This document shows positions 1 through 64,000 of a stretch of DNA of 64,000 bases, piece after piece (position 1 is the first letter of the stretch; each line of letters opens with the position of its first letter). The DNA comes from Lachnospiraceae bacterium (GTDB taxonomy: Bacteria; Bacillota; Clostridia; Lachnospirales; Lachnospiraceae), in contig CABJAB010000002.1 in the NCBI GenBank assembly GCA_902363445.1, positions 186,001-250,000 on the forward strand, in the 5' to 3' direction. Below the pieces are notes generated by a model. It worked only from the letters and a program-made list of their open reading frames with translations, was not told the DNA's origin and made no database searches. Made by a program: the position numbers and the translations under genes.

Positions 1-1
1 G

Positions 2-121
2 ATTCCTCAGACTTGGGTGAGCCTTGATAATGAGCAGGATATTAAGATGATGAACCGGATTCTGGATCTTTTGGACGAGGATGACGATGTTCAGGAAGTA
101 TACCATAACTGGGATGAATGA
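2..121 (+). CDS. YebC/TACO1-family protein, C-terminal fragment
   Basis: Only the last 39 codons are in the window. The frame is open from the left edge and ends in the acidic tail [13 protein letters not shown], the typical C-terminus of YebC/PmpR/TACO1 proteins, preceded by [20 protein letters not shown]. Family members are DNA-binding regulators or, for some, translation factors acting on polyproline stretches; which role applies here cannot be told from the tail. A strong terminator follows ten bases after the stop, so this is the end of its transcription unit. Confidence 0.85.
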
Positions 122-130
122 GCGAATAAG

Positions 131-176
131 AAAAAGCCCGGAGATTGGCAGGAAACTGCTGGTCTTCGGGCTTTTT
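131..176 (+). terminator. Intrinsic terminator after yebC-like gene
   Basis: Stem AAAAAGCCCG...CGGGCTTTTT with a roughly 20-base loop region and a terminal T-run. It separates the YebC-type gene from the next unit. Confidence 0.85.
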
Positions 177-203
177 AGTCTTATGGGAAGCAGCGCGGAA
201 ATA

Positions 204-232
204 TTGTAAACGGCTGTAAAATATGGTATGAT
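204..232 (+). promoter_or_regulatory. Sigma-A-type promoter for the CFI-box gene
   Basis: TTGTAA (204-209), 17-bp spacer, TATGAT (227-232), about 70 bp before the start of the zinc-ribbon/CFI-box gene. Spacing and both hexamers fit a vegetative promoter. Confidence 0.55.
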
Positions 233-304
233 GACCGGGAAAGACCGCGGTGATTTCAGAACCGAGGATAAAGTGACGGATCAGTAAAGAAAGTGGGATA
301 AAAT

Positions 305-1336
305 ATGGCGAACAGAGAAGGTAAATGCCCGAAATGCGGAGGTGCTCTCTGCATTCCGGAAGAGCTTGAAACGTTTTCCTGCATGTACTGCGGCGCGGTG
401 CTCAGCCAGGAGGAGCTGGTGGTTCCCCACGAGGACAAGGAGAAGAGTCAGGCGGAGGCTCTGGAAGAGGTGCTGCAGAGACTCTGGGAGAACGGTGATT
501 CAAAAGCAGAGGAACTGATCAGCCGGATGCTGGATTTGGATGAATATAATTTGAGAGCCAATCAGGTATATGCACAGATACATTTTCCTGATATTTTGTT
601 CCGGTTTAAGAATGCGATGGAACACTTCAAGCGTTCGGAATATCCGGATTATTTCGACGCTTATAAGATAAAATGCCGTCCGGCGGTGGAAGCGGTGGAC
701 CGTTATGCGCTGGAGGCAGAGGATCATGGAGAGGAGTTTATGCGTCTTTTGGCCGTTGATCTCATGAAAGCCATTGATACAGAGGTGGAGTCCGACCGGT
801 CTCTGCGCTCCAAAAATGCGAGGGCATTGAAATGCGACCAGTATAAGATGATTCTGGCAGTCTATACGATTCCGATGATTCTGGAGCTCAGGCTTGGCGT
901 CAGTGAAAGGCTGACGGATATCATGGTGGAGGAATGGATGCGCCTGCATCCGAAGTCCATTCTAAGGAAGGGCACCTACAGTGATATGGTGACTGGTTTC
1001 CGGAAGGGAAAGATGTGCTTCATAACCACGGCAGTCTGCGAATCCTTCGGGAAGCCTGACGACTGTCAGGAGCTTCAGAGCCTCCGGAAATTCCGGGATA
1101 CATATATGATGAAGAGTGAAGACGGCCGTGCCCTGGTAGAAGAATACTACGAGGTGGCGCCCGCCATTGTCACCTGCATGGATATGGAAGAGGACCGTGC
1201 CGGCGTCTATAGATCTGTCTGGAACACATATCTGGAGCCGTGCCTTCAGGATATAGCAGCCGGGAGGGCGAATGCATGTGAAGAGCGCTATGTGGAAATG
1301 GTCAGGAGCTTGGAAGCGAGATATCTGGATTCATAG
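305..1336 (+). CDS. Zinc-ribbon protein with a CFI-box C-terminal region
   Basis: 343 aa, function unknown. Two CxxC pairs at residues 8-11 and 26-29 form an N-terminal zinc ribbon. The middle is helical and charged. Near residue 238 lies CFITTAV, followed about 20 residues later by LRKFRDTYM, a pairing that I recognise as the so-called CFI-box seen at the C-terminus of many otherwise unrelated bacterial proteins. No signal peptide or membrane segment is visible, so it is probably cytoplasmic. It has its own promoter and is followed by a terminator hairpin, so it is likely monocistronic. The ATG at 305 has only a weak ribosome-binding site (AGTGGGAT). Confidence 0.75.
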   Translation: MANREGKCPKCGGALCIPEELETFSCMYCGAVLSQEELVVPHEDKEKSQAEALEEVLQRLWENGDSKAEELISRMLDLDEYNLRANQVYAQIHFPDILFRFKNAMEHFKRSEYPDYFDAYKIKCRPAVEAVDRYALEAEDHGEEFMRLLAVDLMKAIDTEVESDRSLRSKNARALKCDQYKMILAVYTIPMILELRLGVSERLTDIMVEEWMRLHPKSILRKGTYSDMVTGFRKGKMCFITTAVCESFGKPDDCQELQSLRKFRDTYMMKSEDGRALVEEYYEVAPAIVTCMDMEEDRAGVYRSVWNTYLEPCLQDIAAGRANACEERYVEMVRSLEARYLDS

Positions 1337-1438
1337 TTTTCAGCTGTTTGTGCGGAAAAGTAGAAAAAAGCTGGAGAATAGTTCATAGATATATCACAGG
1401 ATAGATGGGAAAATAGAATAAAGAGCGGAAGCGGATAT

Positions 1439-1475
1439 AAAAAGGATTTGAGAAAGAAGGCTCAGGTCCTTTTTC
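1439..1475 (+). terminator. Intrinsic terminator before the asparaginase gene
   Basis: AAAAAGGA..GAG / CTC..TCCTTTTT hairpin with a short T-run in the 184-bp gap between the CFI-box gene and ansA. I saw no clear promoter between the hairpin and ansA, so it could also act as an attenuator. Confidence 0.55.
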
Positions 1476-1520
1476 TCTATCAGGACCCGGGAGCTTACTG
1501 CGAAAAGGGAGGAGGTACAG

Positions 1521-2495
1521 ATGAAAAAGGTATACATTCTGGCAACAGGAGGGACGATCTCTGCCGCGGGAGAGGAAGGAAAGACTTCCGGCTACCGTGA
1601 CGGGGAATTTGACGTCCATGAGCTTCTGGAGAGCATAAAAGGGGTGGGAGAAATTGCGGCTCTGGAGGGGGAACAGATTTTAAACATTTCCAGTGATGAT
1701 ATCACATGCAGGGATTGGATCGCTCTTGCAAGGCGGATCAACCGGCTGGCGGAGGATCCTTCCATAGATGGGTTTGTCATCACACACGGAACCAATACCA
1801 TGGAAGAAACGGCATATTTCCTGAACCTGACAGTCAAGACAAGAAAACCGGTGGTTCTGACCGGATCGATGCGCCCTGCTACGGCCAACAGCGCGGACGG
1901 TCCGCAGAATCTCTATGAGGCGGTTTCTCTGGCGGCCAGCAAAGAGGCAGAAGGAAAAGGAGTACTGGTGGTATTTGCCGATGGGATCTTCAGCGCCGAC
2001 CGGGTACAGAAGGTTAACTGTTTCCGTCCGGCTGCATTTGACGGAAAGGATTTTGGATGTATCGGATATATGCAGGATTCCGTTCCGCGCTTTTTGCAGC
2101 TCCCGGCCAAAAAACATACGGCGGATACGGAATTTACTGTAGACGGAGTTGGTATGCTTCCAAAGGTAGAAATCGCATATTTTTATGCCGATGCTGATCC
2201 TGGTATCCTGGAATTTCTTGCGTCCCGGGCACAGGGACTCATCCTGGCGGGAGCAGGAAGCGGGCTTATGAGCAAAAGCTGGAAGCAGGAGATCCGGAAG
2301 CTCTCGGAAAGAATCCCCATCGTGAGGACGACCCGGGTCGGAAACGGCATGGTCAGCCGGGATCACTGCGACGAAGAGCTGATGACCATACCTGGCCAGA
2401 CATTGATTCCTGTGAAAGCCAGGATCCTGCTGTCTCTGGCACTTTTGAGGACCAGCGGCAGAGAAGAGCTGCAGAATATATTTCAATTATACTGA
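1521..2495 (+). CDS. ansA: Type I/II L-asparaginase
   Basis: 324 aa. Hydrolyses L-asparagine to aspartate and ammonia. The first catalytic motif is at the N-terminus (ATGGTIS, Thr12 as nucleophile). The second motif reads HGTNTMEET at residues 89-97, where nearly all family members have HGTD; the Asp that helps position the substrate is Asn92 here. The lysine motif is present around DRVQKV. There is no signal peptide, so this is a cytoplasmic-type enzyme. The start is supported by GGGAGGAGG eight bases before the ATG. It lies 14 bp upstream of an NhaC-type antiporter gene, almost certainly one operon. Family assignment is firm; full catalytic competence is less certain because of the D-to-N change. 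Confidence 0.88.
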   Translation: MKKVYILATGGTISAAGEEGKTSGYRDGEFDVHELLESIKGVGEIAALEGEQILNISSDDITCRDWIALARRINRLAEDPSIDGFVITHGTNTMEETAYFLNLTVKTRKPVVLTGSMRPATANSADGPQNLYEAVSLAASKEAEGKGVLVVFADGIFSADRVQKVNCFRPAAFDGKDFGCIGYMQDSVPRFLQLPAKKHTADTEFTVDGVGMLPKVEIAYFYADADPGILEFLASRAQGLILAGAGSGLMSKSWKQEIRKLSERIPIVRTTRVGNGMVSRDHCDEELMTIPGQTLIPVKARILLSLALLRTSGREELQNIFQLY

Positions 2496-2509
2496 AGGGG
2501 TAAGATCAT

Positions 2510-3937
2510 ATGGAAAAAGAAAATAGAAAATTAGAATTTTACGGAGGGGAATGGGTTTCCCTGGCGCCGCTGCTCCTTTTTATCGTGCTGATCATTGTCA
2601 CCACCTTTTTCTGGGGTTCCATATCCGACGGGGCTCTCTGGGTGCCGATTTTCCTGGGGCTGGTGATCCCGTTTTTCTTGTCGAAGGATAAAAAGCACTA
2701 CAGCAATACGCTGATCATGGGAATGGCCAGTAAGGATACGGCTTTTCCCATTGCCACATGGCTGTTTGCCGGCGTATTTTCCAGAATCCTGAGGATGTCC
2801 GGATTTGCCACGGGTCTTGCGGGCCTGGCCGGATCCTTTGGCGTGGGTCCCGTGCTCTTTACGGTAATCTCCTTTATGGCGGCTACTTTGTTTTCCACGG
2901 CTACCGGAACCGGATTCGGAACGATCGCAGCCTGTATGGGAGTATTGTATCCGGCCGGAGTGGAGCTGGGAGTGAATCCCGCCTTTTTGGCAGGGGCGAT
3001 ATTGGGAGGAGCGGCGTTTGGAGATAACCTGGCGCCGGTTTCCGATTCCACGATCGCCTCGGCGACTGCTATGGACGTAGATGTTCCCAAGTGTGTGAGA
3101 AGCCGCCTGAAGTATTCTCTGACGGCTGCTGCTATTACTCTGATCATCACGATCATCGTGGGAAATATATTAGGCCAGTCTGCCAACATAAAAGAAGCCG
3201 TCTCTTATAATCAAATGACTCTGATCATGATCGTTCCGGTGGTCATTACGCTGATCATTGCCATAAAATCCGGCGATCTGATCATTGCCACGATCATAGG
3301 CTCCGTATTGTCGGGGGCGGTGGCAGTGATATTCGGATTGATGGATTTTGTTCAGATCGATGCGGTGAACCCAGTGAGAGAAGCCTTGTTTTCCGTCAGC
3401 GGTTCGGGGCTTGACCGTGCGGTCGGAGGCGCGGTGTTCACCGGTCTGTCCAGTATGACTCAGATGGTTGTTCTATGTCTGATGCTGTTCAGCGCGATCC
3501 ATATCATGAAGTGCGGACATGGAGATATGAAGATTCTGAACGCACTCAGCCATGTGACCAGGCGTGCGGTAGGCGCAGAGGTCGTGATCTCTTTCATGGT
3601 CATCGCATTGTCATCGATCATGGGATTAAACGCTCCGGCCATCCTGACAGTCGGGCCGTCCTTTGCGAGACCTCTTGCCGATAGGCATGGAATCAGCCGC
3701 TACCGGATGGCGAATCTGATGGACGCCCAGTCCTGTACATGGTGTTACAGCCTGCCGTGGACCTGTACTATGATGTATATTTTAAGCTTTACGGTGGATA
3801 CGAGCGCTCCGCTGAGCGGGATACAGATCACGCCATACTGTTTCTTCACGTTTGTTATGACGGCGGTCATGTTTGTGTCCATCTTCCTTGGGATCGGCAG
3901 GAAAGATTTTATAGACGTACAAGGAGAGGCAGAATAG
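2510..3937 (+). CDS. NhaC-family Na+/H+ antiporter-like permease
   Basis: 475 aa integral membrane protein with about 11-12 hydrophobic segments. The FGDNLAPVSDSTIASA stretch near residues 169-184 and the conserved glycine-rich first half are typical of the NhaC/ion-transporter superfamily. Members exchange Na+ for H+, or carry malate, lactate or amino acids with cations. It follows the asparaginase gene by 14 bp; the pairing suggests a role in handling asparagine/aspartate or the ion balance linked to it, but the substrate cannot be read from the sequence. It ends 11 bp before the convergent DUF4956 gene. Confidence 0.8.
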   Translation: MEKENRKLEFYGGEWVSLAPLLLFIVLIIVTTFFWGSISDGALWVPIFLGLVIPFFLSKDKKHYSNTLIMGMASKDTAFPIATWLFAGVFSRILRMSGFATGLAGLAGSFGVGPVLFTVISFMAATLFSTATGTGFGTIAACMGVLYPAGVELGVNPAFLAGAILGGAAFGDNLAPVSDSTIASATAMDVDVPKCVRSRLKYSLTAAAITLIITIIVGNILGQSANIKEAVSYNQMTLIMIVPVVITLIIAIKSGDLIIATIIGSVLSGAVAVIFGLMDFVQIDAVNPVREALFSVSGSGLDRAVGGAVFTGLSSMTQMVVLCLMLFSAIHIMKCGHGDMKILNALSHVTRRAVGAEVVISFMVIALSSIMGLNAPAILTVGPSFARPLADRHGISRYRMANLMDAQSCTWCYSLPWTCTMMYILSFTVDTSAPLSGIQITPYCFFTFVMTAVMFVSIFLGIGRKDFIDVQGEAE

Positions 3938-3948
3938 AAGACAGAGCG

Positions 3949-4635
3949 TTATTCGTAGATTCGGTCCTCATATTCGTTCAGCACCAGGGTGACATTCATA
4001 TTCCCGTTTCTGCACCGGATGCTGTCTAAAAAAGCCTTTTGATTGATGTTTTGTTTCATTTGAATGCGGTAGACCAGCTCGAATAAGGTTCCAAATTCTG
4101 TGGTGCGGATACGGCGTATTTTCCAGGAATCTGTATATTCCTTTAAGACCTCGTCAAAAAGCCCTTCGTAGTTCAGATCCTCAGGGATGGCGATCTTAAG
4201 CGTCATGGCTTCGCTTTTCGGGATTCCGAAATGAGACTTTTCCAGTACCACCATGGCCAGGCACAGGACGAGGGCGAACAGCAGGGAATAAGTGAGAAAC
4301 CCCATGCCGGAGGCCAGCCCTACCGCTACGGTAAAAAATACATAGGCGATGTCCTTCGGGTCGCCGGGAGCGCTCCGGAAACGCACCAGGGAAAAGGCGC
4401 CGGCCAGGGAAAAAGCCCTTGCCACATTGCTGCCGACCAGCAGGATTATGGTGGCGATGATGGCAGGCAGCATGATCAGGGTGATCGCAAAGGACGGGAC
4501 ATATCCGCTTTCTTTATGGGTGAAGATATAAATACAGCTGATGAAAAATCCGGTCAGCAGGGCGCAGGCCAGGATGGCCGCAGTGGACGACAGAGTCAGA
4601 CTGTCTCCGGCTACAGAAGAAAATATGTAATTCAT
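3949..4635 (-). CDS. DUF4956 domain membrane protein
   Basis: 228 aa. Four hydrophobic segments occupy roughly residues 15-130, including GAFSLVRFRSAPGDPKDI, the hallmark stretch of DUF4956. The C-terminal 90 residues are soluble. The family has no proven biochemical role, but is commonly encoded beside VTC-domain proteins, as here: the VTC gene is 24 bp upstream on the same strand. I infer they work together in a membrane-associated polyphosphate or polymer function. Confidence 0.85.
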   Translation of the reverse strand: MNYIFSSVAGDSLTLSSTAAILACALLTGFFISCIYIFTHKESGYVPSFAITLIMLPAIIATIILLVGSNVARAFSLAGAFSLVRFRSAPGDPKDIAYVFFTVAVGLASGMGFLTYSLLFALVLCLAMVVLEKSHFGIPKSEAMTLKIAIPEDLNYEGLFDEVLKEYTDSWKIRRIRTTEFGTLFELVYRIQMKQNINQKAFLDSIRCRNGNMNVTLVLNEYEDRIYE

Positions 4636-4659
4636 AGGAACTCCTTTTCTTTATTATAT

Positions 4660-5385
4660 TTATGCGGTGATCGGCTGCCTTTTGTCCAATAGAGATTGTT
4701 TATACATGGCGCCATATTTGGAAAAGCTGGCGGAGCGAATATGAAGGGAAGAAAAAGCCTCCGCCAGCCAGAGGGGGGCAGTGCCGGTCAGCTTGACTTC
4801 CATCAGGCAGGTGCCGGGGGCCAGAAGTTCCAAGGGAATGCCGGAATCTGCTCTCAGGTCCAGTGAAAGGATACGGAAATCAAAGGTGATTCTGAAGTCT
4901 GGATCGGTTTTTCCTAAATAAGCGGCCCTTTCATAGGAAATGGACGCCGCAGGCGACAGGGGATGCCGTTTCATGAAGTATGTGATCTCACGGAGCACCT
5001 GCCCGTCCAGATATGCCGTGTCCTTGGGAGACTCACGATGATTCAGAAAGACGTCTGCTTCTGCCAGGGATAGGGATGCGCGCCGCTTTGTCACCACTCC
5101 GCCCACCTTTTTTTTCATTTCCAGAAATACAGGGGATTCCGGAGAATCAGGAAGCTGATAGCTTCTCAGCCTCAGCTTTTCTTTATAGTAGGGCTTTGTG
5201 AGAGAGGTTCTGATGAGCCGATAATCGTCTGTATCATAATAAATATTATAGATGGAATAGAAGGAACCGTCCGGGCAATACTGGTCGTATTCCATATAAG
5301 GTTCCATCCTCTTCTTCAGTTCCTCGTACTGGCGGTCCGTCAGGAGGAACTTTTTTTCCATTCGTTTGAACGTTTTAATACTCAT
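4660..5385 (-). CDS. VTC-domain (polyphosphate polymerase-like) protein
   Basis: 241 aa from the ATG at 5385, preferred because AAAGGA lies eight bases upstream; a longer frame reaches 5424 but lacks such a site. The whole protein is a VTC domain: the basic N-terminal R-x-E-x-K motif (KRMEKKFLL), YYDTDD, KLRLRSYQ and EMKKKVGG are charged residues that line the tunnel in triphosphate-tunnel enzymes. In eukaryotes the VTC4 domain makes polyphosphate from ATP at a membrane. The bacterial protein is soluble and partnered by the adjacent DUF4956 membrane protein. No CotH-type kinase, a frequent third partner, is present here. Confidence 0.85.
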   Translation of the reverse strand: MSIKTFKRMEKKFLLTDRQYEELKKRMEPYMEYDQYCPDGSFYSIYNIYYDTDDYRLIRTSLTKPYYKEKLRLRSYQLPDSPESPVFLEMKKKVGGVVTKRRASLSLAEADVFLNHRESPKDTAYLDGQVLREITYFMKRHPLSPAASISYERAAYLGKTDPDFRITFDFRILSLDLRADSGIPLELLAPGTCLMEVKLTGTAPLWLAEAFSSLHIRSASFSKYGAMYKQSLLDKRQPITA

Positions 5386-5447
5386 GGATATCATCCTTTC
5401 TGCAGCTTCCTTTTCTGGAGTCATTATAAAAAGGCAACCTTAAATTT

Positions 5448-5486
5448 GTCTGAAACCAGACGGAGATTTTACTCGGGGTTTCAGAC
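5448..5486. promoter_or_regulatory. Inverted repeat in divergent intergenic region
   Basis: GTCTGAAACC (5448-5457) and GGTTTCAGAC (5477-5486) form a perfect 10-bp inverted repeat, 19 bases apart, between the divergent VTC gene and the two-component system. It could be an operator for the downstream response regulator or a hairpin in a leader. Confidence 0.45.
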
Positions 5487-5590
5487 TAATTAAAGCGTTT
5501 GCTTTTATTCTGATGGAAAGAGGAGTAAGAACTGTGGTATAAATAAAAGCGGAAGGTATGAAAAACCGGTATGAGAAACGGGAGGAAGAT

Positions 5591-6268
5591 ATGCGGATTT
5601 TGATTGTAGAAGACGAGATCAGGCTGGCCGAAGCTCTGGGACAGATTATGTCAGAGCATAAATATACGGCTGACATGGTACATAATGGAGAGGACGGGCT
5701 GGACTATGCGATGAGCGGCATCTATGATGTAGTGATCCTGGATGTGATGCTGCCGAAGATGAACGGATTTGACGTGGTACGGGCCATGCGGAAGGAAAAG
5801 AATCAGACGCCTGTCCTGATGCTGACCGCGAGGTTTGAGACCAGCGATAAGGTAAAAGGTCTGGACTGCGGGGCAGATGACTATCTCACAAAACCTTTTG
5901 AAACAGAGGAGCTCCTGGCCAGAGTCCGGGCCCTTTCCAGGAGGAAGGGAGAGGTTGTGGTGGAGCATCTTTCCTATGGGGATATATCGCTGAACCTGGA
6001 TACTTATATGCTGGAATGTGGAGAAAAGAGCGTACATTTAGGAATGAAGGAATTTGAGGTGCTGAGGCTTCTTCTGACCAATCCAAAATCTGTACTTCCA
6101 AAGGAGACCATCCTTTTGAAAATATGGGGAAGCGAGACGGACGCAGAAGACAACAATGTGGAAGTGTATATATCTTTTTTGAGAAAGAAGTTCGCTTTCT
6201 TAGGCTCCAGAGCGAGTATCGGGACGGTGCGCAAGATCGGATACCGAATGGAGGAACGTATGCCATGA
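5591..6268 (+). CDS. OmpR/PhoB-type response regulator
   Basis: 225 aa from the ATG at 5591, which has GGGAGGA just upstream; the frame extends 11 codons further without a better site. Residues 1-115 are a receiver domain with the acidic pair (VEDE), phospho-acceptor in VVILDVMLPKMNG, and LTAR and KPF motifs. The rest is a winged-helix DNA-binding domain ending EVYISFLRKKF...GTVRKIGYRM. It overlaps the kinase gene by four bases (ATGA), so the pair is translationally coupled. Confidence 0.93.
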   Translation: MRILIVEDEIRLAEALGQIMSEHKYTADMVHNGEDGLDYAMSGIYDVVILDVMLPKMNGFDVVRAMRKEKNQTPVLMLTARFETSDKVKGLDCGADDYLTKPFETEELLARVRALSRRKGEVVVEHLSYGDISLNLDTYMLECGEKSVHLGMKEFEVLRLLLTNPKSVLPKETILLKIWGSETDAEDNNVEVYISFLRKKFAFLGSRASIGTVRKIGYRMEERMP

Positions 6269-7536
6269 TAAAAAAGCTGAAGCGGAAATTCATACTGATC
6301 AATATGATACTGATCAGTATCGTGCTGGTCATTACCTTTGCGGTGGTGTGCGCCGTGACCTATGATCGTCTTCGCAGGGAGAGCTATGACGTCATGGAGC
6401 GCAGAGTGATGAGAGAGCTCCCGGGGCTTCCGGAAGACGCGGAAGACCGGTATGGAAAGAAAAGTATGCAGATGGGGCCGGACCGGCCTTTTCTGATGAC
6501 AGATGCAAAGGAAGGCGCGACATTTGTGGTGAATCTGGAGCAGGACGGCTCGGTGAAAGAAGTGATCGGAGAAAATCTGGTGATTGAGGATGAAGTCCTG
6601 GAAGATATCGTGGCGCTTTGTCTTTCGCAGGACAAAGAGCGGGGAGCCGTGAAGGGAATGGGGCTGCGCTACCTGAAATATTCGGATACAAACGGCACGC
6701 AGATCGTCTTTATGGACAGAAGCGATGAGGTGTCCACCATGAAAAGTCTGATTTTCGTATCCCTTCTGGTTGGAATAGGAAGCTTGGCCGTTTTTTTTGT
6801 CATCAGCGTTTGCCTGGCCGGCTGGGTGGTGGGGCCGGTCAAGGATTCCTGGGACCGGGAACGGCAGTTTGTGGCGGATGCCTCCCATGAGCTTAAAACA
6901 CCGCTGACAGTCATTCTGGCCAATACGGGGATTCTGCTGAGTCATAAAGAGGATTCCATAGCAGATCAGGAAAAATGGGTGGAGAATACCAGGACTGAAG
7001 CAGTCCGGATGAAGGATCTGGTCAACGATCTGCTGGAGCTGGCGAAGGCAGACGCGGGAACGGACAGACCGGTCCTTTCCAGATTAAATCTGAGTGATCT
7101 TGCATGGAGTGCCGCGCTGCCCTTTGAGTCCGTGATGTTTGAACAGGGAAAAAAGCTTAATACAGCCGTTGAACCGGAGCTTTATGTGTCGGGAGACGAA
7201 GGACGGCTGAGACAGCTGCTGGCGATCCTGCTGGATAACGCCTGCAAGTATGCGGAGGAAAGGGGAGTGATTACCTTGTCTCTTTTGGGAATCAAAGACA
7301 AGGTGAAGCTGTCAGTTCACAATACCGGCAGTTATATAGAAAAAGAACAGCTGCCCCATGTGTTTGAACGCTTTTACCGGGGAGAAAAATCCAGGTCAAG
7401 AGATGCCGGAGGATACGGGCTCGGCCTGTCCATAGCCAGCAATATCGCGGAGAGTCACGCCGGAAGGATATCTGTACAGAGCGGGAAGGAGGAAGGCACC
7501 ACTTTTCTTGTCACGCTGCCTCGTCTTAAACCGTGA
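6265..7536 (+). CDS. Sensor histidine kinase
   Basis: 423 aa from the ATG at 6265 overlapping the regulator stop. Two membrane segments (about residues 9-31 and 160-190) bracket an extracytoplasmic sensor of about 130 residues without a recognised fold. A very short linker leads to the dimerisation/phospho-acceptor helix (FVADASHELKTPLTV, His in the H-box) and an HATPase domain with N-box (LDNACKYA) and G-boxes (GGYGLGLSIA). It should phosphorylate the co-encoded OmpR-type regulator. The signal is unknown; the adjacent divergent VTC/DUF4956 pair is a candidate target. Confidence 0.92.
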   Translation: MIKKLKRKFILINMILISIVLVITFAVVCAVTYDRLRRESYDVMERRVMRELPGLPEDAEDRYGKKSMQMGPDRPFLMTDAKEGATFVVNLEQDGSVKEVIGENLVIEDEVLEDIVALCLSQDKERGAVKGMGLRYLKYSDTNGTQIVFMDRSDEVSTMKSLIFVSLLVGIGSLAVFFVISVCLAGWVVGPVKDSWDRERQFVADASHELKTPLTVILANTGILLSHKEDSIADQEKWVENTRTEAVRMKDLVNDLLELAKADAGTDRPVLSRLNLSDLAWSAALPFESVMFEQGKKLNTAVEPELYVSGDEGRLRQLLAILLDNACKYAEERGVITLSLLGIKDKVKLSVHNTGSYIEKEQLPHVFERFYRGEKSRSRDAGGYGLGLSIASNIAESHAGRISVQSGKEEGTTFLVTLPRLKP

Positions 7537-7563
7537 CTTAGGCCTTGCTTTTTCAGGAGTTTT

Positions 7564-7592
7564 TTGTTACAGTGTGTGTATGCAATTACTAT
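7564..7592 (+). promoter_or_regulatory. Candidate sigma-A promoter for the DUF1292 gene
   Basis: TTGTTA (7564-7569), 17-bp spacer, TACTAT (7587-7592), 47 bp before the DUF1292 start codon. Confidence 0.4.
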
Positions 7593-7639
7593 CGGGCCCG
7601 GAGGCCTGCAATTTTTGAGAAAAGAGAGGACTATTAACT

Positions 7640-8011
7640 ATGGCAAAAGAGTTTGAAGGCGGCTGTGCAGAGGATTGCGGTACCTGCGGCTGTGACTGCG
7701 GTCATGACCATATTCATGAGGGTGAGGATGGACAGATGACCGTCACCCTGACACTGGAAGACGATTCTCAGCTGGAATGCATCGTTCTGACGACCTTTGA
7801 GGCTGCCGGAAAGGATTACATCGCGCTGCTTCCTACGAATCCGCCGGAAGGAGAAGAGGGCGAAGTTTATCTGTACCGTTTTGTAACGGGAGAAAACGGC
7901 GAGCCTGACCTTCAGAATATTGAGGATGATGAAGAGTACGAAGCGGTGGCTGAAGCATTTGATGAAATTTTGGATTCCGCTGAATTTGACGAGATGGATG
8001 AAGAAGAATGA
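7640..8011 (+). CDS. DUF1292 domain protein
   Basis: 123 aa, very acidic. The N-terminus is cysteine- and histidine-rich (CAEDCGTCGCDCGHDHIH, residues 9-26) and might bind metal. The DUF1292 core follows (MTVTLTLEDDSQLECIVLTTF...YIALLP...GEVYLYRF). Members such as B. subtilis YrzB are small proteins of unknown function. It is alone between the kinase gene and convergent ychF, sharing a bidirectional terminator with the latter. Confidence 0.85.
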   Translation: MAKEFEGGCAEDCGTCGCDCGHDHIHEGEDGQMTVTLTLEDDSQLECIVLTTFEAAGKDYIALLPTNPPEGEEGEVYLYRFVTGENGEPDLQNIEDDEEYEAVAEAFDEILDSAEFDEMDEEE

Positions 8012-8033
8012 TCATTGTGCATTGCCCATAAAT

Positions 8034-8066
8034 AAAACCGGCGGAATGTGTTCCGCCGGTTTTTTG
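8034..8066. terminator. Bidirectional terminator between DUF1292 gene and ychF
   Basis: AAAACCGGCGGAA / TTCCGCCGGTTTT perfect stem with A-run on the left and T-run on the right, placed between convergent genes. Confidence 0.9.
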
Positions 8067-8084
8067 GTCTCGATATTTACCTGG

Positions 8085-9182
8085 TCAGACGTTGAAACGG
8101 AATAAGATCACGTCGCCGTCTTTTACCACGTATTCTTTTCCTTCCAGTCCCACAAGTCCCTTTTCTTTTGCGGCGGCGTAGCTTCCCGCGTCCAAAAGGT
8201 CCTGATAATTGACGACCTCCGCGCGTATGAAGCCGCGCTCGAAATCCGTATGGATCTTTCCAGCGGCTGCAGGAGCCTTGGTCCCTTTCTTTATAGTCCA
8301 GGCTCTGGTCTCCTGTTCCCCGGCAGTCAGATAGCTGATCAGGCCGAGCAGCTTATAGCTGGCCTTTATGAGCTTATCCAGACCGGATTCTTTTAGTCCC
8401 AGATCCTCCAGGAACATCTTCTTTTCATCATCCTCCAGTTCGGCGATCTCCTGCTCTATCTGGGCGCAGATCACAAAGACCTCGCTGCCTTGTCCGGCGG
8501 CGAACCGGCGGACTTCCTTTACGTAAGGATTGTTCTCACCGTCATCTGCCAGATCGTCCTCAGCTACATTTGCGGCAAAGATGACCGGTTTTGCGGTCAG
8601 AAGGTTCAGGGAGTGTAAAAAAGCTTCCTCATCCTCATCATCTGTTTCATAGGTGATGGCCAGATTTCCGTCTTCCAGGTAAGCTTTCATGGACTTAAGG
8701 GCGGACAGCTCCTTTGCCAGGGCTTTGTCGTTAAACGCTCCCTTGGAAGTTTTGGCGATCCGGCGTTCCAGAATCTCAAGGTCAGAGAAGATGAGCTCCA
8801 GGTTTATGGTCTCAATATCCCTGAGGGGATCTATGCTCCCGTCCACATGGACGATATTGTCATTCTGAAAGCAGCGGACCACATGGACGATGGCATCCAC
8901 CTCGCGGATGTTGGCCAAAAACTGGTTGCCAAGTCCCTCTCCTTTGGACGCGCCCTTTACCAGGCCGGCGATATCCACAAACTCGATGACAGCAGGAGTT
9001 ATCTTCCTGGAGGTGTACATATCGGACAGAAGTCCGAGACGGAAGTCCGGTACGGCTACCACGCCGACGTTGGGGTCTATGGTGCAGAACGGATAGTTGG
9101 CGGATTCGGCGCCTGCTTTCGTCAGTGAATTGAATAATGTGCTTTTCCCGACATTGGGCAAGCCTACGATACCTAATTTCAT
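8085..9182 (-). CDS. ychF: Redox-regulated ATPase YchF/OLA1
   Basis: 365 aa, full length for the family. The N-terminal G domain has the P-loop GLPNVGKST (residues 7-15), DPNVGVV switch, [17 protein letters not shown], and an altered specificity motif (NVAED in place of NKxD) that explains why OLA1/YchF proteins prefer ATP. A coiled coil and the C-terminal TGS domain ([13 protein letters not shown], ending [12 protein letters not shown]) follow. YchF associates with ribosomes and responds to oxidative stress. It is transcribed alone, towards the shared terminator. Confidence 0.96.
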
Positions 9183-9269
9183 GGAAAACCTCCTAATAAT
9201 ACGGCAATTTTAACGTCAAACTCGTATAAGTGTATCACACTTTGAGAAAAAAGGAAAGCAGGTGGAGGC

Positions 9270-9276
9270 TGTCGAA
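9270..9276 (+). promoter_or_regulatory. Candidate Spo0A box (TGTCGAA)
   Basis: TGTCGAA matches the seven-base Spo0A box core. It sits about 29 bp upstream of the -35 of the promoter in front of the Spo0E-like gene. A seven-base match is weak alone; the target gene makes it worth noting. Confidence 0.35.
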
Positions 9277-9304
9277 AAAGGCAGAAAAAGGCGTCTTAAT
9301 CCAT

Positions 9305-9333
9305 TTGATTTTTGGCGAAAAAAAGATTAAAAT
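9305..9333 (+). promoter_or_regulatory. Sigma-A-type promoter for the Spo0E-like gene
   Basis: TTGATT (9305-9310), 17-bp spacer, TAAAAT (9328-9333), about 52 bp before the small gene's start codon. Confidence 0.55.
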
Positions 9334-9385
9334 GGCTAATAGAAGCGAAGGAGGCCAGGAATGAAATAGAGGAATCAGAGGGGTT

Positions 9386-9532
9386 ATGGATTTAAAAGAA
9401 AAAATAGAGCGAATCAGATGCGAGCTGGGGGAGGCTATTGAGCGGAAGGATGCGCCTGACAGAATTCTGCACCTGAGTAGGAAGCTTGATTTGCTTATCG
9501 AACGGTACCTGGAGTATTCTGGAAAAAAGTAA
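9386..9532 (+). CDS. Spo0E-family aspartyl phosphatase
   Basis: 48 aa. The sequence is two short helices with the family signature LSRKLDLLIERY at residues 30-41, matching the SQELD..I..YY pattern of Spo0E/YisI/YnzD proteins. These remove phosphate from the response regulator Spo0A and so delay sporulation. The length is normal for the family. It has its own promoter, a possible Spo0A box upstream, and a terminator 34 bp downstream, so it is monocistronic. The ribosome-binding site AGAGGGG is close (two to three bases) to the ATG. Confidence 0.82.
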   Translation: MDLKEKIERIRCELGEAIERKDAPDRILHLSRKLDLLIERYLEYSGKK

Positions 9533-9565
9533 TGTATTATATGTAACATATACAAAAGAGGAAGA

Positions 9566-9589
9566 AGACTTGGAAACAAGTCTTTTTTT
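9566..9589 (+). terminator. Intrinsic terminator after the Spo0E-like gene
   Basis: AGACTTG-GAAA-CAAGTCT followed by seven Ts; GNRA-type tetraloop. Confidence 0.9.
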
Positions 9590-9629
9590 ATTTCATAGGA
9601 AAGTGAGTCTAAAAAATTCACAATCCCTC

Positions 9630-9658
9630 TTGCTATTTCCCCCTAAATGGCTTAAAAT
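9630..9658 (+). promoter_or_regulatory. dcw cluster promoter upstream of mraZ
   Basis: TTGCTA (9630-9635), 17-bp spacer, TAAAAT (9653-9658). Predicted start of transcription is near 9665, so the MraZ-type repeats begin at about +1. Confidence 0.6.
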
Positions 9659-9663
9659 AATAT

Positions 9664-9701
9664 CAAGTGGTTAAAAAGTGGGTTAAAATGGTGGAAAGTG
9701 G
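9664..9701 (+). promoter_or_regulatory. MraZ operator: four AAAGTGG-type direct repeats
   Basis: Repeats CAAGTGG (9664), AAAGTGG (9675), AAAATGG (9685) and AAAGTGG (9695), spaced 10-11 bp so that they lie on one face of the helix. MraZ proteins bind such repeats upstream of their own gene and repress or activate the dcw operon. Their position at +1 to +37 fits autorepression. Confidence 0.8.
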
Positions 9702-9731
9702 TAGATTTGTTTGGATTAGGTGGCACAGATG

Positions 9732-10163
9732 ATGAATCAGTTTATGGGTGAATACAATCATACGATGGACGCGAAGGGGCGTCTGATCGTTCCCGCCAGG
9801 TTTCGAGAAGCCGGAGGGGACAAGTTCATCGTGACCAAAGGTCTGGATGGGTGCTTGTTTGTATTCACAGAAGAAAAATGGGATTCTGTTGTCTCCAGCA
9901 TGGAAAATCTGCCGGTGACCCAGGGAAAAGCCAGAAAATTCGCCAGGTTCCTCATGGGCGGCGCCGGTGAGTGCGAGGTGGATAAGCAGGGGAGGATATT
10001 GATCCCCAATAACCTGAGAGCTTATGCACATCTGGAAAAGGATGTAGTCTTAGTGGGCGTTGGAAGCCGGGTGGAAATCTGGAACCGTGATACATGGGAA
10101 GAGGCCAACGTATACGATGAGATTGAGGAAATCGCGGAAGATTTGGAAGAACTGAGGTTTTAA
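9732..10163 (+). CDS. mraZ: Transcriptional regulator MraZ
   Basis: 143 aa from ATG 9732. The same frame also offers ATG 9729 and GTG 9720, but AGGTGG at 9718-9723 sits eight bases from 9732, and family proteins begin just before FMGEYNHT. Two AbrB-like halves are visible, each with the DAKGRLIVP / DKQGRILIP signature (residues near 13 and 87). MraZ is a ring-forming DNA-binding protein controlling the cell-wall/division operon; the repeats just upstream are its expected binding site. It is first in a long co-directional run reaching ftsZ. Confidence 0.93.
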
Positions 10164-10165
10164 CC

Positions 10166-11101
10166 ATGGGATTTGAACACAGATCAGTGTTGTTGGACGA
10201 AACGATAAAATATCTGAACATCAGGCCGGACGGAATCTATGTGGACGGCACACTGGGCGGAGGCGGACATGCCTTCGAGGTGTGCAGGAGGCTGGGACCT
10301 GCCGGCAGGTACATAGGAATCGATCAGGATGCGGCTGCCATTGGAGCGGCCTCAGAGCGGCTCAGGCCTTTTGAAGAACAAGTGACCATCATACGGAACA
10401 ATTACGAGAATATGGACACGGCGCTTAAAGAGCTGGGAATCGGATGTGTGGACGGGATTTTGCTGGATTTGGGAGTTTCTTCCTATCAGCTGGATACCCT
10501 GGAACGGGGATTTTCCTATAAAGAGGATACCGTGCTGGACATGAGGATGGATCAGCGTCAGGCGATTACGGCAAAGGATATCGTGAACGATTACAGTGAA
10601 TCCGATCTGTACCGAATCATCCGGGATTACGGAGAAGATAAATTCGCGCAGAATATTGCCAAGCATATCGTGGCGGCGAGGGAAAAAGAAGAAATCCGCA
10701 CCACCGGACAGCTGGTGGAGATTATCAAAGCGGCGATACCGGCAAAGGTGAGGATGGCAGGCGGCCATCCGGCCAAGAAGACATTTCAGGCCATCCGGAT
10801 CGAGCTCAATCATGAGCTGGATGTGCTGAGCCGGTCCATTGACAGGATGATCTCACTTTTGAAGCCTGGCGGAAGATTTTGTATCATCACATTTCATTCC
10901 CTGGAAGACAGGATCGTAAAAAACGGATTTCGGAAAAATGAAAATCCCTGCACCTGCCCTCCGAATTTTCCCGTATGTGTGTGCGGAAACAAGAGCAAAG
11001 GAAAAGTGATCACGAAGAAACCGGTTCTTCCCTGTGAGGAGGAGCTTTTAGATAACAGGCGGGCGAAAAGCGCCAAGCTTCGGGTTTTTGAGAGGGCATA
11101 G
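10166..11101 (+). CDS. rsmH: 16S rRNA (cytosine(1402)-N(4))-methyltransferase RsmH
   Basis: 311 aa, full length. SAM-binding motif [14 protein letters not shown] at residues 27-40, then [15 protein letters not shown], and the C-terminal [15 protein letters not shown] ending ([16 protein letters not shown]). It methylates N4 of C1402 in 16S rRNA. A cysteine cluster near residues 258-272 ([13 protein letters not shown]) is common in Clostridia. It starts two bases after mraZ stops. Confidence 0.96.
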
Positions 11102-11142
11102 GCTCCATATGGAGCGGACATGCCCCGGGGAGGAATTAAAAA

Positions 11143-11667
11143 ATGGCGGCAAATGGCAGACAGAAAAGAAAGAACGCGGACTCATACAGAGGACGTTCGG
11201 ACAGACAGTATGACAGAAAACCGTATCTGTATACGGAGATAGACGGAAATACGGCAAGACAGCTGGAGGAGCAGGAATTCTACGTTCCCGATGACAGACG
11301 GGCGGAGGAGGTCCGCAGATCCAGAAGAAACAGGGAGAAAGCGCTGCAGATGAGTCCTGCATATGTCATGTTTCTTACCATGGCTTGTGTGGCGGTACTT
11401 GCAGTGTGTGTGAATTATCTGAAGGTGCAGGCTTCCATCAGAACCAGAATCACCAATATCGAGGAGATGGAGGCGAATCTGGAGGAGCTTAAGGATACTA
11501 ATGAGGCCACACAGTCCAGGATAGCGGTAGCTTCTGACATTCATCAGATATATAAGACGGCTACAGAAGAACTGGGTATGGTATATCCGGATGACAGCCA
11601 GGTGATTTATTACGACAGGACAGAAAGTGAGTACGTACAGCAATATGAAGATATCCCCAGAGAATAG
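11143..11667 (+). CDS. ftsL: FtsL/DivIC-like division protein
   Basis: 174 aa. A basic, unstructured cytoplasmic region (1-70) leads into one membrane segment (about residues 76-96, YVMFLTMACVAVLAVCVNYL) and an extracytoplasmic coiled coil (about 97-135) ending in ELGMVYPDDSQVIYY, the usual FtsL tail. FtsL forms a complex with DivIC and DivIB/FtsQ that activates septal peptidoglycan synthesis. Identity rests on topology and position between rsmH and a class B PBP rather than strong motifs. Its end overlaps the next gene. Confidence 0.75.
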   Translation: MAANGRQKRKNADSYRGRSDRQYDRKPYLYTEIDGNTARQLEEQEFYVPDDRRAEEVRRSRRNREKALQMSPAYVMFLTMACVAVLAVCVNYLKVQASIRTRITNIEEMEANLEELKDTNEATQSRIAVASDIHQIYKTATEELGMVYPDDSQVIYYDRTESEYVQQYEDIPRE

Positions 11668-13705
11668 ACGCGGCCGGCAGGGCCGTCCCAAAAGGACTCC
11701 TAAGGTTTTCCAAAAATATATGAAACAAAAGCTGGCGCTCACCTTTATCCTGGTGGCGCTGGTTTTATTTGGGCTGGCCATTGCCGTCGGCATCATCGGC
11801 AAACAGAAGGGCGGAGATTACGGCAGGACCGTTCTGGCACAGCAGACCTATACGGCGGATACGATTCCGTTCAAAAGAGGAGAGATCACGGACAGGAACG
11901 GTACGGTACTGGCCGCCAATGAGGCGGTATACAACCTGATCCTGGATCCCTCCGTGATCACGGCGGATGAGAACATCACCGGCCCTACCCTTGACGCCCT
12001 GGCGGAATGTTATGGGTATGACAGGGCAGAATTGGAAAAGCTGATAAATGAAAATCCCAATAAGCGGTATATCCGGTATGAGAAACGGATGAGCGAGGAA
12101 AAACGGGACAAGTTCCTTGCGAAGGAAACGGAGATCAATGAAAATCTAAAGATTAAGGACAAGATAGACGGCGTCTGGTTTGAAACGGAATACAAGCGGA
12201 TCTACCCGTATTCGTCTTTGGCCTGCGATCTGATCGGCTTCGCTTCGGAAGACGGTTCGCTGGGAAGCTACGGTATGGAACAGTATTATAATGATACACT
12301 GGCGGGAGTGCCCGGCAGGAGATATGGATCCATTAACGAGGACTCCGACGCAGAGCAGGTGACGCGGGACGCGGTGGACGGCAATACAGTGGTATCGACC
12401 ATCGATGTGAATCTCCAGTCCATCGTAGAAAATCAGATCAAGCTGTTTAATGAAAAGATTGGTTCCAAAAATACGGCGGTGATCGTGATGAATCCCAATA
12501 ACGGCGAGGTTCTGGCCATGGCTTCCTATCCGTATTTTGATCTGAACAATCCGTCTGATATGACGGTGAGCGGCTATTATACTCAGGAGCAGATCGACGC
12601 CATGAGTGAGGATGATCGGACTGACGCTCAAAATGAGATATGGAAGAATTTTATCACTCAGACCACCTATGAGCCCGGCTCAACAGCGAAGCCATTGACG
12701 ATCGCGGCGGGACTGGAAGAGGGAAGCCTGAAGACGACGGATACTTATATGTGCGACGGCGGGGAGGATATCGCCGGAGGCGGCAGGATCAACTGCCATA
12801 AATTATCCGGTCATGGCCAGCTTGACGTAAAAGGGGCTATTGTGGAATCCTGCAATGATGCGCTGATGCATATCGGATGGCAGATAGGGAAGGATACCTT
12901 CTGCAAATATCAGCCGATATTCGGACTGGGCGACCGGACAGGGATCGATCTTCCGGGAGAAGAATACGGTATTCTGAAAAACAAGGAAGACATGTCGGAT
13001 ATCGACTTGGCGACCAACTCTTTCGGTCAGAACTTCAACGTGACAGTGATACAGATGGCCGCTGCATATTGTTCCGTGATCAATGGAGGGAGCTATTATA
13101 CCCCTCATGTAGTACGGGAGGTGCTGAGCCCGGAAGGCTCAGTCGTGGAAAGTAAAGAAAAGACGCTGGTCCGTGAGACGGTCAGCGAGAGCACTTCCGA
13201 TTTTCTGAAGACGGCGATGCTGGCCATGGTGGATGAACAGACCACGTATTCTACAGTGGTGCCTGGATACGAAATAGGCGGAAAAACCGGTACGGCAGAA
13301 AAACAGCCCCGAAGTGAAAAAAAGTATGCGGTTTCTTTCTGCAGCTTTGTTCCGGCCAGCAATCCGGAATATTTTATGATGGTAGTGATCGACGAGCCGA
13401 ATGTGGAGAATCAGTCGGCGGGCGGACATGCCACGACATTGACTCATGATCTGTGGGTGGACATCCTTCCTTATCTGAACCTATTCCCCACACGGAGCAC
13501 TGGGGAGGAAGAAGAAACGACTACGGAATCCCCCCTTCAGGAGCCGAATGAAGCAGATGCACAAGGAGAGAACCCCGACGGAGAGAATCCGGAAGGCGAA
13601 AATCCCGGGAACGGAGAGAATCCAGAGGGAGAGGCGCCCCAGGAGGAGCCGCGCGGGGACGAGAACGGTTATGAGGCAGGAATGTTTCAGGGCGGAGCCG
13701 AATAG
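11627..13705 (+). CDS. Class B penicillin-binding protein (FtsI/SpoVD-type), first of two
   Basis: 692 aa from GTG 11627; ATG 11645 is an alternative with poorer upstream sequence. A basic N-terminus and one membrane anchor (about residues 34-58) precede the dimerisation domain (FKRGEITDRNGTVLA) and transpeptidase domain with STAK (EPGSTAKPL, about residue 348), SCN (about 412) and KTGT (about 551). The C-terminal tail is low-complexity, acidic and Asn/Gly/Glu/Pro-rich (repeats of GENPEGEN), with no PASTA domain. It cross-links septal or spore peptidoglycan. It overlaps the ftsL-like gene by 41 bp and precedes a second PBP. Confidence 0.9.
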   Translation: MSTYSNMKISPENRRGRQGRPKRTPKVFQKYMKQKLALTFILVALVLFGLAIAVGIIGKQKGGDYGRTVLAQQTYTADTIPFKRGEITDRNGTVLAANEAVYNLILDPSVITADENITGPTLDALAECYGYDRAELEKLINENPNKRYIRYEKRMSEEKRDKFLAKETEINENLKIKDKIDGVWFETEYKRIYPYSSLACDLIGFASEDGSLGSYGMEQYYNDTLAGVPGRRYGSINEDSDAEQVTRDAVDGNTVVSTIDVNLQSIVENQIKLFNEKIGSKNTAVIVMNPNNGEVLAMASYPYFDLNNPSDMTVSGYYTQEQIDAMSEDDRTDAQNEIWKNFITQTTYEPGSTAKPLTIAAGLEEGSLKTTDTYMCDGGEDIAGGGRINCHKLSGHGQLDVKGAIVESCNDALMHIGWQIGKDTFCKYQPIFGLGDRTGIDLPGEEYGILKNKEDMSDIDLATNSFGQNFNVTVIQMAAAYCSVINGGSYYTPHVVREVLSPEGSVVESKEKTLVRETVSESTSDFLKTAMLAMVDEQTTYSTVVPGYEIGGKTGTAEKQPRSEKKYAVSFCSFVPASNPEYFMMVVIDEPNVENQSAGGHATTLTHDLWVDILPYLNLFPTRSTGEEEETTTESPLQEPNEADAQGENPDGENPEGENPGNGENPEGEAPQEEPRGDENGYEAGMFQGGAE

Positions 13706-13734
13706 GCTGTAATAAAAGCCTGGGAGGGAACCTC

Positions 13735-15489
13735 ATGGTTCCAAACTATACCTTTCACCGCAGAAAAATCTTGATCATGTTTGTCACATGTTTGGCAGGT
13801 TTTGGAATTTTAATGGGCAGGCTGGGATATCTGATGTTATTTCAGTCTGCTCATTATACGGCTTTGGCTCAGGAACTTCATGAACGGGAACGCTCCATCA
13901 AGGCGGCCAGAGGGCGGATCTATGATGCCAACGGCACCATTATCGCCGACAACAAGACTGTATGTACCGTATCGGTGATCCATAACCAGATAACAGACGC
14001 TGAGGAAGTGATAGCGGTACTTTCTGAAAAACTGGAGGTTTCCGCGGATACGGTGCGGGAAAAGGTGGAAAAATACAGTTCCAGGGAGATCATCAAATCC
14101 AACGTGGATAAATCCATTGGAGACGCCGTGCGGGCGTGCGATCTCGACGGGGTCAAGGTGGACGAGGATTACAAGCGTTATTATCCCTTTGGAAGCCTGG
14201 CATCCAAGGTTCTTGGATTTACCGGAGGGGATAATCAGGGGATTATCGGGCTGGAGGTCATGTATGAGGATTATCTGAAGGGTGAGAATGGGACCATTCT
14301 GACACAGACCGATGCCAGAGGCGTGGAGATCGACACAGCGGCTGAAAACCGGATCGAGCCGGTGGATGGGTGCAGTCTGTACCTGAGCCTGGATGTGAAT
14401 ATTCAAAAATATGCGGAGCAGGCGGCTCTTAAGGTCATGGAACAAAAGAATGCGAAAAAAGTATCCATGATCATCATGAATCCACAAAACGGGGAGATCA
14501 TGGCCATGGTCAATGTACCGGAATTTGACCTGAACGATCCGTTTACGCTGAATTATCAAATGGATGCGTCTGCTACTGACGAAGAATATCAGGACCTTCT
14601 CAATAAGATGTGGAGGAATTCCTGTATCAATGACACCTATGAACCCGGCTCCACATTTAAGATCATAACGGCCGCGGCAGGCCTCGAAGAAGGCGTAGTA
14701 TCCCTCACCGATAATTTTTATTGCCCCGGATATAAAGTAGTGGAAGACAGAAGGATCCACTGTCATAAAGTTGCCGGGCACGGGGCCGAGAATTTCCTCC
14801 AGGGAGCGATGAATTCCTGCAACCCGGTCTTTATTGAAGTAGGGCTCCGGCTGGGAGTCACCAATACGTATAAGTATTTTAACCAGTTCGGCCTGCTGGG
14901 CAGGACGGGGATCGACCTGCCGGGAGAAGCCGGGACTATTATGCACAAGCAGGATAATATGGGAGAAGTGGAGCTGGCGACAGTCTCCTTCGGCCAGTCG
15001 TTCCAGATCACGCCGATGCAGCTCATCACTACGGCCAGCTCCATCATAAACGGCGGGACCAGAATAACCCCTCACTTCGGCGTAGAGGTACAAAACAGCG
15101 AGGGGACCGTCATTGAGAAGCTGTCCTATGACACTACGGAGCATATTGTATCCGAGGAGACCAGCGAGACCATGCGCTATATTTTGGAGCAGGTGGTAGC
15201 GGAAGGCACCGGCCATAAGGCTTATCTGGAAGGATACAGGATCGGCGGCAAAACGGCGACCTCAGAGAAGCTCCCCAGGAGTGAGAACAAGTATATTTCC
15301 TCGTTTATCGGTTTTGCGCCTGCGGATAATCCTCAGGTGATCGCTCTGATCACCATAGATGAGCCGGAGGGGATCTATTACGGCGGAACTATCGCAGCGC
15401 CTGTGGTGGCAGATGTGTTTGACAACATCCTGCCGTATCTGGGAATTGAGCGGGAAGCCGTGACAGAGGAGGAAACCGCAGAAAATTAG
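13735..15489 (+). CDS. Class B penicillin-binding protein, second of tandem pair
   Basis: 584 aa, good ribosome-binding site (GGGAGGGAAC). Membrane anchor at about residues 10-32, dimerisation domain starting AARGRIYDANGT, transpeptidase domain with STFK (about residue 305) and SCN (about 362). The third motif reads KTATSEK where KTGT is expected (about residue 504), an uncommon change in an active-site strand. No PASTA domains. It resembles SpoVD/FtsI proteins, so one of the two PBPs may serve vegetative division and the other spore cortex; which is which cannot be settled by sequence alone. Confidence 0.9.
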   Translation: MVPNYTFHRRKILIMFVTCLAGFGILMGRLGYLMLFQSAHYTALAQELHERERSIKAARGRIYDANGTIIADNKTVCTVSVIHNQITDAEEVIAVLSEKLEVSADTVREKVEKYSSREIIKSNVDKSIGDAVRACDLDGVKVDEDYKRYYPFGSLASKVLGFTGGDNQGIIGLEVMYEDYLKGENGTILTQTDARGVEIDTAAENRIEPVDGCSLYLSLDVNIQKYAEQAALKVMEQKNAKKVSMIIMNPQNGEIMAMVNVPEFDLNDPFTLNYQMDASATDEEYQDLLNKMWRNSCINDTYEPGSTFKIITAAAGLEEGVVSLTDNFYCPGYKVVEDRRIHCHKVAGHGAENFLQGAMNSCNPVFIEVGLRLGVTNTYKYFNQFGLLGRTGIDLPGEAGTIMHKQDNMGEVELATVSFGQSFQITPMQLITTASSIINGGTRITPHFGVEVQNSEGTVIEKLSYDTTEHIVSEETSETMRYILEQVVAEGTGHKAYLEGYRIGGKTATSEKLPRSENKYISSFIGFAPADNPQVIALITIDEPEGIYYGGTIAAPVVADVFDNILPYLGIEREAVTEEETAEN

Positions 15490-15502
15490 CGGCTATTAGA
15501 GG

Positions 15503-15531
15503 TTGATTCTTCATGGAAAAAGTCTTATACT
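15503..15531 (+). promoter_or_regulatory. Internal dcw promoter upstream of mraY
   Basis: TTGATT (15503-15508), 17-bp spacer, TATACT (15526-15531), in the 98-bp gap between the second PBP and mraY. It would let mraY-murD-ftsW-ftsQ be expressed independently of mraZ control. Confidence 0.6.
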
Positions 15532-15587
15532 GTAACAGTTGAGGATTTACCATACAACATACAGACAAAGAATACAGGAGTGTCCAT

Positions 15588-16544
15588 ATGAAATATGCAG
15601 CAATTATTTCCGTATTGATTTCATTTGCCATCAGCGCGGTCTTGTGCCCGATTCTGATTCCCTTTCTGAGGAAGCTGAAATTCGGCCAGACTATCCGGGA
15701 GGAGGGACCGAAGGGCCATGCGAAAAAATCAGGCACGCCCACCATGGGCGGACTGGCGATAATCATCAGCATATCGGTCACCAGCCTGATTTTTGTAAAA
15801 GATTATCCGAAGATCATTCCGATCTTATTTACCACGGTGGGTTTTGGGATAGTGGGACTCCTGGATGATTTCATAAAAGTGGTCCTGAAGCGTTCGGAGG
15901 GCCTTAAACCGTACCAAAAGCTGGCCGGGCAGCTGATAATCGCCGGTATTTTGTGTTATTATCTGATGACATCTGATGTGGTATCCACGGCTATGATCAT
16001 TCCTTTTACAGGAGGAAAGACTCTGGAGCTGGGCTGGTTCTTTGTTCCGGCGTTCTTTATCATCGTTCTGGGCACCGACAACGGCGTGAACCTGACGGAC
16101 GGACTGGACGGACTCTGTACCAGTGTGACTATTCTGGTAGCAGTTTTCTTTACCATTGTGTCCATGGGGGAAAAGAGCGGGATCGATCCGATAACAGGGG
16201 CCGTGGTGGGCAGCCTTCTTGGTTTCCTGGTGTTTAACGCATATCCGGCCAAGGTGTTCATGGGAGATACCGGTTCCCTGGCTCTCGGCGGGTTTGTGGC
16301 GTCTACTGCGTTCATGCTTCAGATGCCGATTTTTATCCTTTTGGTAGGATTCATTTATTTTGTGGAAACGGTATCGGACATTCTGCAGGTGGCATATTTT
16401 AAAAAGACCCATGGCAAGAGACTGTTCCGAATGGCGCCCATTCACCATCATTTTGAATTGGGCGGATGGTCGGAGACGAGGATTGTGACGGTATTTTCCG
16501 CTGTGACTGCGATTCTTTGTCTGGTCGCTTATATGGCAATGTAG
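15588..16544 (+). CDS. mraY: Phospho-N-acetylmuramoyl-pentapeptide-transferase
   Basis: 318 aa with about ten membrane segments. Signature motifs: GPKGHAKKSGTPTMGG (residues 43-58), LDDFIK (85-90), the DNGVNLTDGLDGL catalytic aspartates (about 164-176) and HHHFELGG near the C-terminus. It transfers phospho-MurNAc-pentapeptide from UDP to undecaprenyl phosphate, making lipid I on the inner leaflet. Starts with AGGAG seven bases before ATG. Confidence 0.96.
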   Translation: MKYAAIISVLISFAISAVLCPILIPFLRKLKFGQTIREEGPKGHAKKSGTPTMGGLAIIISISVTSLIFVKDYPKIIPILFTTVGFGIVGLLDDFIKVVLKRSEGLKPYQKLAGQLIIAGILCYYLMTSDVVSTAMIIPFTGGKTLELGWFFVPAFFIIVLGTDNGVNLTDGLDGLCTSVTILVAVFFTIVSMGEKSGIDPITGAVVGSLLGFLVFNAYPAKVFMGDTGSLALGGFVASTAFMLQMPIFILLVGFIYFVETVSDILQVAYFKKTHGKRLFRMAPIHHHFELGGWSETRIVTVFSAVTAILCLVAYMAM

Positions 16545-16559
16545 CGGAAAGGAAAAGAA

Positions 16560-17918
16560 ATGGAAGAAAAGACAGGATATAAAAAAGTGCTTGTGGCCGG
16601 AGGAGGCATCAGCGGGATCGGAGCCGCCAAAATGCTTTTAAAGACAGGAAAGCCTATTTTATTATACGATGGAAACGAGTCCCTTTCTAAAGATAAGCTG
16701 GCGGCGGAGTTTCCGAACGGAGAGATAGAGATCGTGCTCGGGGAGTTTCCTGATGAGACGGCAGAACGGGCGGAGGTATGTGTCATCAGCCCTGGCATTC
16801 CCATGAAGGCTCCTTTTGTAAAAAAGCTTCGCGATGCCGGCGTTCCCATATGGAGCGAGATCGAAGCGGCGTACCAAAACGCCAGAGGACGGCTGGCAGC
16901 CATCACGGGGACCAATGGGAAGACAACGACCACGGCTCTGGTAGGTGAGATTTTCAGCAGATATTACGCGAGCAGCTTCGTAGTGGGAAACATCGGCACG
17001 GCTTATACGGAAAAAGCCCTGGAGACTACGGAGGATTCCGTTACGGTGGCTGAGGTCAGCAGCTTTCAGCTGGAGACGATCATAGATTTCCGCCCCGATG
17101 TGAGCGCCATCCTGAACATCACCCCTGATCACCTGGACCGGCATGGATCCATGGAAGAATATATACGGGTCAAGGAGCTGGTGGCAAAGAACCAGGGACC
17201 TTCTGATACTTGCGTCCTGAATTATGAGGATGAGATCCTGAGAGAATTCGGCAGAGATATAGAAGCCAAGACCATCTATTTCAGCAGCAGGAAACGGGTT
17301 CCGGGAGGAGTGTACCTGGAAGGGAATGAGATCATTAGCGAGCTGGATGGAAAGAAACGGGAGCTCGTGGTGCGGACAGAGGAGCTTCATATCCTGGGTG
17401 TGCACAATTATGAGAATGCGATGGCGGCGGCGGCCGTAGCGTTTGCGATGGGAGTTCCCATGGAGGTGATCCAGACAGCCCTTAAGGAGTTTCAGGCCGT
17501 GGAGCACCGGATTGAATTTGTGGTGGAAAAGGACGGGGTCGCATATTATAATGACTCCAAGGGAACCAATCCGGATGCGGCCATTCAGGGAATTCGCGCC
17601 ATGGCGCGCCCCACTGTGCTGATCGCGGGAGGATACGACAAGGGCTCTGTTTATGGAGAATGGATCCGGGCCTTTGACGGAAAGGTGAAGAAGATGGTTC
17701 TCCTGGGCCAGACCGCGGAGAAGATAGCGAAAGACGCCAAAGCGTGCGGCTTTACGGATTTCTGTTTCGCGGATTCCATGGAGGAAGCGGTCAAGATTGC
17801 AAAAGAGACGGCAGTTCCCGGTGATGCGGTACTTTTATCGCCTGCCTGTGCCAGCTGGGGAATGTTCAAGAACTATGAAGAGCGGGGAAGAGTTTTTAAG
17901 GAACTGGTCAGACAGTAA
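16560..17918 (+). CDS. murD: UDP-N-acetylmuramoyl-L-alanine--D-glutamate ligase
   Basis: 452 aa. N-terminal nucleotide-binding domain (VAGGGISGIGAAK), central ATP-binding P-loop GTNGKTTTTALVGEI near residue 118, ITPDHLDRHGS, NDSKGTNPDA and a C-terminal domain with LLSPACASWGMF. Adds D-glutamate to UDP-MurNAc-L-Ala in the cytoplasm. Sits 15 bp after mraY and 24 bp before the SEDS gene, clearly one operon. Confidence 0.96.
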   Translation: MEEKTGYKKVLVAGGGISGIGAAKMLLKTGKPILLYDGNESLSKDKLAAEFPNGEIEIVLGEFPDETAERAEVCVISPGIPMKAPFVKKLRDAGVPIWSEIEAAYQNARGRLAAITGTNGKTTTTALVGEIFSRYYASSFVVGNIGTAYTEKALETTEDSVTVAEVSSFQLETIIDFRPDVSAILNITPDHLDRHGSMEEYIRVKELVAKNQGPSDTCVLNYEDEILREFGRDIEAKTIYFSSRKRVPGGVYLEGNEIISELDGKKRELVVRTEELHILGVHNYENAMAAAAVAFAMGVPMEVIQTALKEFQAVEHRIEFVVEKDGVAYYNDSKGTNPDAAIQGIRAMARPTVLIAGGYDKGSVYGEWIRAFDGKVKKMVLLGQTAEKIAKDAKACGFTDFCFADSMEEAVKIAKETAVPGDAVLLSPACASWGMFKNYEERGRVFKELVRQ

Positions 17919-17942
17919 CGGAACATTATTTGGAGTTGGAGA

Positions 17943-19115
17943 ATGCGGATGGGCAATAAAAGTGACGAATTAAGGAAAAAACGGAATAAACCTCAGCGAT
18001 ATTATGATTATGGCCTTTTGGCGGTCATTATCTTTTTATGCTGTTTTGGCCTCATCATGGTATACAGCTCCAGCTCCTATGCGGCGCAGATTAAAACAGG
18101 AGATTCTCTGTTCTATCTGAAGAAGCAGGGCTTTGCTCTGATCCTCGGCATCATCTGTATGTTTCTGGTATCAAAGATTGATTACCATAAGTTTGCCAAG
18201 CTCGCGGTGCTGGCATACATATTGGCGATCGTACTCATGATCCTTGTAAATTTCACCCCCTTGGGCATTGAATACAATGGCAAAAAAAGGTGGTTTGGCT
18301 TTGGTTCCACATCCCTGTTCCAGGCGGCGGAAGCGGTGAAGGTGGCTCTGATCCTTTCCCTGGCAAGTCTGGTCAGCAAATTTTCTAAGAAAATCGATAT
18401 GTGGAAGGTGCAGCTTCTGATATTTGCCATTCAGGCGCCTCTCATTTATCTGGTGCTGGATAATAACCTGAGCAGCGGCATCATTCTCTTTGGCATTGTG
18501 TTCCTGGTTCTTTTCGTGGCCAGCAGAAAAAAGGCGAGGTTTATCATAGCCGTGGCGGCCGTGGCGGCGGCGGCGGTCTTTATCACCGTTTTTTCAGATA
18601 AGATCATTGAACTGCATATCCTGAAGGAATATCAGCTCGAACGTATCTTGGTATGGAAAAATCCCACGGCTTACGCGCTGGAGGGCGGTCATCAGGTGCT
18701 GCAGGGACTATATGCCATCGGCTCCGGCGGTCTGTTCGGCAAAGGGCTTGGAGAGAGCATGCAGAAGCTGGGGTTCGTGCCGGAGGCCCAGAATGACATG
18801 ATATTTTCCATTATTTGTGAGGAACTGGGACTGTTTGGCGCGATTTGTGTCATCCTGCTTTTCCTGTTCATGATCTGGCGTTTTGTGGTCATTGCCAATA
18901 ACGCTCCAGACCTGTTCGGCGCGATGCTGGTGGTGGGCATCATGTCGCATATAGCCCTGCAGGTGATCCTCAACATCGCCGTGGTCACTAATACCATTCC
19001 CAATACCGGCATTACCCTTCCGTTTATCAGTTACGGGGGTACTTCCGTGGTATTCCTCATGATGGAAATGGGAGCTGCCTTAAGTGTGTCAAACAGCATT
19101 AAGTACGAAAGATGA
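17943..19115 (+). CDS. ftsW: SEDS peptidoglycan glycosyltransferase, FtsW-type
   Basis: 390 aa, ten predicted membrane segments starting at about residue 22. Family landmarks: VYSSSSYAA, RILVWKNPTAYALEGGHQVLQGLYAIGSGGLFGKGLGESMQKLGFVPEA split by loops, and the C-terminal PFISYGGTSV. SEDS proteins polymerise lipid II together with a class B PBP. Position between murD and ftsQ favours FtsW over RodA or SpoVE, but these paralogues are hard to separate by sequence. murG, usually next, is missing here. Confidence 0.88.
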   Translation: MRMGNKSDELRKKRNKPQRYYDYGLLAVIIFLCCFGLIMVYSSSSYAAQIKTGDSLFYLKKQGFALILGIICMFLVSKIDYHKFAKLAVLAYILAIVLMILVNFTPLGIEYNGKKRWFGFGSTSLFQAAEAVKVALILSLASLVSKFSKKIDMWKVQLLIFAIQAPLIYLVLDNNLSSGIILFGIVFLVLFVASRKKARFIIAVAAVAAAAVFITVFSDKIIELHILKEYQLERILVWKNPTAYALEGGHQVLQGLYAIGSGGLFGKGLGESMQKLGFVPEAQNDMIFSIICEELGLFGAICVILLFLFMIWRFVVIANNAPDLFGAMLVVGIMSHIALQVILNIAVVTNTIPNTGITLPFISYGGTSVVFLMMEMGAALSVSNSIKYER

Positions 19116-19128
19116 CGAGGGCGGCAGG

Positions 19129-19890
19129 ATGAGGAAAGAAAACGAAAGTAGAAAAAGGCCGGCAAAAAAGAGAAGAAACCGACGCCGGACCTTGATCGTT
19201 CTCGGCACGGCGGCGGCGCTTGTTTTAGGCGTCATTCTGTTTGCATGGACTACCAGGATAACGGAAGTGACGGTGACCGGCAGCGGCCGCTATACGGATG
19301 AGGAACTGATTTCCATGATCTTCACGGAGGATAGGGACTGGAATACCATTTATGCGGTCTATCAGGACAAGTTCCGGGAGCATAAAGATATCCCGTTTAT
19401 TGAGAAGTATCATGTGAGCGTTACAGGCCTTCATTCCGCCAAGATCACGGTATATGAAAAAAGCCTGGCCGGCTGTATTGAATATATGGGAACATACATG
19501 TATTTTGATAAGGACGGCATCATCGTTGAAAGCTCCGGTGAACGGACGCCGTCGGTACCCCTGGTGACGGGACTCCGGTTTGAAAGCATCGTCATGTATG
19601 AGAAGCTCACGGTGGAAGATGAGGGAATCTTCGGGGAGATCCTGAACCTGTCCCAGCTCCTGGAACGATATGAGATACAGGTGGACAAGCTGAGCTTTGA
19701 CAATTCGGGAAATGTGGATATTTATGTGGGAGGCATCCGTGTGGTACTGGGAAGCAATCAGTATATGGCTGAAAAAATTTCGGAATTCCACGATATGTAT
19801 CCGCAGATATCCAGCCTGTCGGGGATTCTTTACCTCAATGAATACGCTCCAGACGCTTTGAATCCTTCGTATCCGTTCATCCAGAACTGA
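19129..19890 (+). CDS. ftsQ: Cell division protein FtsQ/DivIB
   Basis: 253 aa from ATG 19129 (GAGG eight bases upstream); the frame is open further upstream into ftsW but without a site. Very basic cytoplasmic tail (residues 1-24), one membrane segment (about 25-42), then a POTRA domain (ITEVTVTGSGRYTDEELISMI) and the beta-domain of FtsQ/DivIB. It bridges FtsL/DivIC and the septal synthases. It ends 186 bp before ftsZ. Confidence 0.85.
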   Translation: MRKENESRKRPAKKRRNRRRTLIVLGTAAALVLGVILFAWTTRITEVTVTGSGRYTDEELISMIFTEDRDWNTIYAVYQDKFREHKDIPFIEKYHVSVTGLHSAKITVYEKSLAGCIEYMGTYMYFDKDGIIVESSGERTPSVPLVTGLRFESIVMYEKLTVEDEGIFGEILNLSQLLERYEIQVDKLSFDNSGNVDIYVGGIRVVLGSNQYMAEKISEFHDMYPQISSLSGILYLNEYAPDALNPSYPFIQN

Positions 19891-19979
19891 GAAAAATCAG
19901 AGGAGGGACGGAACCGGAAATATATGGAAATGCCGGAGAATCGTTTGAGAAAATTAATGGATTTTTATGAAAGTAGTAG

Positions 19980-20008
19980 TTGATTATTTTGGAAAAATAA
20001 CTTATGCT
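19980..20008 (+). promoter_or_regulatory. ftsZ promoter
   Basis: TTGATT (19980-19985), 17-bp spacer, TATGCT (20003-20008), 69 bp before the ftsZ start. Almost the same hexamers as the mraY promoter. Confidence 0.6.
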
Positions 20009-20026
20009 ATAGGAAGTAATGACGCC

Positions 20027-20047
20027 AGCCGGCCGATGTCGGCTTTT
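20027..20047 (+). promoter_or_regulatory. Hairpin in ftsZ leader, possible attenuator
   Basis: AGCCGGC-CGAT-GTCGGCT then TTT, within the predicted ftsZ leader. It is short (one G-U pair) and could be a weak terminator or an mRNA-stabilising hairpin. Confidence 0.4.
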
Positions 20048-20076
20048 CGAGTGATACATCAAGGGAGGAATATGTT

Positions 20077-21276
20077 TTGTTAGAAATCAAGATTAATGAG
20101 TCAGAGAGCTCAGCGAAAATTATTGTCATCGGTGTGGGCGGCGCTGGCAATAATGCTGTGAATCGTATGATTGATGAAAATATTTGTGGAGTGGAATTTA
20201 TCGGTATCAATACGGATAAGCAGGCCTTGCAGCTGTGTAAGGCTCCCACTGCCATTCAGATCGGCGAGAAGCTGACCAAGGGCCTCGGCGCCGGCGCCAA
20301 GCCGGAAGTGGGCCAGAAAGCGGCTGAGGAGAGCGCTGAGGATATCTCCTCTGCCATCAAAGGATCCGATATGGTCTTTGTGACCTGCGGTATGGGCGGG
20401 GGCACCGGTACCGGCGCGGCTCCTGTTGTAGCTGGGATTGCCAAGGAGATGGGGATCCTGACCGTCGGAGTTGTCACCAAGCCATTTAAATTTGAAGGAA
20501 AAACGCGTATGAACAACGCTTTGACGGGTATTGAGCACCTGAAAGAAAGCGTTGATACTTTGATCGTCATTCCCAATGATAAGCTGCTGGAGATCGTAGA
20601 CAGAAGGACCACGATGCCGGAAGCCCTGAAGCGCGCGGACGAGGTGCTTCAGCAGGCTGTCCAGGGCATCACGGACCTGATCAATGTACCTGCTCTGATC
20701 AATCTGGACTTTGCCGATATTCAGACAGTCATGATCGATAAAGGCATCGCTCATATCGGTATCGGCAAAGCTAAGGGTGATGACAAGGCGATAGAGGCGG
20801 TCAAAGAAGCCGTGTCCAGCCCCCTTCTGGAGACTACCATCGAGGGTGCGTCCCATGTCATTATCAATATTTCCGGCGATATCGGCCTGATGGAAGCAAA
20901 CGAAGCGGCCAGCTATGTTCAGGAGCTTGCAGGAGACAATGCCAATATTATCTTCGGCGCCATGTATGACGATACCGTTCAGGATGAGGCGAGTATCACT
21001 GTTATTGCCACCGGTCTGGAAACCTTTGAGTCAGAGATTCCTGTGTCACAGCCGGCATCCAGCTTCAGCTCTTATAAATCAGCAGTGAAGCCTGCGGCGT
21101 CTGCCGTGTCTCCTTCTGCACCGGTAAAACCCGCATCTGCAGGAGCTTCCGTGCCGGAAAGAAGAAGTGTACCGGTACGCCCTTCGACGACAGGATTCAG
21201 CGGCGGCGCTACATATAAAGCTCCGGAGAATAAGGGTATTACGATTCCCGATTTCCTGCAGAGAACAAAAAAATAA
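20077..21276 (+). CDS. ftsZ: Cell division protein FtsZ
   Basis: 399 aa. The start is TTG at 20077, eight bases after GGGAGG; the nearby ATG at 20072 opens only a three-codon frame. GTPase landmarks: [13 protein letters not shown] (about 19-31), the tubulin signature [13 protein letters not shown] (about 108-120), NLDFADI (T7 loop), and the C-terminal peptide [11 protein letters not shown] after a variable Pro/Ser/Ala linker. FtsZ forms the cytokinetic ring; the tail binds FtsA/SepF. It has its own promoter and terminator. ftsA is not next to it. Confidence 0.98.
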
Positions 21277-21306
21277 AAATTGAAAATAGCAGTTTCATAT
21301 GAATAT

Positions 21307-21338
21307 AAAAGGATATCTGAATAGATATCCTTTTTTTT
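21307..21338 (+). terminator. Intrinsic terminator after ftsZ
   Basis: AAAAGGATATCT-GAAT-AGATATCCTTTT with eight Ts. Marks the end of the dcw region. Confidence 0.92.
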
Positions 21339-21339
21339 G

Positions 21340-21625
21340 TTGCCATATTAAGTGATCATTCCTTTTAATGCAATAATAATGCAAATATTACGAAGGTTCG
21401 TTTGTACAAAATATAAATATTTGCTATTAATTTTTGAATTTCAAATAATAGAATCTGAGTTTTTGGCATTGTATAATAAATGTATTAAAAAAATATGATA
21501 AAACAAAAAAAGTAAAAATAAGAAAAGAAATAATAGATTTTTTAAATATAATTAGCAACATATTTCGTGATTTGGCAAATGAATAAGTGTGCAGGACGCA
21601 CTTAAAATAAAAGGAGGATAAAAAT
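21340..21625. other. AT-rich intergenic region before the ABC operon
   Basis: About 290 bp, much richer in A and T than the flanking dcw genes. It must hold the promoter of the transporter operon; TATAAT at 21472-21477 is a possible -10 but I found no convincing -35 at 16-18 bp. The ribosome-binding site AAAGGAGG lies at 21611-21618. No gene is visible in it. Confidence 0.5.
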
Positions 21626-22450
21626 ATGAAGAAAGCAGCAGCGATGATGTTGGCACTAGCCATGATCTTGTCATTGACAGCCTGTGGAGGGGGAAAGAAA
21701 GAGACGGCGGCCGGAACTGAAACACAGAATGCGTATGGGCGGATTTTGGAACAGGGTTATATGACAGTGGGAATCGATCCTACGATCGAAAACATTATTT
21801 TTACAGAAGCGGGAGAAGAAGAGCCGGAAGGATTTATTGTAGATATTGTACGAGGATTTGCGGCTGAGCTTGGAGTGGAAGTGAAATGGGAAATCTTAGA
21901 GTGGTCTGCAATGCTGACCGCTGTTAACACAGGAAAAGTTGATTTTATCGCAGCCAATATGAATATGCGCCTTGACCGGGAAGCGGAGATCGATTTTTCA
22001 GACCCCTGGCTGGTGGATTCAGCCATGGCTTGCGTGGCAAAGGATTCTGCTTATCAAAGCTTTGAAGATTTAAAAGTGCCTGGTACTAAATTTGGGATTG
22101 CTTCTGGTTCTGTCTATGAATCTATCATCAAAGAACAATTTCCGGAAGCCGAAATTGTGACGCTGCCTCTAGGAACCTGGCAGGAATCCCTGGCATCTGG
22201 CGTCATTGATGTTTCCCTTGACGACAGCATCGTATTTGCAGGTCCTATGTCTTCTAATTCCAATATCCGCCTGCTTCCAGACCGCGGAGACTCCTACTTA
22301 TATGGATTTGCGTTTGCCAGCGGAGATAAATCGGTGGAAGTTTTTAATCTGTATCTTACAAAATTAAAGGCTTTTGGAAGTTATGCCGAACTGTACAAGA
22401 AATGGATGGGATTCGAATGGGAACCGAATACACTTGGAACAGCTTACTAA
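21626..22450 (+). CDS. Polar amino-acid ABC transporter substrate-binding lipoprotein
   Basis: 274 aa. Signal peptide with lipobox LSLTAC (Cys about residue 20) then a family-3 solute-binding protein fold: GYMTVGIDPT, PEGFIVDIVRGFAAEL, DFIAANMNMRLDREAEIDFSDPW split over two lobes. It captures an amino acid outside the membrane and delivers it to the two permeases encoded next. The highly conserved Arg in the ligand pocket of this family (T-x-R-x-x-R) appears as MNMRLDRE. The ligand cannot be told. A perfect hairpin after the gene probably lowers downstream expression. Confidence 0.92.
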   Translation: MKKAAAMMLALAMILSLTACGGGKKETAAGTETQNAYGRILEQGYMTVGIDPTIENIIFTEAGEEEPEGFIVDIVRGFAAELGVEVKWEILEWSAMLTAVNTGKVDFIAANMNMRLDREAEIDFSDPWLVDSAMACVAKDSAYQSFEDLKVPGTKFGIASGSVYESIIKEQFPEAEIVTLPLGTWQESLASGVIDVSLDDSIVFAGPMSSNSNIRLLPDRGDSYLYGFAFASGDKSVEVFNLYLTKLKAFGSYAELYKKWMGFEWEPNTLGTAY

Positions 22451-22485
22451 AAAAGCTGTGTCTTGGCAGGTGATCTACAATTAAG

Positions 22486-22522
22486 AAAGCTGGCGGGTGT
22501 ATTTACAGCTCGCCAGCTTTTC
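22486..22522 (+). terminator. Attenuating hairpin between binding protein and permease genes
   Basis: AAAGCTGGCG / CGCCAGCTTT perfect 10-bp stem, 15-base loop, then a short T-run. Placed inside the operon, it would let the binding protein be made in excess over the membrane parts. Confidence 0.8.
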
Positions 22523-22537
22523 GTAAAGGGGGATATC

Positions 22538-23224
22538 ATGACATTTAACTGGAGTGTTATAGTCAAATATTGGCCAAGATTCTCAAGCGGAGCATTGCTT
22601 ACATTGAAATATGGAATTATTGCAATTATAGCTGCGACGATTTGGGGAGTGCTGATAGGAGCTGTCAGTTTTCGGAAACCTAAAGTATTTGGTCCTGTTG
22701 TCAAAGCCTATATCTGTTTTTTCCGGGAGACGCCGCTTTTAGTTCAAATTTACTTTTTGTTTTATGGCGTCTCAAGATATGTTTCTGTTTCGGCAGGAGT
22801 GATAGGAATTGCAGCGCTGGTACTTAATGACGGGGCGTTTATTGCTGAAATCATACGGGGAGGACTCCAAAGTATTGATGTTGGGCAAAGTGAAGCCGCA
22901 TATGCTTTGGGATTTAATAAATTTCAGACAATGATTTATTTTTTAATCCCTCAGGCCTGGAAAAAGGTGATTGATTCAGTGATCAATATGTTTTCCATTA
23001 TTATCAAAGATACATCTATGCTGATGTGGATTACCATATGTGAATTGACCTATCAATGTAATCAGATTAACAATTACTCTTTTAATCCGATTACTTCATA
23101 TTTGGTTGGAGGCGCTATTTATCTGATCTTTTTCATGGCGGTACAAGGAATAAGAAAGCTTGTCTATTTATGGAACGGCAATAAGACGGCAGGTACAAAG
23201 AAAAGAGGTGTTAATTTCATATGA
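22538..23224 (+). CDS. Amino-acid ABC transporter permease (first)
   Basis: 228 aa from ATG 22538, which has GGGGG five bases upstream; the frame extends upstream through the hairpin without a site. Five membrane segments and the EAA-loop region (SEAAYALGFNKFQTMIYFLI) near residues 127-146 of the HisM/GlnP family, plus the N-terminal segment FRETPLLVQIYFLFYG typical of polar amino-acid permeases. Overlaps the next permease by four bases. Confidence 0.92.
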   Translation: MTFNWSVIVKYWPRFSSGALLTLKYGIIAIIAATIWGVLIGAVSFRKPKVFGPVVKAYICFFRETPLLVQIYFLFYGVSRYVSVSAGVIGIAALVLNDGAFIAEIIRGGLQSIDVGQSEAAYALGFNKFQTMIYFLIPQAWKKVIDSVINMFSIIIKDTSMLMWITICELTYQCNQINNYSFNPITSYLVGGAIYLIFFMAVQGIRKLVYLWNGNKTAGTKKRGVNFI

Positions 23225-23883
23225 CATTGGAAGACCGTTATAATATCGTGATCAAAACTATATTGGGACAAGGAATGCCGATGACTCTGAAGCTGATTTT
23301 TATGTCTTTATTCTTTTCTTTATTGATCGGTGTGGTCTTGGGTACGATTCGAAGCTTGAAAATTCCAGTGGTTGATCAGCTGTTAGGAATATATGCTTTG
23401 ATCTGCAGAGGGATTCCTACAATAATGATCTTGTTGTTTTTTTACGCCTATCTTACAAAAGGAACACAGTTTTGGATTTCGGTATTATCCATTTCTCTTG
23501 TGGAAGGCGCCTATATGATGGAGGTAGTGAAGGGAGGCTTTTTGTCCGTTGATAAGGGGCAGTGGGAGGCTGCCAAATCTTTATCTCTGCCAATGCTTGT
23601 GACAATCATACGGATTATCCTTCCTCAAGTATTATTGGTGACGATTCCTGCTTTGATGGGTCAGATCGTTATGTTGGTTAAAGGAACTTCAGTGGCGGCA
23701 ACGATAGGCTGCATGGACATTTTGAGAAGAGCCCAGCTTTTACTGCCCAAATTTTCTTATCCATTGGAGATATATGCTTATGTATTGATTATTTTCTTTA
23801 TTATGTGCCATTTTTTAACCTGGTTGGGAAAGAAGCTTGAAAGGACCGTTGTTAAACGGATTATGGGTGATAGACATGTCTGA
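23221..23883 (+). CDS. Amino-acid ABC transporter permease (second)
   Basis: 220 aa HisM/GlnP-type permease. Conserved stretch CRGIPTIMILLFFYAYL (about residues 60-76) and EAA loop WEAAKSLSLPMLVTIIRIIL (about 116-135). Likely pairs with the preceding permease as a heterodimer. The start codon overlaps the previous stop (ATGA). Confidence 0.92.
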   Translation: MTLEDRYNIVIKTILGQGMPMTLKLIFMSLFFSLLIGVVLGTIRSLKIPVVDQLLGIYALICRGIPTIMILLFFYAYLTKGTQFWISVLSISLVEGAYMMEVVKGGFLSVDKGQWEAAKSLSLPMLVTIIRIILPQVLLVTIPALMGQIVMLVKGTSVAATIGCMDILRRAQLLLPKFSYPLEIYAYVLIIFFIMCHFLTWLGKKLERTVVKRIMGDRHV

Positions 23884-24619
23884 GAATAAGGAAACTGTAA
23901 TTTCTTTACAAAATATAATAAAGAAATTTGGAGATTTAACGGTCTTGGATGATATGAGCCTGGATGTGTATGAACATGAAGTGGTCGTTCTCTGCGGGCC
24001 GTCTGGGGGCGGCAAAAGTACGCTGCTGAGAACGATAAACGGATTGGAAAAAATAAACGGAGGGAAAATCTATTACCGCGGGACAGAGGTCAGCAGCAAA
24101 AATATAAAACAGATCCGCAAACATATTGGAATGGTCTTCCAGCAATTTAATCTGTTTGATAATTTGACGGTGAAAAACAATCTGCTGATCGCGCCGGTAA
24201 AGACTCAGAAAAAGAATAAAGAAAAAATGCTTGAAAAAGCTATGGAATATTTAGAGATTTTTGGAATAGCAGATAAATTGGATGCTTATCCTCATCAATT
24301 ATCTGGAGGACAAAAGCAGAGGGTGGCGATTGTCCGATCTTTAATGATGGAACCAGATTTGATGCTGTTTGATGAACCTACGTCTGCTCTTGATCCGGAA
24401 ATGATCAAGGAGGTATTGGACGCGATGCGCCGGTTATCCAGTATGGGAATGACTATGGTCATTGTTACTCATGAAATGGGATTTGCAAGAGAAGTCGCCT
24501 CCAGAGTCTGCTTTTTAGAAGGAGCAAAGATCCGAGTAAATAAAGACACGAAATCTTTCTTTGAACATACAGAAGACGATCGGCTGCAGCAATTTTTATC
24601 TGTGATCTTACATCATTAA
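23876..24619 (+). CDS. Amino-acid ABC transporter ATP-binding protein
   Basis: 247 aa from ATG 23876 inside the end of the permease gene; GGGTGAT lies upstream. Walker A GPSGGGKST, Q-loop (VFQQFNLF), signature LSGGQKQRVAI, Walker B LMLFDEPTSALDPE and H-loop VTHEM are intact. GlnQ/HisP type. Followed 16 bp later by the alanine racemase gene, so transport and amino-acid conversion are co-transcribed. Confidence 0.94.
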   Translation: MSENKETVISLQNIIKKFGDLTVLDDMSLDVYEHEVVVLCGPSGGGKSTLLRTINGLEKINGGKIYYRGTEVSSKNIKQIRKHIGMVFQQFNLFDNLTVKNNLLIAPVKTQKKNKEKMLEKAMEYLEIFGIADKLDAYPHQLSGGQKQRVAIVRSLMMEPDLMLFDEPTSALDPEMIKEVLDAMRRLSSMGMTMVIVTHEMGFAREVASRVCFLEGAKIRVNKDTKSFFEHTEDDRLQQFLSVILHH

Positions 24620-24635
24620 GGAAAGAAGGATACAT

Positions 24636-25763
24636 ATGAATAAGGGGTTATTGCGTTCAGCCTGGGCAGAGATTGATAAGAATCGTCTGATTGACAATAT
24701 CCAGGCGGTACAGAATCGGGTTGGGGACAGGAAATTAATTGGGGTGGTCAAGGCTAATGCATATGGGCACGGCGCGGTGATCGTCGCTAAGGCATACCAG
24801 GAATGCGGAGTTGATATGTTGGCAGTCGCCACCTTGGAAGAAGCAAATGAATTGCGGAATGCCGGCTTTACATGCCGGATTATGATGATGGGACTGATAC
24901 CGCTGGAGCTGGTAGGAAAAGCGGTGGAAATAGAGGTAATGCCGCTCATATCAACAATGGAGTGCGCGGCCGAATTTTCGAAGCAGGCCCAAAACCAAAG
25001 AAAGACGATTGAGTTGGTGATCGCGGTTGATACCGGAATGGGGAGAATTGGATTTTTGCCGGAAAAGAAAAGTATTTCTGTAATAGCGGAAATAAAGAAA
25101 CTGCCTAATATAAAAATGATGGGAATCATGACTCATTTTTCTTCCGCCGATATGGAGGATCTGTCTTATACATACAGGCAAAAAGAAAAGTTTGATAATT
25201 TCTATCAGCGCCTGCTGGAAGCAGGCATCAAAATTCCCATGCGAACAGCCGCGAACAGTCCGTCAATTTTGAGGCTTCCAAGTGTATTTTATGAAGCGGT
25301 AAGGCCGGGGACGGTCATATGGGGATGCTATCCGGCATGTGTGAAAGATCACGATACAGTAAAAGTAAGATCGGTGATGTCCATAAAATGCAGGGTGATC
25401 TATCTGAAAACAGTTGCGGCTGGAGAAGCGATCAGCTATGGGAGAAAATATATAACGAGAAGGGACAGCGTTATCGCTACACTGCCTGTGGGGTATGCGG
25501 ATGGTTATACCAGAAGCCTTTTGGGAAAAGCGCGCGTGCTGATCCATGGGGAATACGCGCCTGTGCTGGGGACTATTTGCATGGATCAGATCATGGCAGA
25601 CGTAACCGACATTCCGGGTGTCAGAATTGGCGATGAGGCAGTGCTTTTGGGAAGACAAGGAGATAAAGAAATCCCAATAGAAGAGCTGGAACAAGCTTCT
25701 GGTTTATGTTCTGGGGAGTTGTTCCATGGTTTTACCTGCAGGCTACCAATAGTAGAGGTGTAA
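24636..25763 (+). CDS. alr: Alanine racemase-family PLP enzyme
   Basis: 375 aa. PLP-lysine motif VVKANAYGHG (Lys39), AVDTGMGRIGF, the Arg-containing RTAANSPSILR, catalytic SYGRKY and GTICMDQIMADVTDIP all match fold-III Alr. It interconverts L- and D-alanine, or another amino acid in broad-specificity members. Being in an operon with an amino-acid importer and an aminotransferase suggests use in catabolism of a D- or L-amino acid rather than supply of cell-wall D-Ala; the genome probably has another alr, but this cannot be seen here. Confidence 0.92.
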   Translation: MNKGLLRSAWAEIDKNRLIDNIQAVQNRVGDRKLIGVVKANAYGHGAVIVAKAYQECGVDMLAVATLEEANELRNAGFTCRIMMMGLIPLELVGKAVEIEVMPLISTMECAAEFSKQAQNQRKTIELVIAVDTGMGRIGFLPEKKSISVIAEIKKLPNIKMMGIMTHFSSADMEDLSYTYRQKEKFDNFYQRLLEAGIKIPMRTAANSPSILRLPSVFYEAVRPGTVIWGCYPACVKDHDTVKVRSVMSIKCRVIYLKTVAAGEAISYGRKYITRRDSVIATLPVGYADGYTRSLLGKARVLIHGEYAPVLGTICMDQIMADVTDIPGVRIGDEAVLLGRQGDKEIPIEELEQASGLCSGELFHGFTCRLPIVEV

Positions 25764-25803
25764 AATTTATCAGCCTAATATTATAAATGAGGAGATATTT
25801 AAT

Positions 25804-26979
25804 ATGAATCGTATATCAAAGACAGGAAAATGTATTGAGCGGTCATCAATCCGTATTTTTTTAGAAAAGCAGAATAAGATTGCGGAAAAATGCGGGGATA
25901 TGATTTCTTTTACTATTGGAGAGCCTGATTTTCAGACGCCGTCTAATATTGTGGAGGCTGCTATACAAGCTCTTTCAGAAGGAAAAACGAAATATGCGCC
26001 GAACACGGGGATACCTGAGCTGAGAAAAGCTGTTTCGGAGGATCTGGAAAAGACTCATGGTGTCCATTATGACACGGAAAAAGAAATCGTCATAACGCCG
26101 AGCGGCATGGATACTCTTCGATTGATATGCATGGCTGTTTTGGATGACGGCGAAGAAATGATAGTCAATGATCCCTGCTGGGCGAATCATCCGAATCATT
26201 CTAAGATAGCCCATGGAAGACCTGTGCTGGTTCCTGTCCATGAAAAAGATAATTTTTTTTATAATTTGGAGGAATTGGAAGGATTTGTTACAAAAAGAAC
26301 AAAAGCTATTTTGCTCAATTCACCAAATAATCCTACTGGAGCCGTCATGTCGAAAGAGGCCTTGACAAAGTTCTGTTCATTTTGTAAAAAACACGATCTG
26401 ATCGTGATCTCAGATGAGGTTTATCATAACATTATCTTCGACGGACTGAAATTTTATAGTCCTGCAATGATCCGGGGGATGAAAGAAAGAGTCGTTATTT
26501 CCCAGTCTTTTTCTAAAACTTATGCAATGACCGGCTGGCGTTTGGGCTATGCGGCAGGCCCCGCCGATATTATTGAGGCCATCGGAAGACTTAATGAAAA
26601 CTCAATTTCCTGTGTTAATACATTTGTACAATGGGCCGGTATTGAAGCGCTTAAGGGAACAAGGAGATATATTGATGAAATGATCCGGGAGTTTGAAAAA
26701 CGAAGAAATATTGTTTACGAAGGGATCAATTCCATCGATGGTATTTCCTGCACAAAACCTCAGGGTGCATTTTACGCTTTTGTTAATATCAAGAACACTG
26801 GCCTGAGCTCTGAAGAATTTGCACTGAGATTACTTGAAGAGAAACATGTAGGGATGGTTCCCGGGACCGGCTTCGGAGCGTCGGGCGAGGGGTTTGTACG
26901 ATTGTCCTATGCAACCTCTGCCGAAAATATCATAGAAGGAATTTGCAGAATACGGGAATTTGTTGAAGAACAAAAATAG
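25804..26979 (+). CDS. Class I/II pyridoxal-phosphate aminotransferase
   Basis: 391 aa fold-I enzyme. SFTIGEPDFQTP at the N-terminus, NSPNNPTGAVM near residue 170, SDEVYHNIIF, PLP lysine in SQSFSKTYAMTGWRLGY (about residue 238) and C-terminal RLSYATS with the carboxylate-binding Arg. Resembles aspartate/aromatic or alanine aminotransferases of subgroup I-gamma. With the racemase and ABC transporter it could convert an imported amino acid to its keto acid. Substrate not deducible. Confidence 0.9.
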   Translation: MNRISKTGKCIERSSIRIFLEKQNKIAEKCGDMISFTIGEPDFQTPSNIVEAAIQALSEGKTKYAPNTGIPELRKAVSEDLEKTHGVHYDTEKEIVITPSGMDTLRLICMAVLDDGEEMIVNDPCWANHPNHSKIAHGRPVLVPVHEKDNFFYNLEELEGFVTKRTKAILLNSPNNPTGAVMSKEALTKFCSFCKKHDLIVISDEVYHNIIFDGLKFYSPAMIRGMKERVVISQSFSKTYAMTGWRLGYAAGPADIIEAIGRLNENSISCVNTFVQWAGIEALKGTRRYIDEMIREFEKRRNIVYEGINSIDGISCTKPQGAFYAFVNIKNTGLSSEEFALRLLEEKHVGMVPGTGFGASGEGFVRLSYATSAENIIEGICRIREFVEEQK

Positions 26980-27050
26980 AATGACTGCGTACCACATGAA
27001 GAAGTAAATAAAAAACAAGGATTTTTAAATAAGCGGAAAGGAAGAGGTTA

Positions 27051-28226
27051 ATGCCAATTACAGTGAAGGAAATTATGCAGCTTCCTGAGTTCCGGAATTT
27101 TACATTAATAGCAGGACGTAATGGAGAACGGAAAGAGGTTACAAATATTGGAATTTTAGATTATGAATATGCGAATGAAGACCCCAAGCTTGAAAAAATG
27201 TGGGCCTTTGGAGAAAATTCGTTTGTTATTGCCAGTATGCTTTTCGCGAAAGATCATCCTGAGAGGATCCTTCCTTGTATCAAAGGACTGGTAAGAGATA
27301 AGGTGGCAGCGTTGGTGATTAAGACGATCTATTATAATACGCTGCCGAAAGAAGCTCTTGATTATGCCAATGAATGGGATTTGCCGATTTACACTTTTGG
27401 GAGAGATGACGCTTATTTCCAGGATATCGCGATTCTGATCAAGGAAAAAATGGCGGAGAAGGATGATACGGAACTTTTGGAACAGAAGCTGAGCCTTTTT
27501 TTAAATGGGAATTTGAGTATGGCGAATCGTCGGGAAATGCTCCAGGAGATTTTTTATCATCTGGATTATAAGAACTATTTAGCAGTCTATTGTAATGCAA
27601 AGGGCATAGCGTGGACGCTTTACTATGCGAAAAATTTGAAAAAGCTTCAAGGGCGATTGGACTCCCGGGATTCCATATTTCGGTATCAGAATGGGTACCT
27701 GATCATTTTGGACATGGCGGAACCATGCCGATCAGGCGATACGGGAACGGTCGTATTACGAGTTCTTTCCCTTAGACAAGAAGACTATTTTATCGGAATA
27801 GGGAATCTTCATAATTCTATGGACGATATGAACTTGGCTATTCAGGAGGCCCTTTACGCCAGCCAATATTCCCGATTTACGGATGGAAGGCCAGTCTGTT
27901 TTTCTAAAATAGGAATTTATCAAATTTTACTTCCTTATTGCAGAAATCATTGGATGGAACAATACTGCCGCAGTATTCTCGATCCGATTTTAGAATTTGA
28001 CCGACAGTATGACGGCGAGCTGTTTCAGACAGCAGAGCTTTATGTGAAATTTGACGGGGATGTAGAAGTGGTGGGAAGAAAGCTCCATCTGCATAAAAAT
28101 ACCATTCGTTACCGCATGAACCGAGTCCGTGATATCATAGGGGCCAATGACAGATTCTATGAGCAATTGCTGATTGCGTTTTGGACATGGGAGATACAAA
28201 AGGACATGTCGCAGAAAAATTTGTAA
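27051..28226 (+). CDS. PucR-family transcriptional regulator
   Basis: 391 aa. N-terminal PucR domain (MPITVKEIMQLPEFRNFTLIAGRNG) and a C-terminal PucR-type helix-turn-helix (VVGRKLHLHKNTIRYRMNRVRDIIG, about residues 345-369). Family members respond to metabolites and control purine, amino-acid or amine catabolism. It is last in the ABC-alr-aminotransferase cassette, 71 bp after the aminotransferase, and shares their AT-rich composition, so local regulation is likely. Good ribosome-binding site (GGAAAGGAAGAGG). Confidence 0.9.
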   Translation: MPITVKEIMQLPEFRNFTLIAGRNGERKEVTNIGILDYEYANEDPKLEKMWAFGENSFVIASMLFAKDHPERILPCIKGLVRDKVAALVIKTIYYNTLPKEALDYANEWDLPIYTFGRDDAYFQDIAILIKEKMAEKDDTELLEQKLSLFLNGNLSMANRREMLQEIFYHLDYKNYLAVYCNAKGIAWTLYYAKNLKKLQGRLDSRDSIFRYQNGYLIILDMAEPCRSGDTGTVVLRVLSLRQEDYFIGIGNLHNSMDDMNLAIQEALYASQYSRFTDGRPVCFSKIGIYQILLPYCRNHWMEQYCRSILDPILEFDRQYDGELFQTAELYVKFDGDVEVVGRKLHLHKNTIRYRMNRVRDIIGANDRFYEQLLIAFWTWEIQKDMSQKNL

Positions 28227-28264
28227 ACTGTTTTAAAAATCAAGTCCATTCGCTTCTGCTCCTC

Positions 28265-28385
28265 CAAGGTGGTGCGCGATTTGTGCAATAAACCGGCAGA
28301 CTGGTTCCTAGAAACAAATGTCCTGCAGTGGGATAATAATGTCATCGAAAGGGCGCATGTCCCGACAACATACAGGAGGAATCGG
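28265..28385 (+). promoter_or_regulatory. Structured leader candidate before the SHMT-like gene
   Basis: Two hairpin domains can be drawn: ATTTGT...ACAAAT enclosing AACCGG-CAGA-CTGGTT, and CCTG(28322)...CAGG(28373) enclosing GGGA...TCCC. The CAGG arm overlaps the AGGAGG ribosome-binding site of the downstream gene, so folding could hide it. I could not match it to a known riboswitch class. Confidence 0.4.
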
Positions 28386-28387
28386 AT

Positions 28388-29665
28388 ATGTATATGGATA
28401 ATAGTTTTGAACAGATACGTAAGTTTGACCCGGAAATTGCCGGATATACGGAGCAGGAGGAAAAAAGGCAGCTGGAGACGCTCTGTCTTATCGCGTCGGA
28501 AAATTATGCTTCTCCTGTAACAGTTGGAATGGAGGGAACCGTTTGGGCTAATAAAAACGCGGAAGGATATCCGGGGAGGCGTTTTGCCGGAGGCTGTGAG
28601 ATTGCCGACCAGGTGGAACTTCTGGCCACCAAGCGCTGTAAGGAGCTGTTTGGCTGCGAATATGTAAACATCCAGAGTATGAGCTCGACACTTTCCAACG
28701 TGGCAGTCCTGCGGGCTATCTTAAAACCCGGGGATACGATTTTGTCCATGGAGCTCAACCAGGGCGGTCATTTGAGCCATGGGGCTCGCTTCCACTACAG
28801 CGGAAAGACCTATAATGTCATACAGTATGGACTCAACAGGGAGACGGAGACCATTGATATGGAGCAGGCAGAACGCCTGGCAAAGGAACATAAGCCTCAG
28901 CTGATCATCTGTGGTACTTCTTCTTATCCCAGAAAAGTAGATTATGAGAGATTTGGAGAGATAGCAAAGGAAGTGGGGGCGTACATGATGGCCGATATCG
29001 CTCATCCGGTCGGGCTGATCGCGGCAGGCGTGATACCGTCGCCTGTGCCCTACGCCGACGTGGTGACCACCTCCACCCATAAGACATTCAGGGGGCCCAG
29101 GGGATGCGGTGTCATCATGTGTAAGGAAGCCTTGGGAAAGAAAATCGACCAGCAGATCTTCCCCGGTCTTCAAGGGGCGCCGAAAATGGATATGATCGCT
29201 TCCAGAGCAGTTCTTTTTAAAGAGTGTATGACAGAGGAATATCGGAATTATCAGAACCAGGTGCTGAAAAACGCGGAGGCTTTGGCGGATGAGCTGAAAA
29301 AATGCGGACTGCGGTTGGTTTCCGGAGGGACGGAGACCCATCTGGTGCTCGTGGATATACGAGAGCTGATCCCTACGGGGCGGGAAGCGGAAGAAGTATT
29401 GGGAAGCGTGGGTATCGTGGTCAATAAAAACATGATTCCCTATGATCCTCAGAGCGCAAACCTGGCCAGCGGCATTCGGATCGGAAGCCCGGCCCTCACC
29501 ACGAGAGGGTTTAAGGAAGAAGACATGAGGGAAACCGCAAGGCTTTTAGCGAAAGCACTGAAGCATTATGAAAATAAAGAGATTCTTGAAGAGGTCCGAA
29601 AAGCCGTCAAGGAAAAGGCGGTGAAATATCCGATGTTCGCGGAGGAATGGAATCCCTGCGATTAA
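28388..29665 (+). CDS. Divergent serine hydroxymethyltransferase-family enzyme
   Basis: 425 aa fold-I PLP enzyme aligned end to end with GlyA. The PLP lysine is kept in VTTSTHKTFRGPRG, and IASENY, EGYPG, GGHLSHG and KNMIPYDP are recognisable. Several normally invariant sites differ: the RYYGG tyrosine pair is RFAGG, and the PHSGSQAN stretch is QSMSSTLSN; the DMAHVAGL histidine region is DIAHPVGL. GlyA makes glycine and methylene-THF from serine; here the active site suggests a different or altered reaction, perhaps on another beta-hydroxy amino acid. The proximity to an amino-acid racemase cassette fits such a role. Excellent ribosome-binding site (AGGAGG). Confidence 0.8.
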   Translation: MYMDNSFEQIRKFDPEIAGYTEQEEKRQLETLCLIASENYASPVTVGMEGTVWANKNAEGYPGRRFAGGCEIADQVELLATKRCKELFGCEYVNIQSMSSTLSNVAVLRAILKPGDTILSMELNQGGHLSHGARFHYSGKTYNVIQYGLNRETETIDMEQAERLAKEHKPQLIICGTSSYPRKVDYERFGEIAKEVGAYMMADIAHPVGLIAAGVIPSPVPYADVVTTSTHKTFRGPRGCGVIMCKEALGKKIDQQIFPGLQGAPKMDMIASRAVLFKECMTEEYRNYQNQVLKNAEALADELKKCGLRLVSGGTETHLVLVDIRELIPTGREAEEVLGSVGIVVNKNMIPYDPQSANLASGIRIGSPALTTRGFKEEDMRETARLLAKALKHYENKEILEEVRKAVKEKAVKYPMFAEEWNPCD

Positions 29666-29701
29666 AAGCGGCAGTCAGACTATTTTGAATTCCCATAGAA
29701 G

Positions 29702-29739
29702 AAAACGGCGGGGACATATTTGGCCCCTGCCGTTTTCTG
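29702..29739 (+). terminator. Intrinsic terminator after the SHMT-like gene
   Basis: AAAACGGC-GGGG...CCCC-GCCGTTTT stem with a short T-run, about 40 bp after the stop. Confidence 0.85.
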
Positions 29740-29905
29740 ATTCCATCCAGGCGGTTTTTTCCAACTGACATGGATAAACCTTAATTTTTCCATGTCAGAT
29801 TCCAACAAAAATCCGCATGATATGCGATTTTTGCGTTCCTGCGTCCGGGAAAATTCTGCTAACGCCTCTGCGGCGCTCGTCTTACGATGGAATCGGATCG
29901 TTCCT
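29739..29905 (-). repeat. Interspersed repeat module 1, copy A
   Basis: Read on the minus strand this matches copies at 48938-49143 and 59962-60172. It contains hairpin CTGACATGGA / TCCATGTCAG (29765-29798) and a second hairpin with CAAAAATCGCAT / ATGCGGATTTTTG arms. The region fills most of the 453-bp gap between the SHMT-like gene and the cupin-PocR kinase; no ordinary gene is apparent. Confidence 0.8.
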
Positions 29906-29989
29906 CCTGCTCCTCTTTCCACACCGGGATAAGGCTTCTGCCGGTGTCTTGGTATAGACTTTACAGGAATGATTGCAAAAAGTATTTTG

Positions 29990-30056
29990 TATCATACCTA
30001 AGGCACCCTTTAATACATGCCCTCCGGGCGGGCGCACTTTGTGCGTCAAAGTATTA
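29990..30056 (+). repeat. Interspersed repeat module 2, copy A
   Basis: Contains GCCCTCCGGGCGGGCGCAC and GTGCGTCAAAGTATTA, matching the module at 49190-49266 (same strand) and its reverse complement at 42886-42956. The stretch before it (29925-29989) shares TTCTGCCGGTGTCTTG with the repeat region at 59756-59771. Confidence 0.7.
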
Positions 30057-30118
30057 CTTTATGACCCAGTTTATTTTTGTTAGAATAGAGATATGTTATA
30101 GTAAAATGAGGTGATTCC

Positions 30119-31660
30119 ATGGGGAAGATACAAAAGCTGGATTGGGGAATGATTGAGTGGCTCTATGAGCCGGAAGAAGGATTCATGGATAACATGAGAG
30201 TGGGAATCAGCACTATGCTTCCAGGCACTGTGCAGCCTAGACATATTCACTGTGGGGATGAGCAGCTGATGTATGTCATCAGCGGACACGGGAGACAGCG
30301 GATAGGAGAAGAAGAAAGTGCTCTTGAGAAGGGATGCATCTACCACATTTCTACCGGGATGGCTCATGAATCCATAAACGATGGAGAAGATCCTATTGTC
30401 AAGCTTTTAATTTCCATACCGGCTCTGACGGCGGTGCCGAAGGTGCGGATGAATGAGGCAGAGCGGGTCAGGAAACAGGAGAGCATAGACAAACAAGAGT
30501 TTTTAAGGGATACGGTAAAAGAACTATTCCGGAGTATGCTCGCACCTCTTAAAATGCCTCTTGCTATTTTTGATTCGGAACGGAAGCTGGTCTATAAGAG
30601 TATAGATTATCCGGAGTACTGTAAGAATATCTGCCGTATTGATGAGGATTTGGAGAATTGTCCGCTCATTCGGAAAAAGAATTTTTGGGTTCCGCCTTAT
30701 TATGAAGGGGCTTCTGCCTATGTCTGTGAGCACGGTCTTTGGGTTTATGCGCTTCCCATCGTGGCGGACGGAGAATTTTTGGGATATATCAAGGCAGGGC
30801 ACGTCCGCACCGGGGAGAGAAAAGGAGATGAAACAGAGGAAGGGCTTCCCTATAATGTGCCGGACAGTACGGTGACGGGTATCGTCCAGATCATACATAA
30901 ACTGTCAGAAGCAATCTGCAATCATTATCAGCTGTGCCAGATGCAGGTGGCGCTCCAGCATAATGTGAGAGTGCTGTCTGACCGGAAGAAAGAGGAAGAA
31001 ATGCTTCAGGAGTCTTTAAGGACCACCCAGGACCAGGCATTTAATCTGCAGATCAACCAGCATTTCCTGTTCAACACACTGAATACGATTGCGGGACTTG
31101 CGGTGAAAGAGGAGGCGATACAGACCTACCAGGCGGTGGGAGATCTTTCTCAGCTTCTGCGCTATACGCTGCGTACGAGCAGTTACTTTGTGACATTGGG
31201 AGAGGAGATCGAATATCTGAAAAATTATACAAATCTTCAGAGACTGCGGTTCGGAAAGCGGCTGGAGGTAGAGTATATGATTTCATCCCTGCTGCTTCAG
31301 GAAAAGGTTCCTTTTAATTTTTTACAGCCTGTGGCAGAGAACAGCTTTAAGCATGGATTTAAAAACCAAAAAGGAAAAATGAAACTTTCCGTCCGGGCGG
31401 AACGGGAGGACAATAGGATCAAACTGACGGTCGCGGATAATGGAGAGGGGATAGAAGCGGCAGCACTCAAAGCTCTGCGGGAAAAAATCGAGAGCGGCTG
31501 TGCCGAACATGGCACGGCCATGGTGGTGCGGAAGCTGGAATCCCTATATGGAAGCAGCTTCGGATATCAGGTGGACTCTTCTGAAGAGGGGACCGCCGTA
31601 GTCATCCATATCCCCATAGAAGAGAGGAGGGACGCTGATGAAACGGGTTTTACTGGCTGA
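30119..31660 (+). CDS. Cupin-PocR-LytS-type sensor histidine kinase
   Basis: 513 aa, no membrane segments. Residues 1-110 form a cupin barrel (GTVQPRHIHCGDEQLMYVISG, then GMAHESINDG). Residues about 130-280 look like a PocR ligand-binding domain with the Cys pattern YCKNIC...NCPLIRK...YVCEHGLW. A coiled coil leads to a LytS/YehU-type His-kinase domain (LQINQHFLFNTLNTIAG, about residue 316) and HATPase (PVAENSFKHGF, DNGEGI). Two stacked small-molecule sensors on one soluble kinase is unusual. It overlaps the response-regulator gene by 23 bp. Ligand unknown. Confidence 0.85.
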   Translation: MGKIQKLDWGMIEWLYEPEEGFMDNMRVGISTMLPGTVQPRHIHCGDEQLMYVISGHGRQRIGEEESALEKGCIYHISTGMAHESINDGEDPIVKLLISIPALTAVPKVRMNEAERVRKQESIDKQEFLRDTVKELFRSMLAPLKMPLAIFDSERKLVYKSIDYPEYCKNICRIDEDLENCPLIRKKNFWVPPYYEGASAYVCEHGLWVYALPIVADGEFLGYIKAGHVRTGERKGDETEEGLPYNVPDSTVTGIVQIIHKLSEAICNHYQLCQMQVALQHNVRVLSDRKKEEEMLQESLRTTQDQAFNLQINQHFLFNTLNTIAGLAVKEEAIQTYQAVGDLSQLLRYTLRTSSYFVTLGEEIEYLKNYTNLQRLRFGKRLEVEYMISSLLLQEKVPFNFLQPVAENSFKHGFKNQKGKMKLSVRAEREDNRIKLTVADNGEGIEAAALKALREKIESGCAEHGTAMVVRKLESLYGSSFGYQVDSSEEGTAVVIHIPIEERRDADETGFTG

Positions 31661-32333
31661 TGACGAAAGTGCCCCCAGTGAGATCATCCGGTATTTTATT
31701 CGGAAGAACAACCTGCCTCTGGAGGTGGTCGGTGAGACAAAGGATGGAGATGCGACGGTCAAAGCCATATATCGGCTTCGGCCGGACATCGTGTTTTTGG
31801 ATATTGAGATGCCGGGCATGAATGGTCTTCAGGTTATGGAGAAGGTGAACCGGGAATACTCTGGGAACGTGAATTTTATTATCATCACGGCTTTTGATTC
31901 TTTTGCATATGTCCAGCAGGCATTGAGGATGAACGCAAAGGATTTTCTGCTTAAACCGGTCATGTACGAGCAGTTCTGCGAGACTATGAAACGGGTGGTC
32001 GGATATAAATATTCCGACAATCCTTCCTTTAACCAATTGCTGGAGTTCATAGATGTTCATTACGCGGAGGATATCCGTCTGGGAGACTGTGCGAAGGCGT
32101 TGTCCATGAGCGAAAGTAATGTGGCGCGTTTTTTCAAGAAATATTTAGACACTAATTTTACAGCTTACTATAATGAGGTGAGGATGAGAAGGGCCAGAGA
32201 ATTTCTGGAGCAGGGATATTCCATTAAAGAGACGGCTGATATGGCGGGTTACAACAATCTGAACTATTTTTACCGGATGTTTAAAAATCAATATGATATG
32301 ACGCCGAAGGAGTATATAGAACACGGCCTTTAG
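31638..32333 (+). CDS. Response regulator with AraC-type DNA-binding domain
   Basis: 231 aa. Receiver domain with DDE, phospho-acceptor in DIVFLDIEMPGMNG and KPV motif (residues 1-115), then two helix-turn-helix units of the AraC class (CAKALSMSESNVARFFKKYL and ETADMAGYNNLNYFYRMFK). Its partner is the upstream overlapping cupin-PocR kinase. Target genes are not evident; a terminator follows directly. Confidence 0.93.
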   Translation: MKRVLLADDESAPSEIIRYFIRKNNLPLEVVGETKDGDATVKAIYRLRPDIVFLDIEMPGMNGLQVMEKVNREYSGNVNFIIITAFDSFAYVQQALRMNAKDFLLKPVMYEQFCETMKRVVGYKYSDNPSFNQLLEFIDVHYAEDIRLGDCAKALSMSESNVARFFKKYLDTNFTAYYNEVRMRRAREFLEQGYSIKETADMAGYNNLNYFYRMFKNQYDMTPKEYIEHGL

Positions 32334-32343
32334 AAACATTCAT

Positions 32344-32384
32344 AGCCTTGAGAGTATCGGAAGATACTTTCAGGGCTTTTTTTA
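32344..32384 (+). terminator. Intrinsic terminator after the AraC-type regulator
   Basis: AGCC.TGA.AGTATC-GGAA-GATACT.TCA.GGCT stem followed by seven Ts. Confidence 0.88.
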
Positions 32385-32449
32385 TTTCAATGGAAGGTGC
32401 TTCTTGGTGCGAAAAGAGTCGATGAAAAATGCCGTCTGGCTCCTTCCTT

Positions 32450-32482
32450 TTGACAGATTCTGCAGAAAGAAACCACTATAAT
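32450..32482 (+). promoter_or_regulatory. spoIIG-type promoter with 21-bp spacer
   Basis: TTGACA (32450-32455) and TATAAT (32477-32482) are consensus hexamers but 21 bp apart. B. subtilis spoIIG has the same abnormality (22 bp) and needs phosphorylated Spo0A to be used. TTTTGACA on the complement reads TGTCAAAA, a Spo0A box overlapping the -35, as expected. A weaker match (AGTCGATGAAAAA) lies near 32418. Confidence 0.75.
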
Positions 32483-32489
32483 AGAGCCT

Positions 32490-33617
32490 GTGAAAATTAA
32501 ATTATACATAGACGTGCTGTTTGCAGTAAATGTTTGGATGAATGCAGGACTTCTGTTATTTACGGGGATGTGGTTCAAATATAGAAGAAAAGGGCTGAAG
32601 CTGCTTTTAGGAGCGGCGGCAGGAGGAGTCTGGTCCTGTGTGCTCGTACTTCTTCCGCCTTTTCCAAGATGGGCGGAGCTTCTGATCACTTATGGATTGA
32701 TCGGCCCTTTCATGTGCAGGATAGCATTTGGACTAAAGGGATGGCGTATATTGGGAAAAGCTTCTGCCGGACTGGCTGTGGTTTCCATATTTACGGGAGG
32801 TTTCCTGAACCAGCTCTATTACCATACGGGAATGGGATATGTCGTGCGGGAGCTTCTGATAGGCAGAGAAGCCTATGGTGGGAGCCTGCTGGTGCTTTTT
32901 TTTCTGGCTGTGTTTGCTTTTCTCGTTGGAAAGGAGGTTCTTGCTTTTGCGGGAAACCTGCGCAGGGAGAGGACCGGGCTTTGCCGGGTAGTACTTTGCC
33001 GCAAGGAGAAAAGAGTGGAAGTTACAGCTCTTGTGGATACCGGAAACCGGCTGTATGAGCCGACGACCGGGCTGCCGGTTTCCATTGGAGAGGAAGAGCT
33101 TCTGCGGCCATTATTTCCGGAACCGGAGGAAGAGAGCGGCTTTTTTTTAATCCCCTACAGCTCTATCGGAGGGAGCGGATTCCTGAAAGGGAAGCTTTTG
33201 GATGCCCTGGTCGTGGGAGGGGCAGAAAGAGCTTCCGGTCACCGAACGGAAGGACCGGTCATGGTGGCCCTCAAGGAAGGAAGCGTGTCCCGGGATGGAA
33301 GCTATCAGTTGATTCTGCACGGCGATTTCGCCGGATTTACAGCGTGTGAAAGGAAGAGGAGGAAGAGTCATGGTCATCAAGGTATCGGTTCCCAGCAGGT
33401 TTCAACTGAAAATCATCTCCAGCATGAGGAGCCTTTTATTTTCGAAGAAGAACGAGGTTCACTACATAGGGGGAAGCGATGTGCTTCCGGCCCCGCTTTC
33501 ACCGGAATCGGAAGCAATGATGATCGCGAGGCTGGGGACAGAGGAGGAGAAGGAAGCGAAAGCAGCCTTGATAGAGCACAATTTGAGACTGGTTGTCTAC
33601 ATTGCGAAAAAATTTGA
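32490..33617 (+). CDS. spoIIGA: Sporulation sigma-E factor-processing peptidase SpoIIGA
   Basis: 375 aa. N-terminal five-helix membrane domain (about residues 1-150) and a cytoplasmic aspartic-protease domain with the [12 protein letters not shown] motif near residue 181. It cleaves the pro-peptide of pro-sigma-E at the septum after a signal from the forespore. The GTG start gives the expected family N-terminus [13 protein letters not shown] but has no ribosome-binding site and lies only about 7 bp after the -10 box. The frame runs on for about 60-80 residues past the usual end (B. subtilis protein is about 309 aa), overlapping sigE by 248 bp; this tail (KSHGHQGIG...) looks like out-of-frame sigE and is probably not ancestral. 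Confidence 0.85.
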
Positions 33618-34110
33618 CAATACCGGTGTCGGAGTCGAGGATTTAATATCCATTGGCACCATTGGCCTCATTAAAGCCATCAATACATTCAACCGAGGCA
33701 AGAACATTAAGCTGGCGACCTATGCTTCCAGATGTATTGAAAATGAGATTCTGATGTATCTGCGGAGAAACAGCAAGACCAGACTGGAAATTTCCATTGA
33801 CGAACCTTTGAATGTGGACTGGGACGGCAACGAATTGCTTTTGTCTGACATACTGGGGACAGAAGAGGACGTTATCTCAAAGGGGATTGAAGATGAGGTG
33901 GAGAAATCACTTTTGAACCTGGCCATAGAAAAGCTCAATGAAAGAGAGCAAAAGATTGTCTCTCTCCGATTCGGGCTCAACACGGTCGATGGAAATGAGA
34001 TGACTCAGAAAGAAGTGGCCGATCTGCTGGGCATATCCCAATCCTATATTTCCCGGTTGGAAAAGAAGATTATCCACCAGTTAAAAAAAGAAATTGTACG
34101 ATTTGAATAA
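33370..34110 (+). CDS. sigE: RNA polymerase sporulation sigma factor SigE
   Basis: 246 aa from ATG 33370, with AGGAGGA upstream. The N-terminal 32 residues are a basic, amphipathic pro-sequence ending near [13 protein letters not shown], the SpoIIGA cleavage region. Region 2 ([49 protein letters not shown]) and region 4 ([26 protein letters not shown]) are intact. Directs early mother-cell transcription. It lies inside the 3' part of the extended spoIIGA frame. Confidence 0.97.
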
Positions 34111-34122
34111 ATGTGGTATAAT
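34094..34122 (+). promoter_or_regulatory. Sigma-A-type promoter for the lipoprotein gene
   Basis: TTGTAC (34094-34099), 17-bp spacer, TATAAT (34117-34122), overlapping the end of sigE, 68 bp before the lipoprotein start. Confidence 0.6.
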
Positions 34123-34189
34123 CGTAAAGGCATTTTGTGTTTGGTGGGAATTGGAAATTTTCGGTTGACTCAGGAGGAAGCAGTTCAAT

Positions 34190-34888
34190 ATGAAAACACA
34201 TACAATATGGAAAAGGACGGCGGCGTGTATCGCAGCGGTTTGTATGGTACTAAGCCTGGCAGCCTGTGGCTCCAAGGATGGAAATAGTATTGGTAGCGGC
34301 AGAGAAGTATATCAGGAATATGTCATCGGGATTATGGATGCCAACTATCTGGGGCAGTATGATAAGTATATAGAGATTACGGGCTCCGATCAGGAACAGG
34401 CTCAGAATATCTATGAAGCGAATACACAGGATTTTGCTGTGGCCATTGAAGAGGCGCTTTCCATCAAGTCCGATGTGGTCAGTATATCCTTGACAGAGCG
34501 GCTTGTGCAGGTGGCCAAGACCATTTACGGTCAGGCGAAGTATGAAGCGGTGGATGTGGTACGGAACGGAGATATCTATACAGTTACGGTGGAGATAGAA
34601 CCGGTGGATTTCTTCGGAACAGTGCAGCAGCCTTTTCAGTCAGCGGTTGACAGCTTTAATAACCGGGCAAAAAACGGAGAATTCGATGAATACAGCGACA
34701 CAGAATATGAGGAAGCATATGGTGAGGCTGTCACGGAGGCTCTGGAAAAAAGTGTATCTACTGTGACCTATGGGACGAAGATCACTGTAGATGTAACGCT
34801 GGATTATGACAAAGAAAATAATCTGTATGTAATCAGTGATGAGCAGATGGAAGCTCTGGACGTAAAAGTCGTGAATATGTCCAGATGA
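34190..34888 (+). CDS. Putative lipoprotein of unknown function
   Basis: 232 aa. Signal peptide with lipobox LSLAAC (Cys about residue 26), then a mostly alpha/beta acidic domain rich in Tyr and Glu with no motif I can name (YGQAKYEAVDVVRNGDIYTV near the middle). It should be anchored on the outer face of the membrane. It has its own promoter and terminator, and sits between sigE and sigG; that position does not prove a role in sporulation. Confidence 0.75.
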   Translation: MKTHTIWKRTAACIAAVCMVLSLAACGSKDGNSIGSGREVYQEYVIGIMDANYLGQYDKYIEITGSDQEQAQNIYEANTQDFAVAIEEALSIKSDVVSISLTERLVQVAKTIYGQAKYEAVDVVRNGDIYTVTVEIEPVDFFGTVQQPFQSAVDSFNNRAKNGEFDEYSDTEYEEAYGEAVTEALEKSVSTVTYGTKITVDVTLDYDKENNLYVISDEQMEALDVKVVNMSR

Positions 34889-34900
34889 TAACAGAAAAGG

Positions 34901-34944
34901 AAAACCAGACGGGCGGAAAAAGAACAGCTGTCCGTCTGGTTTTA
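34901..34944 (+). terminator. Intrinsic terminator after the lipoprotein gene
   Basis: AAACCAGACGG...CCGTCTGGTTT perfect stem plus T-run. Confidence 0.9.
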
Positions 34945-34986
34945 TGTTTTTTGTATATTGGGCGACGCAGCTCTACAAACTGGAAT

Positions 34987-35322
34987 TTATCGTTCTACAA
35001 CAACTGTGAGAATAACTAAATCTTTATCCCCTGTATTGATGATACTATGTTCAGAACCTTTTTTACAAATATGACAAGTTCCTTTAGTTAATATTTCTTT
35101 TTTTCCATCACAAATGGCTTTCCCGTTTCCAGATAATACATAGTTAATATCATCGCTTGTCTCGTGCTTATGCAAACCAATAGAGCCACCTGCATGAATG
35201 GCACAAGAAATTATTTTTCCTTGTTTGTCCATATACATGTTTGCTGTCATCATACCCGTTCCGTTATTCATGCCTGGAACGGTAATTTCTTTTATCTCAT
35301 TAAAATCTAATAACATATTCAT
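34987..35322 (-). CDS. Small cupin-domain protein
   Basis: 111 aa single-domain cupin. Motif 1 GGSIGLHKHETSDDINYVLSG contains the metal-binding pattern H-x-H-x(n)-E/D around residues 52-60; motif 2 is KGSEHSIINTGD. Function unknown; such proteins are sugar/amino-acid isomerases, dioxygenases or binding modules. It is on the minus strand between sigE and sigG, breaking the usual sigE-sigG adjacency, and is AT-richer than both neighbours, which suggests insertion. Confidence 0.8.
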   Translation of the reverse strand: MNMLLDFNEIKEITVPGMNNGTGMMTANMYMDKQGKIISCAIHAGGSIGLHKHETSDDINYVLSGNGKAICDGKKEILTKGTCHICKKGSEHSIINTGDKDLVILTVVVER

Positions 35323-35481
35323 TCCTCCAAATTTCCACTTGTTAAACTTTCTTTATGGGAAAATACAAATAGCTTTTACTTGTGCTCATTGCGCCTTTTC
35401 GCTTAAGGCAAGCTTTGTTTCCTAACCTTATGTATTCTTCTCACCGCGTGGAGGCAGGTTTCTGTCTGTTATAAAAGTCAT

Positions 35482-35545
35482 TGGAGAAGTCTCTGCATCG
35501 CCGGCCGACCAAAATCGTGGCGGCCGGAAACTTCTGCCGGAGCTT
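35482..35545 (-). repeat. Interspersed repeat module 3, copy D
   Basis: On the minus strand CGGCAGAAGTTTCCGGCCG... aligns with copies at 48820 and 59531. The surrounding 396-bp gap (35323-35718) otherwise shows no clear gene; a 44-codon frame runs through the module on the minus strand. Confidence 0.65.
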
Positions 35546-35680
35546 GAGTGGAGATTCCCCAAAATAATTCCAATAGCCTTGATTAATCAACGCTTTTCCG
35601 GTTTGTCAAGGCCTTTTAGACACCTTTCTATTTCCTTTTTTTTACGATAAAGTATCAGTATAAATCCAGGAAAAACCGTG

Positions 35681-35702
35681 CATCATTCTATATAGAATGA
35701 TG
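35681..35702. promoter_or_regulatory. Perfect 22-bp palindrome in the sigG leader
   Basis: CATCATTCTA-TA-TAGAATGATG ends five to six bases before the GGAGG site of sigG. In RNA it makes a 10-bp hairpin next to the ribosome-binding site. A possible sigma-F/G -35 (GTATA, 35658-35662) lies upstream. Confidence 0.7.
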
Positions 35703-35718
35703 ATGCGGAGGTAAAGGT

Positions 35719-36501
35719 ATGGCTGTATACAAGGTAGAAATCTGCGGGGTCAATACTTCCCAGCTTCCTCTTCTTAAAGCAGAAGAGAAGGAGGAGTTGT
35801 TCAAGAGGATCAAGGCAGGTGATAAGGAGGCCAGGGAACGTTACATTAAGGGGAATCTGAGACTTGTTCTCAGCGTCATTCAACGTTTTTCCGGTAATAA
35901 TGAGAACATTGACGACCTGTTTCAGATTGGCTGTATTGGGCTCATGAAAGCAATCGACAATTTCAATCCGGATATGATGGTAAAATTTTCGACCTATGCG
36001 GTCCCGATGATCGTGGGCGAGGTACGCCGCTACCTCAGGGATTCCGGGAGCTCCATCCGGGTGAGCCGTTCTCTGAGGGATACAGCATATAAAGCGATTT
36101 ACGCCAGAGAGGCATTGATGAAGAAAAATTCCAAGGAGCCGACGATCATGGAGATTGCTGAAGAGGTAGGGATGAGCCGGGAGGAAGTGGTATATGCTCT
36201 GGATGCCATCCAAAGTCCAGTAAGCCTTTATGAGCCGATCTACACAGATGGGGGCGATACTCTCTATGTCATGGACCAGATCAGCGATAAAAAAAATAAA
36301 GAAGAAAAATGGGTGGAACAAATTTCTTTAAATGAAGCGCTGAACCGACTTCCGGAGAGGGAGCGTCATATCATTGAACTGAGGTTTTATGAAGGAAAAA
36401 CACAAATGGAAGTAGCCAAAGAAATCGCCATTTCCCAGGCACAGGTCAGCCGTCTGGAAAAAAACGCACTGCGTATCATGAGGAATTATTTGAGTTCCTG
36501 A
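35719..36501 (+). CDS. sigG: RNA polymerase sporulation sigma factor SigG
   Basis: 260 aa, full length. Begins YKVEICGVNTSQLPLL, the characteristic SigG N-terminus carrying the anti-sigma (Gin/SpoIIAB) contact region. Region 2 (GNLRLVLSVIQRFS, DLFQIGCIGLMKAIDNF, FSTYAVPMIVGEVRRYLRD), region 3 and region 4 (ERERHIIELRFYEGKTQMEVA, SQAQVSRLEKNAL) are intact. Drives late forespore transcription. Strong GGAGG site. Its last 16 bp overlap the end of convergent dinB. Confidence 0.97.
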   Translation: MAVYKVEICGVNTSQLPLLKAEEKEELFKRIKAGDKEARERYIKGNLRLVLSVIQRFSGNNENIDDLFQIGCIGLMKAIDNFNPDMMVKFSTYAVPMIVGEVRRYLRDSGSSIRVSRSLRDTAYKAIYAREALMKKNSKEPTIMEIAEEVGMSREEVVYALDAIQSPVSLYEPIYTDGGDTLYVMDQISDKKNKEEKWVEQISLNEALNRLPERERHIIELRFYEGKTQMEVAKEIAISQAQVSRLEKNALRIMRNYLSS

Positions 36502-37745
36502 GGTATAAAGGTGTTTTCGCGCTTGTTTTTGGAGAGCCTTCCTGTCATATGGTTAGTCTCACTGTTCAGAAAGCTGGCACGCTTGATGGAGTCTTCACCG
36601 AATTTTTTTCGGATCTCATCGATGGCGGAGTCCAGCTTTTCCATTTTATCGAACTTTTCGGAATCAAACAGATTATACTGCCGATAAGAGTCTTCCGTGA
36701 TATGGCTGGTCTGGACACCGAGCAGGCGAATGGGCGTACCGTCCCACATTTCGCTGAAAAGAGAGAGGACGGCAGAATAGACCTCACCTGTCACATTGGT
36801 CGTCACGGGCAGAATCCGCTGGTGGGTATGACTTACAAACTCACAGTCTGTGACTCTGACGGAAACACAGGACGCGCGAAGGCCGTCATGGCGCAGCCTT
36901 GTACATACGGTTTCACAGAGGGAGAGCAGGATATTTTTAGCTTCGTCGGCGGATTCCACATCATGGGGGAGGGTAGTGGAATTACCTACCTCTTTGTCTT
37001 TGGAAGACGGAGAGAGCAGCTGACCGTCGTCCAGGCCATGGGCGTAGCGGAAAAGAGTTTCTCCATGCTTTTTCAGATGAGCTTTTATGGTAGCGGGATT
37101 GCTGGCCGCCAGATCCCCAATGGTGTGAATACCAAGCTTTCTTAAAGTGGCCTCGGCAGAGCGGCCTACCATATATAACTCCCGGATGTCCAGGGGCCAC
37201 ATTTTTTCCGCTATCTCTTTTGGGAACAAAGTGTGAACCTTGTCCGGCTTTTCAAAATCACTGGCCATTTTAGCTAGCAGCCTGTTTTCAGAAATGCCGA
37301 TATTGACCGTGAACCCCAGCTCTTCTTTAATAGTCTGACGGATGGATTCGGCAGCGGATACGGGACTGTCATACAAAAGCCCGGTTCCGGTCATATCCAT
37401 GAAAGCCTCGTCAATGGAAAACGGTTCCACCAATGGAGAATAACGTTTGAGAATATCCAGAAATGCCCGGGAATTCGTATCGTACAGCTCGAAATCCGGC
37501 GGAATCAGTTTTAGATCCGGACATTTTTTTACGGCAGAAGCTATCGGTTCACCGGTTCGGACACCGCAGGCCCTGGCCAGCGGAGATTTGGCCAGGATGA
37601 TACCGTGCCGCTTTTCCCGGTCGCCGCCTATGGCAGAAGCGATAAGACGCAGATCCTGAGCATTTCCGTTCTTCAGCTCACGGACAGCGGTCCAGCTTAA
37701 ATATGCGGAGTTGACATCAATATGAAAATAGAGAGGCGTATTCAT
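36486..37745 (-). CDS. dinB: DNA polymerase IV (Y-family)
   Basis: 419 aa. Palm catalytic motifs FHIDVNSAYLSW (residues 7-18) and PFSIDEAFMDMTG (about 102-114, usually SIDE C/A F-D), thumb helix-hairpin-helix region (LGIHTIGDLAASNPATI) and little-finger domain. Inserts nucleotides opposite lesions at stalled forks. No visible beta-clamp box beyond YNLFDSEKF near residue 366, which resembles the QxxLF type. Convergent with sigG. Confidence 0.93.
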   Translation of the reverse strand: MNTPLYFHIDVNSAYLSWTAVRELKNGNAQDLRLIASAIGGDREKRHGIILAKSPLARACGVRTGEPIASAVKKCPDLKLIPPDFELYDTNSRAFLDILKRYSPLVEPFSIDEAFMDMTGTGLLYDSPVSAAESIRQTIKEELGFTVNIGISENRLLAKMASDFEKPDKVHTLFPKEIAEKMWPLDIRELYMVGRSAEATLRKLGIHTIGDLAASNPATIKAHLKKHGETLFRYAHGLDDGQLLSPSSKDKEVGNSTTLPHDVESADEAKNILLSLCETVCTRLRHDGLRASCVSVRVTDCEFVSHTHQRILPVTTNVTGEVYSAVLSLFSEMWDGTPIRLLGVQTSHITEDSYRQYNLFDSEKFDKMEKLDSAIDEIRKKFGEDSIKRASFLNSETNHMTGRLSKNKRENTFIPQELK

Positions 37746-37868
37746 GATTGCAGACAGCTCCTTTCCAAGACCTTAGCGTTTGTCCCTTGTATAATGACGC
37801 TGTGAAAACAGTATATCACAAACAGAAAAGAAAATCAAACGTATGTTCTGCGCGGCGCCTAAAAATTC

Positions 37869-37897
37869 TTGTGCAAATGGAGCTCCTATGGTATGAT
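37869..37897 (+). promoter_or_regulatory. Promoter for topB
   Basis: TTGTGC (37869-37874), 17-bp spacer, TATGAT (37892-37897); start codon 26 bp downstream. Confidence 0.5.
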
Positions 37898-37922
37898 AGA
37901 GACCATCGGAGGATTCGGATTT

Positions 37923-40067
37923 ATGGGAAAAGCACTTTACATTGCGGAAAAACCCAGCGTGGCGCAGGAGTTTGCGAAAGCGCTGAAGGTCAGCGCCAAA
38001 CGGGGAGACGGCTATCTGGAATCAGAAGAAGCTGTGGTCACATGGTGCGTAGGGCATCTGGTCACGATGAGTTATCCGGAAGAATATGACATAAAATACA
38101 AACGGTGGAGCCTGGAGACTCTGCCGTTTATTCCTGATATTTTTAAATATGAAGTGATCGGGAATGTGAAAAAACAGTTTCAGATCGTTAAGGGTCTCCT
38201 GAACCGGAAAGATGTGGATACGATTTATGTCTGTACCGACTCCGGGCGGGAAGGAGAGTATATCTACCGTCTGGTAGAGCAGATGGCCGGCGTACATGGA
38301 AAGACAAGGCGGCGGGTCTGGATTGACTCCCAGACGGAAGAAGAGATACGAAAAGGGATTCAGACGGCAAAGGATCTGAGCGATTATGACAATCTGGCCG
38401 CATCTGCGTATTTGCGGGCGAAAGAAGACTACCTCATGGGAATCAATTTTTCCCGTCTGCTGACTTTGAAATACGGGAATGTGATTTCTAACTGTATGAG
38501 ATCAGACCGGACGGTGGTCAGCGTGGGCCGTGTGATGACCTGTGTGCTGGGGATGACGGTACGCAGGGAAAGGGAAATCAGAAGCTTTGTCAAAACTCCG
38601 TTTTTTCGTGTTCTGGCCTCAGTATCCTGTGATGGCAAAGCATTTGATGCAGAATGGCGCGCGGTGGAGGGAAGCCGGTATTTTGCCTCTCCCATCTTGT
38701 ATAAGGACAATGGATTTCTGGAACGGGAAAAGGCAGAAGAGCTGATTGCACATCTGAGTGAAGAACAGCCGGTCACGGCCACTCTGCTTTCCATGGAAAA
38801 AAAGAAGGAGAAAAAGAACCCTCCTTTGTTATACAATCTGGCGGAGCTTCAGAATACCTGCTCCAGGCGTTTTAAGCTGAGTCCGGATGAAACGCTTAAG
38901 GTAGTGCAGGAGCTGTATGAGAAAAAACTGGTGACATATCCCAGGACGGATGCCCGTGTGCTGTCTACGGCCGTTGCAAAGGAAATACATAAAAATATCC
39001 GGGGGCTCCAGTCCATACCGGGAGTGGCAGGATTTGCGGAGCATATTCTGGAGACGGGAAGTTATAAAGGAATCGCCCGGACAAGATATGTGAATGATAA
39101 GCAGATTACGGACCATTATGCGATCATCCCCACCGGACAAGGCATCGGAGGGCTGAGGAGTATGCCGGCCGTATCGGTGAAAGTATATGAGGCCATCGTA
39201 CGGAGATTTCTCAGTGTGTTTTATCCCGCCGCTGTCTACCAAAAATTCGGATTGGAACTTGTCATCCGGGAAGAGCATTTTTTTGCTAATTTCCGGGTGC
39301 TTTTGGAGAAAGGGTACCTGGAGGTGACTGGATATTCCCAGAATACAAAATCAAAGGAAGAAAAGAAAGGCAGCGCGGATTCTTCCGGACAGGAGGAATC
39401 AGGAGAAGAGGGATCCGGGAAAAAAGACGGGGATGTACAGGAAGCAGATATCAATGATCCGGAGTTTTTGGAAGCGGTGAAAAAACTCACGAAAGGAAAC
39501 GAGCTCCCGGTGGAAAAGCTGACCGTCAAGGAAGGGGAGACCTCGCCGCCGAAGAGATATACATCTGGAACCATGATTTTAGCCATGGAAAATGCAGGTC
39601 AGCTGATCGAGGACGAAGAACTGCGGGCTCAGATAAAGGGAAGCGGTATCGGCACCAGTGCGACCAGGGCTGAGATATTAAAGAAGCTGGTGAATAATAA
39701 GTATCTTTCTTTAAATAAAAAGACTCAGGTGATCACGCCGACTCTTTTGGGAGAGGTGATCCACGATACCGTTTATATGTCCATCCGTCCCCTTTTAAAC
39801 CCGGATTTGACTGCCAGCTGGGAAAAGGGCCTGACCTACGTGGCCGACGGCGATATAACCGAAGAGGCATATATGGAGAAGCTCAAGGATTTCGTGACCA
39901 GAAGGACGGAAAATGTGATGCGGCTCAATAACAGTGTCATGGTGAGGGATTGCTACAGCCGAATTGAGGGATACTATAAAAAAGAAGACAGCGGAAACGG
40001 CCGGAGCAGGGCCGGGCGGACACAGGGACGGAAAAAGTCCGAGCCTAGAACAACACAGGCAAAATAA
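37923..40067 (+). CDS. topB: DNA topoisomerase III
   Basis: 714 aa from ATG 37923 (GGAGG ten bases upstream); the frame extends to 37869 but that part includes the promoter. TOPRIM domain starts KALYIAEKPSVAQEFAKAL with DSGREGEYIYRL acidic cluster near residue 101; catalytic tyrosine in LVTYPRTDARVL (about residue 340). An acidic, Glu/Gly/Ser-rich insertion (about residues 477-515) interrupts the core, as in several Clostridial TopB proteins. Basic C-terminus without zinc fingers. Type IA enzyme that decatenates and relaxes DNA. Confidence 0.94.
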   Translation: MGKALYIAEKPSVAQEFAKALKVSAKRGDGYLESEEAVVTWCVGHLVTMSYPEEYDIKYKRWSLETLPFIPDIFKYEVIGNVKKQFQIVKGLLNRKDVDTIYVCTDSGREGEYIYRLVEQMAGVHGKTRRRVWIDSQTEEEIRKGIQTAKDLSDYDNLAASAYLRAKEDYLMGINFSRLLTLKYGNVISNCMRSDRTVVSVGRVMTCVLGMTVRREREIRSFVKTPFFRVLASVSCDGKAFDAEWRAVEGSRYFASPILYKDNGFLEREKAEELIAHLSEEQPVTATLLSMEKKKEKKNPPLLYNLAELQNTCSRRFKLSPDETLKVVQELYEKKLVTYPRTDARVLSTAVAKEIHKNIRGLQSIPGVAGFAEHILETGSYKGIARTRYVNDKQITDHYAIIPTGQGIGGLRSMPAVSVKVYEAIVRRFLSVFYPAAVYQKFGLELVIREEHFFANFRVLLEKGYLEVTGYSQNTKSKEEKKGSADSSGQEESGEEGSGKKDGDVQEADINDPEFLEAVKKLTKGNELPVEKLTVKEGETSPPKRYTSGTMILAMENAGQLIEDEELRAQIKGSGIGTSATRAEILKKLVNNKYLSLNKKTQVITPTLLGEVIHDTVYMSIRPLLNPDLTASWEKGLTYVADGDITEEAYMEKLKDFVTRRTENVMRLNNSVMVRDCYSRIEGYYKKEDSGNGRSRAGRTQGRKKSEPRTTQAK

Positions 40068-40077
40068 GAAAGTGTGG

Positions 40078-40506
40078 ATGACGATGTGGAAAAAATGTAT
40101 GGAAGTATACAGAAAATATGAAGAGATAATCAATTACCTTATCGTAGGAGTCCTGACGACGATAGTGAGCCTTGCCATATATTATGGATGCGTATTTACA
40201 TTTCTGGATCCGGAAAACGGTCTGCAGCTTCAGGCGGCCAATGTGCTGTCCTGGATCGGCGCGGTGGCATTTGCCTATGTGACCAACCGGCGTTTTGTTT
40301 TTAAGAGCCAGAATGAGAACAAGGCTTCCGAAGCGGCACGCTTTGTTACATCCAGGCTGACGACGCTTCTGATGGACATGGCCGTCATGTATATCCTGGT
40401 CACGCTTCTTCATGGCAATGATAAGATTGCGAAGCTGGTGAGCCAGGTGGTGGTCATGATAGGAAATTATGTGTTCAGCAAGCTGTTTGTATTCCAGAAG
40501 AAATGA
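40078..40506 (+). CDS. GtrA-family membrane protein
   Basis: 142 aa with four membrane segments. NYLIVGVLTTIVSLAIYYG and AFAYVTNRRFVFKS are the GtrA signature. Members are thought to flip or help transfer prenyl-linked sugars in surface polysaccharide or teichoic acid glycosylation. The start at 40078 has no clear ribosome-binding site; it follows topB by 10 bp and may be translationally coupled. Followed 25 bp later by a thioesterase. Confidence 0.85.
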   Translation: MTMWKKCMEVYRKYEEIINYLIVGVLTTIVSLAIYYGCVFTFLDPENGLQLQAANVLSWIGAVAFAYVTNRRFVFKSQNENKASEAARFVTSRLTTLLMDMAVMYILVTLLHGNDKIAKLVSQVVVMIGNYVFSKLFVFQKK

Positions 40507-40531
40507 TGCAGTGCGGCAGAGGAGAGAACGG

Positions 40532-41026
40532 ATGGACTATCGAAGGCTTTTTGAGGAGAAGAACAGGCTGACCTATGATGCGGGAGACGAAGAACGGCAG
40601 ACCGCCATGGAGCAGGGGATACGGCGGGCGGTGGAAGGCCAGGAGAATCCTCGGCCAAGGATTCATGATATGATGAAAAAGTCCTTTGTATCCTGCAGCG
40701 AGGCGGACAGGACCCTGACTTTGGCCTATGAGGTGGAGGAGTGGGAATTAAATGCCGGCGGAACCATGCATGGCGGAATGATCGCCGCTGCCATGGATAC
40801 CACCTGCGGTATGACCGCCCGCTATTTGAGCGGAAGTCTGAACGCGGCCACGGTTTCCATGACGGTCAGCTATCTGCGGCCGGTCCCGGCCGGCGAACGG
40901 CTCCTTGTGACGGCGAAGGCTGTGCGGATTGGGCGGAGTCTTGCGAATCTGACTGCGGAAGCGGTCAATTCAAAAAACGGGAAGACGGCGGCACTTGCAA
41001 CGGCGGTATTCAGGATTCGGAAATAA
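40532..41026 (+). CDS. PaaI-type hotdog-fold thioesterase
   Basis: 164 aa from ATG 40532 with GAGGAGAG upstream. C-terminal hotdog domain: GGTMHGGMIAAAMDTTCGMTA (about residues 76-96) is the HGG active-site motif of PaaI-like acyl-CoA thioesterases, followed by the SMTVSYLRPVPAGERL strand. The N-terminal 50 residues are helical and less conserved. Substrate unknown. Last gene of the topB-gtrA run. Confidence 0.88.
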   Translation: MDYRRLFEEKNRLTYDAGDEERQTAMEQGIRRAVEGQENPRPRIHDMMKKSFVSCSEADRTLTLAYEVEEWELNAGGTMHGGMIAAAMDTTCGMTARYLSGSLNAATVSMTVSYLRPVPAGERLLVTAKAVRIGRSLANLTAEAVNSKNGKTAALATAVFRIRK

Positions 41027-41030
41027 GTAT

Positions 41031-41058
41031 TTTACAAAATGGATTTATGTGGTATGAT
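41031..41058 (+). promoter_or_regulatory. Promoter for glnS
   Basis: TTTACA (41031-41036), 16-bp spacer, TATGAT (41053-41058). The 70-bp leader is too short for a T-box. Confidence 0.5.
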
Positions 41059-41131
41059 AGAAAAATATTGGAGATACTGTAAAAGAATAAGATACGGTAT
41101 TATCGAAATTACGAATCAGCAGGAGGCTTTT

Positions 41132-42793
41132 ATGGAAAACGAGACAAAAAACTTTATCGAGCAGATAATTGATAAGGATCTGGCAGATGGTTATTATGAT
41201 CATGTGCAGACGAGATTTCCACCGGAGCCAAACGGCTACCTTCATATCGGACATGCCAAATCGATTCTTTTGAATTATGGCCTGGCAAAGAAATATAACG
41301 GGAAATTCAACCTTCGCTTTGACGATACCAATCCGACAAAGGAAAAAAGTGAATTTGTAGAATCCATAAAAGAGGACGTAGCATGGCTGGGGGCGGACTG
41401 GGAAGACCGTCTTTTGTTTGCTTCGGACTATTTTGATATCATGTATGAATGTGCTGTAAAACTGATCAAAAAAGGAAAAGCTTTCGTCTGTGATCTGACG
41501 GCGGATCAGATTCGGGAATATAGGGGAACTCTGACGGAGCCGGGCAAGGACAGCCCGTATAGAAATAGGACAGAAGAAGAGAACCTGGAGCTGTTTGAGA
41601 ATATGAAGAACGGTGTTTATGCCGATGGAGAAAAGGTGCTCCGTGCCAAGATCGATATGGCTTCTCCCAATATCAACATGCGCGATCCGGTCATTTACCG
41701 GGTGGCACACATGAGTCATCACAATACGGGAGATAAATGGTGCATATATCCCATGTATGATTTTGCCCATCCGATCGAAGACGCAGTGGAGCGTATCACC
41801 CATTCCATCTGTACGCTGGAATTTGAGGATCACAGACCCTTATACGACTGGGTGGTGAGGGAATGTGGATTTGACCATCCGCCCAAGCAGATTGAATTTG
41901 CGAAGCTGTATTTGAAAAATGTTGTTACCGGCAAGCGTTATATCAAAAAGCTGGTGGAAGATGGAATCGTAGATGGCTGGGACGACCCGAGACTTGTGTC
42001 TATCAGCGGCTTGAGGAGACGCGGATACACACCGGAGTCCATCCGCAGATTTGTGGAAATGGCAGGGGTATCCAAGAGCAACAGCGTTTGTGAGATGCCT
42101 ATGCTGGAGTATTGTATCCGGGAGGATCTGAAATTAAAGAAAGCAAGGATGATGGCGGTGCTGCATCCTCTGAAGCTCATCATAGACAACTACCCGGAGG
42201 ACCAGGTAGAATATATGGAGGTTCAGAACAATCAGGAGAACCCTGAACTGGGAGTGAGGACAGTGCCCTTCTGCAGGGAGCTTTATATTGAGCGGGAAGA
42301 TTTTATGGAAGTACCGGTGAAGAAATATTTCCGCCTGTTCCCCGGCAATGAGGTCCGACTGATGAATGGATATTTTGTAACGTGTACCGATGTGATCAAG
42401 GATGAAGAAGGAAACATCACTGAGGTTCACTGTACCTATGATCCGGAGACGAGGAGCGGCAGCGGTTTCACAGGAAGAAAAGTGAAGGGTACGATTCACT
42501 GGGTATCTGCCCGGCACGCGGTGAAAGCGGAGGTCCGGCTCTATGAGAATATTGTGGACGAGGAAAAGGGTGTTTATAATGAAGAGGATGGCAGTCTGAA
42601 CCTGAACCCAAATTCTTTGATAGTGCTTAGGGACTGTTATCTGGAGCCGGGACTTGCGGATGCAGAGGCACCGGAGAGCTTCCAGTTCGTGAGAAACGGA
42701 TATTTCTGCGTGGACAGCAAAGATTCAGAGCCGGGACATCTGGTGTTCAACCGGATCGTGTCCTTAAAGAGTTCTTTCAAAATTGAAAAATGA
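41132..42793 (+). CDS. glnS: Glutaminyl-tRNA synthetase
   Basis: 553 aa from ATG 41132 with AGGAGG upstream. Class I motifs: [17 protein letters not shown] (HIGH, residues about 28-44) and MAGVSKSNS in the KMSKS position; catalytic-domain block [10 protein letters not shown]; two C-terminal beta-barrel anticodon domains. The DDTNP and GCLHIGH-like features separate GlnRS from GluRS. Many Bacillota lack GlnRS and make Gln-tRNA through GatCAB; its presence is a trait of some Clostridia, probably acquired long ago. Confidence 0.94.
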
Positions 42794-42817
42794 GAACTTA
42801 TCGATAGAATAAAAAGT

Positions 42818-42852
42818 ATGCCGCAGGACACCAGGTGTTTTGCGGCATGTTT
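42818..42852 (+). terminator. Intrinsic terminator after glnS
   Basis: ATGCCGCA...TGCGGCAT stem then GTTT. The T-run is short. The gap up to 43095 holds, in order, a strong GGAGGAGG site feeding a three-codon frame (ATG 42875, stop 42884), a repeat module, and no recognised gene. Confidence 0.7.
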
Positions 42853-42885
42853 CACATAAAGGAGGAGGCCTGCCATGAAGAAATA

Positions 42886-42956
42886 GGGGTATACCTTGCC
42901 GCACGAAGTGCGCCCGCCCGGAGGGCATGAATCAAGGGATGCCCTTGGGTATACTA
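42886..42956 (-). repeat. Interspersed repeat module 2, solo copy
   Basis: Reverse complement of the module at 49190-49266, nearly identical over about 65 bp (GCCGCACGAAGTGCGCCCG, CGGAGGGCATGAATCAAGG). Ends carry inverted TATACC/GGTATA sequences, giving a short palindromic, MITE-like look. Confidence 0.75.
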
Positions 42957-43094
42957 ATGGAGCCGTTTGTATTCGATTTTCCCAATTTTATGATACCAGA
43001 ATTCATTCAAAGGAGAAAGGCCACGCGGTCCTGGCAGCCGCCTGGTTTATGGCGTATAAAAAATGGAGAAGGCGAACCGCGAGAGGAAAAAAAG

Positions 43095-44516
43095 ATGTAT
43101 GAACTGACTATTCCCTTAAGTGAATCGGAGGGCAGACCTCTTTACGAACAGATATATGTGTATATAAAAAGACAGATCAAACAGGGCAACCTGCCGGCAA
43201 AGACGAAACTTCCCTCTACGAGGAAGCTGGCGGAGCATCTGGGAGTCAGCAGAAGTACCACGCAGATGGCCTATGACCAGCTTCTGTCTGAGGGCTATCT
43301 GGAAGCGGAGCCGTGCCGGGGATACTACGTGTCAGAACTGGAAGCTTTGTTCGACCTGGGCGGACAGACGGTGACGAGCAGGGAGAGAGAACAGGGGAAA
43401 GATAAGAAGTGGATCTGTGACTTTTCCCTGCGGGGAATTGATTTGGAGAGCTTCCCATATGGAATCTGGAGGCGGCTATCTAAGAATATATTAAACGGAG
43501 ATAATAAAGAACTGTTTTCCGCGGGAGAGAATAAAGGGGATTTTAAACTTCGGCAGGCAATCTGTACGTATCTATACGGGGCAAGAGGGGTGACTTGCCG
43601 GCCGGAACAGTTGATCGTCGGAGCCGGGAACGAATATCTCCTCATGCTCTTGAATCAGCTGTTTGGAAATCAGAACGTGATCGCCATGGAGACGCCCACC
43701 TACCGGCAGGCATACCGGGTATTTGACCGGCTGGGACATCTTGTGGTCCCAGTGGAGATGGACGAGAACGGGATGGATATCAGGAAGCTGGCCGGGTCAG
43801 GCGCGGACATCGCCTATGTGATGCCGTCCCATCAGTTCCCGACGGGGATTGTCATGCCCATCCGCAGACGCATGGAGCTTTTGTCATGGGCCGCGGAAAA
43901 GGAAGGGCGGTATATCATCGAGGATGACTATGACAGCGAATTCCGCTATCGGGGAAAACCGATTCCTTCCCTGCAGAGTGCGGATACGGCTGGACACGTT
44001 ATTTATCTTGGCACGTTTTCGAGGGCGGTCGCTCCCGCTATTCGCGTCAGCTATATGATGCTTCCGATGCCTCTTCTGGAACAATATGAAGGGACGTGCA
44101 GCTTTTATGCCTCCACAGTGTCCAGGATCGATCAGAGGATTCTGGCGGAATTTATTGAAAATGGTTATTATGAGCGGCATTTAAACAAGATGAGGGGAAT
44201 CTACAAAGCGAAGCATGATGCCCTCCTCACGGCACTTTTGCCTTTGGCAAAGGAATTTTCCATCGGCGGAGAGCACGCCGGAATTCATATATTGTTAAAA
44301 AGCATGCGGGAGATTCCGGAGGAACGTCTGGTATCCCTGGCGGAGGAGACCGGAGTGCGGGTATACGGGCTGTCGGAATTTGGTATCGGAGACGGAAGCT
44401 CGCCGCAGGAAATCCAGAAAGACAGATCCGGGACCGTGCTGCTGGGCTATGCAAATCTTAGCAGAGAGGAAATAGAAAAAGGCGCGGATTTGCTTTGCCG
44501 CGCCTTTAGTGAATAA
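43095..44516 (+). CDS. MocR/PdxR-type GntR regulator with aminotransferase domain
   Basis: 473 aa from ATG 43095 (GAGAGG upstream). An in-frame extension reaches 42927, but its first part lies in a repeat. N-terminal GntR winged helix (PLYEQIYVYIKRQIKQGNLPAKTKLPSTRKLAEHLGVSR, split by loops) and C-terminal fold-I PLP domain with YVMPSHQFPTG, EDDYDSEFRY and PLP lysine replaced region LGTFSRAVAPAIR: the usual SFSK/TFSK lysine appears as TFSRA, so the Schiff-base lysine may be missing. MocR proteins sense PLP or amino-acid derivatives. A terminator is embedded in the gene's end. Confidence 0.88.
   Translation: MYELTIPLSESEGRPLYEQIYVYIKRQIKQGNLPAKTKLPSTRKLAEHLGVSRSTTQMAYDQLLSEGYLEAEPCRGYYVSELEALFDLGGQTVTSREREQGKDKKWICDFSLRGIDLESFPYGIWRRLSKNILNGDNKELFSAGENKGDFKLRQAICTYLYGARGVTCRPEQLIVGAGNEYLLMLLNQLFGNQNVIAMETPTYRQAYRVFDRLGHLVVPVEMDENGMDIRKLAGSGADIAYVMPSHQFPTGIVMPIRRRMELLSWAAEKEGRYIIEDDYDSEFRYRGKPIPSLQSADTAGHVIYLGTFSRAVAPAIRVSYMMLPMPLLEQYEGTCSFYASTVSRIDQRILAEFIENGYYERHLNKMRGIYKAKHDALLTALLPLAKEFSIGGEHAGIHILLKSMREIPEERLVSLAEETGVRVYGLSEFGIGDGSSPQEIQKDRSGTVLLGYANLSREEIEKGADLLCRAFSE
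44478..44510 (+). terminator. Terminator hairpin inside the 3' end of the MocR gene
   Basis: AAAGGCGCGG / CCGCGCCTTT perfect 10-bp stem, 10-base loop, overlapping the last codons. A-run before and T-run after suggest it may work for both convergent genes. Confidence 0.75.
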
Positions 44517-44533
44517 AATCTTTTTGGCTGCTG

Positions 44534-44794
44534 TCAGTCTTCTTTTTCTTCCTGACTGTCGTCTTCCTTTGCTTCTTCGCTGTCTTCTTCTTTTGAACCG
44601 TGGGAGAGGGGGACGTAATTCCTTGAGAGAGTATCCTTGCTGCAGTCATCGCAGCAGCAGAAATCGTCTTCCTCAAAATCGCCGTTCTCCGAATCTTTTA
44701 TGGCGCTGTTTTTTACAAGCTTCGTAATGAGGATGGCCGCGCCGCCGGCTATGGCGGAAATCGCCAGAACCTTTCCTAAAATGCCTTTACGCAT
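44534..44794 (-). CDS. Small membrane protein with acidic C-terminus
   Basis: 86 aa. One N-terminal membrane segment (about residues 6-26, GKVLAISAIAGGAAILITKLV), then a cysteine cluster DDFCCCDDC (about 44-52) and a long Glu/Asp/Ser-rich tail. The AGGAGTTTG-like site (AAAGGAGTTTGTGCC) precedes the ATG, supporting a real gene. Function unknown; the cysteines could bind metal or form disulfides. Confidence 0.7.
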   Translation of the reverse strand: MRKGILGKVLAISAIAGGAAILITKLVKNSAIKDSENGDFEEDDFCCCDDCSKDTLSRNYVPLSHGSKEEDSEEAKEDDSQEEKED

Positions 44795-45082
44795 GGCACA
44801 AACTCCTTTCTATTATAGAGAAAATAATTTTGTATTATTGTAATCCTTTTTTGGCCGGATGAAAAGGGCTATTTCCATTTCTTTATAGAAAATTTCGTTT
44901 TGATGGATTCCGGCGAATCAGAAGGTCCCAAAAACAGTGAAGATATTGATAAAATTATAGAAAAAACAAAATAGGTGAAGAAAACAAGAGAAAAGTGGAG
45001 ATAATAGAGAAAAATTCACTGAAATAGCCGGTAATCGGACGTTGCATTTTGACCTTAAATTATATAATATAATACCAGTCGG

Positions 45083-45109
45083 TTAGCACTCGATTAGAGT
45101 GAGTGCTAA
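45083..45109. promoter_or_regulatory. CIRCE element (HrcA operator)
   Basis: TTAGCACTC-N9-GAGTGCTAA, a perfect match to the CIRCE inverted repeat. HrcA binds it and represses groESL until heat stress. A vegetative -10 (TATAAT, 45063-45068) lies just upstream. The rest of the 337-bp gap (44795-45062) is AT-rich and shows no gene. Confidence 0.96.
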
Positions 45110-45131
45110 TAATTAGATAGGAGGAATCGTA

Positions 45132-45404
45132 ATGAAATTAGTACCTTTAGGCGACAGAGTCGTATTAAAACAGGTTGAAGCTGAAGAAACCACAAAGTCA
45201 GGGATTGTGCTTCCCGGAGCGGCAAAGGAAAAACCCCAGCAGGCAGAAGTGATCGCTGTGGGTCCTGGAACCGAAGAAGTAAAAATGGAAGTTGCCGTAG
45301 GCGACAAAGTCATCTATTCCAAGTATGCCGGAACCGAGGTTAAATTGGGAGAAGATGAGTATATCGTAGTGAAACAAAACGACATTTTGGCAATTGTAAA
45401 GTAA
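45132..45404 (+). CDS. groES: Co-chaperonin GroES
   Basis: 90 aa. Starts [23 protein letters not shown], contains the mobile loop ([17 protein letters not shown]) and ends [16 protein letters not shown]. Forms the seven-subunit lid of GroEL. Under CIRCE/HrcA control, 29 bp before groEL. Confidence 0.98.
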
Positions 45405-45427
45405 TATAACAGCGAAAAGGAGATTGA

Positions 45428-47056
<1,629 letters not shown>

Positions 47057-47109
47057 AAGTTTGGTTGGGATTCCAGCTGAACATCAGTATTATAAGTGAT
47101 AAATGCAGA

Positions 47110-47141
47110 GGGACCGGTCTGTTTCAGACTGGTCCTTTTTT
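47110..47141 (+). terminator. Intrinsic terminator after groEL
   Basis: GGACCGGTCTG-TTT-CAGACTGGTCC then six Ts. Confidence 0.93.
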
Positions 47142-47162
47142 GTATTAAAAGATTGCAAAACC

Positions 47163-47204
47163 TTGTCGAATTTGTTTGACACCGGCGGACATTTTTGGTA
47201 GAGT
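47163..47204 (+). promoter_or_regulatory. guaB promoter with a consensus Spo0A box
   Basis: TTGTCGAA (47163-47170) is an eight-of-eight Spo0A box. TTGACA (47176-47181) follows, with TAGAGT at 17 bp (47199-47204) or TATTAT at 22 bp (47204-47209) as the -10. The start codon is about 50 bp downstream. Confidence 0.5.
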
Positions 47205-47223
47205 ATTATATTAAATAAGATGA

Positions 47224-48714
<1,491 letters not shown>

Positions 48715-48722
48715 CGGGATAG

Positions 48723-48756
48723 AACCGCTGCCGGATATCACCGGCAGCGGTTTTTT
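48723..48756 (+). terminator. Intrinsic terminator after guaB
   Basis: AACCGCTGCCGG-ATATCA-CCGGCAGCGGTT then six Ts. Confidence 0.94.
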
Positions 48757-48819
48757 AGATGATGATACAAAATACTTATTGGAAACATTTTTAGAAAGCT
48801 CCGATCAAGCTCCCGTTAG

Positions 48820-48878
48820 GCACCGGCAGAAGTTCCGGACCGTCACGACTCCGGCTTGCTGGCGATGTAGGGACCGCC
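48820..48878 (+). repeat. Interspersed repeat module 3, copy B
   Basis: CACCGGCAGAAGTTCCGGAC... through GCTGGCGATGTAGGGACCGCC; aligns with 59531-59588 and the complement of 35482-35545. Confidence 0.75.
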
Positions 48879-48937
48879 CCAATGACTTTTACAACAAATG
48901 AGAGCTTATTTCGGTGCGGAAGAAAGAACAAGAGGAA

Positions 48938-49143
48938 GGATCCGATTCCATCGTAAGGCAAGCGCCGCAGAGGCGTTAGCAGGATCTTCCCGGCCGCAGG
49001 GAGGTAAAAACCGAATTTCATGCAGGTTTTTATTGGAATCTGACATGGAAAAATATCGATTTATCCATGTCAGTTGGAAAGGACCGACTGGAGGCCGCAA
49101 AGATTCTGGTTATGGCTGCCAGCGAGCCGCCTGGATGGAATCG
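48938..49143 (+). repeat. Interspersed repeat module 1, copy B
   Basis: Begins near GATTCCATCGTAAG and runs past GCCGCCTGGATGGAATCGG. Hairpin CTGACATGGA / TCCATGTCAG at 49040-49073. Shares most of its length with 59962-60172. The 605-bp gap 48715-49319 is largely made of modules 3, 1 and 2 in that order. An open frame of 141 codons (48898-49323) crosses it. Confidence 0.82.
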
Positions 49144-49189
49144 GATTTCCTCCTGCCTTGTGAATCAGACAAAGAAAACTTGTTTGAAA

Positions 49190-49266
49190 GGTATTCAAAG
49201 GTATACCCAAGGGCATCCCTTGATTCATGCCCTCCGGGCGGGCACACTTCGTGCGGCAAGGTATTA
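49190..49266 (+). repeat. Interspersed repeat module 2, copy B
   Basis: GGTATACCCAAGGGCATCCC... to GTGCGGCAAGGTATTA; exact or near-exact complement of the solo copy at 42886-42956. Confidence 0.8.
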
Positions 49267-49319
49267 AATGAAGTTTTGTTATTGATTTTTTTGTTTATCA
49301 TAAAACTGGGAGAAGAGAT

Positions 49320-50879
49320 ATGAAAAAGAAAAGAGGTATTATCATCACCCTTGTGTGTGTGATCATCGTAGCCGCAGCGGGCAGCCTTTGTCTTCTCATT
49401 TATATGAATAAGGAGAAAAGGACGGGGTACGAGAAATGGATGGAAGCGGGGAAGAAGGATTTGGCGGAAGGAAATTATGAGGAGGCCATATCTTCTTTTA
49501 AACGGGTGATCGAAATGGAGCCGGAATATGCAGATGCTTACATAGGGTTTGCAGACGCATCCCTTGGTGCGGACTTTTCCTATTGGAAAGAGGCGGTTAA
49601 AACGATTTGCGATGGGATTCAAAGGACAAAAAATTTCGTATTGGTGAAAAAGGCGCTGGAGATCGGGCAGGAACGTGCGGACGAGACAGAAAAGCAGGAA
49701 GTTCTGGATATGGTGAAGGCGGTCTATCCGGAGCTGCCCGGGAAGACCGTTAAAGATTACTGGGATGATGAAAAAAAGGAAACAGCAGAGAAAAACAGCG
49801 AGAGCACTTTGGATGAGACAATAGAAAATTCCGGACAAGAAACAGGGAATGTGTCCGGAGCGGGGAATTTGGCGGGAAATATAAATAACGGCGGATACGT
49901 GGTTGAGAATGAAACCTACGTGGTATACAGCTATGAGAATGCTCTTTGGCGCATGAATCAGGACGGGAGCGGCAGAGTGAAGCTTTTTGACGGAAGCTGT
50001 TCTTCTCTGAATCTGTGGGAGGATCAGGTCTATTTTCTGGCGGAAGAAGAAAAGGCCGGGGAATATGACAGACCGTATAAGACGCGGACACCGTACCGTG
50101 TCGGATTGGACGGAGACGGGCTGACCGCGATCGGCGTGCCGGCGGATGAGGGCAATGCGGTCATGAGCTTTTCGGATTATTATATGGATGAATACACGGC
50201 CGGAGCTGGCTACCGGGGATTCACTGTATATGACGGATATCTTTACTATATAGGAAGAAACGGGAGAGAAGGGACTTATACCTGCATCAATCTGAACAGC
50301 AACGGCGACCAGACGGCGACGGTGACCTATCATGATAATGCTTCCCTCTACCGGATGGATCTGGACGGAGGGAATGTGACGGAGTTGGCGGAGAATTTGG
50401 GGAACGCTTCTCCTCAAATGTGCATTTCAGACGGAAAGCTCTATTATACAGTCAGCTATTATAACTGCTTCTTCGGACCTTATAATTTTACCAAGTTCTA
50501 CCGGGCTTCTTTGGACGGTACCATGGCGGAAGAGCTGCCGGTACATCGGGAAAGTAACGCGCCGTTTACAAGCGATTACGGCAGTTATACGGAATATGTG
50601 CTGGGGATTCAGGTTTCGGACGGAAAGCTGTATCTTTCCTGCGGGGACAGTGAGGGGGAATTCCCGGATTCCAGATTCCATGTATACGATGCCTCAAAGG
50701 AGACCTTTGGAGATAAGCTTCTGGAAGAAAGAAGCTGGGTCGGAACTGTCGCTTCGGATGGGAAGCTGTATGCCGCGACGGGCGGAAGAGTCTGGGGAGA
50801 AAAGGGGGCTCCTCTTACTAACCGGGCAATGGCAGTCTGCGGACAACGGTCAGGCGGAGAAGCTCCTGAAGGTGTTTGA
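49320..50879 (+). CDS. TPR/DUF5050-like membrane-anchored protein, frameshifted
   Basis: 519 aa as read. One N-terminal membrane segment (about residues 6-28), a TPR-like pair of helices (GKKDLAEGNYEEAISSFKRVIEMEPEYADAYIGFADA, spread over 45-82), a low-complexity linker, then beta-propeller-like repeats of the DUF5050 type (ENALWRMNQDGSGRVKLFDG; ASLYRMDLDGGNVTELAEN; DGKLYYTVSYY). Such proteins are probably extracellular. The frame goes wrong at an A4G5 run near 50800-50808: the last 23 residues look unrelated, and the natural continuation lies in the next frame to 51051, giving an expected length near 577 aa. Confidence 0.75.
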   Translation: MKKKRGIIITLVCVIIVAAAGSLCLLIYMNKEKRTGYEKWMEAGKKDLAEGNYEEAISSFKRVIEMEPEYADAYIGFADASLGADFSYWKEAVKTICDGIQRTKNFVLVKKALEIGQERADETEKQEVLDMVKAVYPELPGKTVKDYWDDEKKETAEKNSESTLDETIENSGQETGNVSGAGNLAGNINNGGYVVENETYVVYSYENALWRMNQDGSGRVKLFDGSCSSLNLWEDQVYFLAEEEKAGEYDRPYKTRTPYRVGLDGDGLTAIGVPADEGNAVMSFSDYYMDEYTAGAGYRGFTVYDGYLYYIGRNGREGTYTCINLNSNGDQTATVTYHDNASLYRMDLDGGNVTELAENLGNASPQMCISDGKLYYTVSYYNCFFGPYNFTKFYRASLDGTMAEELPVHRESNAPFTSDYGSYTEYVLGIQVSDGKLYLSCGDSEGEFPDSRFHVYDASKETFGDKLLEERSWVGTVASDGKLYAATGGRVWGEKGAPLTNRAMAVCGQRSGGEAPEGV

Positions 50880-51051
50880 TGAAGCCGCCTATGGAGGGGA
50901 CAGCTATTTTAATGAGATTTTTTATGAGATCAACGTGACAGAGGATTGGGTATACTATCGGTTGAAGAGCGGGCAGAACAGTCTGAAAAAGCAGGAGCTG
51001 GGCAGAATATCCAAAGACGGGACAAAGCAGGAGTTTCTGCATGGAAACTAA
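50809..51051 (+). pseudogene. Out-of-frame C-terminal continuation of the DUF5050-like gene
   Basis: In the +1 frame relative to the upstream gene, residues such as AEKLLKVFDEAAYGGDSYF and EDWVYYRLKSGQNSL continue the repeat pattern (D/E-WVYY..., GRISKDGTKQEF) and end at a sensible stop. A one-base change in the A4G5 run would fuse it to the upstream part. It may be a true frameshift, a phase-variable tract or an assembly error. Confidence 0.7.
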
Positions 51052-51132
51052 TGGAAGAGGGCCGGTTGACAATTAAGAAGAGCTATAGTATGCTTTGTTT
51101 GACCTATGAGAAACGAAAGGAGCAGCGCTTAC

Positions 51133-52407
51133 ATGAAAAAAGAACCTTTTGTAACACTGGAACAGTTGAGAGAGATCGACAAGAGCTATCCGACTCCATA
51201 TCATTTGTATGATGAGAAGGGAATAAGGGAGAATGTCATGCGGGTGAAGAAAGCGTTTGCCTGGAACAAAGGCTTTCGTGAGTACTTTGCGGTGAAAGCC
51301 ACCCCCAATCCCTTTTTGATAAATATTTTAAAAGAGTATGGCTGCGGCTGTGACTGCTCTTCATTGACAGAGCTTATGCTGGCGGACGCTTTGGGAATTT
51401 CCGGAGACGGGATCATGTTTTCCTCCAACGCGACGCCGGCCGAGGAATATCAGTTTGCCAGGAGTCTGAATGCGACTATCAATCTGGATGATTTTACCCA
51501 TATTGAATACCTGGAAAAATGCGCGGGGATTCCGGAGACCATCAGCTGCCGGTATAACCCGGGAGGAATCTTCAAAATGAGCAATGGCATCATGGACAAT
51601 CCCGGCGACGCCAAATATGGTTTTACCCACGAACAGATCATTGAAGGGTTCAGGATACTGAAAGCAAAAGGTGTGAAAACCTTCGGCATTCATGCTTTTC
51701 TGGCCAGCAATACTGTGACGAACGAATATTATCCGATGCTTGCCAAGGTGTTGTTTGAGCTGGCGGTAGAGCTGAAAGAGAAGACGGGGGCGGATATTAA
51801 ATTCATCAATCTGTCCGGAGGGGTGGGAATTCCCTACCGGCCGGAGCAGGAGCCCAATGATATTCAGGCGATCGGCGACGGAGTGCGAAAAGCATATGAA
51901 GAAGTGCTTACGCCGGCGGGTATGGATGATATTGCCATTTACACAGAGATGGGGCGCTTTATGATGGGGCCTTACGGCTGCCTGGTGACAAAGGCAATAC
52001 ATCAGAAGCATATTTATAAAGAGTATGTGGGCTGTGACGCCTGTGCTGCGAACCTTATGCGGCCGGCGATATACGGAGCATACCATCATATCACGGTCAT
52101 GGGTAAGGATAACAGCGTCTGTGACCACAAATATGATATAACAGGCTCGCTTTGCGAGAACAGCGATAAGTTTGCCATTGACCGTATGCTCCCTAAGATT
52201 GATGTGGGAGATTTTCTGGTGATTCACGATACGGGCGCCCATGGATTTTCCATGGGATACAATTATAATGGGAAGCTGCGTTCGGCGGAGCTTTTGCTCA
52301 GGGAAGACGGAAGCGTTCAGCTGATACGGCGGGCGGAAACTCCCCGGGACTATTTTGCGACGTTTGATTTTTGTGATATATTAAAAGACATGAAATGGCA
52401 GGAATAA
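51133..52407 (+). CDS. lysA: Diaminopimelate decarboxylase
   Basis: 424 aa from ATG 51133 (AAAGGAG 11 bases upstream). Fold-III PLP decarboxylase: PLP lysine in YFAVKATPNPF (about residue 54), HAFLASN (about 188), LSGGVGIPY (about 222), EMGRFMMGPYG and the CDACAANLMRP stretch. Makes L-lysine from meso-DAP. The sequence is of a variant type that differs from the common LysA in the HxGS and C-E-SxD motifs (CENSD is present). Followed by a HAD gene 4 bp downstream, probably one operon. Confidence 0.85.
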   Translation: MKKEPFVTLEQLREIDKSYPTPYHLYDEKGIRENVMRVKKAFAWNKGFREYFAVKATPNPFLINILKEYGCGCDCSSLTELMLADALGISGDGIMFSSNATPAEEYQFARSLNATINLDDFTHIEYLEKCAGIPETISCRYNPGGIFKMSNGIMDNPGDAKYGFTHEQIIEGFRILKAKGVKTFGIHAFLASNTVTNEYYPMLAKVLFELAVELKEKTGADIKFINLSGGVGIPYRPEQEPNDIQAIGDGVRKAYEEVLTPAGMDDIAIYTEMGRFMMGPYGCLVTKAIHQKHIYKEYVGCDACAANLMRPAIYGAYHHITVMGKDNSVCDHKYDITGSLCENSDKFAIDRMLPKIDVGDFLVIHDTGAHGFSMGYNYNGKLRSAELLLREDGSVQLIRRAETPRDYFATFDFCDILKDMKWQE

Positions 52408-52411
52408 GGAA

Positions 52412-53134
52412 ATGCATAGGATAGACACGATACTGTTTGACTTGGACGGAAGCCTTTTGCCAATGGATCAGGATGAGTTTGTCAAGTGCTATATGGGCGC
52501 GCTGGGAAGGACCTTTGCGCCGTCGGGCTATGACCCGAAGCACCTGACGTCTTCCGTATGGAAAGGCACGGAAGCCATGGTGCAAAATGACGGGACCATG
52601 AGCAACCGGGAGCGGTTCTGGAATGTGTTCTCGCAGGTGATGGGACGGGAAATGCTCAGCGAAGAGCCAGTATTCGAGCAGTTCTATCGGGAACAGTTTG
52701 GAGAAGCGAAGGCGGCTACTGTTTTCCAGCCTCTGGCAGGTGAGACTGTGAGGATTTTCCGGGAAAAGGGATACACGGTGATTCTGGCCACGAATCCGCT
52801 GTTTCCCTCTGTGGCCACCCACCGCAGGATGGAATGGGCGGGGCTTTCCCCGGAGGATTTTGATTTGGTGACCACTTATGAAGAAGAAACATTCTGTAAG
52901 CCGAATCTGAACTATTACACCTCCATCTTGGAGCGCTTCGGCAAATTGCCGGAACAGTGTATGATGGTCGGAAACGATGTGGATGAGGATATGTGTGTCA
53001 CATCCCTGGGAATCAAGGGATACCTTTTGACGGACTGTCTGCTGAACCGCCATGGAAGGCCTTTGGAGGGATATCTTTCCGGAAATTTTGAGGAGTTTCG
53101 GAAGTTTGCAGAAAGAATGCCCAGCCTGTCCTGA
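52412..53134 (+). CDS. HAD-superfamily hydrolase
   Basis: 240 aa. Motif I FDLDGSLLP (Asp10 nucleophile, Asp12), motif II TNPL, motif III Lys in CKPN and motif IV VGNDVDEDM are present. A helical cap of C1 type lies between about residues 18 and 100. Likely a phosphatase of unknown substrate. Translationally close to lysA. Confidence 0.88.
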   Translation: MHRIDTILFDLDGSLLPMDQDEFVKCYMGALGRTFAPSGYDPKHLTSSVWKGTEAMVQNDGTMSNRERFWNVFSQVMGREMLSEEPVFEQFYREQFGEAKAATVFQPLAGETVRIFREKGYTVILATNPLFPSVATHRRMEWAGLSPEDFDLVTTYEEETFCKPNLNYYTSILERFGKLPEQCMMVGNDVDEDMCVTSLGIKGYLLTDCLLNRHGRPLEGYLSGNFEEFRKFAERMPSLS

Positions 53135-53159
53135 CAGGCGGAAGTACATAATATGGATA

Positions 53160-53198
53160 AAGATGCCGGCGGAGGACGAACGGCATCTTTTATTTTTC
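53160..53198 (+). terminator. Intrinsic terminator after the HAD gene
   Basis: AAGATGCCG...CGGCATCTT stem with a T-rich tail. Confidence 0.85.
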
Positions 53199-53339
53199 TT
53201 CGGTCCGTTCTCGAAATGTCTTCTTTACTTGATTCTTAAGAGGGGGCTCCGCCGTGGAGTTCTTCCTATGGAAATTATGGTGTTCCTGTGATATACTTGT
53301 CATGGTTGGGGGAATTCTCCAAATGGAAGGAGCGGGCAT

Positions 53340-54575
53340 ATGAAAAAGGAAGAAGAAGGAAATTTAGAAACTGCCAGACATGGGATGAAGAAATACGCTT
53401 CCATGGGTCTGACGGCATTTTTAGTGATCGCGGCGAGTATTCTGTTTTTTCTGCTTTTATACAAAATAGACGTAGTTTTGAAAGCCATTCGGACTATCTT
53501 AAAGATTCTGGAGCCGATCGTTTTTGGATTTGTATTCGCGTATATCATGTATCCGGTGGTGAGATTCTTTGAAAAGAGACTCGATGGTCTTATAAAGAAG
53601 ATTATAAAAAAGGATGAACGGGCTGTTAAACTCAATAAGGGACTCAGCATCTTTCTGGCTCTCGTCTTCTGGGTCGCTGTTATCGTGATCCTGGGTGTCA
53701 TGGTACTTCCCGAGCTGTATACTAATATCCGCAATATGATCGTGGCACTCCCGGGACAGATCCAGCACGCGTCGGCGGCGATTACCGACTATATGGGCCA
53801 GGAGGGGATGAACACGGAGATTGTTCGGAATATTACGGAAAAGATCATCACTTTCTTTAATAACTGGGTACAGACGGATTTCCTGAAGGATATGAATATG
53901 GTCTTTGGATACCTGACTGCGGGAGTCATCAATTTCTTCAGTACTACTTTGAACATTGTGGTGGGCGTTATCGTCGCGCTGTATGTCCTGAATGGCAGGC
54001 GTACTTTTAAGCGGCAGGCGAAGCAAGTTATTTACGCGGCCTTTTCTAAGAAAAATGCGGGAATCCTGATTGATACGCTGAAAGACAGCAACAGGATATT
54101 CGGCGGTTTCATAGCCGGGAAGCTCGTGGATTCCTTGATAATCGGGATTCTGTGTTTTATCGTGCTTTATTTCCTGAACATGCCTTATACAGTCCTCGTC
54201 AGCGTAATAGTTGGCGTGACCAACGTGATACCGTTTTTCGGACCGTATATGGGGGCAATTCCCAGCGCGATTCTGATACTCCTGGCCAATCCGGCAAAGG
54301 GAGTCATTTTCGTTATATTCATCATCATTCTCCAGCAGATCGACGGAAATATCATCGGACCGAAGATATTAGGGGAATCCACAGGACTTTCGGCTTTTTG
54401 GGTGGTGTTTTCGATTCTTTTCTTCGGAGGGCTTTTCGGGATTGTGGGAATGCTCATCGGAGTACCTGTATTTGCCGTGATCTATCAGATCATCAGCTCC
54501 ATTGTCGATTATAAATTGAGGAAAAAGGGGATGACGGCCTTGGCGGATGAGGGGAAAACTGACAAAGAAATTTGA
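53340..54575 (+). CDS. AI-2E family transporter
   Basis: 411 aa with about seven to eight membrane segments and a soluble insertion near residues 120-185. Signature regions FGFVFAYIMYPVVRFFEKR, GGFIAGKLVDSLIIGILCF and GPYMGAIPSAILILL belong to the TqsA/PerM/YtvI family. Members include autoinducer-2 exporters and Na+/H+ antiporters, so the transported species is unknown here. Good ribosome-binding site (AAGGAGCGGG). Confidence 0.9.
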   Translation: MKKEEEGNLETARHGMKKYASMGLTAFLVIAASILFFLLLYKIDVVLKAIRTILKILEPIVFGFVFAYIMYPVVRFFEKRLDGLIKKIIKKDERAVKLNKGLSIFLALVFWVAVIVILGVMVLPELYTNIRNMIVALPGQIQHASAAITDYMGQEGMNTEIVRNITEKIITFFNNWVQTDFLKDMNMVFGYLTAGVINFFSTTLNIVVGVIVALYVLNGRRTFKRQAKQVIYAAFSKKNAGILIDTLKDSNRIFGGFIAGKLVDSLIIGILCFIVLYFLNMPYTVLVSVIVGVTNVIPFFGPYMGAIPSAILILLANPAKGVIFVIFIIILQQIDGNIIGPKILGESTGLSAFWVVFSILFFGGLFGIVGMLIGVPVFAVIYQIISSIVDYKLRKKGMTALADEGKTDKEI

Positions 54576-54649
54576 TGCATGATTCGGGAAGTTATGATAA
54601 AATAACAGTGAATTTTCAATGTTTGACATAAGATGCAGGAGGATAGATC

Positions 54650-55399
54650 ATGTATTGTGAAGAATGCGGGAAGCAAATACCGGATGATTCCAGGTTCTGT
54701 GACGGATGTGGCGCAAAGGTCCGGCCTGTGGAGCGGGAGGATGCTCCGCTGCCTCAGGATTGGCAGGATCCATACAGAGGCGGGCAGTCTTCTTATGATG
54801 CACCGGAAAAGGAGAAAAAAGGCAGGGGTACGACGGTACTGATCGCCGTTTTGAGTGTGGTAGCCGTAGTATTGATAGGCGTGCTCATTTTTCTTGGAGT
54901 AAAAGTTTTTGGTGGAAAAAATGGAGGCGATGTGGAAATAGCGGGGGCGGAGACCACCTCTGAGGCCGGCGTGGAAGACGGGAAAGAAGAGAGTAAAAAG
55001 GAAACAAAGACCAGTGAGGCGTCAGCCGAATCCTCCGTGACGGCAGCGCCGACGGCACCTTCCATAGCGCCGACGACCACGGCACCTGTAACTACTGCGG
55101 CAGCGGTAGCTGCGGAAAGCGAATATGTACTGCCGGGAAGCGATTCTGGTTATCTGACGGAAGCAGATTTGGCCGGACTTACGAAAGAACAGCTGAGGGT
55201 AGCGAGAAACGAGATATATGCCCGCCATGGACGAAAATTCAAGGATGCGGCCCTGAACGAATATTTTATGAGCAAGTCTTGGTATACGCCTCTTTACGAG
55301 CCAAACCAGTTTGAAGCTTTGGGGGACAGCGTATTCAATGACTATGAGGTCGCGAACCGGAAGCTGATCGCGGATTACGAAAAGAAGATGGGGTATTGA
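54650..55399 (+). CDS. Zinc-ribbon membrane protein with YARHG domain
   Basis: 249 aa. Zinc ribbon YCEECGKQIPDDSRFCDGCG (residues 2-21), linker, one membrane segment (about 63-87), a long Thr/Ala/Ser/Glu linker (about 95-165) and a C-terminal YARHG domain (ARNEIYARHGRKFKDAALNEYF..., about residue 190). The YARHG domain is extracytoplasmic and may bind peptidoglycan or polymers. It is the first gene of a run of zinc-ribbon, CpaE-like and FHA proteins, and has a GGAGG site. Confidence 0.88.
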   Translation: MYCEECGKQIPDDSRFCDGCGAKVRPVEREDAPLPQDWQDPYRGGQSSYDAPEKEKKGRGTTVLIAVLSVVAVVLIGVLIFLGVKVFGGKNGGDVEIAGAETTSEAGVEDGKEESKKETKTSEASAESSVTAAPTAPSIAPTTTAPVTTAAAVAAESEYVLPGSDSGYLTEADLAGLTKEQLRVARNEIYARHGRKFKDAALNEYFMSKSWYTPLYEPNQFEALGDSVFNDYEVANRKLIADYEKKMGY

Positions 55400-55431
55400 A
55401 TTCAGTTATCCCAGGAAGGACGTTTGAGAGA

Positions 55432-56454
55432 ATGAAGCAGATACGGATAGCGGTATATGATTTAGATGCCGTGTATACGGAACGGTTTTGTCAGTATATG
55501 GGGGAACGGTATGGGCAGACAGCGGAATTCTGTCCGGTCTATGAAAGGAGCGAGCTGGATGGCCTGATCGCCGCCAGATCTGTGGATGCCGTGGTGACGG
55601 CTGATGCGCTCCGGGAAGAATATCCGCCGTTCATAGGGGATATCCATGTGGGATATTTTACGGCGGAAGCTTCAGAAGAGCCGGGAGAGATTTTCCGCTT
55701 TCAGAGCTGCCGGGAACTTTTTCATGATATAGAAATCGTTTTGGACCAGGAAGACACTGCAGTGAAGACGGTGGCCTTTATCGGTGCGAATGCGGCGGTG
55801 GGGACTTCCACGGCTGCTGCGGCGTATGCGATGCGTCTTGCCGCAGAGGAAAAACGGGTCCTGTACATCAATATGAGCGATTTGGGCGATACCGGCAGTA
55901 TCTTCCAGGGGGTCAATCCAAAAGACTTCCAGTTCCTTTTGTCGGAAATGAAGGCGGGAGCGGATATAAAAGCCGCCATGTCTGCCGCGCTGAACCGGGA
56001 TTCCAGCGGAGTGTATTTTTATGACAATGCCGATGCCCCTATGAGCATTATGGACATCGAGGAAGAGCGGGTGGAAGCATTTTTGAAGGGACTGACAGAG
56101 CGGGGAGATTTCCGCTATATCATTATAGACAGCAGCTTTTCCGTAAACCATGGGCTTTTTGCAGCTCTTAAAGCTGTGGATAAGGTGGTTGTGGTCAATG
56201 ACGGAACCTATGTTTCCAATCAGAGATTTCATAAGATATGGACGCTGATGAAACGTTTGGATTTGACAACGCATCCGGGAATCTGTCAGAAGACGGCACT
56301 TCTTTATAACAAATTCCATTCCCAGTACGGGAAACGTTATGAAAACCCGGAGATTGCGGTTGCTGGGAGCATAGAGGTCCTTCCGCCGGCCGGAACGGTG
56401 CAGATGGCAGAGCAGATGGCCCGGCTGGAGGTGCTGCAGGAAATATTGCGGTAG
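55432..56454 (+). CDS. CpaE/MinD-like protein with degenerate P-loop
   Basis: 340 aa from ATG 55432. Residues 1-115 look like a receiver-like N-terminal domain (IRIAVYDLDAVYTERFCQY), as in CpaE. The second half is a SIMIBI/ParA-type NTPase fold: ANAAVGTSTAAAAYAMRLA aligns with the deviant Walker A motif, but both the signature and P-loop lysines are gone; YIIIDSSFSVN is the Walker B position. It probably does not hydrolyse nucleotide in the normal way. Lies 25 bp before the FHA gene. Confidence 0.8.
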   Translation: MKQIRIAVYDLDAVYTERFCQYMGERYGQTAEFCPVYERSELDGLIAARSVDAVVTADALREEYPPFIGDIHVGYFTAEASEEPGEIFRFQSCRELFHDIEIVLDQEDTAVKTVAFIGANAAVGTSTAAAAYAMRLAAEEKRVLYINMSDLGDTGSIFQGVNPKDFQFLLSEMKAGADIKAAMSAALNRDSSGVYFYDNADAPMSIMDIEEERVEAFLKGLTERGDFRYIIIDSSFSVNHGLFAALKAVDKVVVVNDGTYVSNQRFHKIWTLMKRLDLTTHPGICQKTALLYNKFHSQYGKRYENPEIAVAGSIEVLPPAGTVQMAEQMARLEVLQEILR

Positions 56455-56478
56455 AACAGAAGGGAGCAGAGATTACAT

Positions 56479-57447
56479 ATGGATAGGATCGATAGACAAG
56501 CGCCGACAGAAGCGGCATTTGATGGGATCACCTATGAAATGCTTATTTTTAATGATATAGAAGGTGTTCTGAAGCTGGAGATTGATGAAGCGGCAGGAGA
56601 GGCGAGATATATTACGGATGGATATTCTCCGCTGCCTCGTATGTTTCCTACCAGAATGCCGAAAAAAGCGGTGGTCCAGGTGCTTAAAAGCCTTCTTGGA
56701 GTTTGGGTGAATCTGGATGAATACATGATTCCGAGAAATGAACTGCTGATGGAGCTTTCTGATGTATTTATCAATGAGGAGAGCGGGGAGGTCAAATGGA
56801 TCTGCGGGCTTCAAAAAGAATCGAGGAGTCCGATAGAAAAACTGCGCCTTTTTATGATGGAGCTGGTGAATGTCATGGAAGGGAATCCGGAGAAAAATCA
56901 GGAAAATATGATCACGCTTTTAAAATATGTAAAGGGAGTGAAGCGGGATAACCTGGATCAGTGCAGGGAAATGGCGGATGCCCTTCTTCTGCAAGATATT
57001 GCGGCTGATTCGGCGGAAGCTGCGGCGGCAGAGGATCTGGTATCTTTTGGAATAGAAATGCCGGAGACAGAAAATGCGCCGGAATTTTCATATGAAGAAG
57101 AGCCGTCGGAGGATGGACTGGATATCATGCTCCCGGATGCGTTTGCTGCCCGTGAGATCGCTTATATCATCCGCATCCGGACAGGTGATGAAATGGCGGT
57201 CGTGCTGGATGAGACTCTCATTGGAAAGAGTCCCGACGCGGATTTTTGTATCCCGGATAACCGGGCGGTCAGCCGCCATCATGCCAGTATCCTGATGGAT
57301 GAAGGAGAATATTATCTGGTAGATCATAACTCTACTAACTCCACATACTTGAACGGCATGCGTTTGGACCCGGGAGATGAATACAGGCTTTGCCACGGAG
57401 ACGGGTTTGTTTTGGCGGATGAGCCGTTCCAGTTTATGATAAGGTAG
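56479..57447 (+). CDS. DUF6382-like and FHA-domain protein
   Basis: 322 aa. The N-terminal 190 residues (YEMLIFNDIEGVLKLEIDE...) resemble DUF6382, found beside FHA domains in Bacillota. The C-terminal FHA domain (about residues 235-322) has IGKSPDADFCIPDNRAVSRHHA and NSTNSTYLNG, with the Arg/Ser/His/Asn residues for phosphothreonine binding. No membrane segment. It suggests Ser/Thr kinase-dependent assembly with its neighbours; no kinase gene is in the window. Confidence 0.85.
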   Translation: MDRIDRQAPTEAAFDGITYEMLIFNDIEGVLKLEIDEAAGEARYITDGYSPLPRMFPTRMPKKAVVQVLKSLLGVWVNLDEYMIPRNELLMELSDVFINEESGEVKWICGLQKESRSPIEKLRLFMMELVNVMEGNPEKNQENMITLLKYVKGVKRDNLDQCREMADALLLQDIAADSAEAAAAEDLVSFGIEMPETENAPEFSYEEEPSEDGLDIMLPDAFAAREIAYIIRIRTGDEMAVVLDETLIGKSPDADFCIPDNRAVSRHHASILMDEGEYYLVDHNSTNSTYLNGMRLDPGDEYRLCHGDGFVLADEPFQFMIR

Positions 57448-57466
57448 GGCAGAAAGGGAGGAGAGT

Positions 57467-58168
57467 ATGTACTGTACGAACTGCGGATCGAAGAACAGCG
57501 ATGGGGCAAGGTTTTGCAGAAGCTGCGGCAGGCCGATGGAATCAGAGACGATTCCGCTGGCATATGAAGCGGAAGAAGCCGCAAGAGAGGAGTCTTGGAA
57601 TCAGGCCGGTCAGTCGGTAACACAACCTTTTTATCCTGAGTATGGAGATCCAGTACAGCCTGGGATTCCGCCCTATCAGGGAAATGATAGGAAGAAAGGA
57701 AAAAAAGGGCTGGCCATCGCCGTTGTTTTGATTCTGGTAGTGGCTGCCGTTTCGGCCTTTGGATTTATCGCATATAAGGAGAGCAGACCGATGGCGCCGG
57801 TGGAACAGCTTGTGGGAGCGTTAAAAAAAAGCGACTGGGGAGCTCTTTATGACAGTGTTTATTGGGGTACAGCACCGGTATATGACAGAAAGACCTTTAT
57901 CTCGGAAGCAAGGGAAAATATGGGACAGTTGGTTTCCTATATATCGATGCTCAGTAATGTCAAGGTGAGCAAGGTGGCGGAAGGAACGCCATACCGGAAT
58001 TCGGATGGGCTTATCTGCAAAGATCTGACAGTGAATATGAGTGTCTCGGCTCTGGGAATGTCTCAGGATCAGGAGGCAACCATAACGGTGGTGAGGAGCG
58101 GAAGAAAATTTTTGCTTATTCCCGTTTGGAAAATATCGGCGGAGGATATCGGTTCCATATTGGATTGA
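57467..58168 (+). CDS. Zinc-ribbon membrane protein
   Basis: 233 aa. Zinc ribbon [20 protein letters not shown] (residues 2-21), proline-rich linker, one membrane segment (about 79-101), and a C-terminal domain (about 110-233) like those of DUF4878/lipoprotein-type nuclear-transport-factor folds ([24 protein letters not shown]). Same architecture as the upstream YARHG protein but a different outer domain. 20 bp after the FHA gene, probably one operon. Confidence 0.82.
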
Positions 58169-58292
58169 CGAACCCGGGATTTGGCCACACAGGGAGCGGA
58201 TGAAAATACAAGGAATATTGGCTTTACTTATAAATATCAATATAAATGAGTTCTTTAGTTCTAATGAGGAACGACATCAAGGAGGAAAAAGT

Positions 58293-59462
58293 ATGGCAAA
58301 GTTTTGTAGTCAATGCGGCAGGCCGCTGAATGAAGGCGAGATTTGTACGTGTCAGCAGCAAAAAACACAGGCGCCCCAGACACCGCCAGTAGCTGCGGAG
58401 GAGCAGCAGGCGCCGGTACAGCCGGATAAAGAAGGGCAGCAGACGAATGCACAGCAGCCCGGCCAGGGTCAGCCCTATGGGAATCAGCAGGGATATACGC
58501 AGCAGCCGAACCAAGGTCAGCCCTATGGGAATCAGCAGGGATATACGCAGCAGCCTGGACAGGGTCAGCCCTATGGGAATCAGCAGGGATATACACAGCA
58601 GCCGAACCAGGGTCAGCCCTATGGGAACCAGCAGGGATATACGCAGCAGCCGAACCAGGGCCAGCCCTATGGGAATCAGCAGGGATATACGCAGCAGCCG
58701 AATCAGGGTTATCCCTATGGGAATCAGCAGGGATATGCACAGCAGCCTGGACAGGGTCAGCCTTATGGAGGACCTCAGGCACCGAAGCAGCCCGGGGCCG
58801 CAGGCGTTTATGTGAAGGGACTGTGGGGAACAATCCTGGATGCGTTCAAAAAGCCGGCCGGAACTCTTGGGAATTTGGCTGCAGCCGGGAAGAGCCATGT
58901 GATATTCGGACTTTTGGGGATTCAGGTGGTCTTGTTTTCTCTGATGTTCGCTTTCTTCGGATTTAAGATTAATTCAATGGTGAGCAAATATAGTTACGGT
59001 TTGGGAATCAAAGTGGTCAATACTCCTTTGCTATTCTTTATGGCGCTTCTTGCAGGGGCGGCGATCTTTGCGGTTTGGGCCGCTTTTTCCATGCTGTTTG
59101 TGAGATCCATGGCGAAGAAGCCGATGACTTATATGCAGGGTCTTGGAGTTGCTTCATCAAAAGCTCTGGCACAGATGCCGTTCACAGCATTATCAGCACT
59201 GCTCATTTTGATTCTTCCTATAAGCCAGTTTTCCTATATTTTGATTCTGCTTGTTTATGAAGCAGGCAGCCTTCTGTGTTATTTCTTCATTCCGGCCGCA
59301 ATGGATTCTTTCTGCCCGAATGATAAGAATAAAAGGATTTGGATGCTGTTTGTGATTTTCCTTGTTAATATAGTTGCAGCGGCGATCATTTCGTGGATTT
59401 TCCTGAACGTGGCCGGACGGAATATTCTCGGTCAGCTCACGGGCTATTCCAGTCTTTTCTAA
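58293..59462 (+). CDS. Zinc-ribbon, [15 protein letters not shown] membrane protein (YIP1-like)
   Basis: 389 aa from ATG 58293 (AAGGAGG seven bases upstream). Zinc ribbon [17 protein letters not shown] near the N-terminus, about 107 residues of [17 protein letters not shown] repeats (from about residue 54), then five to six membrane segments in the last 190 residues resembling YIP1/DUF2628 membrane domains. The repeats are low-complexity, tyrosine/glutamine-rich, and could phase-separate or bind cell wall. Last gene of the zinc-ribbon cluster; terminator follows. Confidence 0.82.
58452..58772 (+). repeat. 48-bp coding tandem repeat, about 6.7 units
   Basis: Sixteen-residue units QQP(G/N)[12 protein letters not shown], six full and one partial, in frame. 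Units differ mainly at synonymous sites and at the G/N position, so the number of units can change by slippage or recombination without frameshift. Confidence 0.93.
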
Positions 59463-59486
59463 ATTAAAACAGCAGGACATAGTGTA

Positions 59487-59517
59487 CCGCCGAATCTGTT
59501 TAGAGATTCGGCGGTTT
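59487..59517 (+). terminator. Intrinsic terminator after the repeat-protein gene
   Basis: CCGCCGAATCT-GTTTAG-AGATTCGGCGG then TTT; strong stem, weak tail. Confidence 0.8.
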
Positions 59518-59530
59518 GCGTTTGTTAGAT

Positions 59531-59588
59531 ATCGGCAGAAGTTCCTGGCCGTCACGATTTCGGTTCGCTGGCGATGCAGGGACCGCTT
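59531..59588 (+). repeat. Interspersed repeat module 3, copy C
   Basis: TCGGCAGAAGTTCCTGGCCG... to GCTGGCGATGCAGGGACCGC. Very similar to 48820-48878. Confidence 0.75.
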
Positions 59589-59619
59589 TATCCCCACTCC
59601 GGAAGTATCGCTCACATGT

Positions 59620-59900
59620 CGGCAGGAAATCTTTATGATTTCCTGTCTCCGGTTCGCTCAGAAACGGAATCGGTATTTCCGTTTCTGCCTCCCTCCGTCT
59701 GGGAACACCGGCTTCTGCCCTGCGGCGCTCACCTTTAGGCCGGCCTGGAATCTTTCTGCCGGTGTCTTGCCTGCCGCACTATTTTGGCTGCTATGAAAAA
59801 CTACACCGAAGGGCACCCCTTAACACATGTCCTGCGGGCATTCTCAAAAATATATGGGGAGAACCAACGGCCCGCGCAAAACGCAGCGGGCCGCGGTGTC
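59620..59900. repeat. Hairpin-dense region between repeat modules
   Basis: Contains three strong hairpins: CAGGAAATC / GATTTCCTG (about 59623), CAGAAACGGAA / TTCCGTTTCTG (about 59659) and CGGCCCGC / GCGGGCCG (about 59868). A partial module 2 lies at about 59805-59846. No gene is apparent between 59463 and 60371. Confidence 0.65.
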
Positions 59901-59961
59901 CGCTGCAACACTTTTTAAAACAGCCTCATTTCATGGTGATGCGGCAGAAATGACAAGAGGA

Positions 59962-60172
59962 AGATTCTAGTTTCATCGTAAGGGGAGCGCCGCAGAGCCG
60001 TTGGCAGAATTTTACAGGCCGCAGGGAGGCAAAAACCGTATATCATACGGGTTTTTGTTGGAATCTGATATGGAAAAATATCGATTTATTCATATCAGTT
60101 GGAAAGGACCGACTGGAGGCCGCAAAAATTCTGCTTATGGCTGCCAGCGACCCGCCTGGATGAAACCAGATT
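59962..60172 (+). repeat. Interspersed repeat module 1, copy C
   Basis: Hairpin CTGATATGGA / TTCATATCAG at 60065-60098 differs from copy B on both arms in a way that keeps pairing. Second hairpin CAAAAACCGTAT / ATACGGGTTTTTG upstream of it. An open 65-codon frame (60001-60198) crosses it. Confidence 0.82.
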
Positions 60173-60279
60173 TCCTCTTGTATTTCTGGAAACCATAAAT
60201 GTTTCAAAAGTATTCTAAGGTATGATTGAAATATACCAGGTTTTCTCAGGCCCCGGCCTGAATTTTCACGAATTATGGG

Positions 60280-60308
60280 TTGAAAAGGTGAAAAGAGAGT
60301 GTTAGAAT
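60280..60308 (+). promoter_or_regulatory. Promoter for nfnAB
   Basis: TTGAAA (60280-60285), 17-bp spacer, TAGAAT (60303-60308), 63 bp before the gene. Confidence 0.55.
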
Positions 60309-60371
60309 GATAACGATAGCATGGCGGCAGTATACGCCGGCGTGCGGGAGGAAAGGTAAGGAGGAAATAAA

Positions 60372-61259
60372 ATGTTCAAGATTCTGAGAGCAGAGCATCT
60401 TGCAGAGAACATTGTTCTTATGGATGTGGAAGCAAAGCGTGTGGCAAAAGCTTGCCAGCCCGGACAGTTCATCATAGTCAGGCTGGACGAAAAAGGGGAG
60501 AGGATTCCTCTGACCATCGCAGACTATGACAGGGAAAAGGGGACCGTAACTATTGTATTCCAGCCGATTGGAGCGTCTACTTATCAGTTTGCAAATCTGA
60601 AAGCAGGGGACAGCTTCATGGATTTTGTGGGTCCGCTGGGCCGCCCTTCCGAGCTCACTACAGATGATCTGGAAGAAGTTAAAAAGAAAAAAATTCTGTT
60701 CGTGGCAGGCGGTGTCGGCACGGCGCCTGTATACCCTCAGGTAAAATGGCTTCATGAGCACGGGATTGATGCCGATGTCATTGTCGGCGCCAAGACAAAG
60801 AGCCTGATCATCATGGAAGACATGATGAAAGAGGTGGCAGGAAATCTTTATGTTACTACCGACGACGGAAGCTACGGCAGAAACGGTATGGTGACAAAGG
60901 TCATCGAAGATTTAGTTGCAGAAGGCAAGCAGTATGATCTGTGTGTGGCGATCGGCCCGATGATCATGATGAAATTCTGTTGTCTGACAACTAAGAAATT
61001 AGGCATTCCTACCATTGTCAGCATGAACCCCATTATGGTAGACGGTACCGGTATGTGCGGTGCCTGTCGTCTGACTGTGGGGGATGAAGTGAAGTTCGCA
61101 TGTGTAGACGGTCCTGAGTTTGACGGCCATAAGATCAATTTTGACGAGGCCATGAAGCGTCAGGCTATGTACAAGACAGAAGAGGGCAGAGCCCTGCTTA
61201 AATTCCAGGAGGGTGATACCCATCATGGCGGATGTGGACATTGCGGAGGTGACAAGTAA
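60372..61259 (+). CDS. nfnA: NfnA-type ferredoxin:NADP oxidoreductase small subunit
   Basis: 295 aa. FAD-binding barrel (LMDVEAKRVAKACQPGQFIIVRL), NAD-binding domain (FVAGGVGTAPVYPQVKWL) and a C-terminal [2Fe-2S] site (GTGMCGACRLTVGDEVKFAC). Same family as dihydroorotate dehydrogenase electron-transfer subunits and sulfide dehydrogenase. With NfnB it couples NADH and reduced ferredoxin to NADP+ by flavin-based electron bifurcation. The final HHGGCGHCGG adds extra cysteines and histidines. Stop overlaps the nfnB start. Confidence 0.88.
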   Translation: MFKILRAEHLAENIVLMDVEAKRVAKACQPGQFIIVRLDEKGERIPLTIADYDREKGTVTIVFQPIGASTYQFANLKAGDSFMDFVGPLGRPSELTTDDLEEVKKKKILFVAGGVGTAPVYPQVKWLHEHGIDADVIVGAKTKSLIIMEDMMKEVAGNLYVTTDDGSYGRNGMVTKVIEDLVAEGKQYDLCVAIGPMIMMKFCCLTTKKLGIPTIVSMNPIMVDGTGMCGACRLTVGDEVKFACVDGPEFDGHKINFDEAMKRQAMYKTEEGRALLKFQEGDTHHGGCGHCGGDK

Positions 61260-62641
61260 TGGAAGGATTAAAGAGAGTACCCGTCAGGGAGCAGGCCCCC
61301 AAAGTAAGGGCCGCTAACTTTGAAGAAGTGTGCCTGGGCTATAACCAGGAGGAAGCAGTTGAAGAGGCAAAGCGCTGCCTGCAGTGCAAAAAGCCGTTTT
61401 GTGTACAGGGATGTCCGGTAGCCATCGATATTCCCGGATTTATCGGAAAAGTTGTTGAAGGAGATTTTGCTGCCGCTTACCAGATCCTTTCGGATTCCTC
61501 TTCTCTGCCGGCTGTATGCGGGCGTGTATGCCCTCAGGAGAGCCAGTGCGAAGGAAAATGCATCCGCGGAAAGAAGGGCGATCCCGTTTCCATCGGAAAG
61601 CTGGAGCGTTTTGTGGCTGATTGGGCAAAGGAAAATGGAATCAAGCCCAAAAAAGCGGACAAGCAGAATGGTAAGAAGGTAGCTGTCATCGGTTCCGGCC
61701 CCGCAGGCCTTTCCTGTGCAGGCGATCTGGCAAAATGGGGATATGATGTAACGATCTTTGAGGCTCTTCATGAGCCCGGCGGAGTGCTTACATACGGGAT
61801 TCCGGAATTCCGTCTTCCCAAGGACGCAGTTGTGAAGCCCGAGGTGGAGAACGTGAAGTCTCTGGGTGTGAAACTTGAAACAGACGTAATCATCGGCAAG
61901 TCTGTGACCATCGATGAGCTGTTTGATGAAGAAGGTTTTTCTGCTGTCTTTGTCGGCTCCGGCGCAGGTCTTCCCATGTTTATGGGGATTCCCGGAGAAA
62001 ATGCCAACGGCGTATTTTCTGCCAATGAATATCTGACAAGAAGCAATCTGATGAAAGCAAGACTGGATGATTATGCGACTCCCATGCCTGTAAGCAAAAA
62101 AGCAGTCATCGTAGGCGGCGGAAACGTGGCTATGGACGCTGCCAGGACGGCGCTTCGTCTGGGCGCAGAGAGCCATATCGTATATAGGAGAAGTGAAGCA
62201 GAACTTCCTGCCAGAGCGGAAGAAGTTCATCATGCAAAAGAAGAGGGCGTAATCTTTGATCTTCTGACCAATCCTGTAGAGATCCTCACGGATGATAAAG
62301 GCTGGGTAAGAGGCATCCGCTGCATTCGGATGGAACTTGGAGAGCCTGATGCCTCCGGCAGAAGAAGACCCGTTGCCATCGAAGGTTCTGAGTTTGAAAT
62401 CGAGGCGGATGCGGTGATCATGTCACTGGGGACTTCTCCCAACCCTCTTATCTCTTCTACGACGGCCGGTCTGGATGTGAATAAGAGGAAATGTATCGTT
62501 GCAGAGGCTGAAACAGGAAAGACCAGCAAAGAAGGCGTATACGCCGGCGGCGACGCCGTTACCGGCGCGGCTACGGTCATCCTGGCTATGGAAGCCGGAC
62601 GCGCAGGCGCTAAGGGCATCCATGAATTTTTATCTAAATAA
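61259..62641 (+). CDS. nfnB: NfnB / NADPH-dependent glutamate synthase small-chain-type subunit
   Basis: 460 aa. N-terminal double [4Fe-4S] ferredoxin-like region (CLQCKKPFCVQGCPV; CGRVCPQESQCEGKC), FAD-binding VIGSGPAGLSCAGDLAKWG, and NADPH-binding VGGGNVAMDAARTALRLG. Commonly annotated gltA; because it overlaps nfnA and no GOGAT large subunit is present, the NfnAB assignment is better. Acts in the cytoplasm to balance NADH, NADPH and ferredoxin. Confidence 0.9.
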   Translation: MEGLKRVPVREQAPKVRAANFEEVCLGYNQEEAVEEAKRCLQCKKPFCVQGCPVAIDIPGFIGKVVEGDFAAAYQILSDSSSLPAVCGRVCPQESQCEGKCIRGKKGDPVSIGKLERFVADWAKENGIKPKKADKQNGKKVAVIGSGPAGLSCAGDLAKWGYDVTIFEALHEPGGVLTYGIPEFRLPKDAVVKPEVENVKSLGVKLETDVIIGKSVTIDELFDEEGFSAVFVGSGAGLPMFMGIPGENANGVFSANEYLTRSNLMKARLDDYATPMPVSKKAVIVGGGNVAMDAARTALRLGAESHIVYRRSEAELPARAEEVHHAKEEGVIFDLLTNPVEILTDDKGWVRGIRCIRMELGEPDASGRRRPVAIEGSEFEIEADAVIMSLGTSPNPLISSTTAGLDVNKRKCIVAEAETGKTSKEGVYAGGDAVTGAATVILAMEAGRAGAKGIHEFLSK

Positions 62642-62659
62642 GGTGTGTGAAGGAGACTT

Positions 62660-62968
62660 ATGATGGTTAAGCATTTAGTGAGCTGGAAGTTTAAGCCGGA
62701 AGTGTCCGAGGAGCAGAAAGCAGCTGTTGCGGCGGAGTTCAATGAACGCCTGCAGGCAGTGAAGGCTGTGGCAGAAGGAGTAGTGGACGTAAAAGTGATC
62801 GCTCCGCCCCTGCCCACCAGCTCTGTAGACATCGTTCTGGACAGCACCTTCGTATCGGCAGAAGCGTTGGCTGCATATCAGGTACATCCCGGACATGTGG
62901 AAGCAGTGGGGGTTTGTGTAAAACCGTACCTGACCGACAGGACCTGCTGTGATTATGAGTGTGAATAG
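62660..62968 (+). CDS. Dabb-family (stress-responsive A/B barrel) protein
   Basis: 102 aa. MVKHLVSWKFKPEVSEEQK at the N-terminus, LDSTFVSAEALAAYQVHPGHVEAV in the middle and C-terminal VKPYLTDR are typical of the dimeric alpha/beta-barrel domain. Function unknown in bacteria. It follows nfnB by 18 bp and is followed by a terminator hairpin. Confidence 0.88.
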   Translation: MMVKHLVSWKFKPEVSEEQKAAVAAEFNERLQAVKAVAEGVVDVKVIAPPLPTSSVDIVLDSTFVSAEALAAYQVHPGHVEAVGVCVKPYLTDRTCCDYECE

Positions 62969-62982
62969 ATAGTGGTAAAGGG

Positions 62983-63015
62983 CCGCCGGGACGTTAAAGA
63001 CCGGCGGTTCTTTTT
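62983..63015 (+). terminator. Intrinsic terminator after the Dabb gene
   Basis: CCGCCGG-N11-CCGGCGG then TTCTTTTT, 14 bp after the stop. Confidence 0.85.
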
Positions 63016-63037
63016 CAACGGAAAAGGAGAAGACAAT

Positions 63038-63727
63038 ATGTTGGAGAAATTAAAAGAAGAAGTATACCGTGCAAACATGGAGCTCCCCCAGTATGGCCTG
63101 GTAGTTTACACATGGGGAAATGTCAGTGCCGTTGACAGAGAGAGCGGCCTGGTGGTGATCAAACCCAGCGGCGTTGATTATGCCACGATGAAGCCGGAGG
63201 ATATGGTTGTTGTGGATCTGGACGGAAAGGTAGTAGAAGGCACGCTCCGTCCGTCTTCCGATACCCCGACCCATGTGGAGCTTTATAAGGCATTTCCGGG
63301 GATAGGCGGTATCGTGCACACGCATTCTTCCTGGGCCACTTCCTGGGCACAGGCCGGCAGGGGAATCCCCTGTTATGGAACGACTCATGCGGATTATTTT
63401 TACGGAGAGATTCCCTGTGCGCGTGTACTGACTAAAGAAGAAGTCGAAAGCGCTTATGAAAAAAATACGGGAAAAGTCATCATTGAGGCCTTTGAAGGAA
63501 AAGATCCCTTGTCCACGCCCGGAGTACTCTGTACCAGCCATGGTCCGTTTACTTGGGGAAAGAATGCGGCAGAGGCTGTCCACAATGCGGTCGTGCTTGA
63601 AGAAGTGGCTAAAATGGCCACTCGCACGGAGATGCTGAATCCAAAAGCGGAGCCGGCTCTTTCTTATATCCAGGATAAGCATTATTTTCGAAAACACGGT
63701 CCTAATGCGACCTATGGCCAGAAGTAG
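63038..63727 (+). CDS. araD: L-ribulose-5-phosphate 4-epimerase (class II aldolase family)
   Basis: 229 aa from ATG 63038 (AAAGGAG upstream). Zinc-binding histidines in [16 protein letters not shown] (about residues 93-97) and the later [10 protein letters not shown] (about 168-177), plus [19 protein letters not shown] and YFYGEIPC. Interconverts L-ribulose-5-P and D-xylulose-5-P; UlaF/SgaE paralogues using the ascorbate pathway look alike. No other pentose gene is next to it, so the pathway is uncertain. Confidence 0.88.
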
Positions 63728-63822
63728 ACAGATCCTGCCGTTGCATTAAGATAAAAGATTATCGTATAGAATCTCCTTTCCCTGCGGACAATAAGGGCAG
63801 AAGCGCGGAAAGGAGAAGAGTG

Positions 63823-64000
63823 ATGAAAGAAGACGAGAAAGCGAAACAGTCCATATCTTCCAATATTGGGGATAATATGCAGCTGTTCCATGAACTTCTG
63901 AGAGTGGATACCAACTTCGATGTGGTTTACCGCACCATGAAAATCGGAGGCCGGCAGGCCTGCTTTTATTTTGTGGATGGATTCGTAAAAGATGCGGTAC
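63823..64000 (+). CDS. GerA/SpoVAF-family spore germination protein, N-terminal part
   Basis: 59 codons before the window ends. The start is ATG 63823 with GGAAAGGAGAAG upstream. The text NIGDNMQLFHELLRVDTNFDVVYRTMKIGGRQACFYFVDGFVKD matches the N-terminus of SpoVAF/GerA-type proteins (D..F-D-V...R-M-I-G-G...FVDGF). These inner-membrane spore proteins take part in germination or DPA handling. The 95-bp gap before it shows no other feature. Confidence 0.8.
   Translation, partial: MKEDEKAKQSISSNIGDNMQLFHELLRVDTNFDVVYRTMKIGGRQACFYFVDGFVKDAV

What the first reader, a model, noticed from the sequence alone, without database searches (positions are those of the whole stretch)
29739..60172. Interspersed repeat module with covarying hairpins (three copies)
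Copies at 29739-29905 (minus), 48938-49143 and 59962-60172 share a core. One hairpin reads CTGACATGGA/TCCATGTCAG in A and B but CTGATATGGA/TTCATATCAG in C: the C-to-T change on one arm is matched by G-to-A on the other. The second hairpin also changes on both arms (AAAAATCGCAT with ATGCGGATTTTT in A; AAAAACCGTAT with ATACGGGTTTTT in C), keeping the same one-base bulge. Compensatory changes point to a selected RNA or cruciform structure. I do not recognise it as a known RNA class or MITE.
Basis: seen in the sequence. Interest (0 to 1): 0.82.

Follow-up and report, generated by a model that had tools for sequence, protein, structure and literature searches.

The report
Modular palindromic intergenic repeat family
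Three gaps between ordinary genes of a Lachnospiraceae bacterium carry copies of a folded, palindromic DNA repeat whose paired bases change together; it looks like a new member of the kind of small scattered repeats (MITE- or BOX-like) known from other bacteria.

Summary
Three diverged copies of one repeat (R1) lie at 29739-29933 (-), 48905-49204 (+) and 59940-60223 (+). The unit is one imperfect palindrome: inverted ends (about 24 nt in B and C) close a long arm around internal hairpins. Between B and C, 6 or 7 base pairs changed on both sides and still pair, while about 0.8 were expected; 0 of 20,000 shuffles reached that. Two neighbouring repeat families and coding repeats show no such excess, though these controls are short. 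Fourteen stray database ORFs over R1, two of them named (Qiania dongpingensis, Lacrimispora sp. NSJ-141), add forced paired changes and also forced breaks; pairing is kept better in the hairpins than in the arm.

R1 lies in mosaics with two further repeat families, in both orientations relative to the genes. No transposase was found among 63 ORFs scanned, and no Rfam family matches. Best reading: a non-autonomous, modular, MITE/BOX-like palindromic repeat with maintained pairing. Target-site duplication and AT-richness were not met, and no genome of the host was reachable to seek the mobilising enzyme. Whether RNA or DNA pairing is kept, and by what, stays open.

The parts
29739..29933 (-). 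R1 copy A: short inverted ends and hairpins 1 and 2 kept, about 43 nt of the right arm missing; abuts a terminator-like hairpin behind the SHMT gene (seen by eye at 29701-29739, not listed by the scan)
48905..49204 (+). R1 copy B (palindrome proper about 48929-49155), full length
59940..60223 (+). R1 copy C (palindrome proper about 59954-60180), full length
48929..48952 (+). left inverted end of R1 copy B (pairs with 49134-49155)
   Evidence: alignment score 32, 0 of 2,000 shuffles
49134..49155 (+). right inverted end of R1 copy B
49003..49034 (+). hairpin 1 (A-tract, stem, T-tract) of copy B; upper stem broken here. The copies in A and C match a terminator pattern on both strands
49040..49073 (+). 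hairpin 2 of copy B (CTGACATGGA/TCCATGTCAG)
60065..60098 (+). hairpin 2 of copy C (CTGATATGGA/TTCATATCAG): one compensated pair and one G.T pair
29765..29798 (-). hairpin 2 of copy A
48762..48904 (+). second repeat family (II), left part only, directly upstream of R1 copy B
59519..59775 (+). second repeat family (II), a palindrome with internal hairpins, upstream of R1 copy C
   Evidence: z -5.8
29920..29999 (-). second repeat family (II), reduced copy next to R1 copy A; weaker case, resting on a 37-nt match and on a model that includes it
35420..35607 (-). second repeat family (II), copy without R1
   Evidence: (E 2e-9)
49203..49266 (+). third repeat family (R3), downstream of R1 copy B
29997..30056 (+). 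third repeat family (R3), next to copy A but in the opposite orientation to R1
42891..42954 (-). third repeat family (R3), copy without R1
   Evidence: (E 1e-24)
59791..59840 (+). third repeat family (R3), partial copy between II and R1 copy C; weaker case, resting on a model that includes it
   Evidence: nhmmer 59791-59904

Best explanation
R1 is a non-autonomous, modular, palindromic interspersed repeat of MITE/BOX kind, found so far only in a few Lachnospiraceae (this genome, Qiania dongpingensis, Lacrimispora sp. NSJ-141) and on metagenomic contigs. Shown: dispersed copies between genes, inverted ends, a long arm around hairpin modules, mosaics with two other repeat families, loss of an arm segment in one copy, and paired bases that change together. 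Inferred: copies were spread as DNA by an enzyme acting in trans that recognises the folded form or the inverted ends. Inferred: pairing is maintained because the folded form is what is recognised or copied, and because a tightly folded insert between genes is tolerated. Also inferred: hairpin 1 could act as a weak terminator on both strands.
For: Three diverged copies in three gaps. Inverted ends in B and C, scores 32 and 31, 0 of 2,000 shuffles each. Compensated pairs 6-7 vs 0.8, 0 of 20,000. Copies in both orientations relative to the flanking genes. R1, II and R3 combine in different orders: II-R1-R3 in B, II-R3-R1 in C, R1 and II inverted beside R3 in A, II or R3 alone elsewhere. About 43 nt lost in A. 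Stray database ORFs read through II-R1 or R1-R3 joins (P0023, P0026-P0029). The frame of those ORFs is not clearly under coding constraint: pN/pS 0.167/0.141 (A/B) and 0.119/0.199 (B/C), with a stop in C.
Against: No target-site duplication at the boundaries tried. Not AT-rich: 46-51% G+C vs 48.1% in the window. Similarity between copies runs past the inverted ends on both sides, so the ends of the palindrome may not be the ends of a mobile unit. No transposase, recombinase or reverse transcriptase among 63 ORFs scanned with Pfam; the genome could not be searched. The pattern scan of the genome collection gave only three hits in unrelated organisms, of which the one read is not R1, so breadth rests on protein records alone. 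Selfish repeats need not keep pairing after insertion, yet these do.
Confidence: 0.6

Rival explanations
1. R1 is a structured RNA element (multicopy small RNA, or a processing, termination or stability element of flanking transcripts) whose hairpins are selected as RNA.
For: Compensated pairs far above shuffles. Hairpins keep pairing better than the outer arm: 8 of 9 determined states vs 8 of 22 (Fisher p 0.016, structure of B), 8 of 10 vs 12 of 27 (p 0.07, structure of C); counts, tests; states share descent, so p is rough. In the hairpins one-sided changes gave 4 G.U and 0 A.C (structure of B) or 3 and 0 (structure of C) on the R1 strand. C shows a stepwise state: one compensated pair beside a G.T pair.
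Against: Over the whole unit G.U vs A.C is 8:3 (p 0.23) or 8:6 (p 0.79). Strand energies are similar: B -104/-99, C -101/-93, A -58/-63. A is antisense to its neighbours. No promoter-like match directly in front of R1. No Rfam family. Upper hairpin 1 is broken in B.
Confidence: 0.22
2. The palindrome has no present function; its arms are kept complementary by template switching or conversion between arms during replication, which makes double changes without selection on structure.
For: Template switching has been proposed to create and maintain hairpins with compensatory changes (PMC8794818, passages seen). The long inverted repeat is a fit substrate. The C-G to G-C change at 48959/49126 (structure of C only) and the A-T to C-G change at 49043/49070 (P0029, inferred from amino acids) do not pass through a G.U step.
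Against: A templated stretch should become perfectly complementary, but compensated pairs lie next to uncorrected ones: A.C at 48944/49142 in C between compensated pairs, and G.T at 49048/49065 in hairpin 2 of C. Mismatches gather in the long outer arm rather than in the short hairpins.
Confidence: 0.13
3. The open frame through R1 encodes a short peptide, and conservation is coding.
For: One frame is open through A and B, and its product is in databases as hypothetical proteins. B/C pN/pS is 0.60 in this frame, the lowest of the six frames.
Against: Stop codon in C; substitutions spread over codon positions as 12/9/9, 11/9/13 and 12/8/11; A/B pN/pS 1.2; start points differ between records; no Pfam match.
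Confidence: 0.02

Closest known systems
BOX elements of Streptococcus pneumoniae (boxA-boxB-boxC), PMC3049150 (passages seen)
   Same: Modular interspersed repeat, inverted ends paired with each other in the fold, inner module that folds largely on its own and can be absent
   Different: No tandem inner module seen in R1; BOX has reported target-site duplications and a proposed partner IS; sequence kinship was not tested
RUP and SPRITE repeats of S. pneumoniae, PMC3049150 (passages seen)
   Same: Short folded interspersed repeats; SPRITE resembles a terminator with AAAA/TTTT ends, as hairpin 1 here has A- and T-tracts
   Different: R1 is longer (about 227 nt between its inverted ends in B), branched, and not AT-rich
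Bacterial MITEs in general, PMC10969869 (passages seen)
   Same: Short, inverted ends, stable stem-loop fold predicted, intergenic
   Different: No direct repeats found at the ends, no parent IS found, not AT-rich
REP/BIME mosaics, PMC2817692 (start of abstract in search listing)
   Same: Mosaics of palindromic units in changing orientation
   Different: R1 is far longer than a REP; no REP-associated transposase among the ORFs scanned

Membership tests
MITE | terminal inverted repeats | tested here: met
   Left and right ends of B and C align as inverted repeats, scores 32 and 31, 0 of 2,000 shuffles each; in A only a short end is left; homology between copies runs beyond these ends
MITE | target-site duplication | tested here: not met
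   No flanking direct repeat above 4 bases at the boundaries tried (4-mers in A and C, none in B); true boundaries uncertain, no empty site available
MITE | highly base-paired fold | tested here: met
   z -7.0, -6.9, -3.9
MITE | AT-rich | tested here: not met
   46.4, 51.1 and 47.1% G+C against 48.1% of the window
MITE | dispersed non-coding copies between genes | tested here: met
   3 copies in 3 gaps of the window; no clear coding constraint; genome copy number not testable
MITE | partner transposase with matching ends in the same genome | not testable with these tools
   No genome is held for the window; no transposase among 63 ORFs of the window
BOX element | boxA/boxB/boxC sequence | not tested
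   Compared by published description only
Known structured RNA (Rfam) | score at or above the gathering score of a family | tested here: not met
   0 matches in the window; only far sub-threshold ones at E <= 1
Protein-coding gene | open frame under purifying selection | tested here: not met
   Stop in C, no consistent third-position excess, pN/pS 1.2 (A/B) and 0.60 (B/C)

The most novel reading that the evidence does not exclude
R1 is a clade-specific multicopy structured RNA in which the inner hairpins are selected as RNA on one strand, carried by a palindromic mobile repeat, so that a selfish repeat has supplied its host with dispersed hairpin or terminator modules.
Probability: 0.2. Interest if true: 0.6.

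Novelty: new member of a known kind. Interest (0 to 1): 0.4.

Why it matters
A modular palindromic repeat family in Lachnospiraceae in which double changes, half-way changes and broken pairs can all be counted would let one ask directly whether such repeats keep their fold through selection (on RNA or DNA) or through template switching between the arms. It would also explain at least two 'hypothetical proteins' on record as translated repeats.

Tried and rejected
Searches of the window's own genome and its relatives returned errors because no genome is held. One genome contigs pattern scan gave 3 hits in unrelated organisms, about the number that I expected by chance from a rough estimate of my own (no call). 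The one read (L001) is ordinary sequence without R1; L002 and L003 were not read. Viral contigs: 6 pattern scans gave one chance hit (L004, read) and five times none; 2 protein-pattern scans found no relative. Plasmids and phages by DNA and by translated search with copy B: no match. (Y1 transposase family in the genome of L001) was made to see whether the control genomes give handles; they did not.

Rejected: coding gene; known Rfam RNA. Compensation was also tested in II and R3 and not found: 0 or 1 double changes against 0 to 0.7 expected, never rarer than 882 of 3,000 shuffles, so the covariation claim is for R1 only. These controls and the coding repeats (0 double changes in 3 of 3 comparisons, 0.17-0.39 expected) are short and have little power. 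The 'few broken pairs' measure is not specific: coding repeats show it too (35, 170 and 79 of 3,000 shuffles).

Own error: the alignment row of copy A made held five bases on both sides of its gap. The A tests were redone with little change, and the strand energies of A. One search was not redone; its single hairpin mismatch for A (49074/49087) rests on the doubled bases.

Prior description was sought only in the open PMC library (lists of 20 of 23, 10 of 12, 3 of 3 and 4 of 4 papers). None of the listed papers describes such a repeat in Lachnospiraceae by title or start of abstract. Three papers were looked into by passages (PMC3049150, PMC10969869, PMC8794818); no paper was read whole.
Full report
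What is there. The window looks like a Lachnospiraceae chromosome: the TPR/DUF5050 protein at 49320-50879 is 94% identical to one of Qiania dongpingensis, and the genes are ordinary core genes (cell division and peptidoglycan cluster, sporulation factors, GroEL/ES, IMPDH, SHMT). No whole genome is held for it. The shared unit, called R1 here, is longer than stated: A 29746-29933 (-), B 48905-49204, C 59940-60223. B and C are full length. A has lost about 43 nt of the right arm between two near-identical short words, and its right end abuts a hairpin that looks to me like the terminator of the SHMT gene; the scan does not list that hairpin.

The shape. A model of the family also matches the reverse complement of each copy, so the unit is one long imperfect palindrome. 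A further weak reverse match lies in the second repeat family at 59627-59779 (E 3e-6). The ends pair over about 24 nt in B and C (scores 32 and 31, 0 of 2,000 shuffles). Inside lie the outer arm and three hairpins. Hairpin 1 has an A-tract before and a T-tract after its stem. Folding z-scores are -7.0, -6.9 and -3.9. The consensus terminator scan finds hairpin 1 on both strands in A and C, not in B; it is a weak pattern match.

Compensation. Using the structure predicted from B alone, 6 pairs differ on both sides in C yet still pair, 3 differ on one side and still pair, 6 are broken; shuffles that move the same 35 substitutions give 0.81, 8.3 and 12.4. Using the structure of C alone: 7, 3 and 5, against 0.81, 6.8 and 15.5. 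None of 20,000 shuffles reached the double changes in either case. After repair of an alignment slip, C to A gives 5 (0.72 expected, 2 of 5,000), A to C 6 (1.0 expected, 1 of 5,000), B to A 2 (0.28 expected, 126 of 5,000) and A to B 2 (0.31 expected, 160 of 5,000). Controls: coding tandem repeats of the window give 0 double changes in 3 of 3 comparisons, and families II and R3 show no excess; all these are short, so their power is low.

Relatives. R1 reads as one open frame in A and B, and the protein database holds 14 records with it: 10 from a single-sequence search and 4 more with an alignment. Two are named: Qiania dongpingensis (P0025) and Lacrimispora sp. NSJ-141 (P0024); that NSJ-141 is now Lientehia hominis is recalled, not shown by a call. 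Eleven lie on ENA contigs of 552 to 1,669 bases and one (P0028) on a 518-kb NCBI contig without a name. The frame does not look like a gene: C has a stop, codon positions change about equally, and pN/pS is 1.2 (A/B) and 0.60 (B/C). The records can still serve as evidence on bases. With the structure of B, amino-acid changes force 4 two-sided changes where pairing stays possible, 22 one-sided ones where it stays possible, and 14 breaks; with the structure of C, 6, 30 and 20 (cells, not independent events). The neatest is P0029, where Asp-to-Ala and Val-to-Gly turn an A-T pair of hairpin 2 into C-G; P0028 turns the same pair into G.T. Collapsed to distinct states and with the window copies added, the hairpins keep pairing in 8 of 9 determined states and the outer arm in 8 of 22 (Fisher p 0.016); with the structure of C, 8 of 10 and 12 of 27 (p 0.07). 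Undetermined states (6 and 14) were left out, and states that share descent make these p values rough. The one hairpin mismatch under the structure of B rests on the alignment slip.

RNA or DNA. If RNA on one strand were selected, one-sided changes should favour G.U over A.C on that strand. Over the whole unit the counts are 8:3 and 8:6 (p 0.23 and 0.79), in the hairpins alone 4:0 and 3:0: suggestive at most. Strand energies do not decide. A lies antisense to its neighbours, B and C sense. Template switching between arms can also make double changes (PMC8794818, passages), but here compensated pairs stand next to uncorrected ones, which a single templated repair would have mended. I therefore think that pairing itself is kept, without saying in which molecule.

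Context. In the same gaps lie two further repeat families: II (48740-48947, 59484-59718, 35420-35607, 29920-29999) and R3 (49191-49293, 42865-42963, 29982-30083, 59791-59904), by nhmmer with models built from these stretches; blastn supports all but the copy of II at A and the copy of R3 at C. In C, family II is itself a palindrome with internal hairpins (59519-59775, z -5.8), and the whole gap folds with z -13.3 against 20 shuffles. Orders differ: II-R1-R3 in B, II-R3-R1 in C, inverted R1 and II beside R3 in A, single II and single R3 elsewhere. Database ORFs P0026-P0029 and P0023 read across such joins. The left end of the B mosaic and the right end of the C mosaic match as inverted repeats (AATACTT.TTG.AAACATTT, 0 of 2,000 shuffles); the A left end with the C right end gives 81 of 2,000, the B left with the B right end 1,124, and the A left with the B right end 639 of 2,000. 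A larger unit is possible, not shown.

Mechanism and kin. The anatomy is that of non-autonomous palindromic repeats; the nearest descriptions that I saw are BOX, RUP and SPRITE of pneumococcus (PMC3049150, passages) and a MITE review (PMC10969869, passages). R1 meets short size, inverted ends, fold and dispersal; it fails AT-richness and target-site duplication, and the partner enzyme is not testable. So it works like a BOX- or MITE-like repeat, but membership in the MITE class in the strict sense is not shown. I rate it a new member of a known kind, with an open and testable question on why the hairpins keep their pairing.

Noticed in passing
window 59480-60240: The whole gap between the genes ending at 59462 and starting at 60372 is packed with hairpins (z -13.3 against 20 shuffles), with terminator-like matches at 59486-59515 and 59883-59906.
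   Followed up: partly
window 48762-48904, 59519-59775, 35420-35607, 29920-29999: Second palindromic repeat family (II), with and without internal hairpins; no compensatory excess found in its left part.
   Followed up: partly
window 29997-30056, 42891-42954, 49203-49266, 59791-59840: Third short repeat family (R3) with small hairpins around CATGCCCTCCGGGCGGGC; also found without R1.
   Followed up: partly
window 49320-50879: The TPR/DUF5050 protein departs from its 577-aa Qiania dongpingensis relative near its C-terminus and ends early at 519 aa, which looks like a frameshift or a sequencing error.
   Followed up: no
window 58437-58820: 48-bp tandem repeats inside an ORF coding for a Gln/Gly/Tyr/Pro-rich stretch of a protein without Pfam match.
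   Followed up: no
window 21277-21625: Gap behind ftsZ of only 22% G+C in a 48% G+C window.
   Followed up: no
database records P0024 and P0025: Two deposited hypothetical proteins (Lacrimispora sp. NSJ-141, Qiania dongpingensis) look like translations of R1 repeats rather than genes.
   Followed up: partly
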